From positions 248,001-312,000 of the forward strand of contig JBBELK010000461.1 of the NCBI GenBank assembly GCA_037783545.1: DNA of 64,000 bases, read 5' to 3'. This document shows positions 1 through 64,000 of the stretch, piece after piece. The notes under the pieces are model-generated. The model ran no database searches. It saw only the letters and a list, made by a program, of their open reading frames with translations, and had not been told where the DNA came from. The DNA comes from Henricia sp. BOLD:AAB3569 (lineage: Eukaryota; Echinodermata; Asteroidea; Spinulosida; Echinasteridae). Position numbers and translations under genes: made by a program. Position 1 is the first letter of the stretch. Each line of letters begins with the position of its first letter.

Positions 1-883
1 ACCCCCGAGATTTTGTCTAGTGGAAAAGGCCTTATGAAGTTTGTTTAAGTGTCTTGGGTAAGCACTGAGTATATAGTGCTAATAACAAAGCCTATAATGT
101 GCATTCAGTCTCCCAGATACAAGTTAAATTGTGGTTCCCTCTGCTAAATGACTGGAACCCACCGATCAACACTGGCCAGCTTGGTGGTCAAATGATTAAG
201 ATGTCATGCACACTTAAAACTTTTTGTGATGTTTGTGAATTTGTAATGGACTCATTTCTGAGGTTGGATCACAGATATCCATTAAAATCTAGATAAGAAA
301 CGGAGACCGCGCCTTCTCATTACCATATTTATAGCCAGTGCACCTTCATTTGCATACTTTGGGCACATTTGCATAACTATTTGCATAGTTTTTGGCACAT
401 TTGCATATTTGCGTGGTTTGGGCAACCGCATGATTTTGGGCACCATAATTTGCATGATTTTGGGAACTTCTACGTATGGGTTTTCAAATTTACATAAATG
501 TTTAATATTACGTGTGCCATTCAATAACACACTGGTTTCTCATCTTGTTGTTTATAGAAATCTGTGGGATGGATTCACATTGAGCCTTTTGCTCGTTAAT
601 TTGACACAAGATGCTTTAAGAAAAAGTGGTGTGGAGGGAATTTTGAGTAAACAACAAACTGAAAATGACAGAATCAACTTGGGTGGATAGTGTTTTTGTA
701 ATTCTGTGGTTTTCAGTGCGTCATCTCATTCCAAATTCCCTCCACACTGTGACACACGTCAGATTTACGAGCGAAAAAAGCTGTACTTTGAATCCAGCAT
801 AACAGTAACATACAGTATATACTTGGACAGTACAAAAAAAGAAATGGAATTTTACAAAGCCCGTTTGCTTTTGCCTGTTTCAG
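1..883. other. intron upstream of first visible exon
   Basis: No LRR exon of D1 is visible here on either strand, so this is intronic. About 540-770 holds a repeat with inverted halves that shares phrases such as CACATTGAGCC and TCTGTGGTTTTCAG with 61565-61770, so it is probably a dispersed TIR-type repeat. The polypyrimidine tract and CAG at 871-883 serve the next exon. Confidence 0.6.
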
Positions 884-1047
884 ACGTTTGTCAGGAAATG
901 ATCTTCACTGTGACTGTTATCTGAGTTGGTTTTCCAGCTGGCTTCGTCTCCATCCGCGATTGGCATTGTCCACTCGCTGTGCTCATCCAAGGCAGTTCCG
1001 TGGGTTTAAAATACCGGAACTACAAGCGGCCGACTTCAGATGTAGTG
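884..1047 (+). CDS. slit: slit exon: D1 LRRCT cap
   Basis: Reads a C-terminal LRR cap with the motif [16 protein letters not shown], then cysteines in TRC and FRCS. This matches the first LRRCT of Slit rather than the later ones. The acceptor is TGTTTCAG and the donor GTAAGA. It enters with one base of a split codon and leaves with one base (G), giving a 164-nt exon. Three further 164-nt exons later in the gene code for the caps of D2, D3 and D4. A second AG at 893-894 is possible as acceptor but would break the phase shared with the other LRRCT exons. Confidence 0.93.
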
Positions 1048-4000
1048 GTAAGAATGCATACAGAAATATTCTGTAACCTTATAAATTTGTATAAGAATCT
1101 CAGCTTTTTGAAAAGCAATACCAATCATTTGATCCCTTAATCAAATTTACCCAAACATTTGCTCATGAAATAATCGGATGTCACACAGGCCGGGTCAAGT
1201 TTTTGTGACCAGTTCGCAAAACCAGTACCTGATCCCGGATCACTAAAATATGAAAATACATTGAAAATTCTTTGCACTACCCAAAAAATCCAGGAGGTAA
1301 TCGATACTGCCCAGAAAGTCCATTGTATTTTTGCATTCTAATGAGCCTGGATCCACCGCTCATTGCTGATTATGATTGCAAAAACTCGGCTCAGACTGTG
1401 CATCATCCGACTTATTTCGTCAGATTGGGTCACATTACATAAAAAGTTACTGTGCATTTCGAAGGTAAACACTAAATTTAAAAGGTTGCTATAGGTTTAT
1501 TTTGCTTATCTGCTTAACGAAATTATGAAGCTGAGGAATTTAACGTACAGTATCCACGTGGGCATTCTCCCTTCTTTTTTTTTTTCAAACGCCCCCTCCA
1601 ACTTTTACTTTTTCGCTCATATTGAAGTGTGACCAATAGAACATGTTGTGCTCAGTTGCAAATGAAACCTGACATGGCAAGGCATCGCCTGATAAGACTA
1701 GACCCTCCGCCTTCCTTCACGCTTCACTGAAACATGCTCTTGTGTATTTGCACGTCTGCATATCGCGTCGCAGATTGCTGCTCTCCGAAAACTTAACGTG
1801 GCATGTATCCTCCCTAGGGGCTTAGCATGTTAAATGCTATCAAGAAGACCAAAATGGGTCTGGGAGTGGGAGGGAGGGAAGGATTGAGGAGAAAAAAAGG
1901 CAAAATGCGAACTCACCGGAACGTTGCTTCCTGCCATGTTTTGAGATAATGGCTGGAATGTGACGGGGAATCTAGGCCATAGCTTGTTGAGTTGAAGTGC
2001 TCGGTCCCATTTGCGGCACGTGCCGCGTGCGTGCAGTTGGAATGAAATAATCCGGGGCCTAATTGCAAGGCAGTCTGTTTACTAGTGATAGAGAACCCAC
2101 ATTCTATGAGCTTGCATGTTCTTGGATCAGATTGGTGAAAATGTCACAACTACCTACCTCCCTGTAACCATGTCCTTCCTAATTCAATTATGAAATGAAA
2201 TCATACCCTAATCGATACGCAGTACCTCGTTCCCCTAAACCCAAACCAGACAATCTTGGTTTTCCCTGTCATTTTGATGATTCTTCTCACTTGAAAGTTC
2301 ATTCCACTTTTGAACATTTCCTAAACGGAATTAAAATACTGTAATAATTTGTCAAGATGACGTCTGGTACAAAACAAAGAAAAACGGATACTAGAGTTCT
2401 AGAAATGTTAAAGAAATGCTGCAAGGCCTAATATTTTTTAATTTCCTAATTCCCAGCAAGCAACTTCTATAGATTTGAGGTGTATTTCAATACATACTGT
2501 ACATGTACCTACAGCTTAATTAAAGGGCCTGTGACATGCTAAACAACTTTGTGCCTAAGCTTTGCTTCATAATGACAGATTACTTGTTCAGCAAGACATA
2601 CTATTGTTCGTTTGGATGTAAAATCAATAAAAGGTGGCCTTTTCAACTTTGAAGATTTCACTGCAATAAATCACAGACAGAGGACGCTGTTTTGAGTGCA
2701 TCACATAAGGAAGACAGAAGGGAAAAGTTAAGAAAAAAACATAAGACTTCAAGTTGGACTTGTGGCAAATTGCTGCAGTTTCTACCCCCAGTTTTGTCAT
2801 GGCTTACAGCAGGCAACATGTAAAACAAACTCAAACAGCCATGGATTACAACAGTTTCAGGAAAATTAAGAAAAAAGTGGAATCTTTTGTGCACAGTTGA
2901 ATGTGATTTTCCTGTGTTTGCCTCTTGTGACATAGTAACCTTGGTCATGAATATGCATATTAGCATTAGCATAAAAACTAAAAACCTTTGTTTTAACCCT
3001 CAAAGCAAGCTCCAAATAGGATTGTTATGACTTTAACTGAGTAGAGTGGTTTTAAAGCATAGATTTCATTGATAACAATTCTAAATAAGGGGCCCTTTAA
3101 CATCCCATACAAATGGTGTTCTAACTTTTGGTTTAGAAATACTTTGTACTAAAGTGCCAAAACCTACAAACTTGAAAACTGTCAGCCTTATGGAGGAATT
3201 TAAAATTGGCATCGGAAACGCGGGTTTCTTTTCTGAAAAAAATTTACAAATGAAAAAGACGTGTGATGTAATACAATGGCTCAGCATCTGATGAAACGAT
3301 GCTACCAGTGTTAATTTGAAATGTATCACTGCCAATGTACTGTAATCACTGGAGTGAAATTAAAATTTGACTTTTAACCTTTGATCTTTTGTCTAGGTGA
3401 TGAAGACCATGAAATGATGTGTAAAGTAAAGCCATTGTGCCCAGCCGGCTGTTCATGTAATGCAGAGAATGTCGTTGATTGCCGTGGTATTGGATTAACG
3501 GAGTTGCCTGAAACATTTCCTGATGGAGCCGTGGAACTGTGAGTACATTTAACATTTTGGTTTGTCTCTCCCTAACCCCCCTCCCTCCACCCCTCCCTCC
3601 ACCCCTCCCTCCCCCTTCCCTCCACCCCCCCGCCCCCAACCAGTGTATCATTTAGGCCTACAGGTAATGGTTTCTAATCAGTTCCTTGAGTCACAGTAAA
3701 CAGTCCCAAGAAATTCCATACAGATGCAACGTAAAACTTTGAAAGTCAATGCGTGTTTGAAATGTACCCATGTACAAAAAAGTTGCAGTACTTGACATGA
3801 GTGTGCAAACTCATTTTTTAAAGCATCTCCGATTACTGTTTTCTTTTTAAAAAGAAAAACAAAACAAACCCAAAAAAAAAAAGCCACTTTTGGTGAAATA
3901 AGCAAGGTTTTCAATGAGTTTAAGTAACATTTTGTTCCATTGCTAATGATATGGCAGACCTTTAAGACTGGAAAATGTTACAATTTCCTACATTTGACAC

Positions 4001-7000
4001 CTAGCACCAATACAATCCATCACCTTCAAGATGTACCGTAGTGGGAGTGTTTTTCATGCTTGACTGAGGTCCCATGGTGATGGAATGATTTTCATGGCAT
4101 CTGAGGCTTAAATAGTGATATTTCATCAAGACTGATGAAATGTACTGAAAAGACTCTAGAGACATTCCAGTAAAGTGCACACGGAGCAATGCACCCTTTT
4201 TTCCCTCTAAATTTCCAATAAGTCAACCCCTTCCATGGGTAATGAAGCGCATTGTGTTGCTGTAGACTAAAGCTGCTTATACTAAAGTTATGAAAGGATC
4301 AATCTACTGGTCAATGTACAAATAATGAATGTTTACTACAGTAGTTCAAGGTTATAAATATTTACATTAGTAGAAAGACGAAATATTCCGGTTTATTTTT
4401 TACATTCTCTTTTTCAACAACTCTAAAATATTACCATTACACAAACAAAAAACATCCAGGAGATCTATGTCATTTGATTTGAGAACATCTGAGAATATGA
4501 AAAGTACATTTGACATCCTTTGAAATAGTACAGTCCCTGAATCTGATGCAAAGATGTTCAATGGCCATTAAGGCTGACTCATCACTCCAGTGCCCTTGGC
4601 AAGTAAGATTTAAGAGGTGACAAAAACACTATTTTGAATCAAAATAAACATCTTTAGTGTAAATACCTTGATCTTACACCATGTTCACACTGGTCCCGAG
4701 CTCGGGATCAAGATTGGTCCCCTGATAAGAATGCGTCGGTGTTAACCGCAATGATCCTGAGTGCCGCGTTTACATTCTGTAGTTGATCTCGAGCGCGGTG
4801 CCAGAAGTTGCAGTCAAAGGTCATGCTCTGTGTGTGCATGTACTGATCAATGTATGCATGGGTTGTGCATGCATGTACAGTGTACAGGACCACTTGAATT
4901 TCGCGAGCTTTTCCCTCGCTATGGCTGTGGAGCGGATGTGGCAGGTTGCGGTAAAGATTAATTGCCTATCTAACCGCAAACTTATCCCGAGCTCGGGATC
5001 GAACCCTCCCCAAACGCGAGACAAAACTCTCGGGGTCTGATCCGTGGCCAATTTGGTCCCGAGAGTGTTTACACTCGGTTTGTGATCCGGGGCTGATCCC
5101 GAGCTCGGTGTTCGACCCCGAGCTGAGGATCAAGTGTAAACAGGGTGTAAAATCCCATCCAGAGAGAGGATTAGTACTCAAGGACAACATTGAGAGGGGG
5201 AGGGGTAATACCAATGTGCCTGCCCTCACATGCCAGGTAGTAGACTGTCAAACCGGCTTTATCACAGCACAGCCATCTTTGTCTTGTTCCACATAGTACG
5301 TGTTGGGCACGATCAGTACGTCTTCGTGACCTTATGATAGCAGTGATTTAGAGAATCACTGTCCGTGCTGCACATTCTCTTGATCGATCGTGCAAGGCCT
5401 GTGCCATTGTGATGCACACAATAAACATTTTCAACACGGGACCAAACTGTTCTTCCTGTAAGCCTCGCTTCATGGTTATATCCATCTTAATCACAGAAAA
5501 AAGGAAGATGGCCGCACCGTAATAAGGGTCTATTGTGGGAAAGATTTGTTGTTCAAATCTCCCCCTCCCCCCCCCCCCCCCCCCCCCCCCAATAAAAAAA
5601 AATAGAGGGTTAGGGTTCAAATTTAACTTATTTGTTAATTCATGTAATGAGTCTGGCTGTATGCTTTAATGTTACATGTAAAATGCTGTCCATAGTTCAT
5701 AGTGTGTCCAAGTCACGTCTTTGTAACTTCCTTGAGCAGGAAAAGGATAGAGTTGGGTGGGATCAACACAAAGTCCCTGCATAAACATCAAGGACGAGTA
5801 ACCCAGTACAATACTACCTTCCAGCTCTCAAACCAACTCATCATAATTGTTCTTATTGCCCAAGGCAAGAGCAAAATCTCAAAGGTGTTCTTATCATCTT
5901 AATATAGCATGAGAATTGTAAGGAAAAGTGCCTTTTAAATCTTTTGCATATGTTTTTTTTATTTTTTTAAAAATTAATTTAAGAAACGGCCGCCGTAAGT
6001 ATGTAAAGAAGAGCCACGGTAAACTAGAAATTTCAAGAAACTTCAGGTTTTCTATATTAACAAATGATATTAACAGTACGCCTTTAACAACATTTGAATT
6101 GGTTTAAGGATTCTCATTTTCCCCACTGCTTAGTGTATTGTAAGTACTTGGCATCAGGTTACACCAGTCAAATTACTATTTTGGTGCTTTCTCTAACTAC
6201 ATGTAGACAGCCTGCTTTTCAAATGTCTTTTCTGTTTTGTAAAGATTTGTCACAACTGGTTTGGATCAGACAATTCGCTTTTTTTGTCATTGGGCTAAAA
6301 TTAGGGACAGCGCGTGGTTGAAATTAAAAACCTACAAACATGTTGTAGAGTAGTTTTTCAATGAAGTTGAAATTTAATCCTAATCAAAACTCAAATTCAC
6401 TAACTTGGGCCATCAATTTTTATAAATTAATATAATTTCACAAATTAAATGTTTGCAATTTTTCCCTTTCAAGTTCCAGATGATTGTATTGTGACCCAAA
6501 TTACCTATGACAGGTGACATTAACCATTTAAGGTCAAATCCTAATCACTCTAGTACACCTTCAAGGTCAGATTCTTTGCCAATTTCAAGCCCTCTGTCAT
6601 TACCTTGTTCCCTTAAGCCAGTCTGTCTGAGTCTCTTTCCCCTTGAGGGAAGTCTAGCATCCTGAGGTCTTCAAGACCCCTGGGATTATCACAACAGCCA
6701 CATGTGGGGTCTCTCTTACCCCTAATTCCCCTTCCCTTCAAAACAAAAATCCCCAAAATCATCAGCTTACACATGACTGTAACCCATACCATTGGCGATC
6801 TTTAGGAGTGCTGTCTATTACTTATTCGGTACACAGTCGTGCTCATGATCAAGATGAGCAACCCTACCCCATTTGATCATTTTGTTCATGCCCCACTGCG
6901 GATATTGTCAGTGCACCTGTGAGCAAAAAGTGACAATCTTTACCTCTGTGGGAGGTGGGCTAGGGTACAAGTTTGAGGGGGAGCAATTAATAGGTGCGTA

Positions 7001-10000
7001 ATATAGTTCTACATTTAGTCTCCTTTTAAATATGAAATGGTAAACAGTTTTGCTTGAATTGCTAGAAAAGTTAACATCTGTGATTGTTTTACATTTCTAA
7101 AGAAAATTCAGTAGGCCCATCTCAAGAGCATCTCAGGACTATTGTTTCAATTCTTGTACAGTTTGAAGACCGTTTATTTTCTCCCAGTTAGCCTCTTCTC
7201 TGCAAGTTTTTCTTATGAACCCTAAAGAAAAACAAAATGAAATGTTGGAAAGATAATCATTGAAAGTTCGCATTATATAGACATATTAGCCCTTTATGCC
7301 CATCGTTATCATATTATTTACTATCTGCAAGAAATGGGCCACCTTATCTTAAAGAAATTGGAATGTTAGTGTGTACTGTGTTTATACCAAGCATTTATCC
7401 CTCATGAGTTATAGTCCAAGAGGTCAAATGTTAATACTTGTAGGATGTTGCAACTCCTCCTCGGCCAAATTGTAATTTAAGTGCTTCATTGTTTACTGAA
7501 ATAACTCCAACTGTTATTGCACATAACAAACTTCATGTTCCTTTGGATCTTGGTGAGTTATGGCCAGTACAGGAGTTTACAATTCGGGAGGGTGGGCCTG
7601 GGTTTAACAACCCCTCATATTTTATCAAGAAATTGTTAAAGTTTCCACACATGATAGTAATTTGGCAAATTCCCAGCCAGTCTGGCCCCAGTCATTTGGT
7701 TTGGATTCTTTCATGAAGCTTTATAAATTTTATCAGAATTTACGTAGGTATTTCTTTGAGTGGATACTATTTCCTGCATCAGCAGCATTTGAACCTTTGG
7801 TCTTTCAATTTGAACTCCCTCCTCCACCCCACCTCCTCCCTGTTCCCATTTCCACAGTCACTATATTACTGTTACTGACCAGATGTGAAATTCATTTTGG
7901 TTATGGCCATATATTGGTCTGATAGAGCAGCTGTTTTCACATAAATCTGTATAAATGGCAGCTTATGAATGATTCTGCCAAATGCTGTAGCAGGATACTA
8001 TGGAATTCCCATCCAGAGGGTAATACCCCTGTCTGACCCAAACCACAAAACCTATGCTTGATTCATTTATGCCCAGTTCCACCATTTGTGAACCTTTATT
8101 TAGTTTACATGGAATGTACTGTAAGCTTTCCATTAACCTCAACTCCCTAGAGCATATGTAAAATTTTGGAAAATTTGAGAAAATTTGAGAAAAAGTGTTA
8201 AGGCCTCTAAAAGTAAAAGCGTGTTTCTATTGAAGATCTGTTGAAGATCTGTTGAAGATCTGTTGAAGATCTATTGAAGATCTATTGAAGATCTGGAATT
8301 TTACCGGTAAACCCATTTACCAGTTACATGCCGGTAAATAGCAGGCAACGCAAAGTTTCTACTGAGCCGCTCTATCCAGAAAATAGCCGAGCCTGCTGGC
8401 CTTCCATCACGCTTCGTGGATTTGCCAGGTAAAGGTCACATGCAGGGGTCAAGCACGTGTATTGGATCAGTCTTGTGCGGTCACATGTTTACATTTTCTC
8501 CCCTGTATGCGCACTCGGGCAGAATGGTGCATGTTTCTATTGGCGCTTACCGGATAAATTCTCCGGCATTTTCATTCCTCGAGAAGGAAAATTGTCGGGG
8601 AAAATCCTCCCTGCCATTTACCGGAAAATAGCGGATAAGACCTAGCTGTTTCTACTGAGCACATTTTCCATCTATTCTGGTATTATCCGGTAAATGGTTC
8701 TGAATAGAAACACGCATTAAGACTTCTACGTAACTAATTCACCAGTGCAACTAATGCTATGCAAACATTTTACAGTAAAATGGAGACAAAATACACCCGA
8801 TCTCCGAATGAGTATAAAATTGCATTTCATACTTAGCCATACTTTGTGGGGTACCCAGGTGAAAATTCCAGTTGAAACCAGTTGAACTGGTCTGAACTGG
8901 TCCAGTTGAACTGGGAATTGGTTACTGGTTTTCAACTGGTTCTGAGCTGGTATCAATAGGATTAACTGGTTTTGAATAGGTTTTTAACTGGAATGAACTG
9001 GTTATAATAGGTCTAACTGGTATTGAACTGTTTCTGAACTGGTTTCCAACTGGTTTCCAACTGGTTTCCAACTGGTGCAAGTTAGTGTAGCTGGTTTTGA
9101 ACTGGTTTCGAACTGGAATTAACTGGTTTTTAATAGGCACAATTGGTTGAATTGGAATGAATTGGTTTTATACTGGTTCACAACTGGTTGTCAATAGGTT
9201 GTGAACTGGGCTTAAACTGTTTTCCAACAGGTTTTCAATTGGTGTACTGGTCCTGAACTGGTTTTAAACTGTTTTCCAACTGGGTTGAACTGGTCCTGAA
9301 CTGGTTTTAAACTGTTTTCCAACTGGGTACAACTGGTCCTGAGTTTTGGCACTCCTCAATTGGAACCAATTGGAGAAAAAAAAACAATTGGAAAAAAGAC
9401 GTCTTATTTAGGTCGTATACATTACTTTTACATATTCATACATTACTTATACATTATTCATGCATACACTACTCATACACTACTCATACACTATACTTAT
9501 ACACTATACTTATACACTATACTCATACATTATCTTTATGCGCGACTTCTATTTATGCTCCACAAAAACCTGCACCCTGTAACCCATGGTTGGCACACAC
9601 CTACTAATCGAATACCAAATTTAATTTTAATCTCTCGCCACTTTGAGTTTGTTCATTCCCGACAATTGCCAATTTGCCTATTATCAAGTAACAACCCATT
9701 TACAAAAAATCAAAACAACTGCCAAAACTGAAGCAAATTACTTTTTTTACACGGTAAATCTGTTCAGTTACATGAATCCCACAATGCATTGCATTAAACT
9801 GTTTTCTAACTGGGCAGAACTGGTCCTGAACTGGTTTTAAACTGTTTTCCAACTGGGTATAGAACTGGTTTTAAACTGTTTTCCAACTGTGGGTAGAACT
9901 GGTCATGAACTGGTTTTAAACTGTTTTCCAACTGGGTTGAACTGCTTTTAAACCGTTTTCCAACTGGGAACAACTGGTCCTGAACTGGTTTTAAACTGTT

Positions 10001-12588
10001 TTCCAACTGGGTAGAACTGGTCCTTAACTGGTTTTAAACTGTTTTCCAACTGGATTGAACTGGTCCTTAACTGGTTTTAGACTGTTTTCCAACTGGGTAG
10101 AACTGGTTCTGAACTGGTTTTAAACTGTTTTCCATTAACTGGGTAGAACTGGTTTTAAACTGTTTTCCAACTGGGTAGAACTGGTCATGAAGTGGTTTTA
10201 AACTGTTTTACAACTGGGTTGAACTGGTTTTAAACCGTTTTCCAACTGGGTACAACTGGTCCTGAACTGGTTTTAAACTGTGTTGAACTGGTCCTGCACT
10301 GGTTTTAAACTGTTTTCCAACTGGATTGAACTGGCCCTTAACTGGTTTTAAACCGTTTTCCAACTGAATTGAAATGGTCCTTAACTGGTTTTAAACTGTG
10401 TTTTCCAACTGGGTAGAACTTGTCCTGAACTGGTTTTAAACTGTTTTCCAACTGGATTGAACTGGTCCTTAACTGGTTTTAGACTGTTTTCCAACTGGGT
10501 AGAACTGGTTCTGGAAAACAGTTTAAAACCAGTTCAGGACCATGCAGTTTTACCCAGTTGGAAAACGGTTTAAAACCAGTTCAACCCAGTTGGAAAACAG
10601 TTTAAAACCAGTTAAGGACCATTTCAATCCAGTTGGAAAACGGTTTAAAACCAGTTCAACCCAGTTGGAAAACAGTTTAAAACCAGTTCATGACCAGTTC
10701 TACCCACAGTTGGAAAACAGTTTAAAACCAGTTAAGGACCAGTGTATACCCAGTAGGAAAACAGTTTAAAACCAGTTCAGGACCAGTTCAACTGGTCCTG
10801 AACTGGTTTTAAACTGTTTTCCTACTGGGTAGAACTGGTCCTGAACTGGTTTTAAACTGTTTTCCTACTGGGTAGAACTGGTCCTGAACTGGTTTTAAAC
10901 TGTTTTCCTACTGGGTAGAACTGGTCCTTAACTGGTTTTAAACTGTTTTCCAACTGGATTGAACTGGTCCTATAAGTGGTTTTAAACCGTTTTCCAACTG
11001 GATTGAACTACTGGTCATTAACTGGTTTTAAACTGTTTTCCAACTGGGTAGAACTGGTGGTTTTAAACTGTTTTCCAACTGGGTATAGAACTGGTTTTAA
11101 ACTGTTTTCCAACTGGTCATGAACTGGTTTTAAACTGTTTTCCAACTGGGTTAAACTGGTTTTGAACTGGTTTTAAACTGTTTTCCAACTGGGTTGAACT
11201 GGTTTTAAACCGTTTTCCAACTGGGAACAACTGGTTCTGAACTGGTTTTAAACTCTTTTCCAACTGGGTAGAACTGGTTCCGAACTGGTTTCAAACTGTT
11301 TTTGAACAGGTTGCAGAAACCAGTTATCAACTGGTCTCTGGTAACTGGTTTCTGCAATTAGGTTCCAACTGGCCCTGTGACCAGTTAGTAACTGGTTTCT
11401 GCAACTGGTTTTGGCCCCATACTGTCAATAAGGACCAGTTGGTAACTAGTTACTGCAACTGGTTTCGGCCCCGAACTTTCAATATAGAAACCAGTTGGTA
11501 ACTAGTTCCTGCAACTGGTTTCAACTGGCCCTGTGCTGACAAAATTTAAGGGACCAGTTGATAACTGGTTTCTGCAACTGGTTTCAATTGGCCCGGTGCT
11601 GTCAATAGTGAATTGGTAACTTGTTTCTAAAACTGCATGGTTCCAACTGGCACAGTGACCAGTTGGTAACTGGTGTCTGCAACCGGTTTCAACTGGCCCT
11701 GTGCTGTCACAGATGCAACTGGGTTTATTATAAACTGGCTCTGTGCCGGAAAAAAAAGTGATCAGTTGGTAACTGGTTGTATCGGCTGGTTTCAGCTGGC
11801 CCATTCACAGAATTGCCCGGGTGGAAACTGGTTTCAACTGGCCCGGGCCGTCCTGACAAAGGTGACCAAAAAGCGCAAATTGTGCAACTTGTTTAATCCC
11901 GTGCTGAAACGCGTACACTCATGCGAAATCAGATAGTTGATGTAACTGGTTTTGACCGATTTCAACTTGTCGGAAAATTACCAGTTGATAACTGGTTTCA
12001 TCAACTGGTTTCTGTTGATCTCGCAAAATGTTACCAGTTGGTAACTGGTTTCTTAAACTGGTTATAACTGGTCCCAGTTGGTCTCGCTAAAATTACCAGT
12101 TTTAACTGGATTTCTAAAGTTGTTCTAACTGGCTCCAGTTGGCCCCCAGTTGATTCCAGTTGCGTTCAACAGGTACCAATTGGTGCCAGTTAATCCCAGT
12201 TGAAACCAGTTGAAAGTTTAACTGGTTTCAACTGGAATTTTCACCTGGGTACCGTGGCCGAGCGGTTTAGGTCATTGACTCGCAATCATAGGTGAAAACT
12301 TGGGGTTGCAGGTTAGAACCTCCCCACGGCTACGGTACCTGTGCCCTTGGGCAAGGCACTCAACCACACTTGCTCCATCCTTCGGAAGGGATGTAAAGCC
12401 GTTGGTCTAGTGTGTTAGGTAATGGAAACGCACTCTAAAGATCCCAGAGCATTCTTTCGTGAAGAGCAAGGGGGATCATCCCCGGTGTCTCTGGCCATTT
12501 CTAATTCTAATTCTTCATGGGTTTCCTCACGCTTGCGAGTGACAGTGCAATGAGCACTATTGAGGAATCCTTGGTATGAATACCAGAA

Positions 12589-12623
<35 letters not shown>

Positions 12624-15600
12624 ATGTACATGTAGCTCAGCTGGTAGGGCATCTTCCTGTATAGTGCAGAGGTCTCAGGTTTGAATCCTGATGAGGACCA
12701 TATGATTTTTCTCTCATCCCATGTTTGGTCATTTCATTTCAGTGGTGATTATAGGCACCATACCAAACACTGCATCGGCAAAACATTGAAATGAACATAG
12801 TGAACTAAACAAACAAGAAAAAGTAAGACTATAGGGCCATGCATGGTGGACTGGAAATCAACATGTGTATGGGTTTGCGGTAGCTCCTTGTGAAAATCTT
12901 ATTGTATCAAAAGTACATGTAATGTGTGGTTCTGAAAAGAACCGGTGAGTGTCATGTGAACTTTTAAACTTACAAAGTTTAACTTTAAGAAGTTGGTTCA
13001 GTGTTTCCCCCACTATCGGGAGTTGCCACTGTTGCCTATATTTCATCGACTTGAGGTGCCACAAACTTGCATCCTTAACACTTCTTTAAAAAACTTGAGT
13101 CATAACGTGCTTGGGTGTTAAACAGGATACTTGCAAAGGGAAAAATCAATTATTGTCTCTACACAAAGGAAATTACTTCAGACTGTTGCTTTGCACCAGT
13201 GCTGTTGCCATCTGTATTTCTCTACTGAAAATATCTGTACTGAATGCACTGCCTTGCAAATTTTACAAACCTCCCAAAATATTCACATTTGAAATACATC
13301 ATGCGTTTCTTTCTGAATAACGTAGATTTATTATTAGTGTTCATATTTGATACTTTTGCTGTCAGCCACTCTCCAATGGGCTGTTCTGGCTACTGTAATT
13401 TTCTTTAGTCAGATAGTTTAGAAAAATATGCCTACGGTCAGGTGGGGGTAAACATGCAGGCAAGGGACGGAATGGAGGTGGGTGGTGGGTTCAGGGGTGG
13501 ACATGATGAGGGGGAGGAGACATGGGGAGATGGAGAGAATAAGGGAATTTAAGGAGAAGATTACCATGGGGTCTGCAAATCTTTTCTTGTACTATACTGC
13601 GATATTTTGCTGCAGAGCATTTACTGGCCCTTATGATGGCTTTTCACTTGTGACTTATAAATTAATGTGTGAGATTTATACCATTTATAAATGTATTGTA
13701 ACTTTGTTCATAGATTAAATTTCTGTAGTTAATTTCCTCAGTAAAGCCCTAACATAATTGAAAGTCTGGATTTTTAAAACTGAAAACCCATTCCTTAATT
13801 TCAAGTAATTCGACCCCTAATTGCTCAGTGCAGTGTGTGTACATTGTAATCCTTCCCAAATTGGTTAAATATGGTCAAATCATAACAGTGCAACATATTT
13901 CACCCATGTGTGACCTAGGCCATTGCTATGGGTCTTGTTGAGAAATGGGAGTACCAAACTCATGCCAAACTCCACAGGTGCATGCATGCCTGAATGGAGT
14001 ATTAGTCCCTAGTGGCTTAGCAGAGGGTCTGGGAGGAGGGACTTGACCCCCTAGGGTATGCCTTGACCTGGACTGACCCAGGATGACCCAAATTGATGCT
14101 AGTCCTCTGTGGTTGGCCAGGGTGGCTGCCATACATACATGTTATTTTTTATTGAAAGAGGACAATTTTTCTTAAAAGGTCTTTCTTAAAAGGTCTTTTC
14201 TCTTATTCTAGGTTTGGTCGTTTCATTTTAAAGGCGATTAGGCTCTATACCAAATATTGTATTCATTTCTAGCAGAAAATCGGGAAAAAAACGGAAACTC
14301 GATCTTTGAATGTTGTTTCTTCTCTTTGGTTTCCATCAGTTTACACATTGTGCATTGTTTAAATGTTGCATTAAGTGGTGTTCCCATTGGACTATTTTTG
14401 GTTAAACTCCCGTGGTTGTGCGGGAGAATAACCAAATTTAGTCCAATGGGGACGCACGGAGAATTAGCGTCCCTGTAAAGTTACCGCGACCACGATGTAA
14501 AACATACAGGGCGAGAGACGCCGCGGAAACTTTCCGCTCAACCGCGGGAGTTTTACAGGGCCCTCAAAAAGTCCAATGGGAACAGCGCCGCCCTGTAGAA
14601 CTACCGCTGCCGCTGTGTAAAATGCCAAATGGATGACGTCACTTCCTGCATTGTGCAATCCCACCACACAATTCTGGTTATTATGTACGGGCCCTGTATG
14701 TACGTACGCACGTGTTTTTTCATGCTCTTTTCTTCGCAAATATAATGGCAAGTTTAATCGAAGTTGTTCGAAATTTGATTGGGTTTCGTGCAGCATGCAC
14801 ACAATTAATAATTTCGCGCCAATATGTGTATCGCATGGCATGTCAAACATCCTGTTAGGTCAAAGGTTATGTAAACCACGCCCTCAATTGACCACATATG
14901 GCCAGCCGAGTAGCTAAATTTTCCGCTCACATCGTGTAAAATATATGGTAAGTGGGAACGCACGGGAGATTTACAGGAAGCAATGTTTACAGGGAGTCGC
15001 GGAAAGTTCCCGCGAGGGCGCGGAAAAAGAAGTCCAATGAGAACATGCCTTTATAGGCAGTCGAGGCAGTCCTTTAAAACTCACAATTGTAAACCACTCT
15101 CAACTTTAAGCTTTTATTTCCTGGACGTTTATTTCCTGAATTAGCTTCTTACTACTAACACCTTAAAGAAAACTGACATTGCACTGCAAGTTTTCACACA
15201 AGATAACATGAGGGGAAAAGACATGTGGTGTAAATTAAGTAGCTTCCCCGTTTAGGGCTTATGCCAAATGCCCTACTCTGCGCAAGGTGCAATGAGTTTG
15301 CATAAGGTTCCACGCAGGTATTGAACAACACCCCCCAACCCCCTTGTCCCCTCCCCCATATCAGAAAGAGCTTTATTTCAGGAGGCATTTTAATGAGAGT
15401 TTATTGTAGTGTTAAAGTTTAACAGACTGAAAGTTGAGAAAAGACTGATCTCTGATGAATGCTGTGGGCGTTGCATGTTTCACAAGTGAATTAAGCTCGG
15501 AAATTAGGCTGATTTTGGGTGTGGAGAAGAGAGGAAAAGAGTGATATGGCAAAATGCCAGGTGTCTTCAAGAAATGATCCCCAAGTTACTGCAATAGGCT

Positions 15601-18600
15601 ATACCATGTTTTGAGACCACTGGTTGTCTTCATAGTAAGGCATCAGCACATTAACCCCAAGGTTTGCAGTTCGAATCCCGGTAGAGCCAAGTTGTTTTTC
15701 ACTGCATCCAGATTCCCCAAACTCATAGACATTTGTATCCACATTTGTATCTGGCAAACTGTAGGCCTATATTTTATACCAGTCATTGTTTAAATCAGTC
15801 CTGGCCTCGTCCAATTCTCTTTGGATTGTTTAGCTACATGTAGGTTTCCAATTTGCACTGAACACAAGCCATGACAAATATCTTAGGTATTTGCACTGTT
15901 TGGGATGTCAAAAGCCAAGTGAAGACTGTTGTGGCAGAAGTGTTGGAAGGGTTTCCGGATCCACTGTGCATTAGCCCCTGGCTCTCAAAGTATATCCCTC
16001 TTGAATAGGAATCCAGGCATTTAGAATTATGGGCTCCCCCAAGAGGAATAGGTGTGGCACAGTGCATGACAACAGGGTCATTTCCAAGAAATCGCTTGGC
16101 ATTTACCTTTTTTCTCCTTGGCAGCCATACAACAGTTTCAATGCCCATTGCAAGTAGGATCCATTTTTCCTGTAAGCTGTTTGTCAAATCCACTGAGAAG
16201 AGAAGGCACAGAACAGTTACAGATTCCATGAAAATGAGCATTCTTTAATTGCAACAGATAAACATTAGTACCTGTATATCTCAGAAATGATGAATTTTAT
16301 TTACCCTAAGGGTACTACATGTAATAAAGGGGTCATGGTAAATAATGAAATACCTTGGCCCCTATAGCATCTTATTTGTTTTACATGTAGTTAAAGAATT
16401 TGTTTAAAATATGCATTTCTAAAACTATACAGTCATTGTGGAAGTGGAACTTTCTTAATAAAAAGTCTGAAAATATTTACTAACTTATACTGACTTATCC
16501 TGAGCACCAAAAGAGATGTACATTTTCTTCAGAAACAAGTTTAATCAAAATTTGAATTAACATCAAAATATTTACATAAAAGTTTTGACTGCTTTAAGCT
16601 TCTGTGGGCTACATTCCCAATCTCAGATTGACCTTTGTTATTTTCAATCAAACAGTGGGAACATTTTTCACATTTCATCATTTATTGTTCAGTATAGGAT
16701 TGTGAGGTCATACATCAAGTCTAGCTTAACCTTATAGTGACATTGAGCCAACAATGCATACAATCCTGAAGGATCACTTTTACTATCAACCCTTGCTCCT
16801 AGTCTAATCTAGAATCAACCTGTCACTAAACTCTACCCCAGTAATTGCTGGGAAAACCAATTCACGCAGGTTTTGTTTGGACAAATTGAGCCTTGTTATG
16901 CCCATTTCCGGTGCTAGCCCATGCAGTTGGTATGATGGCTTCATAACAACTTCCCATGGACGATCACTTGAGTTGATGCTATTATACGCTGGCTCACCAG
17001 CTTCTACTATTTGTGTGCATTGAAATATGCACAGCACCCCGGCACAGCAAGGTTTGAATTGGTTTGACTTTCCAAATGTTTCAACAAGAGTCAAAAATCA
17101 GTGTTTTGAGAAGGATGAAGATGTTTCAAACTGTCTCCTCAGCACATAGTTGTCTCCTCGGCTGTTAGTATTAAGAATAGGCTACATACCCTTTTATACC
17201 TTTTAAGGGGTACATTTTAAGTACAAATAATGTAGGAGTAAGCCTACATTTGTATATTTTTTTTTACACACAGCTTCTTGAAAAACAACTTCTGTTGAAT
17301 GAGCCACCGTGTATAAATATGAATAAATAAATAAATAAATAGTAGTACATATAAACACTGTCAAAACAATCTCAAAACCGTTTGAATATCTCTGAAATGA
17401 GTGAAGAGAGTACATTCATGTAATCGGGATTTTAACCCAGTATACATTGTACACCCAGTTTGGTATGGTAAATGTTTCAATCTCAGTCCAAAAAGAATTC
17501 AAAGTATTTCCATTGATACCCCACCTGCTTCTGTAACATTTATGCCTGGCATGCGGCGCGGCAAGCTTCATTTCAGTACCACACTGTGCCATTTTTCTGT
17601 AAAAGGGGAGAGGAAGCTTCAAGGTTTCGCTGTTATCCACAGGTGTGTCTAAATTGGCTTCTTATATTGGCTCGTTGGTATCATTGCTCTCAAACTGTAC
17701 CATTAAAACAAAGAGAAAGAAAAGAACTATCCAGTGATTGACAGATGAGGCTTCAGTTTGATTGACAGAGGCACTTTGCAGTTTCTGGTCGAGGAGAGTG
17801 AATTCACCAATGCAGGAAATTCAGAACACTGAACGTCTGAGGCTGATTCCCGATACAGGTTTGTATGCCGGAAACTGCAGTCGGGGCATTCAACTTGGCT
17901 ACTGGTTTCACTTGTTTCAAGTATGAACGCTTGGGGGAAAAGTAACTGAGTATCAAGGGTTTTACTCAGGCTTAGTGTGTCACTGTGAAGTGAAACCCTC
18001 AGAAGTAGGCAACAGGTTCTTTGTGACCTGATTTTTGGGTAACATACTGGAAATTGATGGGCCCATGACAATTGGGAGGGAAAAAGGCTGATTTATTTGG
18101 TGTCCTGTTGAAGTTGTATGCTGAAAAGTTGCTCTAGATTTGAAAGTGTTTTGAAGATAGTTTGTACTGAATGCTAGAGCATAGAATTACTCGGGCCTAC
18201 ATGTATGTTGGAGGAAAAAGCAGGCTTATGACACAGTTTTGGCGTGCTGGACCCGAAATGGAAAAGCAAACGGAAAATAGTACTGTCCTATTGTCTCAAG
18301 TGGTAAGATACTACAAAATTAAACATGAACATTTTATAGAAATGTTTCCAAAGTGGCCACAATTTCCAACATTTACCATAAAGCCATGATGAAATCACAG
18401 TTTGCCTTCCCAATCCCAAGTGCCCAACACTAAACAGGTAGGCCCTATTTGCCATTCTGCTATAAATCAATGCCCATCCAACAGATCTAGAGTCTATATT
18501 ATTGCTAATCCCAAGCCAGTGATTGGCCGTTTTGAACCACAGGCCATATCCCATGATGCACAGGTCATATCCCAGGATGCACTAGGCATCACAGGTGCAG

Positions 18601-21600
18601 GATCCAAGGCTCCCAAATGTAGTCCCTTATGTTCAGACCTTTAAACTCACGCCAACACACGCACTACACTGGGCAGAGTTTCTTGCCATATAAAAATCCA
18701 AAACTCGCCAAAAAAAAGGAGAATGCATGTTTCAAGTTCAAATTCACAACCCAGGTAAAATATGTTTTCTAGGGGGTTACACTATACAGCACACCCCTCT
18801 GTTTGGCCCAGCCTAAACTCCACACTGTGGACCCAGATCATAACACCATTTAGCCCATGAGATCTGGGGTAGCATGAGAGAAGGCAATTAACAGGTGTCT
18901 GATATACACCTTCAAATAAAGCACCTCTTTAAACTTAGCACTTGCACAGTACACCCCCCTCTGTTTGGCCCAGCCTAAACTCCACACTGTGGACCCAGAT
19001 CATAACACCATTTAGCCCAAGAGACTCATCTAACTGAAAGGCTTATCATTCTTCCTTCCACCTTTGTGGGGTAAGGTGACTCCCATTTACACCTGACAGA
19101 TATTTCATACTTGATAAGCAGCCCTACTGCATTCAAGGGGACATTTAAGTTATACAATGCCTGGACTTTAGAAATGCAACCAGTAGCATAAATTTTGATC
19201 AGTAAATATGGAACCAATGTTTGTAAATTGTGGTATGGAATTTACCTAACATGGGAGATTGACATTTCAACTTTATAAAATAATGTTACTGCTCTGGTTT
19301 TTATTGTGTCCTTTGTTTTTTTCTCAAAGAGTTAAATCGGGTTATTATTTGTTTCCCCTATATAGCAAGCTGTTGCAGCATGACATTGCTTGATATACAG
19401 TACTTGATCCATTTGTTTTCTCTGCTAAAACAATAAAACAATGCCTTGCTTGTTGGTATGGGTACATGCACGGTGGTTGACCGTGCCCCATTAAAGGAAT
19501 AAAGCGCTTCAAGTTTAGGGTTAAAAAAGTTATAGGATATAAGATGTAAGCAGTATTTCAATAGCTTTGGCAATAGAGAATTGTGCAAAAACTATGAATG
19601 CTAGGATAGGGTGACATTTTGTGTGTAAAAAAGGTATATTAGGTCAAAAACCATTTTTATTAGGACTAGAGTTGTTTCTCTTTGGTCTGGAACCATTTTT
19701 GGAAGCTTTGGGTAGAAAAATAAGGTGTCATTTTGAGTGGTTCTTGCCGAAATTTTGGTGGTCTCCGGGGAGACTCTTCCCGAAATGTCGCCCTATTGTG
19801 GCATCTAGAGTTCTTACAATTCTTATTCTTATTAGCTTTAAATGACGCAAGAAACAAATTGGCCAAATTGGAATTTTAACCGCAGCCTTTGATTTTGCAA
19901 AGACATTGTTGAAGAATATATAGGGACCTACATGATCAACTCTAATGACCTAGCAGTCTAACAATACAATATGTACAGCAACTGATTTCACAGAATAGTG
20001 TGTAGCTTGTGCAACTTTTGAAAAAACGCATAGGCGCGCCCCATATAGCTTGCATGTAATTATCGCAGAAATGTTGTGCAAATAGCGCAATAAAAAGTTG
20101 CCCAAGTGGGCTTACAACATGTACATGCACATATGCGCCTAATAAAGGGTTTTGTAAAACTGGCTATGGGTCATCAGGCTTTGCAACAAAATTATTTGGT
20201 TTATTGCTACATATTTTGGTTTATGAGGCATGATGAAGCCTTGAAGAGAGGAACAGGTTGATGAGTTATAAGAACTGGGTCAGCCACCTTGATTGCACCA
20301 TAGCTCAGTGATTGCACCCAGCCTAGCCTTATTGCACACACACACACCCAGTTCACAGACAGCAAGGTGTAATGAATCATGGTCTTCAAGGTTCCTCTAC
20401 CATGTGGCCCACATTCCTTTACCATGTGCCTTGGACATTCCCCTAATGCCCACTGGGATTTGCTCAGGTAAAATAAACCCAACTGTGTAGCCTGATTGTG
20501 ATAATCTGTTAATATGGTGCCTGCAGCCTGCTCGGTTATTTAAAGGCCCGTTTACACTTGATTCGCCATTGCCGAAACAAACTCCGAAATTTCCAAAAAG
20601 GCCAGTTGAAGCCGGATAGACAATAAGTGTAAACGCAAAAGGTGAATTGAAAAGGGCAGATCAGACCCGGGTCTGATTCGCCTTTTAAAAGTCACATTTT
20701 GGGTAGGGGTGAACCCCACACTTGCGGGGTTGAACCCCGCAATTGTCAAGGTCGCTTGTAGTGTAAATGCTACCCGAATACAGATTCAGCAATTTGACTA
20801 TCTGGGGCGGTGCCCGCCGTATGGTATCGACGAATCTACGCATGTGCTGCGTTCACAATTAGCGGTGACTTTTGCGGTGAAGGCGAATTGAAGTCGAATC
20901 GAGATGTAGTGTAAATGCGACAAATGTTCAGTTTTGCGGTAGCAATAAAAATGCTGGGTCTGTATCCACCTTTGCCGTTTTGAGTGTAAACACTGTGAAA
21001 GTTTATCGTTTCGTTTATGGAAGTCTTTGCTAATAAGATATAAAGAAAGTCTTGGGCTAGAATCCCAATGTGGCCAAACTTCTTTGCTCAATTTTATTGG
21101 TCATTTTATTGGTCATGTTCTCTTTAATTAATATGCCATTACATACATGTATGTTCAGCAGGCCTATCGGATGGAATTTGTCACCGTTTTTGATCATTGG
21201 TAACAATTAATCTGGAATAGGTCCATAGACACAAGTTCTTGTCAGTGAGCATCTAGGCTACATCATCTGAGATTTATGCCCTGTGAGTACCCTACAGGTT
21301 GGGATTATTTACACAGTTTGTAACAGCACTAAACAAACCCCTGGCTGCAAAGTGACATGTTTCAGAATCCTGTTTCATTGTGACAATGCTAGATGCATGT
21401 AGGCCTGTACACTCTTCACTGGTTCCCATGTTGTCATCATTGTAGCTGGCATTCAATAAACACATCTGGCCTCTACAGTGCTGATAGCATAGTGTTTATA
21501 CCATAAACTACCCAACTGTGTTTTACTACAAATTGCTAATAGTTTGAGGTTGGCTTCTGTATACATTACATGGTCAGAAAATACCCAGAATGGCATGTTT

Positions 21601-24600
21601 TACCCAGAATCTCCAGCCAATAAATTATATTTTTGTTTGTGCTAACCAGGCGTGTTCTGTCACCGCAGGGTCAAAAGTTGAGGCAGAAAATGACTAGAGT
21701 TGCTATAGACCTACCCTGGTTGTCTAGTTCAGTGCCTCGTTTGAGAGTGAATTTGTTTTAATTAGACCAACCCTGTACAGCGAGTTATTGACACAGCAAT
21801 TGAGACATCTAGTTTCCCATGCGTACCAATAAATTATGCAGTTGAAACTGATAGCGTGTGTGGCCTAAAAAAAAATCGGGTCGCTGCACAATGAGCTCAG
21901 AGTTTCAACCATCAACGTTCGGAGCATTGTCCTTTTGAAGAAGTACCAAACTTATTCTGAAAAATATTCTAGGAAAAAAAAACTCTTAAAGAAAATTTGC
22001 TCTCAAAGGTGACGAATTGCTATTCCTATGTGCAACTTAAACTCTAAGCAGTTGGAAATTTTCCCCTCAACAAGGTCCACCGTTTTTACTTTTTTCCATA
22101 AAGAGCAAATGCATGTTTTTAGCTCATTTATAAATGTTAAATTTTGTCCACATTGACACTAATACCACACTCGTCATGATTAAATCACTAAAATCCCACT
22201 CAGAAATAATTGATAAGAAACTAGTTTCCGGGGATGGGGCTAAGCACCTCTTCATTTGATCTGATCAAGGTTCAAGAGCAGCAATTGACACAGTTAACCC
22301 GGAAGCAGCACATGAGATTCTCCTGGTTTTTCTCTCACCTGTGTGTTCGTTGGGTTAGGGAAAAACGTATTATTGGATAATTATTCAACCTGAATGAAAA
22401 ATTGACAATTGGGGCTTTGAGATACTTTCACTTGACCCAATACAATTTGTAATTCTGTGTCCTATTTGACTGTGTTTTATGCTTACTTGCAGCATGGGGG
22501 TCATATAATTGGGGACGTGATTCTGTAAAGAAAAAAATACATGTAGGTCTATTCTTTCTTTAACCAGCCAAATATTGCTGGGGATCCTACAACTGTAAGG
22601 AGTATCAAATCATGTTTGCTTGCATGATGGTACTGTGTCATTGCATGAGACTGCTTACAAGTATTCCAATTTAATGGTCTGGCAGAATATCAACATTACC
22701 GAATTTACAGATTCTTTATAATTCCTATAAATACATACATCAAGTTGGATATATACATTGTATCATGTTTAATTCTTGACACCTACCTGTTATAACACCT
22801 GTTAAGAGTTAAATGTTGATGTGTCCAATTATTTACACAATGCTTTGCAAAGAGAGAAACATGTTTATTTACATTAATCAGTATGTCTGGACAATGCAAT
22901 TTGACCATGCCTTGATGTGTGGTCTTTTCTAAAATGGCAGTGGGGGAGGGGGGGGGTGAGGGTGAGGGTGGGAGGGGGGAGGGGAGGGAGGGTAGGGGTG
23001 ATGCAGAGAGGTGGTTAAAAGTGGACACTAAACAAACAAATTATTTCCCACACCCACTATACATGTATATATGGTGCCTCACCACAGTACCATGCATCCT
23101 GGGATGGTAACATGGTTGATTGATTGATGCAATGTTGGTTAAAGTTTAGATGCTTGGACTACACCACAGAACAGGCACATTTTGTTGGTCTAGTCCGGAA
23201 TTGACCCATAGCATTAAGCCAAAATTGAAGCCCCCAAACTGTCATAGGAATAGTGAGTCTGCCCTCTACTTTTCTGTATGTATACATGTATGTAACTCTA
23301 TGGTAATGTACAGAACCAAGCCATGCTGGACTCTCCACTGCATAGGTGTAACCATTATGTCAGTACACTCCTTAGCTCCTTTGATATCAGCAGCGCTGAC
23401 TCTACCAATTGGAATTCCAGCTGATTAACACCAAGGTCCATTGGGAAACAAGCTCCCTTTGAGCAGTTTGACCCTCTAAGGATATCCCAAAGAATGCACA
23501 CCAAGCTCAAGATGAGTGCATTCTTGTCCTGATCAAGGACCTTATGCATCAGGCTACTACCTGAGAGATGGGTGTGCCTTCGCAAATTCCAAAGGTTTTG
23601 GTATTTGGTACTAACTGGACGTTATTGTTTCCGTAACTTAGGATAGTTCTTGAATAATATGCGTAAGGAATAAGCATCCTTTGTATATCACAGTGCGTCC
23701 ATCTTTGTCTTGTTCCCCATAATACGTCTCGAGTACAATCAGTGCATCTGCACGACGGCTCATTTACATAGTTTGGGCACCAGTTTGAAATGGTACCATA
23801 CGTGTAGCAGTTTTACTATTAAATCTGGCTTACAACTGTGTGCTACATGTATTATATAACCAAAGATAAACTAACAAAATCGCGAAATGGACAAAAGTAT
23901 AGTATAGTGGCAATTAATGCTACATCTCACTTAGGACTTAATTAACCTTACAAAATACAGAAAATTTATTGCAGGATTTCCAAAAGGAATACATTCACAT
24001 TCCTTAAAAATGAAATTCTATGCTAGCAAGTTATAGGTGGATAAATCGCTCCCTATCAATATTCCTGAAATCCAAAGGCATCGACCTCCTGCAGCCAAAT
24101 ATACACGGCGCTATATCTATCTTGTATCTCTCCTACTATCCCATTCCATGTCATTGTCAAGTAGGTCTCTATTGACATTACTCTCTAGGGACGCGGTCAG
24201 TCTTTTTGTCCAATTTCACGGGCTGAGACTCTTTGCAAACAGCGTTCTTTTATTGAAATCTCCAAGCGGCCATTGACTACCTTCCCATCCATTCATCACT
24301 TATCAAATTCATGCTTCACAGCCAACAGAACGGCCTGCCCGCTCATTTTTCACCCCTTGCGCCCCGGTTGCAAACAAAGTATGCTGTTTTAGATAGAAAT
24401 ACGATGGCACAGGACAGAGTGATTTATTCTGCAGGGTTTTGCCATTGTCTAACCCCACGACAGATGAGAAGGGGTGAACGGCCTGTAGAGAAAAAAAGAA
24501 CAATTTTTTAAAACTCTACAAAGAAGTTCAGTGACAGTATACCCTCTGTAAGAAGAATAGTGTTTGTATCAAATCACGTTTTCAATCTGACTTCGCATCA

Positions 24601-27600
24601 GGTTTCAGTATCCGGTAACCCCAAGTACGTGAATATGCAGGCAAATTTTGTTGTTTATAACACTGGAGCATTTATCACTATGACATTCAGTTTAATTATT
24701 TTAATGTTACTATCACAGAACAGCTGAGAAACATGGATTCAGAGAATTGTTTTCTCGGAGTACTTGTATAAAACAAAAAGCACACTAGATTTCCTTGTTT
24801 TGACTCTGAGTCACTGATGTACCTTCAAACAGTTCCATGAACTTGTTTCCACCTGGCATAGCATCATATACAGTATCCGGTGTTGTGAGAATAATTAATC
24901 CAGATTAGTGAAATTAATCAGGGTTTCCTGTACTGTAATCTAGGTCAGGTGAAACTGCCAACCACAACATTATTTAAAGGTTGATATGTTAACATCTTGC
25001 TCAATGTTTGCAGCTTGCAGGATGTGCAAAACTGTTTTAATTATGTTCAGCATACCGGTATATGTGAACCCTTTGCATCAGTGGTTGTTTTTGTCAAAGT
25101 TAATTGATACTGATGGAAATAAACATAAGCTCAAATGCACCAGACATGCATGCGCATGTGAAGACAGCTCACAGTGTTAGTCCCGTTTACGAGCGTATAT
25201 TGGAAATTTGAGACGTTTTTTTTTAGAAGGGCATGTTCTCACACTATTTGTAACCCTTTTTGGGCCAAAGTTATCTTTTCAGAACAATTTAAACTTATTT
25301 CTTTTATTTTGAGACCAGACAAAGGTACAATGTATTTCCTCAAAAATATGGTCTGTGTTGCCAAAATGCCCCCTTTACTGTGGAAAGACCCAGCTATCAT
25401 ACAGAAAACTTTCAGTGTGTCTGGCTTCTCTTCTGCTGGTGTGAGCAAGGTGCTGTAGTAACAATAGGTCATATTCCTATGACAATGTAAGAAACAAATC
25501 AAGATCAATTTACTGGGTTAATTAAATTAAACCTGTTATTTCCTTTCTTTGTCTTCTTACAGTCGGTTAGAGCAGAACCAGATTACATCCATCCCATCCC
25601 GGGCATTCACACAATACAGGAAGCTCAAGAGAATGTAAGTGATTCCGTTTACTTTTATTCAGGTTTTGTAACATTGCATTCTATTCCAATTATTTTGTTT
25701 ACTGTTCTGAATATGGCTAGTTAGGCACTACTGGTTGTATTTACATTAACAGAATGACATTAATAAGTTGTGATGGCCTCACAGTGAAAATTATTTATAA
25801 TTTGGATTAATAGATATTCTCTAATCACTTCAACAGAGATTTGAGCAACAACCTGATTGAGACTATCGCTGATGATGCTTTCGCTGGGCTGAGGACTCTC
25901 TCATCATTGTAAGTGAAAATCATTGTCACATGGTGTCACATGGTAAACCACATGACAAATCACACGTGATCAATCACATGACAAGTCATGTGATCAGTCA
26001 TATAAGTAGCAAATTATGTGATGAAATAGAAGATAAGGCCAATATATAGACTTTTAGTCCAGAACTATTTTTGTGAAATTTGAGATTTGACATTAGTCTT
26101 TTAATCTCCATAAAGGTTTTTTCTTCTTAGCCTAAAGATAAATAAATTCCTTTCCTGCCTAAACTAAAATAACAGAATGACAATCTTCAAGGGTCAATAA
26201 ATTACTGTACCAAACACTGCATTGGGCTAGTATTAAAATATTTTGTTTAGGGAAGCAATTTGTAATTCTGTCAAATTACTGCATGCAGCATACCATGCAT
26301 GTGTGTGCCTAATAGAACACAATGACCGTGACCGCTTCCATACTCAATTTTTCCCAAGGTCATATACCATTATGAATTTTTCATCCAATATTTACTCAAC
26401 TGCCGTCGTATTTCCTTTTGACGGTGTAATCGATCCAGTGAGTTGCATGAAGTCTGTCTAGCAGCCAACAATGCTTCTTTATCTAATTAATAAAGGAATC
26501 AATATTTGTAAAGGTCTAATTGCTGTTTCAGGAAATTGAGATGATAAAGCAGTTAGTGAATGGAGTTGTTTTCATTATGGGAGAGGAGAGGGTCTTTGTA
26601 TGAAAGGAATGGCGGTCTGTCTGTGGGTTCACATTTGCTCCTAATTTGACCTCACTGGAGTATATTGAGAGAGGACACAAAGCCTGAAGATGCCTACTAT
26701 ACGTCAACATTGCAACTACTATGACAATCATAATGTTTAGTGGCGTTTTTTATAGTTACACTAGAGTATTTCACACAAACCATAACAACAATTGAAGTGA
26801 TTTCGATTTGTTTCATTTTCAAGTCTAATCTGTTAGACCCATCTAGCTCTCAACATTTAAAATGTTTCTTCATTCAGTATATTTTGTTGACATTTGTACG
26901 AAGAGACGAAACAGAGAGACCCTTAGTCATGTGACTTTGAGCTACGTACATGTATCAGACATTTAGCCTGTACATGTAATCCCCTGTAAGGATAACCAAA
27001 ATTGGCTTTGGAACGCTTGGGATTTTGTCATCGACACAATTTGTTGACATGATGGAATCAAGAGGGTAACTAGTCAATGTATTCGTTTGTTGACTACAAG
27101 GAATGTCAGTCAAACCAAACAATGCCCGTTATCGGCTGATTCCACATTTTATTGTCAAAGGTTGAGAATGTTCTAGTCTTATAAACTATGGCATTCATGT
27201 GTATGCTTCTGTTTTTATCTTCAATAACATAAGAACTCAAACACTTATACAGAGTCTGCGATTATCTGACTTTTTCCAATTTTTTTATTTCAACATGAGT
27301 ACACATTTTGCCTTCTGTTTTCCAGTAGTCATCAGATACCCTCTAAGGACCTGTTTTAGATAAATCCCTCGCCTCACATTTCCTGCATCAAACACCGATG
27401 GAGGTGATAAGAAAGTGTGAAGAAGGAACACTGTTTCCTTTCCTAATTTGCTGACTCTCCCTTGCACTTTTGATTTGATCTGATTTGCTCCCCTTTTGTT
27501 GAACGTTGGCCTGCAGCAAGTCTAAAAAAGGGGTCAATGTGACACCCCTAATAAATGCTTTAGTCGGCAAATTGTTATGAGCCTTCACTTGACAAATCAG

Positions 27601-30600
27601 GTGCCAAAACTACAAAAGCTCCCACATAGTCCATTGCAACTTCTTAATGTAATGTAATGTTGGTATTTCTCCCCCATGCCCTTCCAAAATCCACTGCCAC
27701 ACCCCCCCAAAGAACTTTTACCAGCCCCTACTGAAACCCACTTGGGATTTTCCGATACATTCAGTAGAAATGACTAACCAAGGTTAGCAAACATCTTCCA
27801 GATTACAGATCACGCTGTCTGATTGTTATCTAAGATGTACTATGAGAGAAATGAGCATTACCCAACAAGTTGAACATCGCCCAGAAAGAAATCATTAGCA
27901 ACGATGATGAATAGATCCTTCTTAATTTCCATTTCTCCCAAACCCAAAGGTATCATTTTGTGACCATTCATCCTAGCCTTTTCAGCATATTTGAAAAAGA
28001 CCCTTTGATAAATGGACAAATGGACAACATTTACGGTATGCATAAATTCAAAATATTTTGATCAGAGTTGAGGTATCAAAAAGTTGCTTAACCTACAAAA
28101 TGCTCAGATACAGGACTGTTGAAACCAACAAATAAATCCTCAATAGGTATAGACCCTTTGCATATGTGGCCCACTTAGGTGACATGGTTTCTTATTCAAA
28201 TGATGTGACAATAGATCCACAGAGCTACTACTCATGCATGACACACAGTGACAATGTGACTGCCCCCAAGATGGTACAGGGGGTCTATTATTAGGGGGTA
28301 TCTTCTGTTGTCTGACATCCCTTCAGCTTCTCCTCCTGAATGCTAACCAGATCTACACTAACAATCATACTGTATGTCAATCAATGCCTCGTTTACCCAT
28401 CTCCTTGGCTACAGAGTTCTCTATGGCAACCAGATTAAGGATCTCCCAGAGGGTATCTTCTGCGGTCTGACATCCCTTCAGCTTCTCCTCCTGAATGCTA
28501 ACCAGATCTACACTAACAATCATACTGTATGTCAATCAATGCCTTGTTTACCCATCTCCTTGGCTACAGAGTTCTCTATGGCAACCAGATTAAGGACCTC
28601 CCAGAAGGTATCTTCTGCTGTCTGACATCCCTTCAGCTTCTCCTCCTGAATGCTAACCAGATCTACACTAACAATCATACTGTATGTCAATCAATGCCTT
28701 GTTTACCCATCTCCTTGGCTACAAAGTTCTCTATGGCAACCAGATCAAGGATCTCCCAGAGGGTATCTTCTGCTGTCTGACATCCCTTCAGCTTCTCCTC
28801 CTGAATGCTAACCAGATCTACACTAACAATCATACTGTATGTCAATCAATGCCTTGTTTACCCATCTTCTTGGCTACAGAGTTCTCTATGGCAACCAGAT
28901 TAAGGACCTCCCAGAGGGTATCTTCCGAGGTCTCACATCTCTTCAGCTTCTTCTCCTAAATGCTAATCAAATCTCCTGCATCAGAGTTGGTCTCTTCCAA
29001 GATCTCATCGCACTCCACTTGCTGTAAGTATCAAAACTGCTTTACCAAAATATTTATAATATGACTTGTCTCTCATTCCATGTTTGGCTGTTTTATTTCA
29101 GTGATGATTAGACAGCATACCAAATATTGTATTTGTTACTTTGCCTAGTTGCGTACCCATTCAACACCAAGAAAACAAATTGGGTTGATAGGAAAAACTT
29201 AAGCTGGAAGAGCATCTGCCTGGTGTGTCAGAGGTCTCGTGTTTGAATCCCAATGAAGCCCATGTGATTTTTTTCTCATCCCATTTCTGATTGCTTAATT
29301 TCAAGGATGATTGGTCAATATACCACATATTGTTTGTTACTTTGCATACCCATGCAGAGACAATTTTGGGTTCATAAATCTCAGGTATAAGTCTCGGGTT
29401 TAAATAGTTATTTGCGAAACATTATTCGGGAAATAAACAATTGTACATTTCATTTCTAAATTTACATCCAAAACAACTGTCATAAACATCTTAAGATGCG
29501 GAAAATGGCAAGATACATGTAAGACTAGATCAAACCAGTAATCACGTACATTGCTACAGGGCTGAACAGTTTGTTTATCGAAAGAACTGAGGTTAACAAC
29601 GAACTGGCATATAGATCGTATCAAATACTTGCCATCTTGTAGGGCAGCTTTTGATATTTAAATTGGTCAACAATGTAACACAAATGGTGCAGTCGTGCAT
29701 GTCCTCAAGAAACAAAGAAACTGTCCTACAAGATGGCAGCTATACAATACAGTCTATGCAAAAATGTAACTTCGAAAAGGCCAAGTACTAAATTTGTACA
29801 ATTATTTTTTCAGGTCCTTGTACGACAATCAGATCATGTCCCTTGCCAACGGAACATTGACGCCATTACGGAACCTGCAGACCATGTAAGTACCATACCC
29901 TACACATTCTCTACCTAATACGTAACAGGTGACAAACCAAATACTGGTTTTCTACAGTCAGTCACGAAATCAATAGGTTTGGCAACATAAGGAAACGTGG
30001 CATTTATCATCCTTACAGCCGGCATTGTGCAAACGGGCGAGACTACAACAAGATAAGACCGCAGCGACACTCTGTAAATTAAGACGGATTGCTTACACAA
30101 ACTCTAACTCCTTGGGAATCCTGCACGAATTAAACCAACCCAGTTGGAGTACATTAGCTGACTGTTGGGGAATGCCTTTGGCTGATTTGAAACATGTTAA
30201 ACCTTGCAGACATCTAAAATCTCAAGCCAGCCGTTAAATAATTAGTAGTTCCTCTCTCATAAAGGGTGGGATACATAGACTTGGCATTCATAGAAAGGAT
30301 AGCCTACACCTCAAGCAGTCTGTTTTACCATCAATGTTGCTAATTTCACGGTCAATTTCAAGAACCTTGATGTATCCATGGCATGATATAGATCCAAGAG
30401 GCTATCCCCTTATGCCACCTCTCCCTCAGCCTCCCTGTCTGCTGTTAAGAGACACTCTCATCCCAGGAATTCCCAAGATTGATGGGACACAATGAAAACA
30501 TGGGGAAGTAATTTCTCTAGGTCAGACAGCGTGCATCATGTGCCCTCAAGGCTCTTGAAGTATTGGTTCGGATGTAATGTAGTAACATCTTTACTGTGTC

Positions 30601-33600
30601 TTCCTTAGTCTACGTCTCTTTCATAAAGTTAAATCTTAATCGGATAAAGAATCCAACGTCAGTCTTTCAAAATGCTAAGACAAGCGCATTCAAGAAAGCT
30701 ATTAGCTAATTGGTTTCATCCTTGGGCAAAATTCACCACAAATTGCCAATGACTGGCCAGGAAACTTGAATATCACAGACAGACCGGACTGGGATTCGAA
30801 CCCACAATCTTTGGATCTCGAATATAATCCACTAGACCGCTCCGCCATGGCACTCCATGGCAATTTAATACTTCCCTTTCTTAACTTTTGCTACCACTAA
30901 AATCAATACACTTCACATTTGTGATATAATATACCTTTGGCAGCATACGAAGACTTTTCATTGCAAAACACTCTACATGTATATCCATTTTTGTTTTTTT
31001 GAGAAAACTGCCATTTTGTATTTCAACTAAGCACTAGTATAACAGTCAATGGCAAATTCCAATAACAGTATTTTTGTGGGATATAACAGTTTGCCAATAA
31101 TCTATGTACCAACACCATTATCTCAAATTTTGTTTATTTGGTGTTTATCGTGTTTTGCGATGAAACTCTTCATATGTACATGTAGCTTGACTTAACAGGC
31201 TCACAAGGACCATTAGTTCCCTGTAGACTTGGTTTGAAGCTTAATGTCGGGGGACCCTCAAGTCACGTTGATGCGGGAAGACCTTAATCTGTGTCTTCCT
31301 GTTCGTGCATGAAGCAGTAAGATAACGTCTTGTGTTTCAGTTAATAGCCACGATCAAGCTTTGCAGTCGGATGTTTTTAGTTCCCAAACATTTTGGGCAT
31401 CATTCTCCACAAACTATTTCAATTCATGAAATTTTTACCTTTTAATATATATAGGTAAAGTTTTAAAACACTAGAAACTGACATTTAGTGTCCCTTTGCT
31501 TTGATGCAGAACAATTCTGTTTGTATTTTCCTGAAGATTTGGAAATTTGAATGGACATGTTTTATCTAAACTTCTTGAGTTTTGCAAAAAACAGTATAGT
31601 GGATTGTCTTTTTGTTTTCTATTCAAGATGTTTTTCTTGTAGAAACTTTCTTCTTGGACAAAGATTGAGTCTGTAAATGATTTTGAATTGAATGAAAGTT
31701 TTAGAGGATTTTCCACTTCTCTTATATATCTTCTTTTTTTTTTTTTTTATATAAGTTAGGAATAACTGCCAGTGACATCTTAAAAATATAATGGCATTTC
31801 TTAAAATGACAAGTGCCTTGATGCCACCCCTGGCCCACTCATGACGCACTCCTCAGGAAGCCATCGTCCAGATACAAACGGAAATTGGATGCTTATCTTT
31901 AATCCTAAGGCTTAACAGAAGTGAGATGAACATTTGGCTGTGGTATCTCCCTCAAGACGTTGTTTAATGATTGAGACAAACTACAATGAATCATTCATGT
32001 GATTTGTATGATAGTTGTAAGTTGTTTGAGTTTAAATAGGCTTCATTCGCACCCAGCACCAGCTAGGGCACTGTTTCTTTCAGCAAAATTGTCTTGAGGA
32101 AACAAGTGGCATTCGGGAAATCTTACAATGACCTGCATAATCTGCATGTAGCTCAGATAATCCGGATATGATAAGCCTTGGACGTGACAGGTCACAAAAT
32201 GGATTAGCCTTTCTTACAAATGAATGAAAAGACTGGCCGTTTTGAAATAAATTTAAAAGGTTATGGCCGTCATTAAGAAAGTTGATAACTAAGCTCCATT
32301 TCAAGATTTGTCAAAATTCATATTGATTTTCAAATGTAGATGAAAATGTAGATTTTTAGTGCTTGCAGTAATTAAAATTTAATTGGGTTTGTTGATAAGA
32401 ACATTCTCATTTCAGTGGCTTTCTGGTTTTGTTCCATTTTTGGATGTTTGTGGAACTTACATGTACTTGGGAGGGAATATAGCTCTGCCTGTAGAACAAA
32501 TCTGCCCAGTGTGTCAGAGGTCTCGGATTAAACCATGTATTTTTCTTGTAAATGTTAACTGGTTTTAATACCAGTTTGTAACCAGGGCAAAAATTTGAAA
32601 ATTGTGCAGTTTGTAACACACACAAATCTTGACTTTTCATTTCACTATTTCCCAATATAATTGGCCTTAACTGCGCAAGCCACAGAGTCTATTTCACCTG
32701 TCCATTGTCAAGGAAATCTCTTTCAGGAGGTTACGTATCCACCGGGTCTGTGCGGATGTGGTTTGGTGTCTGCCAGAATGGGTCTTGATTGTTTACATAT
32801 TAAACATTGCAGGTGGGGGTTAAAAGGGCTACTGCTGGGTTTGATTGCCCAGGATGTATGGAACCGATAGAGAAAACTGTTGACCTCGTTGGTCACATAA
32901 GTTGGTCTGGCCATAAGTTGGTCGTATCGTAAGTTGGTCATGTCACGTAAGTTGGACGCATCATAATTTGGTAACCTTATAAGTTGGTCGCGATCGCCTC
33001 ATAATTTGGTTACGTCGTAAGTTGGTCGCATCTCATAAGTTGGTCGCATCTCATAAGTTGGTCGCATCTCACAAGTTGGTCGCATCTCAAGTTGGTCGCA
33101 TCTCAAGTTGGTCGCGTCTCATAAGTTGGTCGCGTCTCATAAGTTGTCAGATCAAAAGTTGGTCGCATCTCATATATTGGTCGCGTCTCATAGGTTGGTC
33201 GCATCTCATAAGTTGGTCGCATCTCATAAGTTGGTCGCATCTCATAAGTTGGTCGCATCTCAAGTTGATTGCTTATCATAAGTTGGTCACATATTATAAG
33301 TTGGTCGCATCATAAGTTGTCAGATCAAAAGTTGTCAGATCATGGGTTGGTTACATCATAATTAACCCTTTGATGCACAAATTGTTTTGAAACTCTATTG
33401 TTTTGGGGGGTCGCTAGCGACCAACCTGTGCACTGGAGGATTAAAAAGAACTCTGACTTTTGGAAATTTTGTTTTATTCTTTTGCATTTTGTGCTTCACG
33501 TTTTGAGAAGCTGTTTTTAAAAATCTGGGGAAAGTGGAATTTAAAAAGATACAGTTCATCAAGGACAAGATCTAAATAATAAAAAACTGCCTTCAAGATT

Positions 33601-36600
33601 CTTAATATCATCAGGGTATCCGCGGGTCTTAAAAAGTCTACAATTCATTTTCTAAATTTTGTTAGCTAGATTTTGGGCCTGTGGTGGCCGAGTATGGAAT
33701 TCTTTCCTGTTTTGGGGGTTTAATTGGTCTTAAAAAGTCTTAAATTTGACGTGCTGAAACACGCGGACACCCTGTGTCATGACAAGACCATTTGTTGTCG
33801 TTTGGAAATTTAATCCCAGTCAAATTTCCCAGAAGTCTGAATAAATTATAAATCTCAGTTGGTCTTGGTCTCCTTTAACAGTGGGGGGTTGTGGGGAGTT
33901 TTCTTATTTTCCTTTCCAATTCAACCCCATCATTGCGAGGTCGAGTGGCAAAACTCACTGGGGAGAACCCTCAAGGAATCATGTTGACACATCAGACGTA
34001 TCCCAGGGTTCCATATTGCCACTCATGGATTACTCACCCAACTCCATCAGGGAATCTAGGCCACAGACGAGTCTGGTACCCAGTCAATGTGCTACTTGTT
34101 AACATCCTCGATCATGCAGCACCTGTCTAGCAGGCAGACTGAATTCGCCTGGGGCTGTTGCCATACAGAAATTTCATGCTGTTGTCTTGACCTCACTTGA
34201 GAGATGTTGAAGTTGGCCTGGGTTTTCAGAGCTTTTGTTTCAGGACCTTTTAAAGTTTGACTAGCAGTATATAGGCACCGGCAGTTGACTGTTTCAAAGA
34301 AATGTACTATAGTACACTGACTATTGTATACCGATCAACAACAAAAATGCAAAAATTTATTTTGTAATTAAGTTGAAATATTCACCCAACAGCTTCATTA
34401 TGCATGATGCATAAAGCTTCTGTGTGCTCAAAATGTCCACTTCCAGATTGACTGTTGTTTTCAATGAAAAGGTGGAGAAAATTTTGCTTTTTTTGTTGTT
34501 GTTCGTAAAGTATTATTATACCTTCTTTGTCTTTGCACTATTACCACAGAACCAGCCTAGATAGGATGCCAGCTTTGCACAATTTCTTGAAAGCAAGGTC
34601 ACAGTTAATCAATTTAGTTTTTTGATGTGTTTGTTGTTGATGTAGATGAGGTACTGAGCTGATGTACACACATGTTAGTTTTTATCAGACACATCCGTAT
34701 TACATGTGGAGATAACACAATTTTTAACACAGTTTTCTAATCATGTTATCCGTCTTTAATCAGAACTTGTGCAGGCCCACTCTCATGGGTGCACCTAACT
34801 AAATCGAGCTTCTTTTTAATGCACCTACTCTGCACCAAAAACAGGATGCAGGCTCCATCCATTAATTAGCTTATGGCAATTAGCTACAAATCCCTTGCTG
34901 TCTAAAGTGCCATAGATATACCGTGAATAAGCAGAAAGAGCGGAGGCTAGCAGGTATGGGGTTGGGCTACTGTAGCTACATGCGAGGGGACAGGAGAGGT
35001 GTTGGCCAGGTTCAACTTATAAGAGTTGAAATGTCCAAAGTAAACCACTCAGCATTTTCAGAATTGAGGTTTATGGTTGCACCCCTCCCCAATCTGCATT
35101 CGAGCACCTCTCCCCCTTCCTCCCTCCCTCCCCTCCACCAGCACCCTAGCTGTTTAATTAGAATCATTGCTAGTCACAAGTCGGCTTTTAGGGACATTGA
35201 CTTAATTGTGCTTCAAGTTTAATTCAGTCATCAGCAGGGTGTTTAATTGGCCAAGTTAGTCCATCATAATGTACCATTACCTAACCTGTTTCCCAGCACA
35301 GCCTGATATAACTAGAAAGGGCAACAAAAAAACAATGAAAATGAATACCCCTTCAATGTTTACCTGTATAAACGTTTACATCAGGTTCACAACATGAAGT
35401 AAAATCCAATTTTTTGTTATCATCAGGGTGCGTTTTCTGCTTATTTGCCACTATTTTTCAAAGAATACAACACAAAACTGTTTGCCTGCAACTATTTCTA
35501 ACTTTCACAGATATCATTCAATCCATCAAGACAACTCTTTTGATGGATTATCAAGTTTTTATATTCCACTATAAATCTTGATGAACATGTTGATCAGCAG
35601 GTGTAGGTGAGATTTGTCGGTTAAAAGTGAAAAGAGGAAAAAAACAGCCTATAGTGACTGAAAACAACACGTCCCGTGTGGATGGCGAAATCCCAAGCGT
35701 TGTAAAGCCAATTATTGTTATTCTTACTGTAGATTAGAGGCTTAATGCCTGGGACGTAGCCCGGAGTCACATGACTCAGATTCCGCTATTTCGTCCCTTC
35801 GTACAAATGTCGACAAAATGTTACAAGTAATCAGTGAAATTTAGCAGGATTTTATGTGTAATTGAGCAAGCATTTCCTTGATTCAACAGGGACCCACATT
35901 TTGCCTAAAGCAAGCAAAACAAGTTAAACGCTGATGGAAAAACAACTCCAAATCAACCTTTGTCCTTAACCTGCCAGATTGCCTTAACATTCCAGTGCAG
36001 AAAATAAAATTTGGTCAAATTGAAATCCAGAACAGTCAAATAAACAAAAAACAGAAATGGGCCATTATCACATCAGTCTTGATTGAATAAAACAATATTA
36101 AATTGTTCATGATGTGAATAATTGAATGTTGGAAAGAAAGCTGTTTGAAAGCTTTCAAAGACTGTTACTTTTTAGTTGGTTATTCTGTTCACTTTTTAGT
36201 TAGTTGTTCTGTTTGTCCTACACTACTAACAATAAGTTGCATATTGTGGGGTGTACGCAGATATTTTATTGAGGGTATGCATTCTGCTTGAATGATTTTG
36301 TATATGAATTATGATTAGACAATTATTGTATCTGCATGACAGACACACCTTGTCACAAAAAATAGGTTAAAACAGTCGATTGTAAAAAAAAAAATCCCAA
36401 ATTGACAACATAGTACTGTAAAAACTGAAATATTCGCGGTGGTTTTATTTTCGCGCATTTCGCGCACCAGACAGAGCCCGCGAAAATAAAAACCCGCGAA
36501 AATATTGTTTGCAAACAATTGTGGCGATCCCTGAAACAAAACATAATTTCCATCCGCGAAAATAACAACTCGCGAAAATGTCAGTGATGTTGAAATGCGC

Positions 36601-39600
36601 GAAAATATCTGTACGCGAAAATATTGGCTTTTACAGTATACCAATATCCCTAACTTATTGTGAGTAGTGTATTTATTCCTGAATCCAATCCCACTTCCTT
36701 CCTTTCAGTAACCCTCCTCCCATCTAACCTATCCCTCCAGCCCCTCCCTCGACCCAATCACTGTTTCTCATCCATCAACACTCATTGAGGGTTTTATTAG
36801 CCCCTCCCTCTAGCCTTTCCCTCCAGCTCCTCCCTCATCCAATACACTGTTTTCAATCAGTCAGCACTAGGTTCCTTACCAGTCTCCTGGAGGGTTTGAT
36901 TAGCAACCCCCAGTCTGGTCATGGTAGAGGAACCGGAAAGAATGCCAAGCCAATGTGGCTTGCATGGAGGGGACAGGAGTGGGCCATAGGGGGATGGTTG
37001 GGTACAGAACCTGTGATGTAGGGTTAGGATTAGTCAGAGTGACGTAATCGGCTAGCCTACGGACTTTAGCGTGAATCAGGGATTTTTAAGTTCTTGTTGC
37101 TTATAAATACATGTACATGAGCAATGGAGACCACTGCAGAAGTTAGGCACAAAAAGAACAAATTATCTTGCTAACAGTGGACTGTATGATGGTTCCCTAG
37201 ATCATACCCAAAGAATTATTTGTATAAAAAAGCATATTACTGTAAAATTTATAAGCTGATGAACATAAATGAAAACAAACGTTACAAATTGTCATGTTTT
37301 CAATGTTGTCTATTACCACATTTTAAGGTTCAACAACTTTTCATTTTAAAACCCGGAGACAAATAGTACCAAAGATGTCCGTTTGAATCCTTGAAAATTT
37401 AGCAAAACGAACACATTTTGTGTATGCTTTCCATTGTATTTTCATATTTTAATGATCCTTGATCAGCCGCTGATTCCTGGTTATGGTCGTAACATCCAAC
37501 TTAATTCACCAGAGTGGGGTCACATTCTCCTTTTTTAGAAAGTTTGAGTTCTTTGTTCGTAATTTAGGCACCTACATGTAGCTCGGAATCCTCTCATCTG
37601 CAACGTACTGCAACCTGCAAGAGACTCAATCAGATGAAAAGTATCGAGTTCACCTTTTTGTTGTTGTCTTATAATCCAGGCACCTTGCACGGAATCCTCT
37701 CATCTGTGACTGCAACCTGAAGTGGTTAGTGGATTACCTACAGGAGAACCCTGTGGAGAAAAGCGGTGCTCGCTGTGAAACGCCACGTAGAATGGAGAGC
37801 AAGAGACTCAATCAGATGAAGAGTATCAAGTTTAAGTGTAAAGGTAATCATGATAATAATATTAATGATGGTGGATTCTTGTGTAGTACATGCCTACCTT
37901 GCTTGCAGTGTACTTATAATCGAGAGGTTTGAGAGATTGTGGGTTCGTATGTCACCAGTGCCAATGTGTTTGTGTCCGTGGGCAAGACACTTATTCTCAA
38001 TTGCCTTATTCTCAATGTACATTATTAGGGAATGGCCATGAGTGCAGATAGGGTTGTGTGCCTGCCTTGGCCAGGTAGCCATCTAGTTGAAGCGAAATGG
38101 TTCTGGTGATTCCCTGATGATGGCAGCGATAATAATTGCAACCGGACCAGGAGCAGGAGGTACCGGTAAGACAATTTACAGACATCCACTACGGGGGGTA
38201 GGTCCTGTCGTTTTTATACTTATTTCAAGTCTGACTTCATGTATAATGTACCAGTTATGCATAGGGTACTTCCTATAATTGGTGAAGTATACGCAATCTC
38301 AGACCTGAAATAAGTCTAAAAACAACAGGAACCCTTCACCACTAGATGTCTGCACATTTTCTTACTGGTACTCCCTGCCAGGAGTATCCTGCAGGATAGA
38401 CATGTGTGCTAAACAAGAATTCACCATAAAGTGCTTCATTCATGTTACCATATATAATTATGTAATAATTTACTTAATAGTGCACAGCACCATGACACTG
38501 TAGATTACAACTTCACCACATTCAGTAGCACATAGGAATTGATGGCCAACATTGGTTGCACACAGTCCGTCCGTTCCAGTTACAGATGCATTCTTTTCTG
38601 GTAATTGTCACACAAGTAAAATGCACCAATATTCTCCAAATTTCAGAGAGACAATTAAAATGAAATCTTATAATTTTTTTACGATTTACTTGGTCTTAAT
38701 GCACGTTGCAAATAGCATACTAATGCCATCTTTTTGTGGGGGGTGGGTGGGGGGGGGGGGGGGGGTGCAGTGGGTTTGAGGTAGCAAATGCAATGTCATC
38801 ACCTCGTCTGACAGTCGTTCCAGTCTGGGAATATTTTTTTAGAGAAGCAAAAGATTTACAGAACAAATTAAAAACAAATGTGAGAAGACGATGAAGCCTT
38901 ATGAACTGCGTCTCCTTTGCGGTTTTGATAAATTTAAGCAGGAGTTGCGTGAGCTTGGTTGAATTGAGTCTTCCTGTTTGAACAGACTGTTGCAAATGAC
39001 ACGCTATGCATTGAACTTGGCTGCATTGCAGATGTTTTGGGAAGTTTCGTTTGAAGATTTATATTTTAAGTTTTACCCCCAGGAAACTTCACTATCATGT
39101 TGAGATGGGTTATTTCTAAAGACCTCTAGTTTTTTTAACCAAAAGTCAATCGGAAAGACCCCCTTGCAAAACGGAATATTGCAGGTTGGCTCCACTTATA
39201 TTAAGGATGTTATAGTTTCAGGCAATTGCCTGATTTCTGACTTTGTCATCGTGTTGACCTATAGCTTATACACATTTCGGGCAAAAGTTCATCAGGTTTT
39301 CACTTTTGGAGACGGATCTAAAGAATGTGTCTTGAATTTACAAAATCCTGTATCAGATGTAACAGACACACGCAAACATGTGACCCCAAACTTGTAGATT
39401 GACCCACTAGACCTTTGAACTCAACTGGTTTAAGGAATGTTCATATACATGTAGAGAGGTCAGGCATGCGACGTTTCCACTTAATAGTTAATTTCCTCTT
39501 TTTGTTTTGTTCCTTTTGAAAAATGCTTCACAGATCTAAGATTCTGCAAATTTTCCTTTTTTTTCTGTGCTTGATGTTTTATAGTCAGTCAGTTTTTAAA

Positions 39601-42600
39601 TCACTTCTCCTGCTTAATGTATTAGATGCAGAATACCAACGTACCGTCCGCGCCGGCGAGTGCTTCATCGATTCAGATTGTCCCGAGTCGTGTCGGTGTA
39701 CCGGCACCATCGTAGACTGCTCCAACAATGGATTTCACTCTGTGTCTGATAACATCCCTACATACACCACAGAGCTGTAAGTCTGCACACTAGGTGCATA
39801 GGCTGGGAGAGGGTGAAGGGGGTTTCATTGATTGTGATTGCCCTAAGTCGTATCGGTGTACCGGCACTATCGTAGACTGCTCCAACAGTGGATTTCACTC
39901 TGTGGCTGATAACATCCCTACATACACCACAGAGCTGTAAGTCTGCACACTAGGTGCCTAGGCTGGGAGAGGGGGCAGGGGGTTTCATTGACTGTGATTG
40001 CCCCGAGTCGTGTCGGTGTACCGGCACCATCGTAGACTGCTCCAACAGTGGGTTTCACTCTGTGGCTGATAACATCCCTACATACACCACAGAGCTGTAA
40101 GTCTGCACACTAGGTGCATAGGCTGGGAGAGGGGGAAGGGGGTTTCATTGATTGTGATTGCCCTTAGTCGTGTCGGTGTACCGGCACCATCGTAGACTGC
40201 TCCAACAGTGGGTTTCACTCTGTGGCTGATAACATCCCTACATACACCACAGAGCTGTAAGTCTGCACACTAGGTGCATAGGTTGGGGGAGGGGGTTTTC
40301 ATTGATTGTGATTGCCCTTAGTCGTGTCGGTGTACCGGCACCATCGTAGACTGCTCCAACAGTGGGTTTCACTCTGTGGCTGATAACATCCCTACATACA
40401 CCACAGAGCTGTAAGTCTGCACACTAGGTGCATAGGCTGGGAGAGGGGGAAGGGGGTTTTATTGATTGTGATTGCCCTTAGTCGTGTCGGTGTACCGGCA
40501 CCATCGTAGACTGCTCCAACAGTGGGTTTCACTCTGTGGCTGATAACATCCCTACATACACCACAGAGCTGTAAGTCTGCACACTAGGTGCCTAGGTTGG
40601 GGGAGGGGTTTTTATTGATTGTGATTGCCCTGAGTCGTGTCACTGTGTGCACCATCGTAGACTGCTCCAACACCATAGAGCTGTAAGTCTGCACACTAAG
40701 TGCCTGGGCTGGGGGTGCCGGGAGCTATGAGCAGTGTTTATTGCAATCTTAGTGGGATACCCTGTCAAGTGGTTTGGGTAGATGGCTCACAACATTTAGA
40801 AACTTGGTGTTGTGGGTGTGGTACCCGTGCCCCTTGACCTAGGCACTTAACCACAATTGCTCCATCCTCCACAATGATGTAACATACTTAAGATTCCAGA
40901 CAGTTTTTGCTTGTGCTAAAAGAAAATTTCCCATCACTAAATGATTTCCTTTCCTTACAAAATAGACTGGATATTTTGTTATTTTTGTTTTCTAGACTTC
41001 TGAATGATAATGACATCACCAGGATTTCAGCAGGTGGAAAATTTCTCAACTTGATCAACCTCCGGAAGTTGTAAGTCCTCATCATATTCGTGCAATAGGC
41101 CGTATTCCTGAATGCGTGAGGGCGCTGTCAAGTGACCTGCGCCCATCGCGCGTTATGTTCGAACACTATGCGTGCACGCCTTGCAAACGTTTACATTTAA
41201 TGGAAATCTGTGCCCGCATGCGTCACGGGCCAGCACTCCGCGTACGCGACTCTTTCCCCCGTACGAGGTATTCCCCAATTTTCCACTGTCAGCTATTGCC
41301 ATTTCCCCCAAATCACCTAGTTTGAGCGCCCTCATGCGTTCAGGAATATGAATTGTCTGTACAATATACATGTATACAAATCCACCGATATTGACCATGC
41401 AGTCAGAAAATGCCCTCTTTAAATAAAGAGAAATAACTTGTACAATGTTAAGGTACATGCCCTCTTGTGACAATTCTTCAGCGTTGCCCCACAGTTTGCT
41501 GTATCAATTAAGGGTTGTTATACAGTGCAGTCAAAATTATTACAACACAATAGTATTATTATCTGTGTGTTTCCTGTAATAAAATGAATGCAAATATGCT
41601 GATAGACAGGATGTCCAATGTACTACTCAAATGAGGTGTTTCCTTTAAGATTGTTCATTTTATTTTACTTGGGACAATGATAGTTTCATTGGGGATTACT
41701 TGCCCTTTTCTGACATAATACAATTCAATGAACAATGACACAAGTTACACCATGTTCATAATGAATGTTAATACTCTGTAATTAGTTTGCCTACATCATG
41801 GGATTTGTCTTCGTACTTTAAGGCGTGTCTGTGTCTTCATCGTAATTATTCCTGACTTGTTGCCAGTAGTGTATTTATGACTTCATCATCTCGGGAAAAC
41901 CTCAAGAGAATTGGATGAAACATTGCGCAGTGCGACCCTCAAACCTGCAATATTGAGATAATGAAATGTTGCTACTGTATTACCAGTTTTACATTACATG
42001 ACTTGTGATATTTGGAAAGGATACATTTATTACATAATCTGAAAATCTATGGGAAGATTGCCAAAGTCTTCAAGGCCAAGAAAATTGAGCCCCAAAGTTA
42101 GATAAGTGAGATACAGCCTTATCTTGTCATGGAAACTTTGCCAAGAAAATCAATTATCTGGTTCAGTTTCTTTATCACGATACAGCACTCGGATGGTAGA
42201 GATTATCTGATGAGTCAGTTTGTGTAGAATTGCCAAGAGATTCAAATTTAGGATTTATATTATTTTGCAATGAAAGTCTTAAAATTTGGCCCTCCCCTCC
42301 CCCAAATCTTATCTACTTTATTTTCCAAATGACATGCTAAAGGAGCAGAATTTGTATCGATTACCAATCAGTGAGGAACAACTGCAATACCATGTTTTGA
42401 GACCACCAGTTGGCTTCATAGCTCAATTAGTAGGGCATATGCACGTTAGGCAGAAGGTCCGCGGTTCAAATCCCGGTAGAGCCAAGTTGCTTTTCACTGC
42501 ATTCAGATTTCCCAAACCCATGGACATTCGTCCACATTTGTATCAAATCAGTTCACCCTGGCAGTCCCTCGGTCATTATTCCTAAAATCACCTTCATTTC

Positions 42601-45600
42601 ACAGCTCTAAACTTGTACTGGAATGTCTGTTTTGCCCTCGCCATAATTAAAACGTTAATTCTGTTTAACACCAAGCATATTTTTTTGTCATGTCCCCCAA
42701 CAGAGATCTGCGTAACAACCGTATCTCCATCATTGAGGAGGGAGCGTTTGAAGGAGCGGAAAACCTCTATGAACTGTAAGATCTTTCATTCTCATTTATT
42801 CCACTTCGTATTTGGGTTAATTGCCAGTCACGTGTTTAATTCCACTCTCAAAGACTCATTGTGCCAAAATAGGTCAGTTAGTCTTTGTAGATCATTGCTC
42901 TGAGCCACATAATAGTTTAGTAAAGGGCATTTATTACAGTCATGTTGGCAAAACATCGGAGTGTGCAATCATTTATCATTTTTTATGCTGCTAGTGACGG
43001 CATTTCAATGGATCATCACAGCCTAAAGCATTTTTTATGTCGTCTCAGAACATGTAGAAAAATTAGTGATGATCATTTCAAAACCAACACTCCCATCTTT
43101 TCATTTTTGTCCAATTTTGTTCTTGCTGTTTCTGATTAAAATTTATTTTATTCCTAGACTTTATTCTTTTCCAAAATGTTTGGTTAGAAAACAAAAAATG
43201 AAATAGAATCGAGGAAGGTTTCTTCCAAGTAGTCAAATGTTGCCAGTTGTCATAAAGCAAAAATGAAAAGTTGTACCAACAAGCCGGTCTGCCTTCTCCC
43301 CGGTTTTTGTACCAAGTTGGTGTCAAATTTTCGTATTAGTTTAAAGAATTTAAGGAGATACTTTTGTTGTAAATGTATTTGTGTTAGTCACAAAGCAGCC
43401 TGCTCAGTGAATTTTTGTTTTGTTTTGTGTGTGCTCAGTGTTAGGCTTGGGCAATTCCATGCCGGAATCAAGTAGAAGCGATTCCACTTTAGGAATCTGA
43501 GTCGCGATTCCAGATTTTAGAGAAATCGTTTTCCAGTAGGAATTAATTCCCTTTCATCTCTCATTTTATGGATGTTTACTGCCGTTTGGTGCCAATAATA
43601 AGGTTGTCATCAGTACAATATGTAGTACCGTCAATGTGCACGCACTTAAATGCGCTAAATGTAGTTAATGTTTTCCAAAGAAAAATGGAATCAATTCTGA
43701 ATGAAATGCTGGAGTTGCCCAAGCCTTCTCGATGTGTGATTAGTGTTGTGCAGGAATTGTCAATATTTTGTACCCAACGTCATAAGCAATATGTCCGTCG
43801 AGACTGTGACAGCAGCTAGCATGCTTGAGCTGCCTCTGCTTAATCAATTAGTCCAACTCCATCCCTTCCCATTCCTGGCCCAGCTTAATTCCCTCGCCAA
43901 CTGCCAGCCAGCCATTTTTGCCTTCCATACGTGACCTTTATCAGATTGCAGATGTCAAGTCTATAAGCCTATTCACTCAGATTGAACCTAATATTAGATG
44001 AGGTAGAGTGGAAAAACTTCATAATTATCTGAAGTAGGCCATTCAATCTGCATTAGAAAGGTTTGTGATGGCACACATCATGAAATTGACCCCTCCCCCT
44101 CCCCCCTCCCCCTCCAATTGTTCCCATAAACCAGACTTTTTGCCTCCCAGTGTATGTTACTTGAGTCGCATAGTCGCTTGAGAGAAGAATTGTTTAGGTC
44201 TTTATTCACATTTGTTGTCACATCTGTTGACCATCGTGCAAGTGAGGGAGCTGAAACATTAAGTACAAACATAACATGTATTACATGTATCAGTAAAGTC
44301 AGTTCTGTGTCCATGTCACTAAATTGTCAGCCCCAGTCTGGGCCATACCACCACTACCCCATCTCAACAATCTACCCCACCTCTCCCCCCCCCCCCCCCC
44401 CCCCCCCCCCTCCCCCCAAAAAAATCCTCAACCAAACAGGACACAACCATGACATCCAATGCAGTTATGTGTTCCTATTTCACTTTACCCAATAGAAATT
44501 TCCAGAAGCCTCAAGCCCCACTTCCAGTTCTACACCCAACCTCCGCCCCAAGCTGTCCAAGTTGTTCATTTTCTTTCATTTCATACAACGCTTGCATGTT
44601 TGTGTACACTGTTTTTTCTCTCCTTCCCTGTGTCTATGCGATGTTGTTATTTCTAGGCTGCTTACTAACAACAAGCTCACCAAAGTCAATGGACGATTTT
44701 TCTCCGGACTTAAAAAACTGAGAACTCTGTAAGTATAGTCCCCTGTCTCGGCATCATCCATGACCACAATATACTGCCTGCTGTGGAGGAGCATTTTCCA
44801 GCATGAAAGTTGATCACTGTCGTCTGTCGCATTCACTGCTACGTGTTGCTTTTTATGCATTTTGCAATTTTCAGCCTAATCCATGATTTGTCAACAATTC
44901 TGAAACTGAAAAAAAAAATCATTTCGTGCTTGTTAATTCTTATTACTGTGATACAGTTGAACATCCTTAATAAGAGGTCATTGGGACTTTGCAGATTACC
45001 TTGTTATAACAGGAACTTTGTATTATCAGGAATGACAACAATAAAGAACAAAGGGTTAGGACCTAGAATTGTCCTTGTTATAAGCAGAATGTTGTATTAA
45101 CAGTGCTCTTATTATCGAGGTTCGATTGTGTCATGCATAAACAATTTTTTTTTTTTTTTTTTTTTTTTTCGTGGCACATCACCTGTTGCAATTTTTACAA
45201 AATTTTCCAAAAGAAACAAAAAATTGCCTTAACAAATTTCAAATCTTTTCCCGAGTATCATGGATTTAGGCTGAAGCAGCTGCTTGTCTGTGCATGAAAT
45301 ACTAATGTTTTGTTCCAGGAATGTGGTGATATGTTGCATAAAACAGTGATTATAATTTATCAACTTTCAGTTTGGTGGACTGCCAAATTAAAACAGGTGT
45401 AGTTGGGATGCATATATAGACAAGGTTTTTCTTGTCAACTGATAAATTAAAATTGAGTCATTGCAAATGGTACATTGGTCTTTCAAATTCTTCATTGTAT
45501 TTATTAAACACGCCGACAGAGTGGGTCCTGTGATGGTCGTTCTAGTGACTTACATGTATACAGTTTTCCCCAATTTGTTTTTTTTTTGACAGAATTGTCT

Positions 45601-48600
45601 TCAGATGCTCCCGTTAACCCAGCACCTACAGTTCCACCCCTAAAATTGAACTTTGAATACTGAACATTTTTTGGTACAATGCAATTAGTCCTGTAAATTA
45701 AAAAGAAAAGTGGCATTGTAAAGATATAAATCAACTGAATAAAGGGGCGCGTTCAATAGTGCAATACGTATGCATACCAACAATGTCTTTAACGGTGAAG
45801 ATATAGGAAAATACCCAATACCGGCGTACGTATTGTGCTATTGAATGCGCCCCAGGCGTTATCCTTGCTTCTTGTTCATAGAAGGGTTCTCAACTTTTGT
45901 ATGAATCACAAAAGAATATTTATTGCTCATTCTCGAAACACAATTTAACTTCCTATTTCTATTCACTTCATCCAAGGTTGTCATGGAAATTTGGTAATGG
46001 TAGTTACTAACCCATTTAAATGTAAATATATACACTTACATACATAGCACATGTTGTGGGTTATTGGTACGTGCATACATGTTTATGCATCTCCATATGT
46101 ATATTTATATACCTCATACATTGATTCTCGTTCACCAATTGGTTAAAAGCAGATCACGCGACATGGATCATTTACGTGTGCAACTGAAAAAAGTACTATT
46201 GTTTGACCTTTTGCATTATAGGTCAAAGGATACATGTAGTACATTTTTAAGTACTATTTTTTAGCGCGCACGGAATTTCACGCGCGCACGGAATTTCACG
46301 CGCGCACGGAATTTCACGCGCGTACGGAATATCACGCGCGCACATGCCGGCATGCGAGCGTACGTGTGAAGCAACCAGAAGTGATGTTTGCATTCACACG
46401 CGCGGACAATGTGCATTTTTGCTTGGCTCTAACAAAACTAAATTTTTTCCTGAAATACCGATCATTTGACACAAATAATCAATGTATGAGGTATATAAAA
46501 CAAATATTGATGACTGCTATTTATTTGGGTGATGGTGCAAACTACCGCCCCTCAGTGATCTTAAGACTGCAGGCCTGCTATTTTCCCTCGGCCGCCTGCC
46601 GTGTCAAGATCACCTCGGGACGATAGTTTGCAACATCACCCTCATGAGCAGTCATTAATATTTGTATATTATATTTACTACCAGTACTTGATTTAGAGTA
46701 GTGGTTTTAGTAATACGGGTTGTCCTAACAAAGTAGGAATAGATCTAGGCAGCATCAAAACGTACTCTAACTTTATCAATAAAACTTGACGCCTTAAAAG
46801 TGTGTGTTTAATCCCTAATGACAATGATTTAGACTACGATTTAGTTTTGCAATAATTCTTGCTTAATAAAGCACAGAATAACAGTAGTTGCTTGATTAGG
46901 CATCTTGGCAATTTAAAGATTGACTAATTGAAATTGTCTGATTTCCAGTACATTGTCTTGATCTGCTCTAAATTCTACTGTACCCCATTTCAGGACACAT
47001 CTTGTCCCTCTGACAGTCAGTAGTCCATTCTTCATCTCTCCCTGCCCTCAACTCTGAAATACCCCAGAGACAAAGATCTAAAGTTAAATAAGGCTAACTT
47101 CTATCTTACAGTACTGTACACTCTGTGATTTCCCAAAAATAAGCTCTGTAAATATATCCATGGGAAGAAAGAATGTGCTTCTCCATAAATAGAAAACTTC
47201 ATTTCCCATGCACAGGTTTTCCTTCTGCAAAACAAACATCTAAATGAGCATGGTTGGGGAAAAGAGGAAAATGTTACATTTTCTACAAGATAATATTAAT
47301 AATAACAAAATGGATTTAGCAAACGCCCTACGTTAAATTAACCTCAGGGCGATTTACATTTCAACAGAGGAATTTGATTTTAAAGCACCGCTCTTTTGCA
47401 CACAAGTGCTCATCAGAATGTGCATCATAAACTAACCAGCACCCGCACAAGTGTGCTAATTGAAAGCATTATGCTAAATGTTTCTATTTGGTATATTTGC
47501 AATCTAGTTTTGAAACTAGTCATTTAAGATACCACCATTTCTGAAAGTAAAATGTAGGGTTTTGCTAATGATAACCATTGTTTTGTTCACCCTAAAGCCA
47601 GGTCATCTTGCAGTGCACTTGCATGCATATGTGAGGTTTGGTCAATTATTTTAATTATGATTTTAAATTCAGAATTATTTCTTTTTCTTCAGGAATCTAC
47701 GAACCAATCGACTAACATGTATTGGGAATGAGACTTTCATTGGACTGAGGTCCTTGAGGCTGCTGTGAGTATTTGGGAAAAAATACAAATCTGTCTTCTA
47801 TTTCTAACCATTTGTTTTCCCTTGCACTCTTGTCCCATTTCTTCTTATTTTGACGGTAAGAACAGAGGTTTTTTCCTCAGTCTCGCATCAGAATATACCA
47901 AAATAGAAACTCTTAAACTTAAGCTGTCGGAACACCCTACTTCTACCCCTCCTCCCAACGTCTGCTATACCATGGTTTTGTAAGGTTGAACAAGCAGAGG
48001 AATTACCATTGTTGTCCATGCATTATAAAAGAAAATCTCAAATTTAATCTTTTAAATAGTTACTGTTAAAAGGTTCATCTAAAATCTTTTGGTAAAGTTG
48101 GGGTCAACCCCAACGTTACATTGTCAAAACAATTGATGACTGCTCTTAACACAAGTTCTGAGAGTATAACATTTAGGTTTAGTAAAGAACTGGTGCTGAC
48201 TTTTCAAACAGTTTTCAAACTGGAGACTTCTGGTCAGTTTCTTTATGACAAACATCAAATAACCATTTTTTTTAGTTTGGTACAACTGTTGATGTTATCC
48301 ATAGTGCTTCTTTTCGTCATTTTCCATCAGAGCTCTATATGACAACGGCATCAGTACAATCACATCGGGAGCTTTTGATTCATTGATTGAGCTGTCTACA
48401 GTGTAAGCCAAACTCTTGTTTATAATTTTTAAATATCTTTATTTGTGGTCGAATATGGAGCAGTTTGACTGTATGGTAGTTAGTTCTCACATGTCTGCCG
48501 ACATCTGAATGCAATTTACAACTATCGGGAACTGCCAAAACATTGCAATATTTAGCCAGGTGGCACCTTCGGCAACCAAGCCAGAAACATTTAGAAGAAT

Positions 48601-51600
48601 CCCCTTCTGTTTGAGATGGGGTGTTCTCGGATGTTCTAAGTGCATTACACAACACACTGGACCAATGGCTTTACATCCCATGCAAAGGATAGAGCAATTA
48701 GGGTTAAGCGCCTTGTTCAAGGGTAAAAGAAAAAAAACTTTTTGAACCCACAACCCTAGGGAGCTTCCACCTGCAATTTGCTTTTGACCACTGTACCCCC
48801 CCCCCCCCCCTCCCCCTCACTTTTCTCCTTGCATAAACTTGATGTGGCAGTTCACTGAACCATCTCATAACCTGTGACTGCAACTCATATTTTAGCCATT
48901 CGAGAGAAAGATGTAGACGGCACATTGAACCACCTGTAATTGGTTATTTTGTGGTTCCTTACAGGAACTTGATAGGCAATTCACTTACTTGGCACGTCAT
49001 TGGATGTGAATATGACAGGTTATAATAGAAATAAACCAATCATAAGCAAGATGTAGACAACCCATGATACCACCTGTTGCTTGTTACGTCCTGGTTACTA
49101 ATACAGGAACTTAATGGGCAGTCCACTCAACTGTCACCTGTACTTGAATTATACATAACATATTGTGACAACTACAGTTCTAGTCAGTCAGAAGAAAGAT
49201 TTAAATAGCATGTTCACCTGCAACCTGTTATAGTTTGGTTCCCAACAGTCACATGACCTGTAACGGGTTGTGACAGCAATTTGAGTTTAAGCATTCAAGA
49301 GAACAATATATACGTCACATTAAACGACCTGTAACTAGTCTTGAGTTGATTCAAATTGATTCCAAGTTTGAATTGAATTGCAATTTCATCTTTTTGAAGA
49401 ATCAATTTCCATTATCTCGGTGATTCCAGGAGGTATCCGGCGATTCTTAATGTAATAATAAATGCAGAAATTGCAAAATTACAGGAATTTGGCAGTGGTT
49501 TGTTTCAGGTTTGCAAGACATTTTTCAAATTTTAGTGACAACTTATGTTTTGAAAAACAAATGAATCGAATGGAGTCGGTGGAAACGGAATCGATTTCAA
49601 AAACGTTGGAATTGCTGAAGCTTACCCGTAACTAACCCGTTATGAGAGAAGGTGATTTAGCTTGCATCAGGGAGAATGAATGTTAATTAAGGTTTGTTGT
49701 GTCTGACGCAATGTATACCCGGTGGGGTTATGTACAGTAGGTTCAAGTCACAACTGAATACGCTATGAAGTTTCTCTCATAGTGTCAATCTCGGGGATGG
49801 TCAAAACAAACCTTAATTAACAACCTGTTGTATATTGATTCCTTACAGCAATCTGATGGGTAATCCACTCAACTGTAACTGTCACATGTCATGGTTACCA
49901 GAATGGCTAAATTCAAACAACGTTATGGCCGGTAACCCCATCTGCCAATCGCCTGAAAATCTACGCAATACTCCACTTGAAGCCTTGGAAAAGACTGACT
50001 TCTCCTGTGAAGGTACGGCCAGAAAATTCATTTAAATCTGGATGATTTCTTTATATAAAAACACATTTTGTCGAAGTCAAGCATTGATTTGTTTGTTTTT
50101 CTATTTTGTATTCTGATGAAGTACTTTCTCTCAGTGCAAACCTTTTAAGGGTAGCCCATTTGGGTGAGACATTGGTGGGGTGCTAAGGAGGGGTGGCACA
50201 TTGAGGGTGCACGTTGAGGGGATGTAGGCCTACCTTTTGATCATTTAATTTTTGCTTATTTCCATATTTTGAATGACCCAAACTTATCTGGATCTCGACA
50301 TGACATTTGAATTAATTTTGCCTATGATAGTCTCTCAATTTATAATCGAATCCTGGCATCATTCAACAGGGAAGTGGTTTTTGCCGATTTCTATTAAATC
50401 TGAGTGTGGTCAGTCCATGAAACAGGAAGTTCGTTACCTGAATGTACATCTGACGTAAATTCATTCACAGAGCGGCATTATTTGTGACTGTTCCTTAAGC
50501 CTCCAGATGGGCAGACTTCACCAGACTTGTTTTCACAACTCTAAGGCCCGCTTCAAACTTCGCGCTTGTGCCGTGTCGAATTAAATTCAACTTGATTTTT
50601 TAAATATGACACGGCACAAGCACGACGTTTGAAGCCCATTTGGCTCGACAAGATGAATTCGACACGACAGAAAATTTAGCTCGACAGGGTCTGCCGGGCT
50701 AACTTAATTTAGTGCGGCACAAGCACGGCTCGGCTTCAAACGTCGTGCTTCTGCCGTGTCGAATTTAATTCCAGTTCGAAGTTGGTCTGCAATTTTGTTC
50801 ACATCTAGGTATGCGCATGCTCGCAGCGCGTATGTGAGTAAAGAAATAACCAACAAACAAGTACAACGTCTATGACGTGCACAATACTCATCCGCCATGT
50901 TGGATGTATTTAAGCTCGACTTGGAGTTTGCAATTGAAGCCACTGCTGTGCTAACGTCGTGCCAACGTCGTGCCAAGTTGAATTCAATTCGACACGGCAT
51001 AATCGCGACGTTTGAAGCGGGCCTTATCTGCTAGATTGTCTGCAATTGAAATGTTAATATTTCAAACAATTGAAACTTGCCTGTCTAAAGTCTGAAGGTA
51101 GGAGGTGGGTTCGTCTGCACTCCCAAGGTTTGGTCACTTTGGTGTGCCTTGGCCAAAGGCTGCCAAATATTCTACAATATCGCAAGAAAAGAGTGTTCTG
51201 GAGTAAAGGGATATTACACAACTAAATTGGAAATGTAGTCATGTGCCTATAATAGATCCTATATGTGGCAGACTCTACATTTTCTTACATACCCAACTCC
51301 TTTTCCTCCCATCATTTTCAGCAGGTACCTAGTATTTTTGTATCATTGTAATGTGAATAATTTTAATTGCCTGCTGTCCGTAGCCTGCTCCAGGGAGTGT
51401 GGTAGCGTGGTCTGATATGCTCTTTAATAGGGTTTGGGGGTGGGGGGTTGCTGGGTATTTTGAATCATTGTAATGTGAATTCATTTGATTTTTGCCAACA
51501 GAGAACGACTTGAACAGTTGCCTGCCATCCGTAGCCTGCCCCAGGGAGTGTGCTTGCAGCGGTAGCGTGGTTCGATGCAGTCGTAAGGAGCTTGTAATGC

Positions 51601-54600
51601 CTCCAAGAAACATCCCACTCACAGCAACTGAGATGTAGGTCATCATCAGTATCTTATTTTTAATGTTTGCCATGCCCATGACTCTCCTGTAAAATGCTGA
51701 GTGCCTAGCAGATTGTGCCAAAAATGTGATTTTGTTTGCCCATGCACCGTTCTCCAGACATGTAACAAAAAAATGAAATATAAGTATCGGGCATGTGAAA
51801 GTAGACTGCTACATGTATGAACTGCATCTTAATTCCCATAACAACATCCCAAGATAAGAAGACTGACGTACCCTTCCTAAGATGCGTCTTAGCGCTTTGT
51901 GAAATCAGCCCCTCGTCATGTATTTAAATCAAGTAACGGGTCTCGCCAGTTTGTACAAATTATCAACTAGCCACTGAGACCTGGGATTAATTTCACAAAA
52001 GTTAAGATGAGTTGAATGCATCCTAATTCCATGAGCAATGTCCCAAGATAAGAAGAGTGACCCTTCCTAAGATGCTTTGTGAAATCGGCCCCTGATTGCA
52101 GAAATCATGTAGTGTGATACTTCATTGATTAATTAAAGAATGTTGGTAATTGTCTTTTTGTTTCCAGATACCTAGACTCCAACCAGCTGATAACCATCCC
52201 TGATGGAATGACAAACCTTAAGAGTCTTCACACACTGTAAGAACCTTAATCACTACCTTACTGTAGTTTAGGCCCTCACAAGACTGATAAAATAACAAGT
52301 CTATCATGAGTCTAGGCACAAGTCACAAAGAATGAAGGGTCTTTTCACGATAAAGGAGCAATTTGTCCTTTCGTAGCAGATTTTTTAAATAGCTTGTGAC
52401 TTGTATAAAGCGGGCCTCCCACTGTGCGATTTTTGCCACGAATGTCCAACAATTCTGTACGATTCAGTACGATTGTATATAGAGTCTATAGACAGTATCT
52501 GGTAATCTCATCAAATCGTACCTAATCGTTGGAAATTTGTGGCAAAATTTGCACATCGGGAGGCCCGCTTTAGACACACAGAGTTGTATCGACCTTGTGA
52601 TGGCCTTGGCTGAACACATGATTATTTTGTTTTTCTTAAGATGTTTTCCTCAGACATGTGATTATTAGGGATGTGATTATTCTGATTTTTGCTTTCATTC
52701 CTGTCATTTTTCATTTTGTCTACAGGGATTTAAGCACTAATATGATCACCATGCTGCCAGAGAATGCCTTTGCTAACATGACCAAGCTCTCAACACTGTG
52801 AGTATAACCATGCGTGTTTGAGTTATGATACAAATCTGTCCGATTGATGGTAAAGGGTTTATGTTGGGAAAAGTTTATTAATGTCTTTGTTAAAATGCGA
52901 CTGTGGTTTGTCATACGATGATAGTAAAATTGTATTGTCCTTTACGTCTGTGCATTTGCAACACCCCCTCCCCCCTCCCTCTCTCCCCCACGAAAAGAAA
53001 GCGAATGAAAAAAGGGGATGGGTGTTTATAGAATCTGCTTTCTTTATTTGACATACAGAGATTGTGAAAATCTTGAACATTACCGTAACATGATAAAATG
53101 TTTCCAGATCCAATTTCCTCAGACTTGAATATTCACATAGATTCCCTTTCTTGTGCAGAATCTTGAGTTACAATCGTATAGCCTGCATTCCAGCTGGCAC
53201 CTTCACTGGACTTCATTCTCTGCGAATTCTGTAAGTAATTTGGCCACGTCTGTCAACAAGACTAAAATAGAGCTTTCACGTGTACAGTGTTTTGTTTTTT
53301 TTATTTTTTTTTATTTTTTTTGCAAGTGTGGATGTGGATACACATACGTGTGTATGTACACATATGGAAGCGCCGCTTCAAAAAAACTTGGTGGTCCACT
53401 TGATGAGTTTTTAAATAGGCAACTTTTTCCACTATTTTGCTAAGCTCTGTCATATTGTTTTTTCGCAGGTCACTCCAGGGCAATGACCTTTCAACTCTTC
53501 AAGACGGCGTGTTTAACGATCTTCATTCCCTTACTCACATGTAAGCAGTTTGTAATATAGCACTGTGTAATATGTTATAAGCAGAGTCATTTCATAACTG
53601 ATTTCATTTAAACTACAACAGTGAGCATGTCACTACTGAATACAACCATTTCTGAAACGAATGGCTACAAAGAGCCAGGCATTGCCAAGTGTTCTGATCC
53701 ATATTGGTAGAGCCTCTTTTCCTTCAATTCATTGGTCTTGGGTTCAGGTCTAACCACAGTCCTTTTGTCTGTACAGTGCTTTAGGCAACAACCCATTGTA
53801 CTGTGATTGTCACATGAGATGGCTTTCTGAATGGGTAGCAGACGGTTATAAAGAGCCAGGCATTGCCAAGTGTTCTGATCCCTTTTGGTAAAGCCCCTTT
53901 TCCTTCATTTCATTGGTCTTGGGTTCAGGTCTAACCACAGTCCTTTTGTCTGTACAGTGCTATAGGCAACAACCCATTGTACTGCGATTGTCACATGAGA
54001 TGGCTTTCTGAATGGGTAGCAGACGGTTATAAAGAGCCAGGCATTGCCAAGTGTTCTGATCCGTATGATCTCCGAGGCAAACTCATCTTGACTGCACCGT
54101 CAAAATCCTTTGTTTGTAACGGTGAGTCAAACCAGTCAGTCCGTGTATAATCTTTCTTTTATCAAATCTGTAAGTTCGAACTTTACTCTGTTAGTAAATT
54201 TTAACAACATGCACATTTTTGCAAGGGACAAGGTTCAACCTGACGAAAAAATAAAGGGTTAGGCAAAAGATAGTTTGCAATAGGGAGTTTTAGGTTGTCA
54301 CACCGACCAACTATGTGGACTGCGACGTGATGACGTCAATGTTGAGGCTTTGCACATGTGTCAAGTCGTCTCTCACGTTCCCTGCCACAATCAAGAATGA
54401 GGCAACTGTGGTTTTGGCATGCGCAAAGCCTTAACAAGGACGTCATCAAGATTGCCCAAACAAAACAAGTTTCTTTAAAATAATTTCATAGAACTGTCAG
54501 GACATTTGTGGTTCTTAACTCGAAGCAAATATATTGATCCGTTTCTCATTTGATGTCGTCTTGTTCAACAGAGGAACCAGACATTGCAATCCAGGCTAAA

Positions 54601-57600
54601 TGTGACCCGTGTCTATCAACGCCATGTGAAAATAACGGCGTGTGTTCAGTTAGCTTGACGGAACGTTATACATGCCAATGTCAAGAAGGATTCAAGGGAC
54701 AAGACTGTGAGGTGCAGCTAGATGCGTGTGAGGATGCCCCATGCATAAATGGTGGACATTGTAGGAACCTGGTTGGTGGATTCAGGTCAGTTGGGGTAAC
54801 AATAATGACATATTGCCTGGCATTGAGGTCAATAGTGGTCATTGAGGTCAATAGAGCTCATCTATGTAACTGTGAGGTGCAGCTAGATGCGTGTGAGGAT
54901 GCCCCATGCATAAATGGTGGACATTGTAGGAACCTGGTTGGTGCATTCAGGTCAGTTGGGGTAACAATAATGACATATTGCCTGGCATTGAGGTCAATAG
55001 TGGTCATTGAGGTCAATAGAGCTCATCTATGTAACTGTGAGGTGCAGCTAGATGCCTGTGAGGGTGCCCCATGTATCAATGGTGGACAATGTAGGAACCT
55101 GGTTGGTAGATTCAGGTCAGTTGGTGTCAAAATAATGACATATTGCCTGGCATTAAAGTGCTCATTGGGGTCAATAGTGCTAATCTATGTAAAGTACAGC
55201 TAGATGCATGTATTATTATTATTATTTCTTTCTGGTATTCATACCAAGGATTCGTCAATAGTGCTCATTGCACTGTACTCTCGCAAGCGTGAGGAAACCC
55301 ATATGAAGAATTAGAATTAGAAATGGCCAGAGACACCGGGGAATATCCCCTTGCTCTTCCCGAAAGAATGATCTGGGATCTTTAGAGTGCGTTACCATTT
55401 ATACCCAACACACTGGACCAACGGCTTTTCATCCCTTCCGAAGGATGGAGCAAGTGTGGTTGAGTGCCTTGCCCAAGGGCACAGGTACCGCAGCCGGATT
55501 CGAACCCGCAACCCCTATGATGACTTATTACCAGTACATGCTTTGGTTTCAGTTGACTAACTCAGGCCAATTGGCCTAATATGAAAGCGGTTTTTAGATA
55601 TGACTGATAAAATAACAATCCATAATTGAAAGGTATTATAACCAAATGTCAGTGTACATGGTTTACGGTAGCACCATGTGAATACCTCATTTGTATATGT
55701 GTGGTTCTGACAAATGTCATGTTTATATTGGCAGGTGCGAATGCTTACCCGGCTTTGAGGGAAGCATGTGTGAGGAGAACATTGATAACTGCAAGAACCA
55801 TGAATGTCAGAATAACGGAATCTGCCAAGATGGGATCAATAACTATACATGCTACTGTGGCATGGGATACTCGGGTAAACAGTCTAAATCCTAACATACC
55901 CCTTGCGGTTTACGTTCAAACTGGCTTTAAATCAATCTGCTTATGCTACCATATGATAACTGTTTTCCATGGCTTGCTGTTGTGTTGTAAAAAAGGAAAT
56001 ATCAGCAACAAGTTTGTCGTTGTTTAAAATTTGAATAAAACCTTGGGTTTTTTATTGCATTTTAAAAAAAAATCTCATTTGTTTAAAAAATAGTTTCATC
56101 TCTGGTGTCAGTTCAATGCCGGGTAATTCTGACATTGAGTGATTAAATACCTGCAATTAATTAGTTAAAATTATTATTTGATTTTAATCCTCAAGGAACA
56201 CGATGTGAAGTGGACAAAGACCTGTGTGCTGTCGGCACCAATCAGTGTCAAAATGGAGCAGTTTGCCACGATTTGGGGCGCAGCTATAGGTGAGGAAATG
56301 AATGCACCCGTCAATCTGTCAAATGGCCTTTTGTGTGTTTCACATAAATAGCATCTGATAAGTACTGACGTACAGTAAACCTCGGATAAGTCGGATCCAA
56401 CGGGACCAATCGATTTTATCCGACTTAAGCACAAATCCGACTTAACCGAAGACCAAAATACGACTACAGATTAATTGATTTCCAACCACGCAACGGTCGA
56501 CAGTCCAAAAAAAGCATGAAATACAGTAGCACTGCTTTTATTTCAACACAATAACGTTATTTTAACGCTACATTTTCCTTTTCACAAATGACAAATAATA
56601 GGCAACAAAAAAGTAAGCATCATTTTGCCGGGCGCGATCATGCATTTGTGCCTCGAGCGTGTGTCGCCATCATCGTGGCCAGCCATGCAGTATGTAACTG
56701 CTCTGCAGCCTGTGATCACGTGCGCACATAGACTTTTTTCAAGTCTGCGTAATTTGTGATTCTTAATTTGTCTTCGTAAGTGCGTGATTAGACGACATGT
56801 TGCCAAATCACTATAGCCACGATAGCGCTAACTGTGACTTGTGCTACATATACAGTATGCACAGCAAAAGTACACGTACGTAATGTACATGCACACATGT
56901 ACAATGTACACAGGCTGATTTCGAGGCAGGCTGTTAACGTCAAAATGATCGATTTTCAATCGGGAAATTCGTCAACTTCCCGCGGTAACTGGAGTGAAAT
57001 TAATATACGAACATGTCAACTTTCACCAATCCGACTTAAAAGAGGTAAAACACACAGGAATTGAACAAATGTTCTAGGTTGATGTGTCCGAGATAAGCAA
57101 AAATCCGACTTATGCGATCCGACTATTAAGCGATGATTTTTATTAGGAGTGGCATGCAAACGTTCCAGGCGATTTTGTCCGAGATAAGTAAAAATCCGAC
57201 AAACGAATCCGACTTAAAGGCCCTGTAGATGATCTGTTTTTGAGCGATTCTGCGAATAAAACCATTATAAATCAAAAGAAAGACATCAACAAACTCATCC
57301 GAAGAAATTCAGCTTTGTCAAATGTACCACGTTTAAAAAAAACATGAAAATCCATATGCATTTTCCTGGTCTTGGCGGGGTGTTTCAAATATTCGTTCTT
57401 AGTTGATCGGGTACTATACTGCGTCATGCACTGCGTGTGCGCGCGTTCCATAAAAATGCATCGCGTTGGAACACGCACACGGAGTACACAGCGCCCATGC
57501 ATTTTGGACCGCGTAGATGCGAACCAAAAATAAGTAAATCGTTTGCAAACGATCTAAATAATTTCATCTTTACGAATTATTTTCTGGTAAAATTATATCA

Positions 57601-60600
57601 TTCGAGCGAAAACCTTTCATTGGATAGTTGCTATTAATTCAATCTTTACTTTCAGAACTTTTCCCCTGTAAACTCGTCGATTACTTTTTGGGGTCATTGC
57701 AAATGATACACTGGGCCTTTAAGCAAGGTTTACTGTACTTCCATTCACATGAATAGCGTCTGATGTCCTGACGTACTTCCATTTCACATGCACACTTAGT
57801 ATCCAGATGACCAGACTACATTGTTGTTGCTATGTAATGTGACCAGGTGTATGCAACAAGTACAGAATCAATACCATGTTCACGGTAGGAGAGAATGGTT
57901 TAAAACAACCAGACTGTTGGTTGCTAGGCATTGGCGTGCACCACGTAGCAACAACAGCATAGTATGTGACTTTCTAAACTGCACTTCTCTTGGAAAGTAA
58001 ATAATTTAAGGCATTGGCCGTAGTGCCAAGGATACTTGCAAAAGGCTATAATGGTTGTCTTCTCAAATTATTGAAATGTGCTACAGCAATAGCATTGTTC
58101 TGTGTAAGTTCACCCTCGGTTCATTGTGTTTAGGGGCCGTCCAAAGTTGTCAACATTTTCACAGTTATACTGGAAGTGGTACTACAAGACCTTCTTCGAT
58201 CCCTCGCCCCAAAAAACTACTGGTATTTTACTGGTAGTAAAATCAACATTTTACTACCATGAAATGTCAACATTTTGCAGTGCATATCAAGTTGTAAGCA
58301 GCCCCGACCCCCTTTGTAGTACCGTGAAAATGTTGACAACTTTGGACAGCCCTTAGATCGAATGTTGATTGATAAAGTACTTCTTTTATGATGACTTGTT
58401 TAATCTTTCTTTTTTCCTTTAAGGTGTGACTGTCCCCCAGCCTTCCGCGGTGTAAACTGCTCCGAGTCATTCTCAGACTGTCGATCCCATAGTTGTGAGA
58501 ATAACGGTGAATGTATACAGGAGGGAGACGAGTTTATCTGCAAATGTCGGCCGGGATACACAGGCACGACGTGCCAAGACCATATCGTAGTTTTCCCACA
58601 GACAAGCCCGTGTCAGTTCCATGACTGCCAGAACAATGCGTTGTGCTACGAGGATGCCAACAGCGGTGAATTCGGTTGTCGTTGCTTACCCGGTTACATG
58701 GGCAATAAGTGTGAAGTAGTCACGAGCCTGACATTCTCACAACGTAACTCGTTCCTGAGTTTGGCATCGCCGCCAGACATGTCGCAACCAGTCAACTTCA
58801 CGATAGTTTTCTCTACAACAGAAGAGAACGGCATCTTATTGTACCACGGTGGGCCACCGCCTCGTAAAGTAGACCACCTCGCCGTGGAACTCTTCCGAGG
58901 TTACGTTAGGATTAGTTATGACGCGGGAAACATCCCAGCTGCGACGATGTTCGGAGATCAGAAGCTAAACGACGGTCAATTCCACACGCTACATGTCATT
59001 GTGGTGCAGAGGAACATTTCGATAAAAATCGACAACGAAGAAACACAGAATGCTACAAACGAAGGACCCACTGAATATCTCTTGGTCGACGCTCCTATGT
59101 TTATTGGCGGTGTGCCAACAAAAGAGAATGCATTTGCCGTTGCTAAGTGGCATCTTAGAAATGGATCAAGTTTCCAAGGTACATTTGACTTTTATAGCCA
59201 TATATTTAAAGGAGAAACAAAAGACATTGTGGAAGTTATTGTTACTACAAAAAGGAAGAAATAAGTCTTTCCACAGTAAAGGGGGCATTTTTCCAGAAAA
59301 TACCTTTGTCTGTATCAAAATAAAAGAAATAAGTTTCAGTTGTTCCGAAGAGATAACTTAGGCCCAAAAAGGGTTACGAATAGTGTGACAACATGCCTTT
59401 CTAAAAACCCTGTGTACAAATTTCCAATATACACTCGTAACCGGGACGGACACTTGTGTTACATTTTAGGCCGTCCCAGTTATGAGCGTATATTGGAAAT
59501 TTGTACACGGGGTTTTCAGAAAGGCATGTTTGTCACACTATTTGTAGCCCTTTTTCGGCCCAAGTTATCTAATCAGAACAACTTAAACTTATTTATTTTA
59601 ATTTGAGACCAGACAAAGGTATTTCCTCGAAAATATGGTCTGTGTTGCCAAAAAGCCCCCTTTACCGTGGAAAGACCCAAATATGAAAAGTATACAAACT
59701 TTACAAAGAATGACAATTGCAGCGAAACCTTGTTGTATGGGCACTGCCATTTTATGTGGAAACTGGGCAACAATGAGTTGCACTTGTCTTTTTGTTTCTT
59801 AGGTATATCCTTCAAATAAAAGGTTTACATTATACGGTACATCTAAACTCCTGAATGTTCATACTAGACATAACTTTTTAATCGTTCATTGAACTCGCCC
59901 CACAATACAGTATAATTCAGAAAAAAATACTGCAAAGGAAATAGCTTTGAAAAAACGTTTCTTTACATTTTAAACTAAAAATTAACAGTAACTACAATTT
60001 AGAGGTTGCACATTTGACCTAAGTTAGATTGCACAGTACCCCTAAATGCCTTTCCTTGGTCAATACAACAAATGAAAACTAAAGTGAACCTGTATGTTTA
60101 CCTGCTACTGATGTTAATACACACACCCAGTTTATCACGTTGAAATTGACTTTATGCACAGGTTGTTTTTATGCGTGAGGGACGGACAATCAATAAAATT
60201 GACAAAAACTACAATTTTTTACATACATGTATTTTCAACTATTTCTTGAAAATGTGATGGCACAGTGTGCCCAGCCAAATTTATTCTGTTAATTTTTGTA
60301 TTATGATTTATTTACTGTTCAAGGTATTATTTTGATTAATTTAGGAAATTTTTTGAAATTTTCATCCAGTGTTTTGTTTTGGATCACGCTTTTCTATGTT
60401 TTTTATAATATCCCTCAATTAAAGTTTCTATATTTTCTAACTTTCCCTCAAGTTTCACATTTTATTATTATGTCTTTCCAACTTAACACAGGATGCATGC
60501 GTGGTTTCTTCATCAACAATATCCCAGTCACAACCCAAGATTCTGAAGTATTGGGCGTGGTTTCAGGATGCCCCACCCTCGATATGCCTGATCCTTGTGA

Positions 60601-63026
60601 TAACAATCTGTGTGAACACGGGTTCTGTCAGCGTGCCGTTCCTACAAGCTATACATGTGACTGCCAAGATGGTTGGATGGGGCAGATGTGTGACAGACGT
60701 AAGTAGAAAACTGCTTAGGGTTTGATTCACACCGACTTACCGCGCACAATAACTTGCTTAAATTTGACGCGCATTGCTTTGAGAAAACAAACACGGGTTC
60801 TGCCGGCGTGCTGTTCCTACAAGCTACACATGTGTTGCTTTGAGAAAACAAACACGGGTTCTGCCGGCGTGCTGTTCCTACAAGCTACACATGTAATTGC
60901 CAGAATGGTTGAATGGGCCAGATGTGGGTCTGTCCGTACTAATGCGTACAACTGATAACTTGGAGAGTGAGACATAAAAGTGACTAAACGGCAAAACATT
61001 TGCCCCCTTTTGGCCTTAATTACATTCCCAATCACTTATTTTCTGTGATGACCAAAAATTCTTGAAGATGTCACGTTCGTAACAGAGACAGACATTAATT
61101 GCCATCTGAAAAGTGCTGAAGGCATTGATTACATTACAAAATAATACCCACACATTATGTATTAGCTGTAAAAGATTGATGAAACATTAACCTAAACCAA
61201 TTGTGTGTTGATTTCTTGCAATTACAGTGCCAAATAAGTCACGTATGTGATCACTGGACAGACATTTTGGGCCAATCGTCTGTCTTTGTGACAAACGTGT
61301 TTGCGTGAATCACCATAGACGACTGCCCCAGCCAAGTACATTACTTTTTGCAGACAATATTGTTGTAATTAATGAAAACTAGAGAATAGACACAATTCTT
61401 ACATGGCCTGGTATGTACTCGGAATGTAATAAAGAAATTACCATAAACAACTTCATAGTTTTTATCTACTTTTGAAAAAAGTCACAAAAGTGTACGCTTT
61501 AGTGTGGACAGACCCGTGTGTGATAGATGCAAGTAGAAGACTGCGAGTGATCGTGATCCCAATTTCTAAGGTTGGAGTCACATTGAGCCTTTCACGTGTC
61601 AAATTTGACGCATGTCTCTTTGAGAATAAAGTGGTGTGAAGGAAAGTTGGTCTGAACAAACGCACTGAAACACTTCGCCCAAGGTGATTCTGTGGTTTTC
61701 AGAGCAAATTTCCTCCACCAAATGTGCGTGCATTATTAACACGTGAAATTAGGCTCAGTGTCAATCTGTTCTTTATGTAAAGAACTGCAAACATTTCTGA
61801 AATTCTTGGAAAATTTGTCAATCTCAGGATTCCCAACTAGGCTTGAGCAATTCGATTCCACTTATTATGCATCCATTCTCAAAACAAACATCGCCATTGA
61901 GATTAGACAAACTGATACGAAACGCTGCTAAATTCCTATAATTTTGTAATTTCTGCATCATTAACATTAATCGATTTGCGATTCTGATTCCCACCTTATA
62001 ATTGTTTGTAAACAACTCCAGAGAGGATTCACCCAAGCTTACTCCCAAGCTCTAAAAATGCTTCAGGATTGTCAGCTGACAATCTGGGAGATTTTTAGAA
62101 TTAAGTGTCATCAGGAATCAAACTAAGTTTGAGCAATATATATGAGCATCCAACCGCTATATAGTGGTTGGATACTCGTATATACTGCTCAGACTTAGTT
62201 TGATTCCTGATTCCTATGTACTCGTATCAACAAAGGTATTCTACTTTACCTTTGCTATTTCAAGCCATTGTCTTTTGCAAACGGGTGCTTCATTACCTCA
62301 CTACAGTCAAATATGTTTTTTGAGGGAAACAGTGCACACAGAGTGTAAATGGCGCCCTCTCTTGATTGAGTGTAAACGGCACCCTCTCTATCTTGACTCG
62401 GCAGAAAGTGTACATAGTGTGTAAACAGCGCCCTCTCTTGATACTCTCCATGCATACTAAGATGGTACTGATTGCACCCAACTATTCTATCAGCCAAGAA
62501 GGTGTACTTTCTCAGAGATCTTACATTGTTATAGAAAACTTTCCCGAGATCTTTGAAAAAATTTCAAAATATTGAAGAAATCTTGCAGTCCATGAGATCA
62601 ATATAGACACATTGCCAGAAATTGTTATGAACACTTTTTTTGAGAAAAGTGTCAAAAGGGTAGGGCTGTTGTTTCAGGACATGAAATTTACAAAATTCCA
62701 CCCATCCCTTCAAAAAACTGCTTTTTTGAGATGTCCAAAAACTGATTACCTTATGTTTTGTTGTCTATTTCTCAGCAACTACATGTACTGGTCAGGTAAC
62801 ATCAGAAATCATAGCAGTTGGAACTTGCCGTAGTCGTGAGCCGTTCAACAACATCGCATGTAATGGTGAATGCGGTATCTCATGCTGTCGTCCTCAGCGT
62901 ATTCGCACCAAGGTCGTCACGCTTTACTGCGATGATGGCACAGAGGTCACGCATAAGGTCAAGTTAGTCCGGAGTTGCGCGTGCCAGGAGTGTATTCAGA
63001 GGACGGACAGTTTAAGCGAGCCGTAG
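884..63026 (+). CDS. slit: slit gene, 3' part (26 exons; D1 LRRCT to CTCK and stop)
   Basis: Secreted extracellular-matrix glycoprotein that binds Robo receptors and repels axons and migrating cells (family knowledge). The exons join in constant phase: one base completes an upstream codon, then 1,249 codons and a TAG at 63024. Domain order: LRRCT of D1, three complete LRRNT-LRR-LRRCT domains (D2-D4), six EGF repeats, laminin-G, a seventh EGF, and a C-terminal cystine knot. Complete Slits are roughly 1,500 residues, so about 250 are missing upstream. D2 carries the main Robo-binding surface in the family, and all of its exons are present. No frameshift or internal stop occurs in the selected exons. 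Introns range from 202 bp to 22 kb. The total was checked by exon lengths and phases; no transcript evidence was available. Confidence 0.96.
1048..3396 (+). other. intron (2.3 kb)
   Basis: GT-AG intron (GTAAGA to GTCTAG). No coding potential was recognised. It is AT-rich with short T and A runs and no clear repeat beyond low-complexity stretches such as the T-run near 1575-1585. Confidence 0.7.
3397..3538 (+). CDS. slit: slit exon: D2 LRRNT cap
   Basis: The cysteine motif [15 protein letters not shown] followed by [13 protein letters not shown] is the N-terminal cap of the second Slit LRR domain, the Robo-binding one. The first GT completes Gly from the previous exon. It ends in phase 2 at GTGAGT. 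142 nt. The sequence before the first cysteine is a short acidic linker. Confidence 0.94.
4674..5150. mobile_element. TIR element, MITE-like, GAGCTCGGGATC-rich
   Basis: The ends are inverted copies: TTACACCATGTTCACACTGG at the left against a right end whose complement reads TTACACCCTGTTTACACTTG. The GAGCTCGGGATC motif recurs inside in both orientations. About 0.48 kb with no transposase ORF, hence non-autonomous. Family unknown. Confidence 0.6.
5569..5602. repeat. poly-C run followed by A-run
   Basis: An almost uninterrupted run of more than 20 C, then AATAAAAAAAA. Simple low-complexity sequence, prone to length error. Confidence 0.8.
8219..8715. mobile_element. MITE-like element with 13-bp TIRs
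   Basis: Begins GCGTGTTTCTATT and ends AATAGAAACACGC, an exact 13-bp inverted pair; flanking TAAAA and TTAA extend it loosely. The inside contains CCGGTAAA motifs in both orientations and the 11-bp tandem array next to the left end. No transposase is present. Confidence 0.6.
8231..8294. repeat. 11-bp tandem repeat (TGTTGAAGATC)
   Basis: Six near-identical units of 11 bp; the last two change TGTT to TATT. It lies just inside the left terminus of the MITE-like element. Confidence 0.85.
9420..9535. repeat. short tandem repeat, ATACACTATACTT-like
   Basis: Degenerate repeats of TACATTA, CATACACTA and CTTATACACTATA inside the non-array insert of the AACTGG element. Confidence 0.6.
10511..10831. 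repeat. inverted block and near-perfect palindrome in the AACTGG array
   Basis: From about 10511 to 10788 the array units run in the opposite orientation (CCAGTT, AAAACAGTTTAAAACC). At 10789 the orientation flips back. The junction is a palindrome with 42-bp perfect arms around one central C at 10789, spanning 10747-10831. This is an inversion inside the minisatellite. Confidence 0.85.
12248..12622 (+). mobile_element. tRNA-derived SINE (type A) with TAA-repeat tail
   Basis: The head resembles a class II tRNA: GTGGCCGAGCGGTTTAGG (A box) and acceptor-like GGTACCGT pairing with ACGGTACC about 90 bp later. Next come a body with TGGGCAAGGCACTCAACC and CCATCCTTCGGAAGGGATG and a tail of about eleven TAA units. 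The same body occurs inverted at about 55204-55520. The GGCAAGGCACT core resembles the Deu-type SINE domain as I remember it; that link is an inference. The 5' end overlaps the GGTACC at the end of the AACTGG element. Confidence 0.8.
12628..12795 (+). mobile_element. tRNA-derived SINE (type B)
   Basis: The A-box-like TAGCTCAGCTGGTAGGGC and B-box-like GGTTTGAATCC lie 30-40 bp apart, followed by a tail with CATCCCATGTTTGGTCATTT and ACCATACCAAACACTG. The tail recurs near 14205, 29070 and 29270, showing a dispersed family rather than a functional tRNA. Confidence 0.7.
14205..14270 (+). mobile_element. SINE type B tail fragment
   Basis: TAGGTTTGGTCGTTTCATTT and CTATACCAAATATTGTATTC match the 3' part of the type B SINE. 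The tRNA-like head is absent. Confidence 0.5.
14377..15050. mobile_element. TIR element, MITE-like, with repeated AGTCCAATG motifs
   Basis: The left end GGTGTTCCCATTGGACT and right end AGTCCAATGAGAACATGCC are inverted copies with a few changes. The AGTCCAATGGG motif recurs inside in both orientations, as do GCGGAAAGTT-type blocks, so the element is built of inverted sub-repeats. No transposase. Confidence 0.6.
15600..15770 (+). mobile_element. tRNA-derived SINE (type C), degraded
   Basis: Shares CCATGTTTTGAGACCAC, a damaged A box, AGTTCGAATCCCGGTAGAGC and a CATTTGTATC tail with the better-preserved copy at 42388. Confidence 0.65.
17322..17341. repeat. AAAT microsatellite
   Basis: Five AAAT units in a row. 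Confidence 0.85.
18791..19022. repeat. direct repeat of about 70 bp, 160 bp apart
   Basis: ACACCCCTCTGTTTGGCC to CACCATTTAGCCC at 18791-18860 recurs almost exactly at 18951-19020. The sequence between the copies is unique. Recent local duplication. Confidence 0.8.
20541..20993. mobile_element. possible MITE with TAAAGGCCCG terminus
   Basis: The left end TAAAGGCCCGTTTACACTTG and a right part TTTTGAGTGTAAAC form an imperfect inverted pair, with GATTCGCC and GGCGAATTG inverted inside. The terminus resembles those at 50542 and 52406. Boundaries are uncertain. Confidence 0.45.
22937..23000. repeat. purine-rich G/GA low-complexity tract
   Basis: More than 60 bp almost only G and A with a few T, giving strong strand asymmetry. 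A mirrored C-rich tract lies at 3570-3640 in the same intron. Confidence 0.7.
25179..25392. mobile_element. single arm of the foldback family
   Basis: From TTTACGAGCGTATATTGG to GTGGAAAGACCC it matches, with scattered changes, the right arm of the large foldback at 59265-59676. Only one arm is present here, ending about 170 bp before the next slit exon. Confidence 0.75.
25563..25634 (+). CDS. slit: slit exon: D2 LRR1
   Basis: 72 nt coding for [18 protein letters not shown] and so on, an LRR of the LxxNxIxxIPxxAF type. The first base completes Leu from the D2 cap exon, and the last two wait for the next exon (Ile). Acceptor CTTACAG, donor GTAAGT. The RLEQN phrase is a Slit D2 hallmark. Confidence 0.95.
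25837..25908 (+). CDS. slit: slit exon: D2 LRR2
   Basis: 72-nt LRR module, [18 protein letters not shown], only 202 bp after the previous exon. Acceptor CAACAG, donor GTAAGT. Phase identical to the neighbouring modules. Confidence 0.95.
25909..28879 (+). other. intron (3.0 kb) ending in tandem exon copies
   Basis: GTAAGT to GGCTACAG. The first 2.4 kb has no recognised feature apart from short TCACATG-type repeats at 25925-26000. The last 580 bp are the tandem partial copies of the next exon. Confidence 0.75.
28296..28879 (+). pseudogene. tandem partial copies of the D2 LRR3-4 exon (155-bp period)
   Basis: A 155-bp unit repeats almost perfectly. Exon starts are at 28415, 28570 and 28725, before the true exon at 28880, and a 5'-truncated piece starts at 28296. 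Each unit holds acceptor TTGGCTACAG and the first 95 or so nt of the exon, then intron-like ACTAACAATCATACTGTATG. The unit length is not a multiple of three. The only visible donor (GTATGT) would give a 112-nt exon in the wrong phase. The copy at 28725 has lost its AG (ACAA at 28721-28724). They are most likely exon debris. Confidence 0.9.
28880..29023 (+). CDS. slit: slit exon: D2 LRR3 and LRR4
   Basis: 144 nt, two LRR modules fused in one exon: [15 protein letters not shown] and [18 protein letters not shown]. Acceptor GGCTACAG, donor GTAAGT. It is chosen over the three upstream copies because only this one runs through both repeats to a donor in the right phase. Exon sequence at its end (CTCATCGCACTCCACTT) is absent from the copies. 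Confidence 0.94.
29060..29345 (+). mobile_element. SINE type B fragments
   Basis: 29070-29140 carries the tail (CATTCCATGTTTGGCTGTTT, CATACCAAATATTG). 29195-29345 carries a damaged head with GTGTTTGAATCCC and a second tail. This makes two overlapping or tandem insertions inside a 790-bp intron. Confidence 0.55.
29814..29885 (+). CDS. slit: slit exon: D2 LRR5
   Basis: 72-nt module, [18 protein letters not shown], then RNLQTM. Acceptor TTTTCAG, donor GTAAGT. It corresponds to the last repeat before the D2 cap. Confidence 0.95.
30700..30862 (-). mobile_element. tRNA-derived SINE (type D), minus strand
   Basis: On the minus strand: GCCATGGCGGAGCGGTCTAG, then a perfect B box GTGGGTTCGAATCCC, then a tail with TTTGCCCAAGGATG. 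The head looks like a Leu or Ser tRNA, but the acceptor ends do not pair well, so it is read as a SINE rather than a tRNA gene. Confidence 0.6.
32455..32540 (+). mobile_element. degraded tRNA-type SINE fragment
   Basis: GCCCAGTGTGTCAGAGGTCTCGG resembles the anticodon-to-T-arm part of the type B copies. The A and B boxes are broken. Confidence 0.4.
32889..33357. repeat. 18-bp minisatellite (CATAAGTTGGTCGCATCT)
   Basis: About 25 units. The core 33010-33260 is near perfect, with degenerate units and lost trinucleotides at both edges. A chance ORF through it reads a periodic VASHKL peptide; it has no start context or homology and is not a gene. Confidence 0.9.
36414..36638. mobile_element. MITE with TACTGTAAAA termini
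   Basis: Begins TACTGTAAAAACTGAAATATTCGCG and ends with its near complement (CGCGAAAATATTGGC then TTTTACAGTA). GCGAAAATA blocks recur inside in both orientations. TA at each end fits a Tc1/mariner-type target site. About 225 bp, non-autonomous. Confidence 0.8.
37566..37654 (+). pseudogene. remnant copy of D2 LRRCT exon
   Basis: GGCACCTACATG, then CTCGGAATCCTCTCATCTG and CTGCAACCTG, then directly AGAGACTCAATCAGATGAAA and AGTATC. These are the beginning and the end of the following exon (37680), with about 100 nt deleted between. No acceptor AG and no donor. A decayed tandem duplicate. Confidence 0.85.
37680..37843 (+). CDS. slit: slit exon: D2 LRRCT cap
   Basis: [16 protein letters not shown], then GARC and FKCK give the four cap cysteines of D2. 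164 nt, acceptor AATCCAG, donor GTAATC. Ends with one base of the next codon (Asp). Confidence 0.95.
37915..38085 (+). mobile_element. degraded SINE (type E)
   Basis: TTGTGGGTTCGTATGTCACC (damaged B box), then GTCCGTGGGCAAGACACTT and CCTTGGCCAGGTAGCC. Related in layout to the type A body (GGGCAAGRCACT). Confidence 0.45.
38148..38391. mobile_element. palindromic MITE with 90-bp arms
   Basis: The left arm from ACCAGGAGCAGGAGGTACC through ACTTATTTCAAGTCTGA is repeated inverted at the right with about 15% change. The short spacer holds TATAATGTACC. Near-complete foldback, no ORF. Confidence 0.75.
39626..39776 (+). CDS. slit: slit exon: D3 LRRNT cap
   Basis: Reads the linker [14 protein letters not shown], then [14 protein letters not shown] and [11 protein letters not shown]: the N-cap of the third LRR domain. 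Acceptor TATTAG; using the CAG six bases later would remove two residues but keep phase, so the exact start is slightly uncertain. Donor GTAAGT. 151 nt. Confidence 0.93.
39810..40690 (+). pseudogene. six tandem partial copies of the D3 LRRNT exon (about 160-bp period)
   Basis: Copies of the exon's last 110 nt plus donor and first intron bases follow the true exon. The GAGCT|GTAAGT junctions fall at 39936, 40096, 40256, 40410, 40570 and 40682. The last copy is shortened internally. None keeps the exon's 5' part or an acceptor. Read-through from the true exon meets a stop at once (CTG TAA), so use of the later donors would not give protein. They are silent duplicate donors. Confidence 0.92.
40800..40890 (+). 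mobile_element. SINE type A fragment
   Basis: GTGGTACCCGTGCCCCTTGACC, AGGCACTTAACCACAATTGC and CCATCCTCCACAATGATG match the body of the type A SINE. The tRNA head and TAA tail are missing. Confidence 0.55.
40996..41070 (+). CDS. slit: slit exon: D3 LRR1
   Basis: 75 nt: [19 protein letters not shown], then INLRKL. One residue longer than the standard LRR module; the first D3 repeat of human Slit2, as I recall it, is also 25 residues. Acceptor TTTCTAG, donor GTAAGT. Confidence 0.94.
41103..41348. mobile_element. MITE with 23-bp TIRs (TATTCCTGAA)
   Basis: TATTCCTGAATGCGTGAGGGC at the left and GCCCTCATGCGTTCAGGAATA at the right differ at one base over the first 20. CG-rich interior. TA at both ends. 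The ORFs in it show no domain. Confidence 0.8.
42388..42565 (+). mobile_element. tRNA-derived SINE (type C)
   Basis: The head GGCTTCATAGCTCAATTAGT (A box) and CGGTTCAAATCCCGG (B box) with a GGCT/AGCC acceptor remnant look like a tRNA of about 73 nt at 42412-42484. The flanking CCATGTTTTGAGACCACC and the tail recur at 15600, so this is a dispersed element. Whether the tRNA part is still transcribed by Pol III cannot be told here. Confidence 0.7.
42704..42775 (+). CDS. slit: slit exon: D3 LRR2
   Basis: 72-nt module, [18 protein letters not shown], then ENLYEL. Acceptor CAACAG, donor GTAAGA. Confidence 0.95.
44386..44416. repeat. poly-C run
   Basis: More than 24 consecutive C near the 3' end of the intron. 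Like the C- or G-runs at 5569, 38741 and 48797, its length may be unreliable. Confidence 0.8.
44657..44728 (+). CDS. slit: slit exon: D3 LRR3
   Basis: 72-nt module, [18 protein letters not shown], then KKLRTL. Acceptor TTTCTAG, donor GTAAGT. Preceded by a C-rich run and pyrimidine-rich tract. Confidence 0.95.
44953..45129. mobile_element. MITE, TAATAAGAG termini
   Basis: ACAGTTGAACATCCTTAATAAG at the left is matched by the complement of CTTATTATCGAGGTTCGATTGT at the right; CTTGTTATAA motifs occur inside. About 177 bp. Confidence 0.65.
45744..45853. mobile_element. 110-bp palindromic MITE
   Basis: GGGGCGCGTTCAATAGTGCA and TACGT at the left are mirrored at the right with three changes in 30 bp. 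The interior is only about 50 bp. Confidence 0.8.
46262..46345. repeat. 18-bp GC-rich tandem repeat (CGCGCGCACGGAATTTCA)
   Basis: Four and a half units, each with a CGCGCG core and GGAATTTC. Very CpG-rich compared with the AT-rich surroundings. Confidence 0.88.
46493..46672. mobile_element. palindromic element, arms about 80 bp
   Basis: CAAATATTGATGACTGCT through GATCTTAAG is mirrored by CAAGATCACC through AGCAGTCATTAATATTTG, with a short GC-rich spacer. No ORF of note. Confidence 0.75.
47693..47764 (+). CDS. slit: slit exon: D3 LRR4
   Basis: 72-nt module, [18 protein letters not shown], then RSLRLL. Acceptor CTTCAG, donor GTGAGT. Confidence 0.95.
48331..48402 (+). CDS. slit: slit exon: D3 LRR5
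   Basis: 72-nt module, [18 protein letters not shown], then IELSTV. Acceptor CCATCAG, donor GTAAGC. Confidence 0.94.
48560..48775 (-). mobile_element. SINE type A remnant, minus strand
   Basis: CACTGGACCAATGGCTTTACATCC, GATAGAGCAATTAGG and CCTTGTTCAAGGG correspond to the complement of the type A body, strongly mutated. Confidence 0.55.
48830..49345 (+). pseudogene. decayed tandem copies of the D3 LRRCT exon start
   Basis: Three or four blurred units of roughly 130 bp repeat an intron end plus exon start. Examples are TTACAGGAACTTGATAGGCA at 48959 and ATACAGGAACTTAATGGGCA then GTCCACTCAACTGT at 49102; a piece AACTTGATGTGGCAGTTCAC is at 48837. All resemble the true exon start at 49849 (TTACAG, CAATCTGATGGGTAATCCAC). 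Frames are broken, so not functional. Confidence 0.7.
49849..50012 (+). CDS. slit: slit exon: D3 LRRCT cap
   Basis: [16 protein letters not shown], then NPIC and FSCE. 164 nt, acceptor CCTTACAG, donor GTACGG. Ends with one base of the next codon (Glu). Confidence 0.95.
50542..51026. mobile_element. 485-bp MITE with 50-bp TIRs (TAAGGCCCGCTTC)
   Basis: TAAGGCCCGCTTCAAACTTC through GAATTAAATTCAACTTG is mirrored at the right end with a handful of changes, and TA remains at each side. Further inverted copies of GGCACAAGCACG occur inside. Its terminus resembles those at 20541 and 52406. Confidence 0.85.
51320..51425 (+). pseudogene. remnant copy of D4 LRRNT exon
   Basis: ATCATTGTAATGTGAAT followed by TGCCTGCTGTCCGTAGCCTG, CAGGGAGTGT and GGTAGCGTGG repeats intron end and exon of the next exon about 133 bp downstream. 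The acceptor and nine exon bases are deleted and the frame is lost. Confidence 0.85.
51502..51634 (+). CDS. slit: slit exon: D4 LRRNT cap
   Basis: [17 protein letters not shown], then [12 protein letters not shown]-cap of the fourth LRR domain. Acceptor GCCAACAG, donor GTAGGT. 133 nt in the expected phase (enters with two bases, leaves with two). Confidence 0.93.
52168..52236 (+). CDS. slit: slit exon: D4 LRR1
   Basis: 69 nt, [20 protein letters not shown]. One residue shorter than the usual module; the first D4 repeat of human Slit2, as I recall it, is also short. Acceptor TTTCCAG, donor GTAAGA. Confidence 0.94.
52406..52572. mobile_element. 167-bp MITE with 45-bp TIRs (TAAAGCGGGCCTCCC)
   Basis: The right end mirrors TAAAGCGGGCCTCCC and the following TTTTGCCAC and TCCAAC segment. 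Flanked by TA. Non-coding. Confidence 0.85.
52726..52797 (+). CDS. slit: slit exon: D4 LRR2
   Basis: 72-nt module, [18 protein letters not shown], then TKLSTL. Acceptor CTACAG, donor GTGAGT. Confidence 0.95.
53159..53230 (+). CDS. slit: slit exon: D4 LRR3
   Basis: 72-nt module, [18 protein letters not shown], then HSLRIL; ILSYNR is typical of this Slit repeat. Acceptor TGTGCAG, donor GTAAGT. Confidence 0.95.
53469..53540 (+). CDS. slit: slit exon: D4 LRR4
   Basis: 72-nt module, [18 protein letters not shown], then HSLTHM. Acceptor TTCGCAG, donor GTAAGC. Confidence 0.95.
53660..53957 (+). repeat. tandem 181-bp copies leading into D4 LRRCT exon
   Basis: The intron holds one full and one partial extra unit of 181 bp, each ending in the intron tail CTTTTGTCTGTACAG. 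The unit includes the first 100 or so nt of the following exon and then intron-like CCTTCATTTCATTGGTCTTGG. Identity with the true exon is very high, so it is recent. Confidence 0.92.
53777..53887 (+). CDS. slit: possible in-frame cassette exon (duplicated half LRRCT)
   Basis: This copy keeps the same acceptor as the true exon (TTTGTCTGTACAG) and gains a plausible donor (TTTTG|GTAAAG) where the copy diverges. It is 111 nt, enters and leaves in the same phase as the LRR exons, and has no stop. Inclusion would add 37 residues beginning [16 protein letters not shown] before the real cap, with three cysteines inside and a fourth made at the junction. Whether it is spliced is unknown; the default transcript is assumed to skip it. 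Confidence 0.35.
53958..54121 (+). CDS. slit: slit exon: D4 LRRCT cap
   Basis: [16 protein letters not shown], then IAKC and FVCN. The 164-nt length equals the other three caps. Acceptor CTGTACAG, donor GTGAGT. Chosen over the upstream copy because only this one contains the complete cap up to the last cysteine. Confidence 0.94.
54122..54571 (+). other. intron (450 bp)
   Basis: GTGAGT to TCAACAG. Possible inverted pair around TTTGCACATG and CATGCGCAAAG (54350-54430) with GACGTCA motifs; no coding potential. Confidence 0.6.
54572..54785 (+). CDS. slit: slit exon: EGF1 and first half of EGF2
   Basis: Reads a short linker with [17 protein letters not shown], the [16 protein letters not shown] end of EGF1, then [15 protein letters not shown] of EGF2. 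Acceptor TTCAACAG; donor TTCAG|GTCAGT. 214 nt, leaves two bases of Arg that the next exon completes. Two more copies of its 3' end with donors follow in the intron. Confidence 0.93.
54786..55203 (+). repeat. in-frame tandem copies of the EGF2 half-exon (165-bp period)
   Basis: The exon end and following intron repeat exactly at 165 bp: the GAGGTGCAGCTAGATGC motif starts at 54709, 54874 and 55039, with a remnant near 55193. Donors GTCAGT lie at 54786, 54951 and 55116. Because 165 is a multiple of three and no stop occurs before 55201, using the second or third donor would extend the exon in frame by 55 or 110 residues. Each addition would hold a half EGF ([14 protein letters not shown]) plus a hydrophobic linker. 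Default use of the first donor is assumed since it gives a canonical EGF2. Confidence 0.88.
55204..55520 (-). mobile_element. tRNA-derived SINE (type A), minus strand
   Basis: On the minus strand: GGGTTCGAATCCGGCTGCGG (B box), TGCCCTTGGGCAAGGCACTC, CCATCCTTCGGAAGGGATG, then the ATAATAATA tail. It is the inverse partner of the copy at 12248. Confidence 0.82.
55735..55874 (+). CDS. slit: slit exon: end of EGF2 and most of EGF3
   Basis: [15 protein letters not shown] closes EGF2. [17 protein letters not shown] and [13 protein letters not shown] are EGF3, with the DGINNYTC phrase typical of Slit EGF3. 140 nt, acceptor TTGGCAG, donor GTAAAC. Confidence 0.94.
56196..56289 (+). CDS. slit: slit exon: end of EGF3 and first part of EGF4
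   Basis: [17 protein letters not shown], then [13 protein letters not shown]. 94 nt, acceptor CCTCAAG, donor GTGAGG. The two-residue-longer spacing between the first EGF4 cysteines resembles that of other Slits. Confidence 0.92.
56371..57737. mobile_element. pogo/Tigger-like TIR element (1.37 kb), non-coding
   Basis: TACAGTAAACCTCGGATAAG at the left end and AAGGTTTACTGTA at the right end. CAGT-AACCTCGGATAA is the pogo/Tigger-type terminus as I know it, with TA target sites. TCCGACTTA motifs repeat near both ends. No transposase ORF survives, so it is a deletion derivative. The flanks TCTGATAAGTACTGACG and TCTGATGTCCTGACG look duplicated. Confidence 0.7.
58131..58355. mobile_element. 225-bp MITE with 32-bp TIRs
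   Basis: TAGGGGCCGTCCAAAGTTGT and CAACATTTTCAC at the left are mirrored at the right with two or three changes. TA at both ends. A second inverted pair (AACATTTTACTACC) lies inside. Ends 70 bp before the next exon. Confidence 0.85.
58424..59178 (+). CDS. slit: slit exon: end of EGF4, EGF5, EGF6 and most of laminin-G
   Basis: The largest exon, 755 nt. [14 protein letters not shown] ends EGF4; [14 protein letters not shown] is EGF5; [15 protein letters not shown] is EGF6. Next comes the laminin-G (ALPS) domain with [53 protein letters not shown] and APMFIGGVP. The stretch before EGF6 (VVFPQTSPC) aligns with the Slit N/C proteolytic cleavage region. Acceptor CTTTAAG, donor AAG|GTACAT. Confidence 0.95.
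59265..59676. mobile_element. 412-bp foldback (two long inverted arms)
   Basis: From GTCTTTCCACAGTAAAGGGG to CCGTGGAAAGAC. The arms are about 185-200 bp and mirror each other with moderate divergence around a short spacer near 59455-59470. The outer ends pair (GTCTTTCCAC with GTGGAAAGAC). It starts only 87 bp after the LamG exon donor. A lone related arm is at 25179. Confidence 0.85.
59677..60491 (+). other. rest of intron, no further feature seen
   Basis: AT-rich sequence up to the acceptor AACACAG. No exon or repeat recognised. Confidence 0.6.
60492..60698 (+). CDS. slit: slit exon: end of laminin-G and EGF7
   Basis: [20 protein letters not shown] and VVSGC finish LamG, with the GC-x-R turn that follows the LamG body in Slits. 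[17 protein letters not shown] and [16 protein letters not shown] form the only EGF after LamG. 207 nt, acceptor AACACAG, donor GTAAGT. Leaves one base (C). Confidence 0.94.
60780..60935 (+). pseudogene. two remnant copies of the EGF7 exon interior
   Basis: AACACGGGTTCTGCCGGCG and TGCTGTTCCTACAAGCTAC occur twice, 64 bp apart, at about 60790 and 60854. The second copy runs on through ATTGCCAGAATGGTTGAAT, matching the true exon but with a stop where the exon has Trp. No splice sites. Confidence 0.88.
60936..62775 (+). other. intron remainder
   Basis: Contains the palindrome at 62111 and repeats at 61565-61770 (related to 540-770) and 61840-62050 (GGCTTGAGCAATTCGATTCC, related to 43443-43555 and 49340-49640). 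62345-62440 has three units with GTGTAAA and GCGCCCTCTCTTGAT or GGCACCCTCTC. No coding potential. Ends at TTTCTCAG. Confidence 0.6.
62111..62210. repeat. 100-bp loop-less palindrome
   Basis: Two 50-nt arms, starting TCAGGAATCAAACTAAGT, meet without spacer at CTAT|ATAG. They differ at five positions, all transitions. An RNA from either strand would fold into an almost complete 50-bp duplex. Probably a MITE. Confidence 0.85.
62776..63026 (+). CDS. slit: slit last exon: CTCK cystine knot and stop
   Basis: The C-terminal cystine-knot: ten cysteines in the pattern CTG, GTC, CNGEC, SCC, YC, SCAC and EC. Spacing CxGxC followed by CC and final CxCxxC is the CTCK signature. TAG at 63024-63026 ends the protein after SLSEP. 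Acceptor TTTCTCAG; enters with two bases (completing Pro). Confidence 0.95.
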
Positions 63027-63120
63027 TAAAGGTACGCGCCTCCCAGGAATCGTATATAAATTTGTATAAAAAGTATTCTACTGAAAAATAATAACAATAA
63101 AAAACTTGTATGCTATAGCC
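63027..63120 (+). terminator. slit: slit 3' UTR and poly(A) signal
   Basis: The 3' UTR starts after TAG. An AATAAA hexamer lies at 63096-63101, about 70 nt after the stop, followed by a T-rich region near 63130-63180. The short 3' UTR is a prediction; longer forms are possible. Confidence 0.6.
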
Positions 63121-63860
63121 CAATAATGTGAGCTATTTTTGTAGATATTAACGTCTATTTCTATGCTGTAGTATTATTTTAAATGATATCCAGTGTGAAA
63201 GACTTTGGTAAAAGACGCAAAGTTTGTTGTTATTGTACAAAACGGACTGCATTAAGCGCAGCGATTATTAAAAGGTTTTGTGTTTTGCATTTGACCCCTC
63301 AGACCATTTTTCTTGAGTGTGAACATTCAGTTTTATGCAACGATGTGCAAAATATTTTGAACACTTGACATCTGAACAAACTGATATTTAATGCCTTACA
63401 ATGCCATACATTGCTTCTCTCCACCCAGGAGCAAAATGGGTACCTGAGAGGGTAGCGAAAGTTGATGTGTTTGATTAGCCATTGAGTGCCTATGGCAGCC
63501 GGGGCTGTATACTCCCCAAGGAATGATATTACTGAGCCCAATGACCAGGGGTAATAATGCAGAAAGCGCATTGATAGATCTTAGTGCTTTGTGAATTCAG
63601 TCCCTGGTTACATTTTCACCTCTATTAAAGGAACGTGACCAGGTTTTTTTTTTTTTTCATGAAACGGATTTAGTTCTAACCTAACAATCCTATAAAATAG
63701 CTTCCCAAAATACCATCCATGGAAAAACAAAGAAATTTGCATTCCTCAGTTTGGATGTGAAATCAAAAAGGTTGGTGTAATTACTGCATTGCTTTTTTGC
63801 TTTTTACAAAACATCTGTGGTTTTTTATGATATCCCAGCAAGTATGCAGATTGAGCGTGT
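63121..63860. other. downstream flank of slit
   Basis: No gene recognised. 63420-63600 (CACCCAGGAGCAAAATGGG, GTAGCGAAAGTTG) may be a dispersed marine-invertebrate repeat, from memory only. A T-run lies at 63643-63658. Confidence 0.5.
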
Positions 63861-63974
63861 GAAATTCAGGGATGTGATTGTTCTGATTTTTCCCGGAACT
63901 TTCTTTTGTCTCATTGGTTTGTGACAAAGCTTATTCCGGGAAAAACTGGAACAAATCACATCCCTGGAAATTTC
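63861..63974. mobile_element. palindromic MITE, about 114 bp
   Basis: GAAATTCAGGGATGTGATTG and TTTTTCCCGG at the left are mirrored by CCGGGAAAAACTGG and CACATCCCTGGAAATTTC. A half copy of the end (GGGATGTGATTATTCTGATT) occurs at 52668. Confidence 0.8.
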
Positions 63975-64000
63975 AGAATGGTAATGAGAAAAATATGACA

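Follow-up and report, generated by a model that had tools for sequence, protein, structure and literature searches.

Why should several exons of one gene lie beside partial copies of themselves? The question is raised by a slit gene on the + strand of a 64,000-nucleotide stretch of Henricia sp. DNA (hereafter the window), in which a first-pass annotation had noted pieces of eight exons, each with its splice junction, repeated in the adjacent introns. The annotation read these copies as independent events of different age that involve exons and not random intron, suggested a self-comparison of the window as a check, and proposed either a local mutational bias or an ongoing exploration of exon variants.

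The window covers slit beginning with the last part of the first LRR domain. Our gene model comprises 26 exons and runs from the D1 LRRCT exon (884-1047) as far as an exon that encodes the cystine knot and contains two stop codons at 63024-63029. Every exon has an AG acceptor, and a GT donor follows exons 1 to 25. When joined, the 26 exons form a single open frame that is intact without any copy, and no copy belongs to it. Domain order is Slit-like (D1 LRRCT, D2, D3, D4, EGF repeats, LamG, EGF7, cystine knot). The best match of the D3 domain in the PDB was 2v70 (Slit homolog 2; 235.9 bits), which we take to be the human protein; 1w8a (Slit protein), presumably that of Drosophila, scored 168.3 bits, on a par with some other LRR proteins. 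As a marker of lineage, miR-218 was set aside: no match to it was found within the window, and no miR-218 family was among the Rfam matches listed. An Rfam tRNA match at 42412-42484 (39.6 bits) lies inside a repeat (42384-42544) shared with 15598-15751, and is therefore probably a tRNA-derived SINE, not a tRNA gene.

Each exon, extended by 30 nt per side, was compared by Smith-Waterman alignment with up to 2 kb of upstream and downstream flank, with 60 shuffles per flank as the null; for the D1 LRRCT and cystine-knot exons one flank was shorter than 2 kb. Eight of the 26 exons scored above every shuffle of their flanks, and these are the same eight that had been listed in the first-pass annotation. 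Their best scores were 195 for D2 LRR3-4, 56 for D2 LRRCT, 246 for D3 LRRNT, 38 for D3 LRRCT, 55 for D4 LRRNT, 260 for D4 LRRCT, 219 for EGF1-2 and 102 for LamG-EGF7, against a shuffle maximum of 34 over all flanks; the faintest of them, D3 LRRCT, compares with a maximum of 27 for shuffles of the flank concerned. Within flanks of up to 2 kb, the remaining 18 exons scored 25 or less and none rose above its own largest shuffle, with D3 LRR2 and D4 LRR2 lying one point above the 95th percentile of shuffles in the downstream flank. Self-comparison of the window made five arrays visible over exon edges, as did Tandem Repeats Finder (Table 1). As to sidedness, acceptor-side copies precede the exon (D2 LRR3-4, D2 LRRCT, D3 LRRCT, D4 LRRNT and D4 LRRCT) and donor-side copies follow it (D3 LRRNT, EGF1-2 and EGF7). 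Acceptor copies would lie upstream and donor copies downstream because, of the duplicates of a junction, only one leads on to the remainder of the exon. Any tolerated duplication of a boundary would show this layout, which we infer to be no separate evidence.

Table 1 Functional slit exons and the copies beside them, in window positions. ORF, the open reading frame of the 26 joined exons.
Feature	Position	Strand	Description
Functional exon D2 LRR3-4	28880..29023	+	144 nt, phase 2, bounded by AG and GT; in ORF
D2 LRR3-4 array	28293..28974	+	155-bp units x 4.4, functional one included; before and into exon
Functional exon D2 LRRCT	37680..37843	+	164 nt; in ORF
D2 LRRCT copy	about 37568..37650	+	single, degenerate, upstream; inner deletion; 3' part shifted 182 bp
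Functional exon D3 LRRNT	39626..39776	+	151 nt; in ORF
D3 LRRNT array	39664..40713	+	about 160-bp units x 6.4; copies after exon
Functional exon D3 LRRCT	49849..50012	+	164 nt; in ORF
D3 LRRCT copies	48896-48999, 49036-49146, 49221-49263	+	three, degenerate, upstream; acceptor edge; score 38; from alignments
Functional exon D4 LRRNT	51502..51634	+	133 nt; in ORF
D4 LRRNT copy	51337..51411	+	single, degenerate, upstream; shift about 151 bp; acceptor AG lost; score 55
Functional exon D4 LRRCT	53958..54121	+	164 nt; in ORF
D4 LRRCT array	53663..54066	+	181-bp units x 2.2; before and into exon
Functional exon EGF1-2	54572..54785	+	214 nt; in ORF
EGF1-2 array	54704..55211	+	165-bp units x 2.7 plus decayed end; exon into intron
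Functional exon LamG-EGF7	60492..60698	+	207 nt; in ORF
EGF7 donor-edge copies	60615..60938	+	shifts 175 and 236 bp; exact 61-bp secondary duplication inside

The units share a common anatomy. Primary shifts in seven of the eight exons are 151, 155, 160, 165, 175, 181 and 182 bp (mean 167, SD 12), and the degenerate D3 LRRCT copies are spaced by 140. Across the five clear arrays, exon makes up roughly 80-113 nt of each unit and intron the rest: a full D2 LRR3-4 unit joins 60 nt of intron tail with its acceptor to 95 nt of exon, and the D3 LRRNT unit, with one spacing of 154 in its array, joins 113 nt of exon and the donor to 47 nt of intron. All copies read at the eight loci contain one exon end, and a complete exon copy with both splice sites was seen at none of these loci. 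The splice sites themselves persist to differing extents. At D3 LRRNT the seven donor sites (the functional one and six more) share a single 9-mer; the EGF1-2 donor 9-mer is retained in the functional exon and both full copies, where the frame remains open; the full D4 LRRCT copy has an acceptor identical to the functional one; and the acceptor AG is missing from one of the three full D2 LRR3-4 copies. Among the decayed loci, the three D3 LRRCT copies retain an acceptor-like AG (acceptor scores 11.1, 6.0 and 7.5), the acceptor-like site of the D2 LRRCT copy scores 2.2, this copy being recognised from its flank score, the shift of its 3' part and reading by eye, and the donor of the EGF7 copy is weak (-1.7).

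Other repeats adjoin some of these loci. An inverted-repeat element at 49684-49822, whose ends read by eye as TTAATTAAGGTTTGTT / AACAAACCTTAATTAA, stops about 27 bp upstream of the D3 LRRCT acceptor and separates this exon from its old copies. Two segments, 12302-12607 and 55211-55515, form an inverted pair with 91% identity that includes a run of the trinucleotide AAT and probably represents a dispersed element; the second of them adjoins the EGF1-2 array at its decayed end, and shorter matches occur at 40814-40882 and 48643-48723.

We then compared the functional units with the consensus of their copies. At D2 LRR3-4, the three-copy consensus departs from the functional unit at 2 of 106 array-side positions (intron tail plus the first 46 nt of the exon, a match of 104/106) and at 9 of the next 49, of which 40 match (P 0.0006); at D3 LRRNT, comparison with the consensus of three equal-length copies gave 6/22 differences in the far part and 4/138 elsewhere (P 0.0005), the cut points for both polarities having been picked after the data were seen. 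D4 LRRCT displays no such polarity, its array side holding five of the seven differences; EGF1-2, with one difference from its first copy, is uninformative. Since in two arrays the array-side part is near-identical to the copies and the far part has diverged, exchange between the edge of the functional exon and its array has most likely taken place. Copy number and decay do differ between loci as annotated, from arrays of 155-181 bp units to degenerate copies, but because copies homogenise, differing identity provides no clean date for the events.

Arrays of comparable anatomy have been described in lancelets under the name of mirages. In the sections of PMC3087553 that deal with B. floridae globin genes, BflGb6 is reported with units of 150-160 bp, six and three of them on two haplotypes, and BflGb9 with a unit of 157 bp; these mirages sit at either exon end, their inner copies are homogenised with the borders excluded, RT-PCR suggests regular splicing of the genes, and their origin is termed unclear. 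Two of 15 globin genes carry one, in addition to a degenerate case, BflGb13. The same sections quote Canestro et al. 2002 for an Adh3 mirage with units of 10-72 bp that shows length and somatic instability, whilst an excerpt of PMC3902484 describes 60- and 108-bp repeats over the splice sites of lancelet PGBD5, citing Adh and troponin C as well. Like the BflGb6 and BflGb9 mirages, the slit arrays span one exon-intron boundary (four clearly, with EGF7 reaching its donor), involve either boundary (five acceptor-side, three donor-side) and, at D2 LRR3-4 and D3 LRRNT, are homogenised inside and diverged at the border. Unlike the globin mirages, they mark eight exons of a single gene, several of them decayed; at three loci (D2 LRRCT, D3 LRRCT and D4 LRRNT) degenerate copies lie beside the exon. 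They share with the Adh3 mirage the nature of boundary-spanning minisatellites, although the Adh3 units are shorter (PMC3087553, in part), and with PGBD5 the imperfect tandem copies that take in intron-exon boundaries, although PGBD5 is one gene with two repeats of shorter unit (PMC3902484, in part). Literature searches for repeats of the mirage kind, outside which most subscription journals lie, listed PMC3087553 and PMC3902484, neither of which deals with slit; among the matches listed on amphioxus and Slit (10 of 199), no title concerned repeats of this kind. Judged by sequence features, the slit copies appear to be of a kind already described, in lancelets, and to be unusually dense.

We consider it probable that the slit copies are minisatellite-type tandem duplications straddling exon-intron junctions, equivalent to the amphioxus mirages and inert at the protein level. 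A segment of about 150-180 bp over one splice junction would be duplicated in tandem, probably by replication slippage or template switching. As a copy has one exon end, the spliceosome would pair the two splice sites that belong to the real exon, giving normal mRNA, and the extra copies would become intron, upstream if they hold the acceptor end and downstream if they hold the donor end. Unequal exchange may then expand and homogenise some arrays, together with the portion of the functional exon that faces the array; other arrays would cease exchange and subsequently decay. The copies would have no role at the level of the protein.

Does this process favour exons? As a control we drew 400 random intron segments, overlapping one another and of exon-matched lengths below 300 nt, from a sample that leaves out exons, exon arrays and two satellites. 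Scores of at least 38 were reached by 8/26 exons and 29/400 intron segments (one-sided Fisher P 0.0008), and scores of at least 100 by 5/26 and 3/400 (one-sided Fisher P 3e-5), all three of these segments belonging to one locus, 18790-19024. This locus, a tandem duplication of recent date within an intron (73-bp match at 97%, shift 162 bp), contains no exon of our model and is spaced like the exon arrays. Counted as loci (pairs at most 1000 bp apart, which leaves out one wider pair, 12707/14196, with a shift of 1489), local tandem repeats with scores of at least 38 number 18: seven overlap an exon, one is the D3 LRRCT array (48873-49334) and ten are intronic, comprising two short-unit satellites, four loci shifted by 162-203 bp and four shifted by 76-91 bp. 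A test that rotated the exon map relative to these tandem loci gave P 0.03-0.05 with seven exon loci of 18 or 16, seven and not eight as the D3 LRRCT array is here scored as non-exonic. Binomial tests, with an expected overlap with any exon of 12.6%, gave P 0.0005-0.002, on counts of 8/19, 8/17, 7/16 and 5/6 where the proper counts are 8/18, or 8/16 without satellites. All of these enrichment tests are post hoc and were made on one gene picked for its pattern, and the exon enrichment of local copies is likely rather than proved. The annotated bias towards exon edges is thus upheld in slit by the Fisher tests and more weakly by rotation; that the copies concern exons as opposed to random intron overstates the case, ten of the 18 loci being intronic.

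The introns hold further repeats. A large degenerate minisatellite with a AACTGGTTTT-type 11/43-bp unit occupies 8850-12140 in the 22-kb D2 intron, its middle block being inverted (about 10512-10792), and copies of a repeated element, both direct and inverted and about 86% identical, are present at 25173-25392 and 59301-59679.

Affected exons are 133-214 nt long. Eight of the 13 exons of at least 130 nt are affected and none of the 13 shorter ones, all of which are below 100 nt (Fisher P 0.0016); as a cause, however, exon length weakens to P 0.016-0.045 once the larger target is allowed for. GC was likewise set aside, the affected and unaffected long exons being similar in GC with no clear difference.

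Whether any copy could be used was assessed from its coding signals. Use of a copy's splice site would cause a frameshift at D2 LRR3-4 (155 bp), D3 LRRNT (160 or 154 bp) and D4 LRRCT (181 bp). The 165-bp EGF1-2 unit is in frame and open, so mis-splicing of this array could make the protein longer. Between the functional D2 LRR3-4 exon and its three full copies, whose exon part is free of stops, there are 8-9 synonymous and 1-2 nonsynonymous differences (P 0.007, uncorrected, for one of several arrays examined), an excess that would be unlikely for neutral copies and so counts against them; it would be accounted for in part by recombination with a divergent allele, and in part likewise by some constraint on the copies. 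Within 28926-28973 the differences are mostly synonymous though identity in the neighbouring intron tail is about 97-98%. Synonymous to nonsynonymous differences were 3:3 in the second EGF1-2 copy, 1:1 in D4 LRRCT and 6:4, with a stop, in EGF7, and a pooled excess (21/34 differences, P 0.02), summed by hand and partly by eye with no tree, is not relied on. Three D3 LRRNT copies contain an in-frame TAG. A cryptic cassette exon in the D2 LRR3-4 copies, from the acceptor to a GTATGT motif, was considered and rejected, as its 112 nt are out of frame.

Several other readings have to be weighed against inert duplications of exon edges. Tandem duplication may be ordinary and random, with exonic cases noticed more and recognised for longer through their one conserved copy; we hold this to be possible yet the less favoured view, for the majority of local tandem loci is intronic and the rotation test is modest, whereas the recent arrays, which are immune to slow decay, are the most exon-biased (those with scores of at least 100), and the binomial tests also speak against it. 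The bias to exon edges could alternatively stem from duplication, by slippage or small circular DNA, of segments the size of a nucleosome or an Okazaki fragment where nucleosomes are well positioned on exons. This proposal is tentative. It agrees with the narrow 151-182 bp range in seven of eight exons, with the restriction to longer exons even after correction, and with the similar units of the globin mirages (PMC3087553, in the sections cited), but it sits poorly with the 61-bp unit in EGF7, with the 76-91 bp shifts of half of the non-satellite intronic loci, with the shorter units given for PGBD5 and Adh3 in the excerpts of PMC3902484 and PMC3087553, and with the similar GC of affected and unaffected long exons.

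A different proposal would have the copies, at least those of D2 LRR3-4, serve as alternative exon parts under selection. Tandem duplication of whole exons is known from mutually exclusive exons, and slit resembles such cases in having tandem copies of exon sequence within one gene, but each slit copy holds one exon end. Selection on copies would fit the stop-free D2 LRR3-4 copies with their synonymous excess, the splice sites retained in several arrays and the open, in-frame EGF1-2 array. We nevertheless find it improbable given the lack of any complete exon copy among the eight loci, the frame-shifting units, the out-of-frame D2 cryptic exon with an acceptor AG lost in one of three copies, the in-frame TAGs of D3 LRRNT and the relatively greater nonsynonymous change in the EGF1-2, D4 LRRCT and EGF7 arrays; the suggested exploration of exon variants is likewise unsupported. 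Very improbable is an assembly artefact, such as the merger of two divergent haplotypes. B. floridae is described as highly heterozygous and its BflGb6 mirage as aberrantly assembled in the draft genome (PMC3087553, same sections), which calls for caution over the slit copy numbers, taken from a single assembly, and the D4 LRRCT array has close to two copies, at 96% identity; however, arrays of several diverged copies alongside degenerate single copies would be hard to produce by an allelic join, and the BflGb6 mirage persisted when rebuilt from trace reads.

It is conceivable, though we would not yet favour it, that the edges of longer exons are subject in this lineage to a recurrent mutational process in which segments of nucleosome length (about 150-180 bp) are duplicated, often enough to mark 8 of 26 exons of the conserved slit gene, and that functional exon ends undergo turnover like the units of a minisatellite. 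In that case mutation would be concentrated at exon edges, from which new introns and parts of exons would keep arising. Mirages have so far been reported gene by gene in lancelets; slit has eight, at differing stages of decay, and its arrays supply the unit lengths, borders and polarity for testing mechanisms. They suggest that mutation at exon edges can be repeat-like, which bears on intron gain, and also on how splicing ignores strong decoy sites, such as the seven identical donor 9-mers of the D3 LRRNT array.
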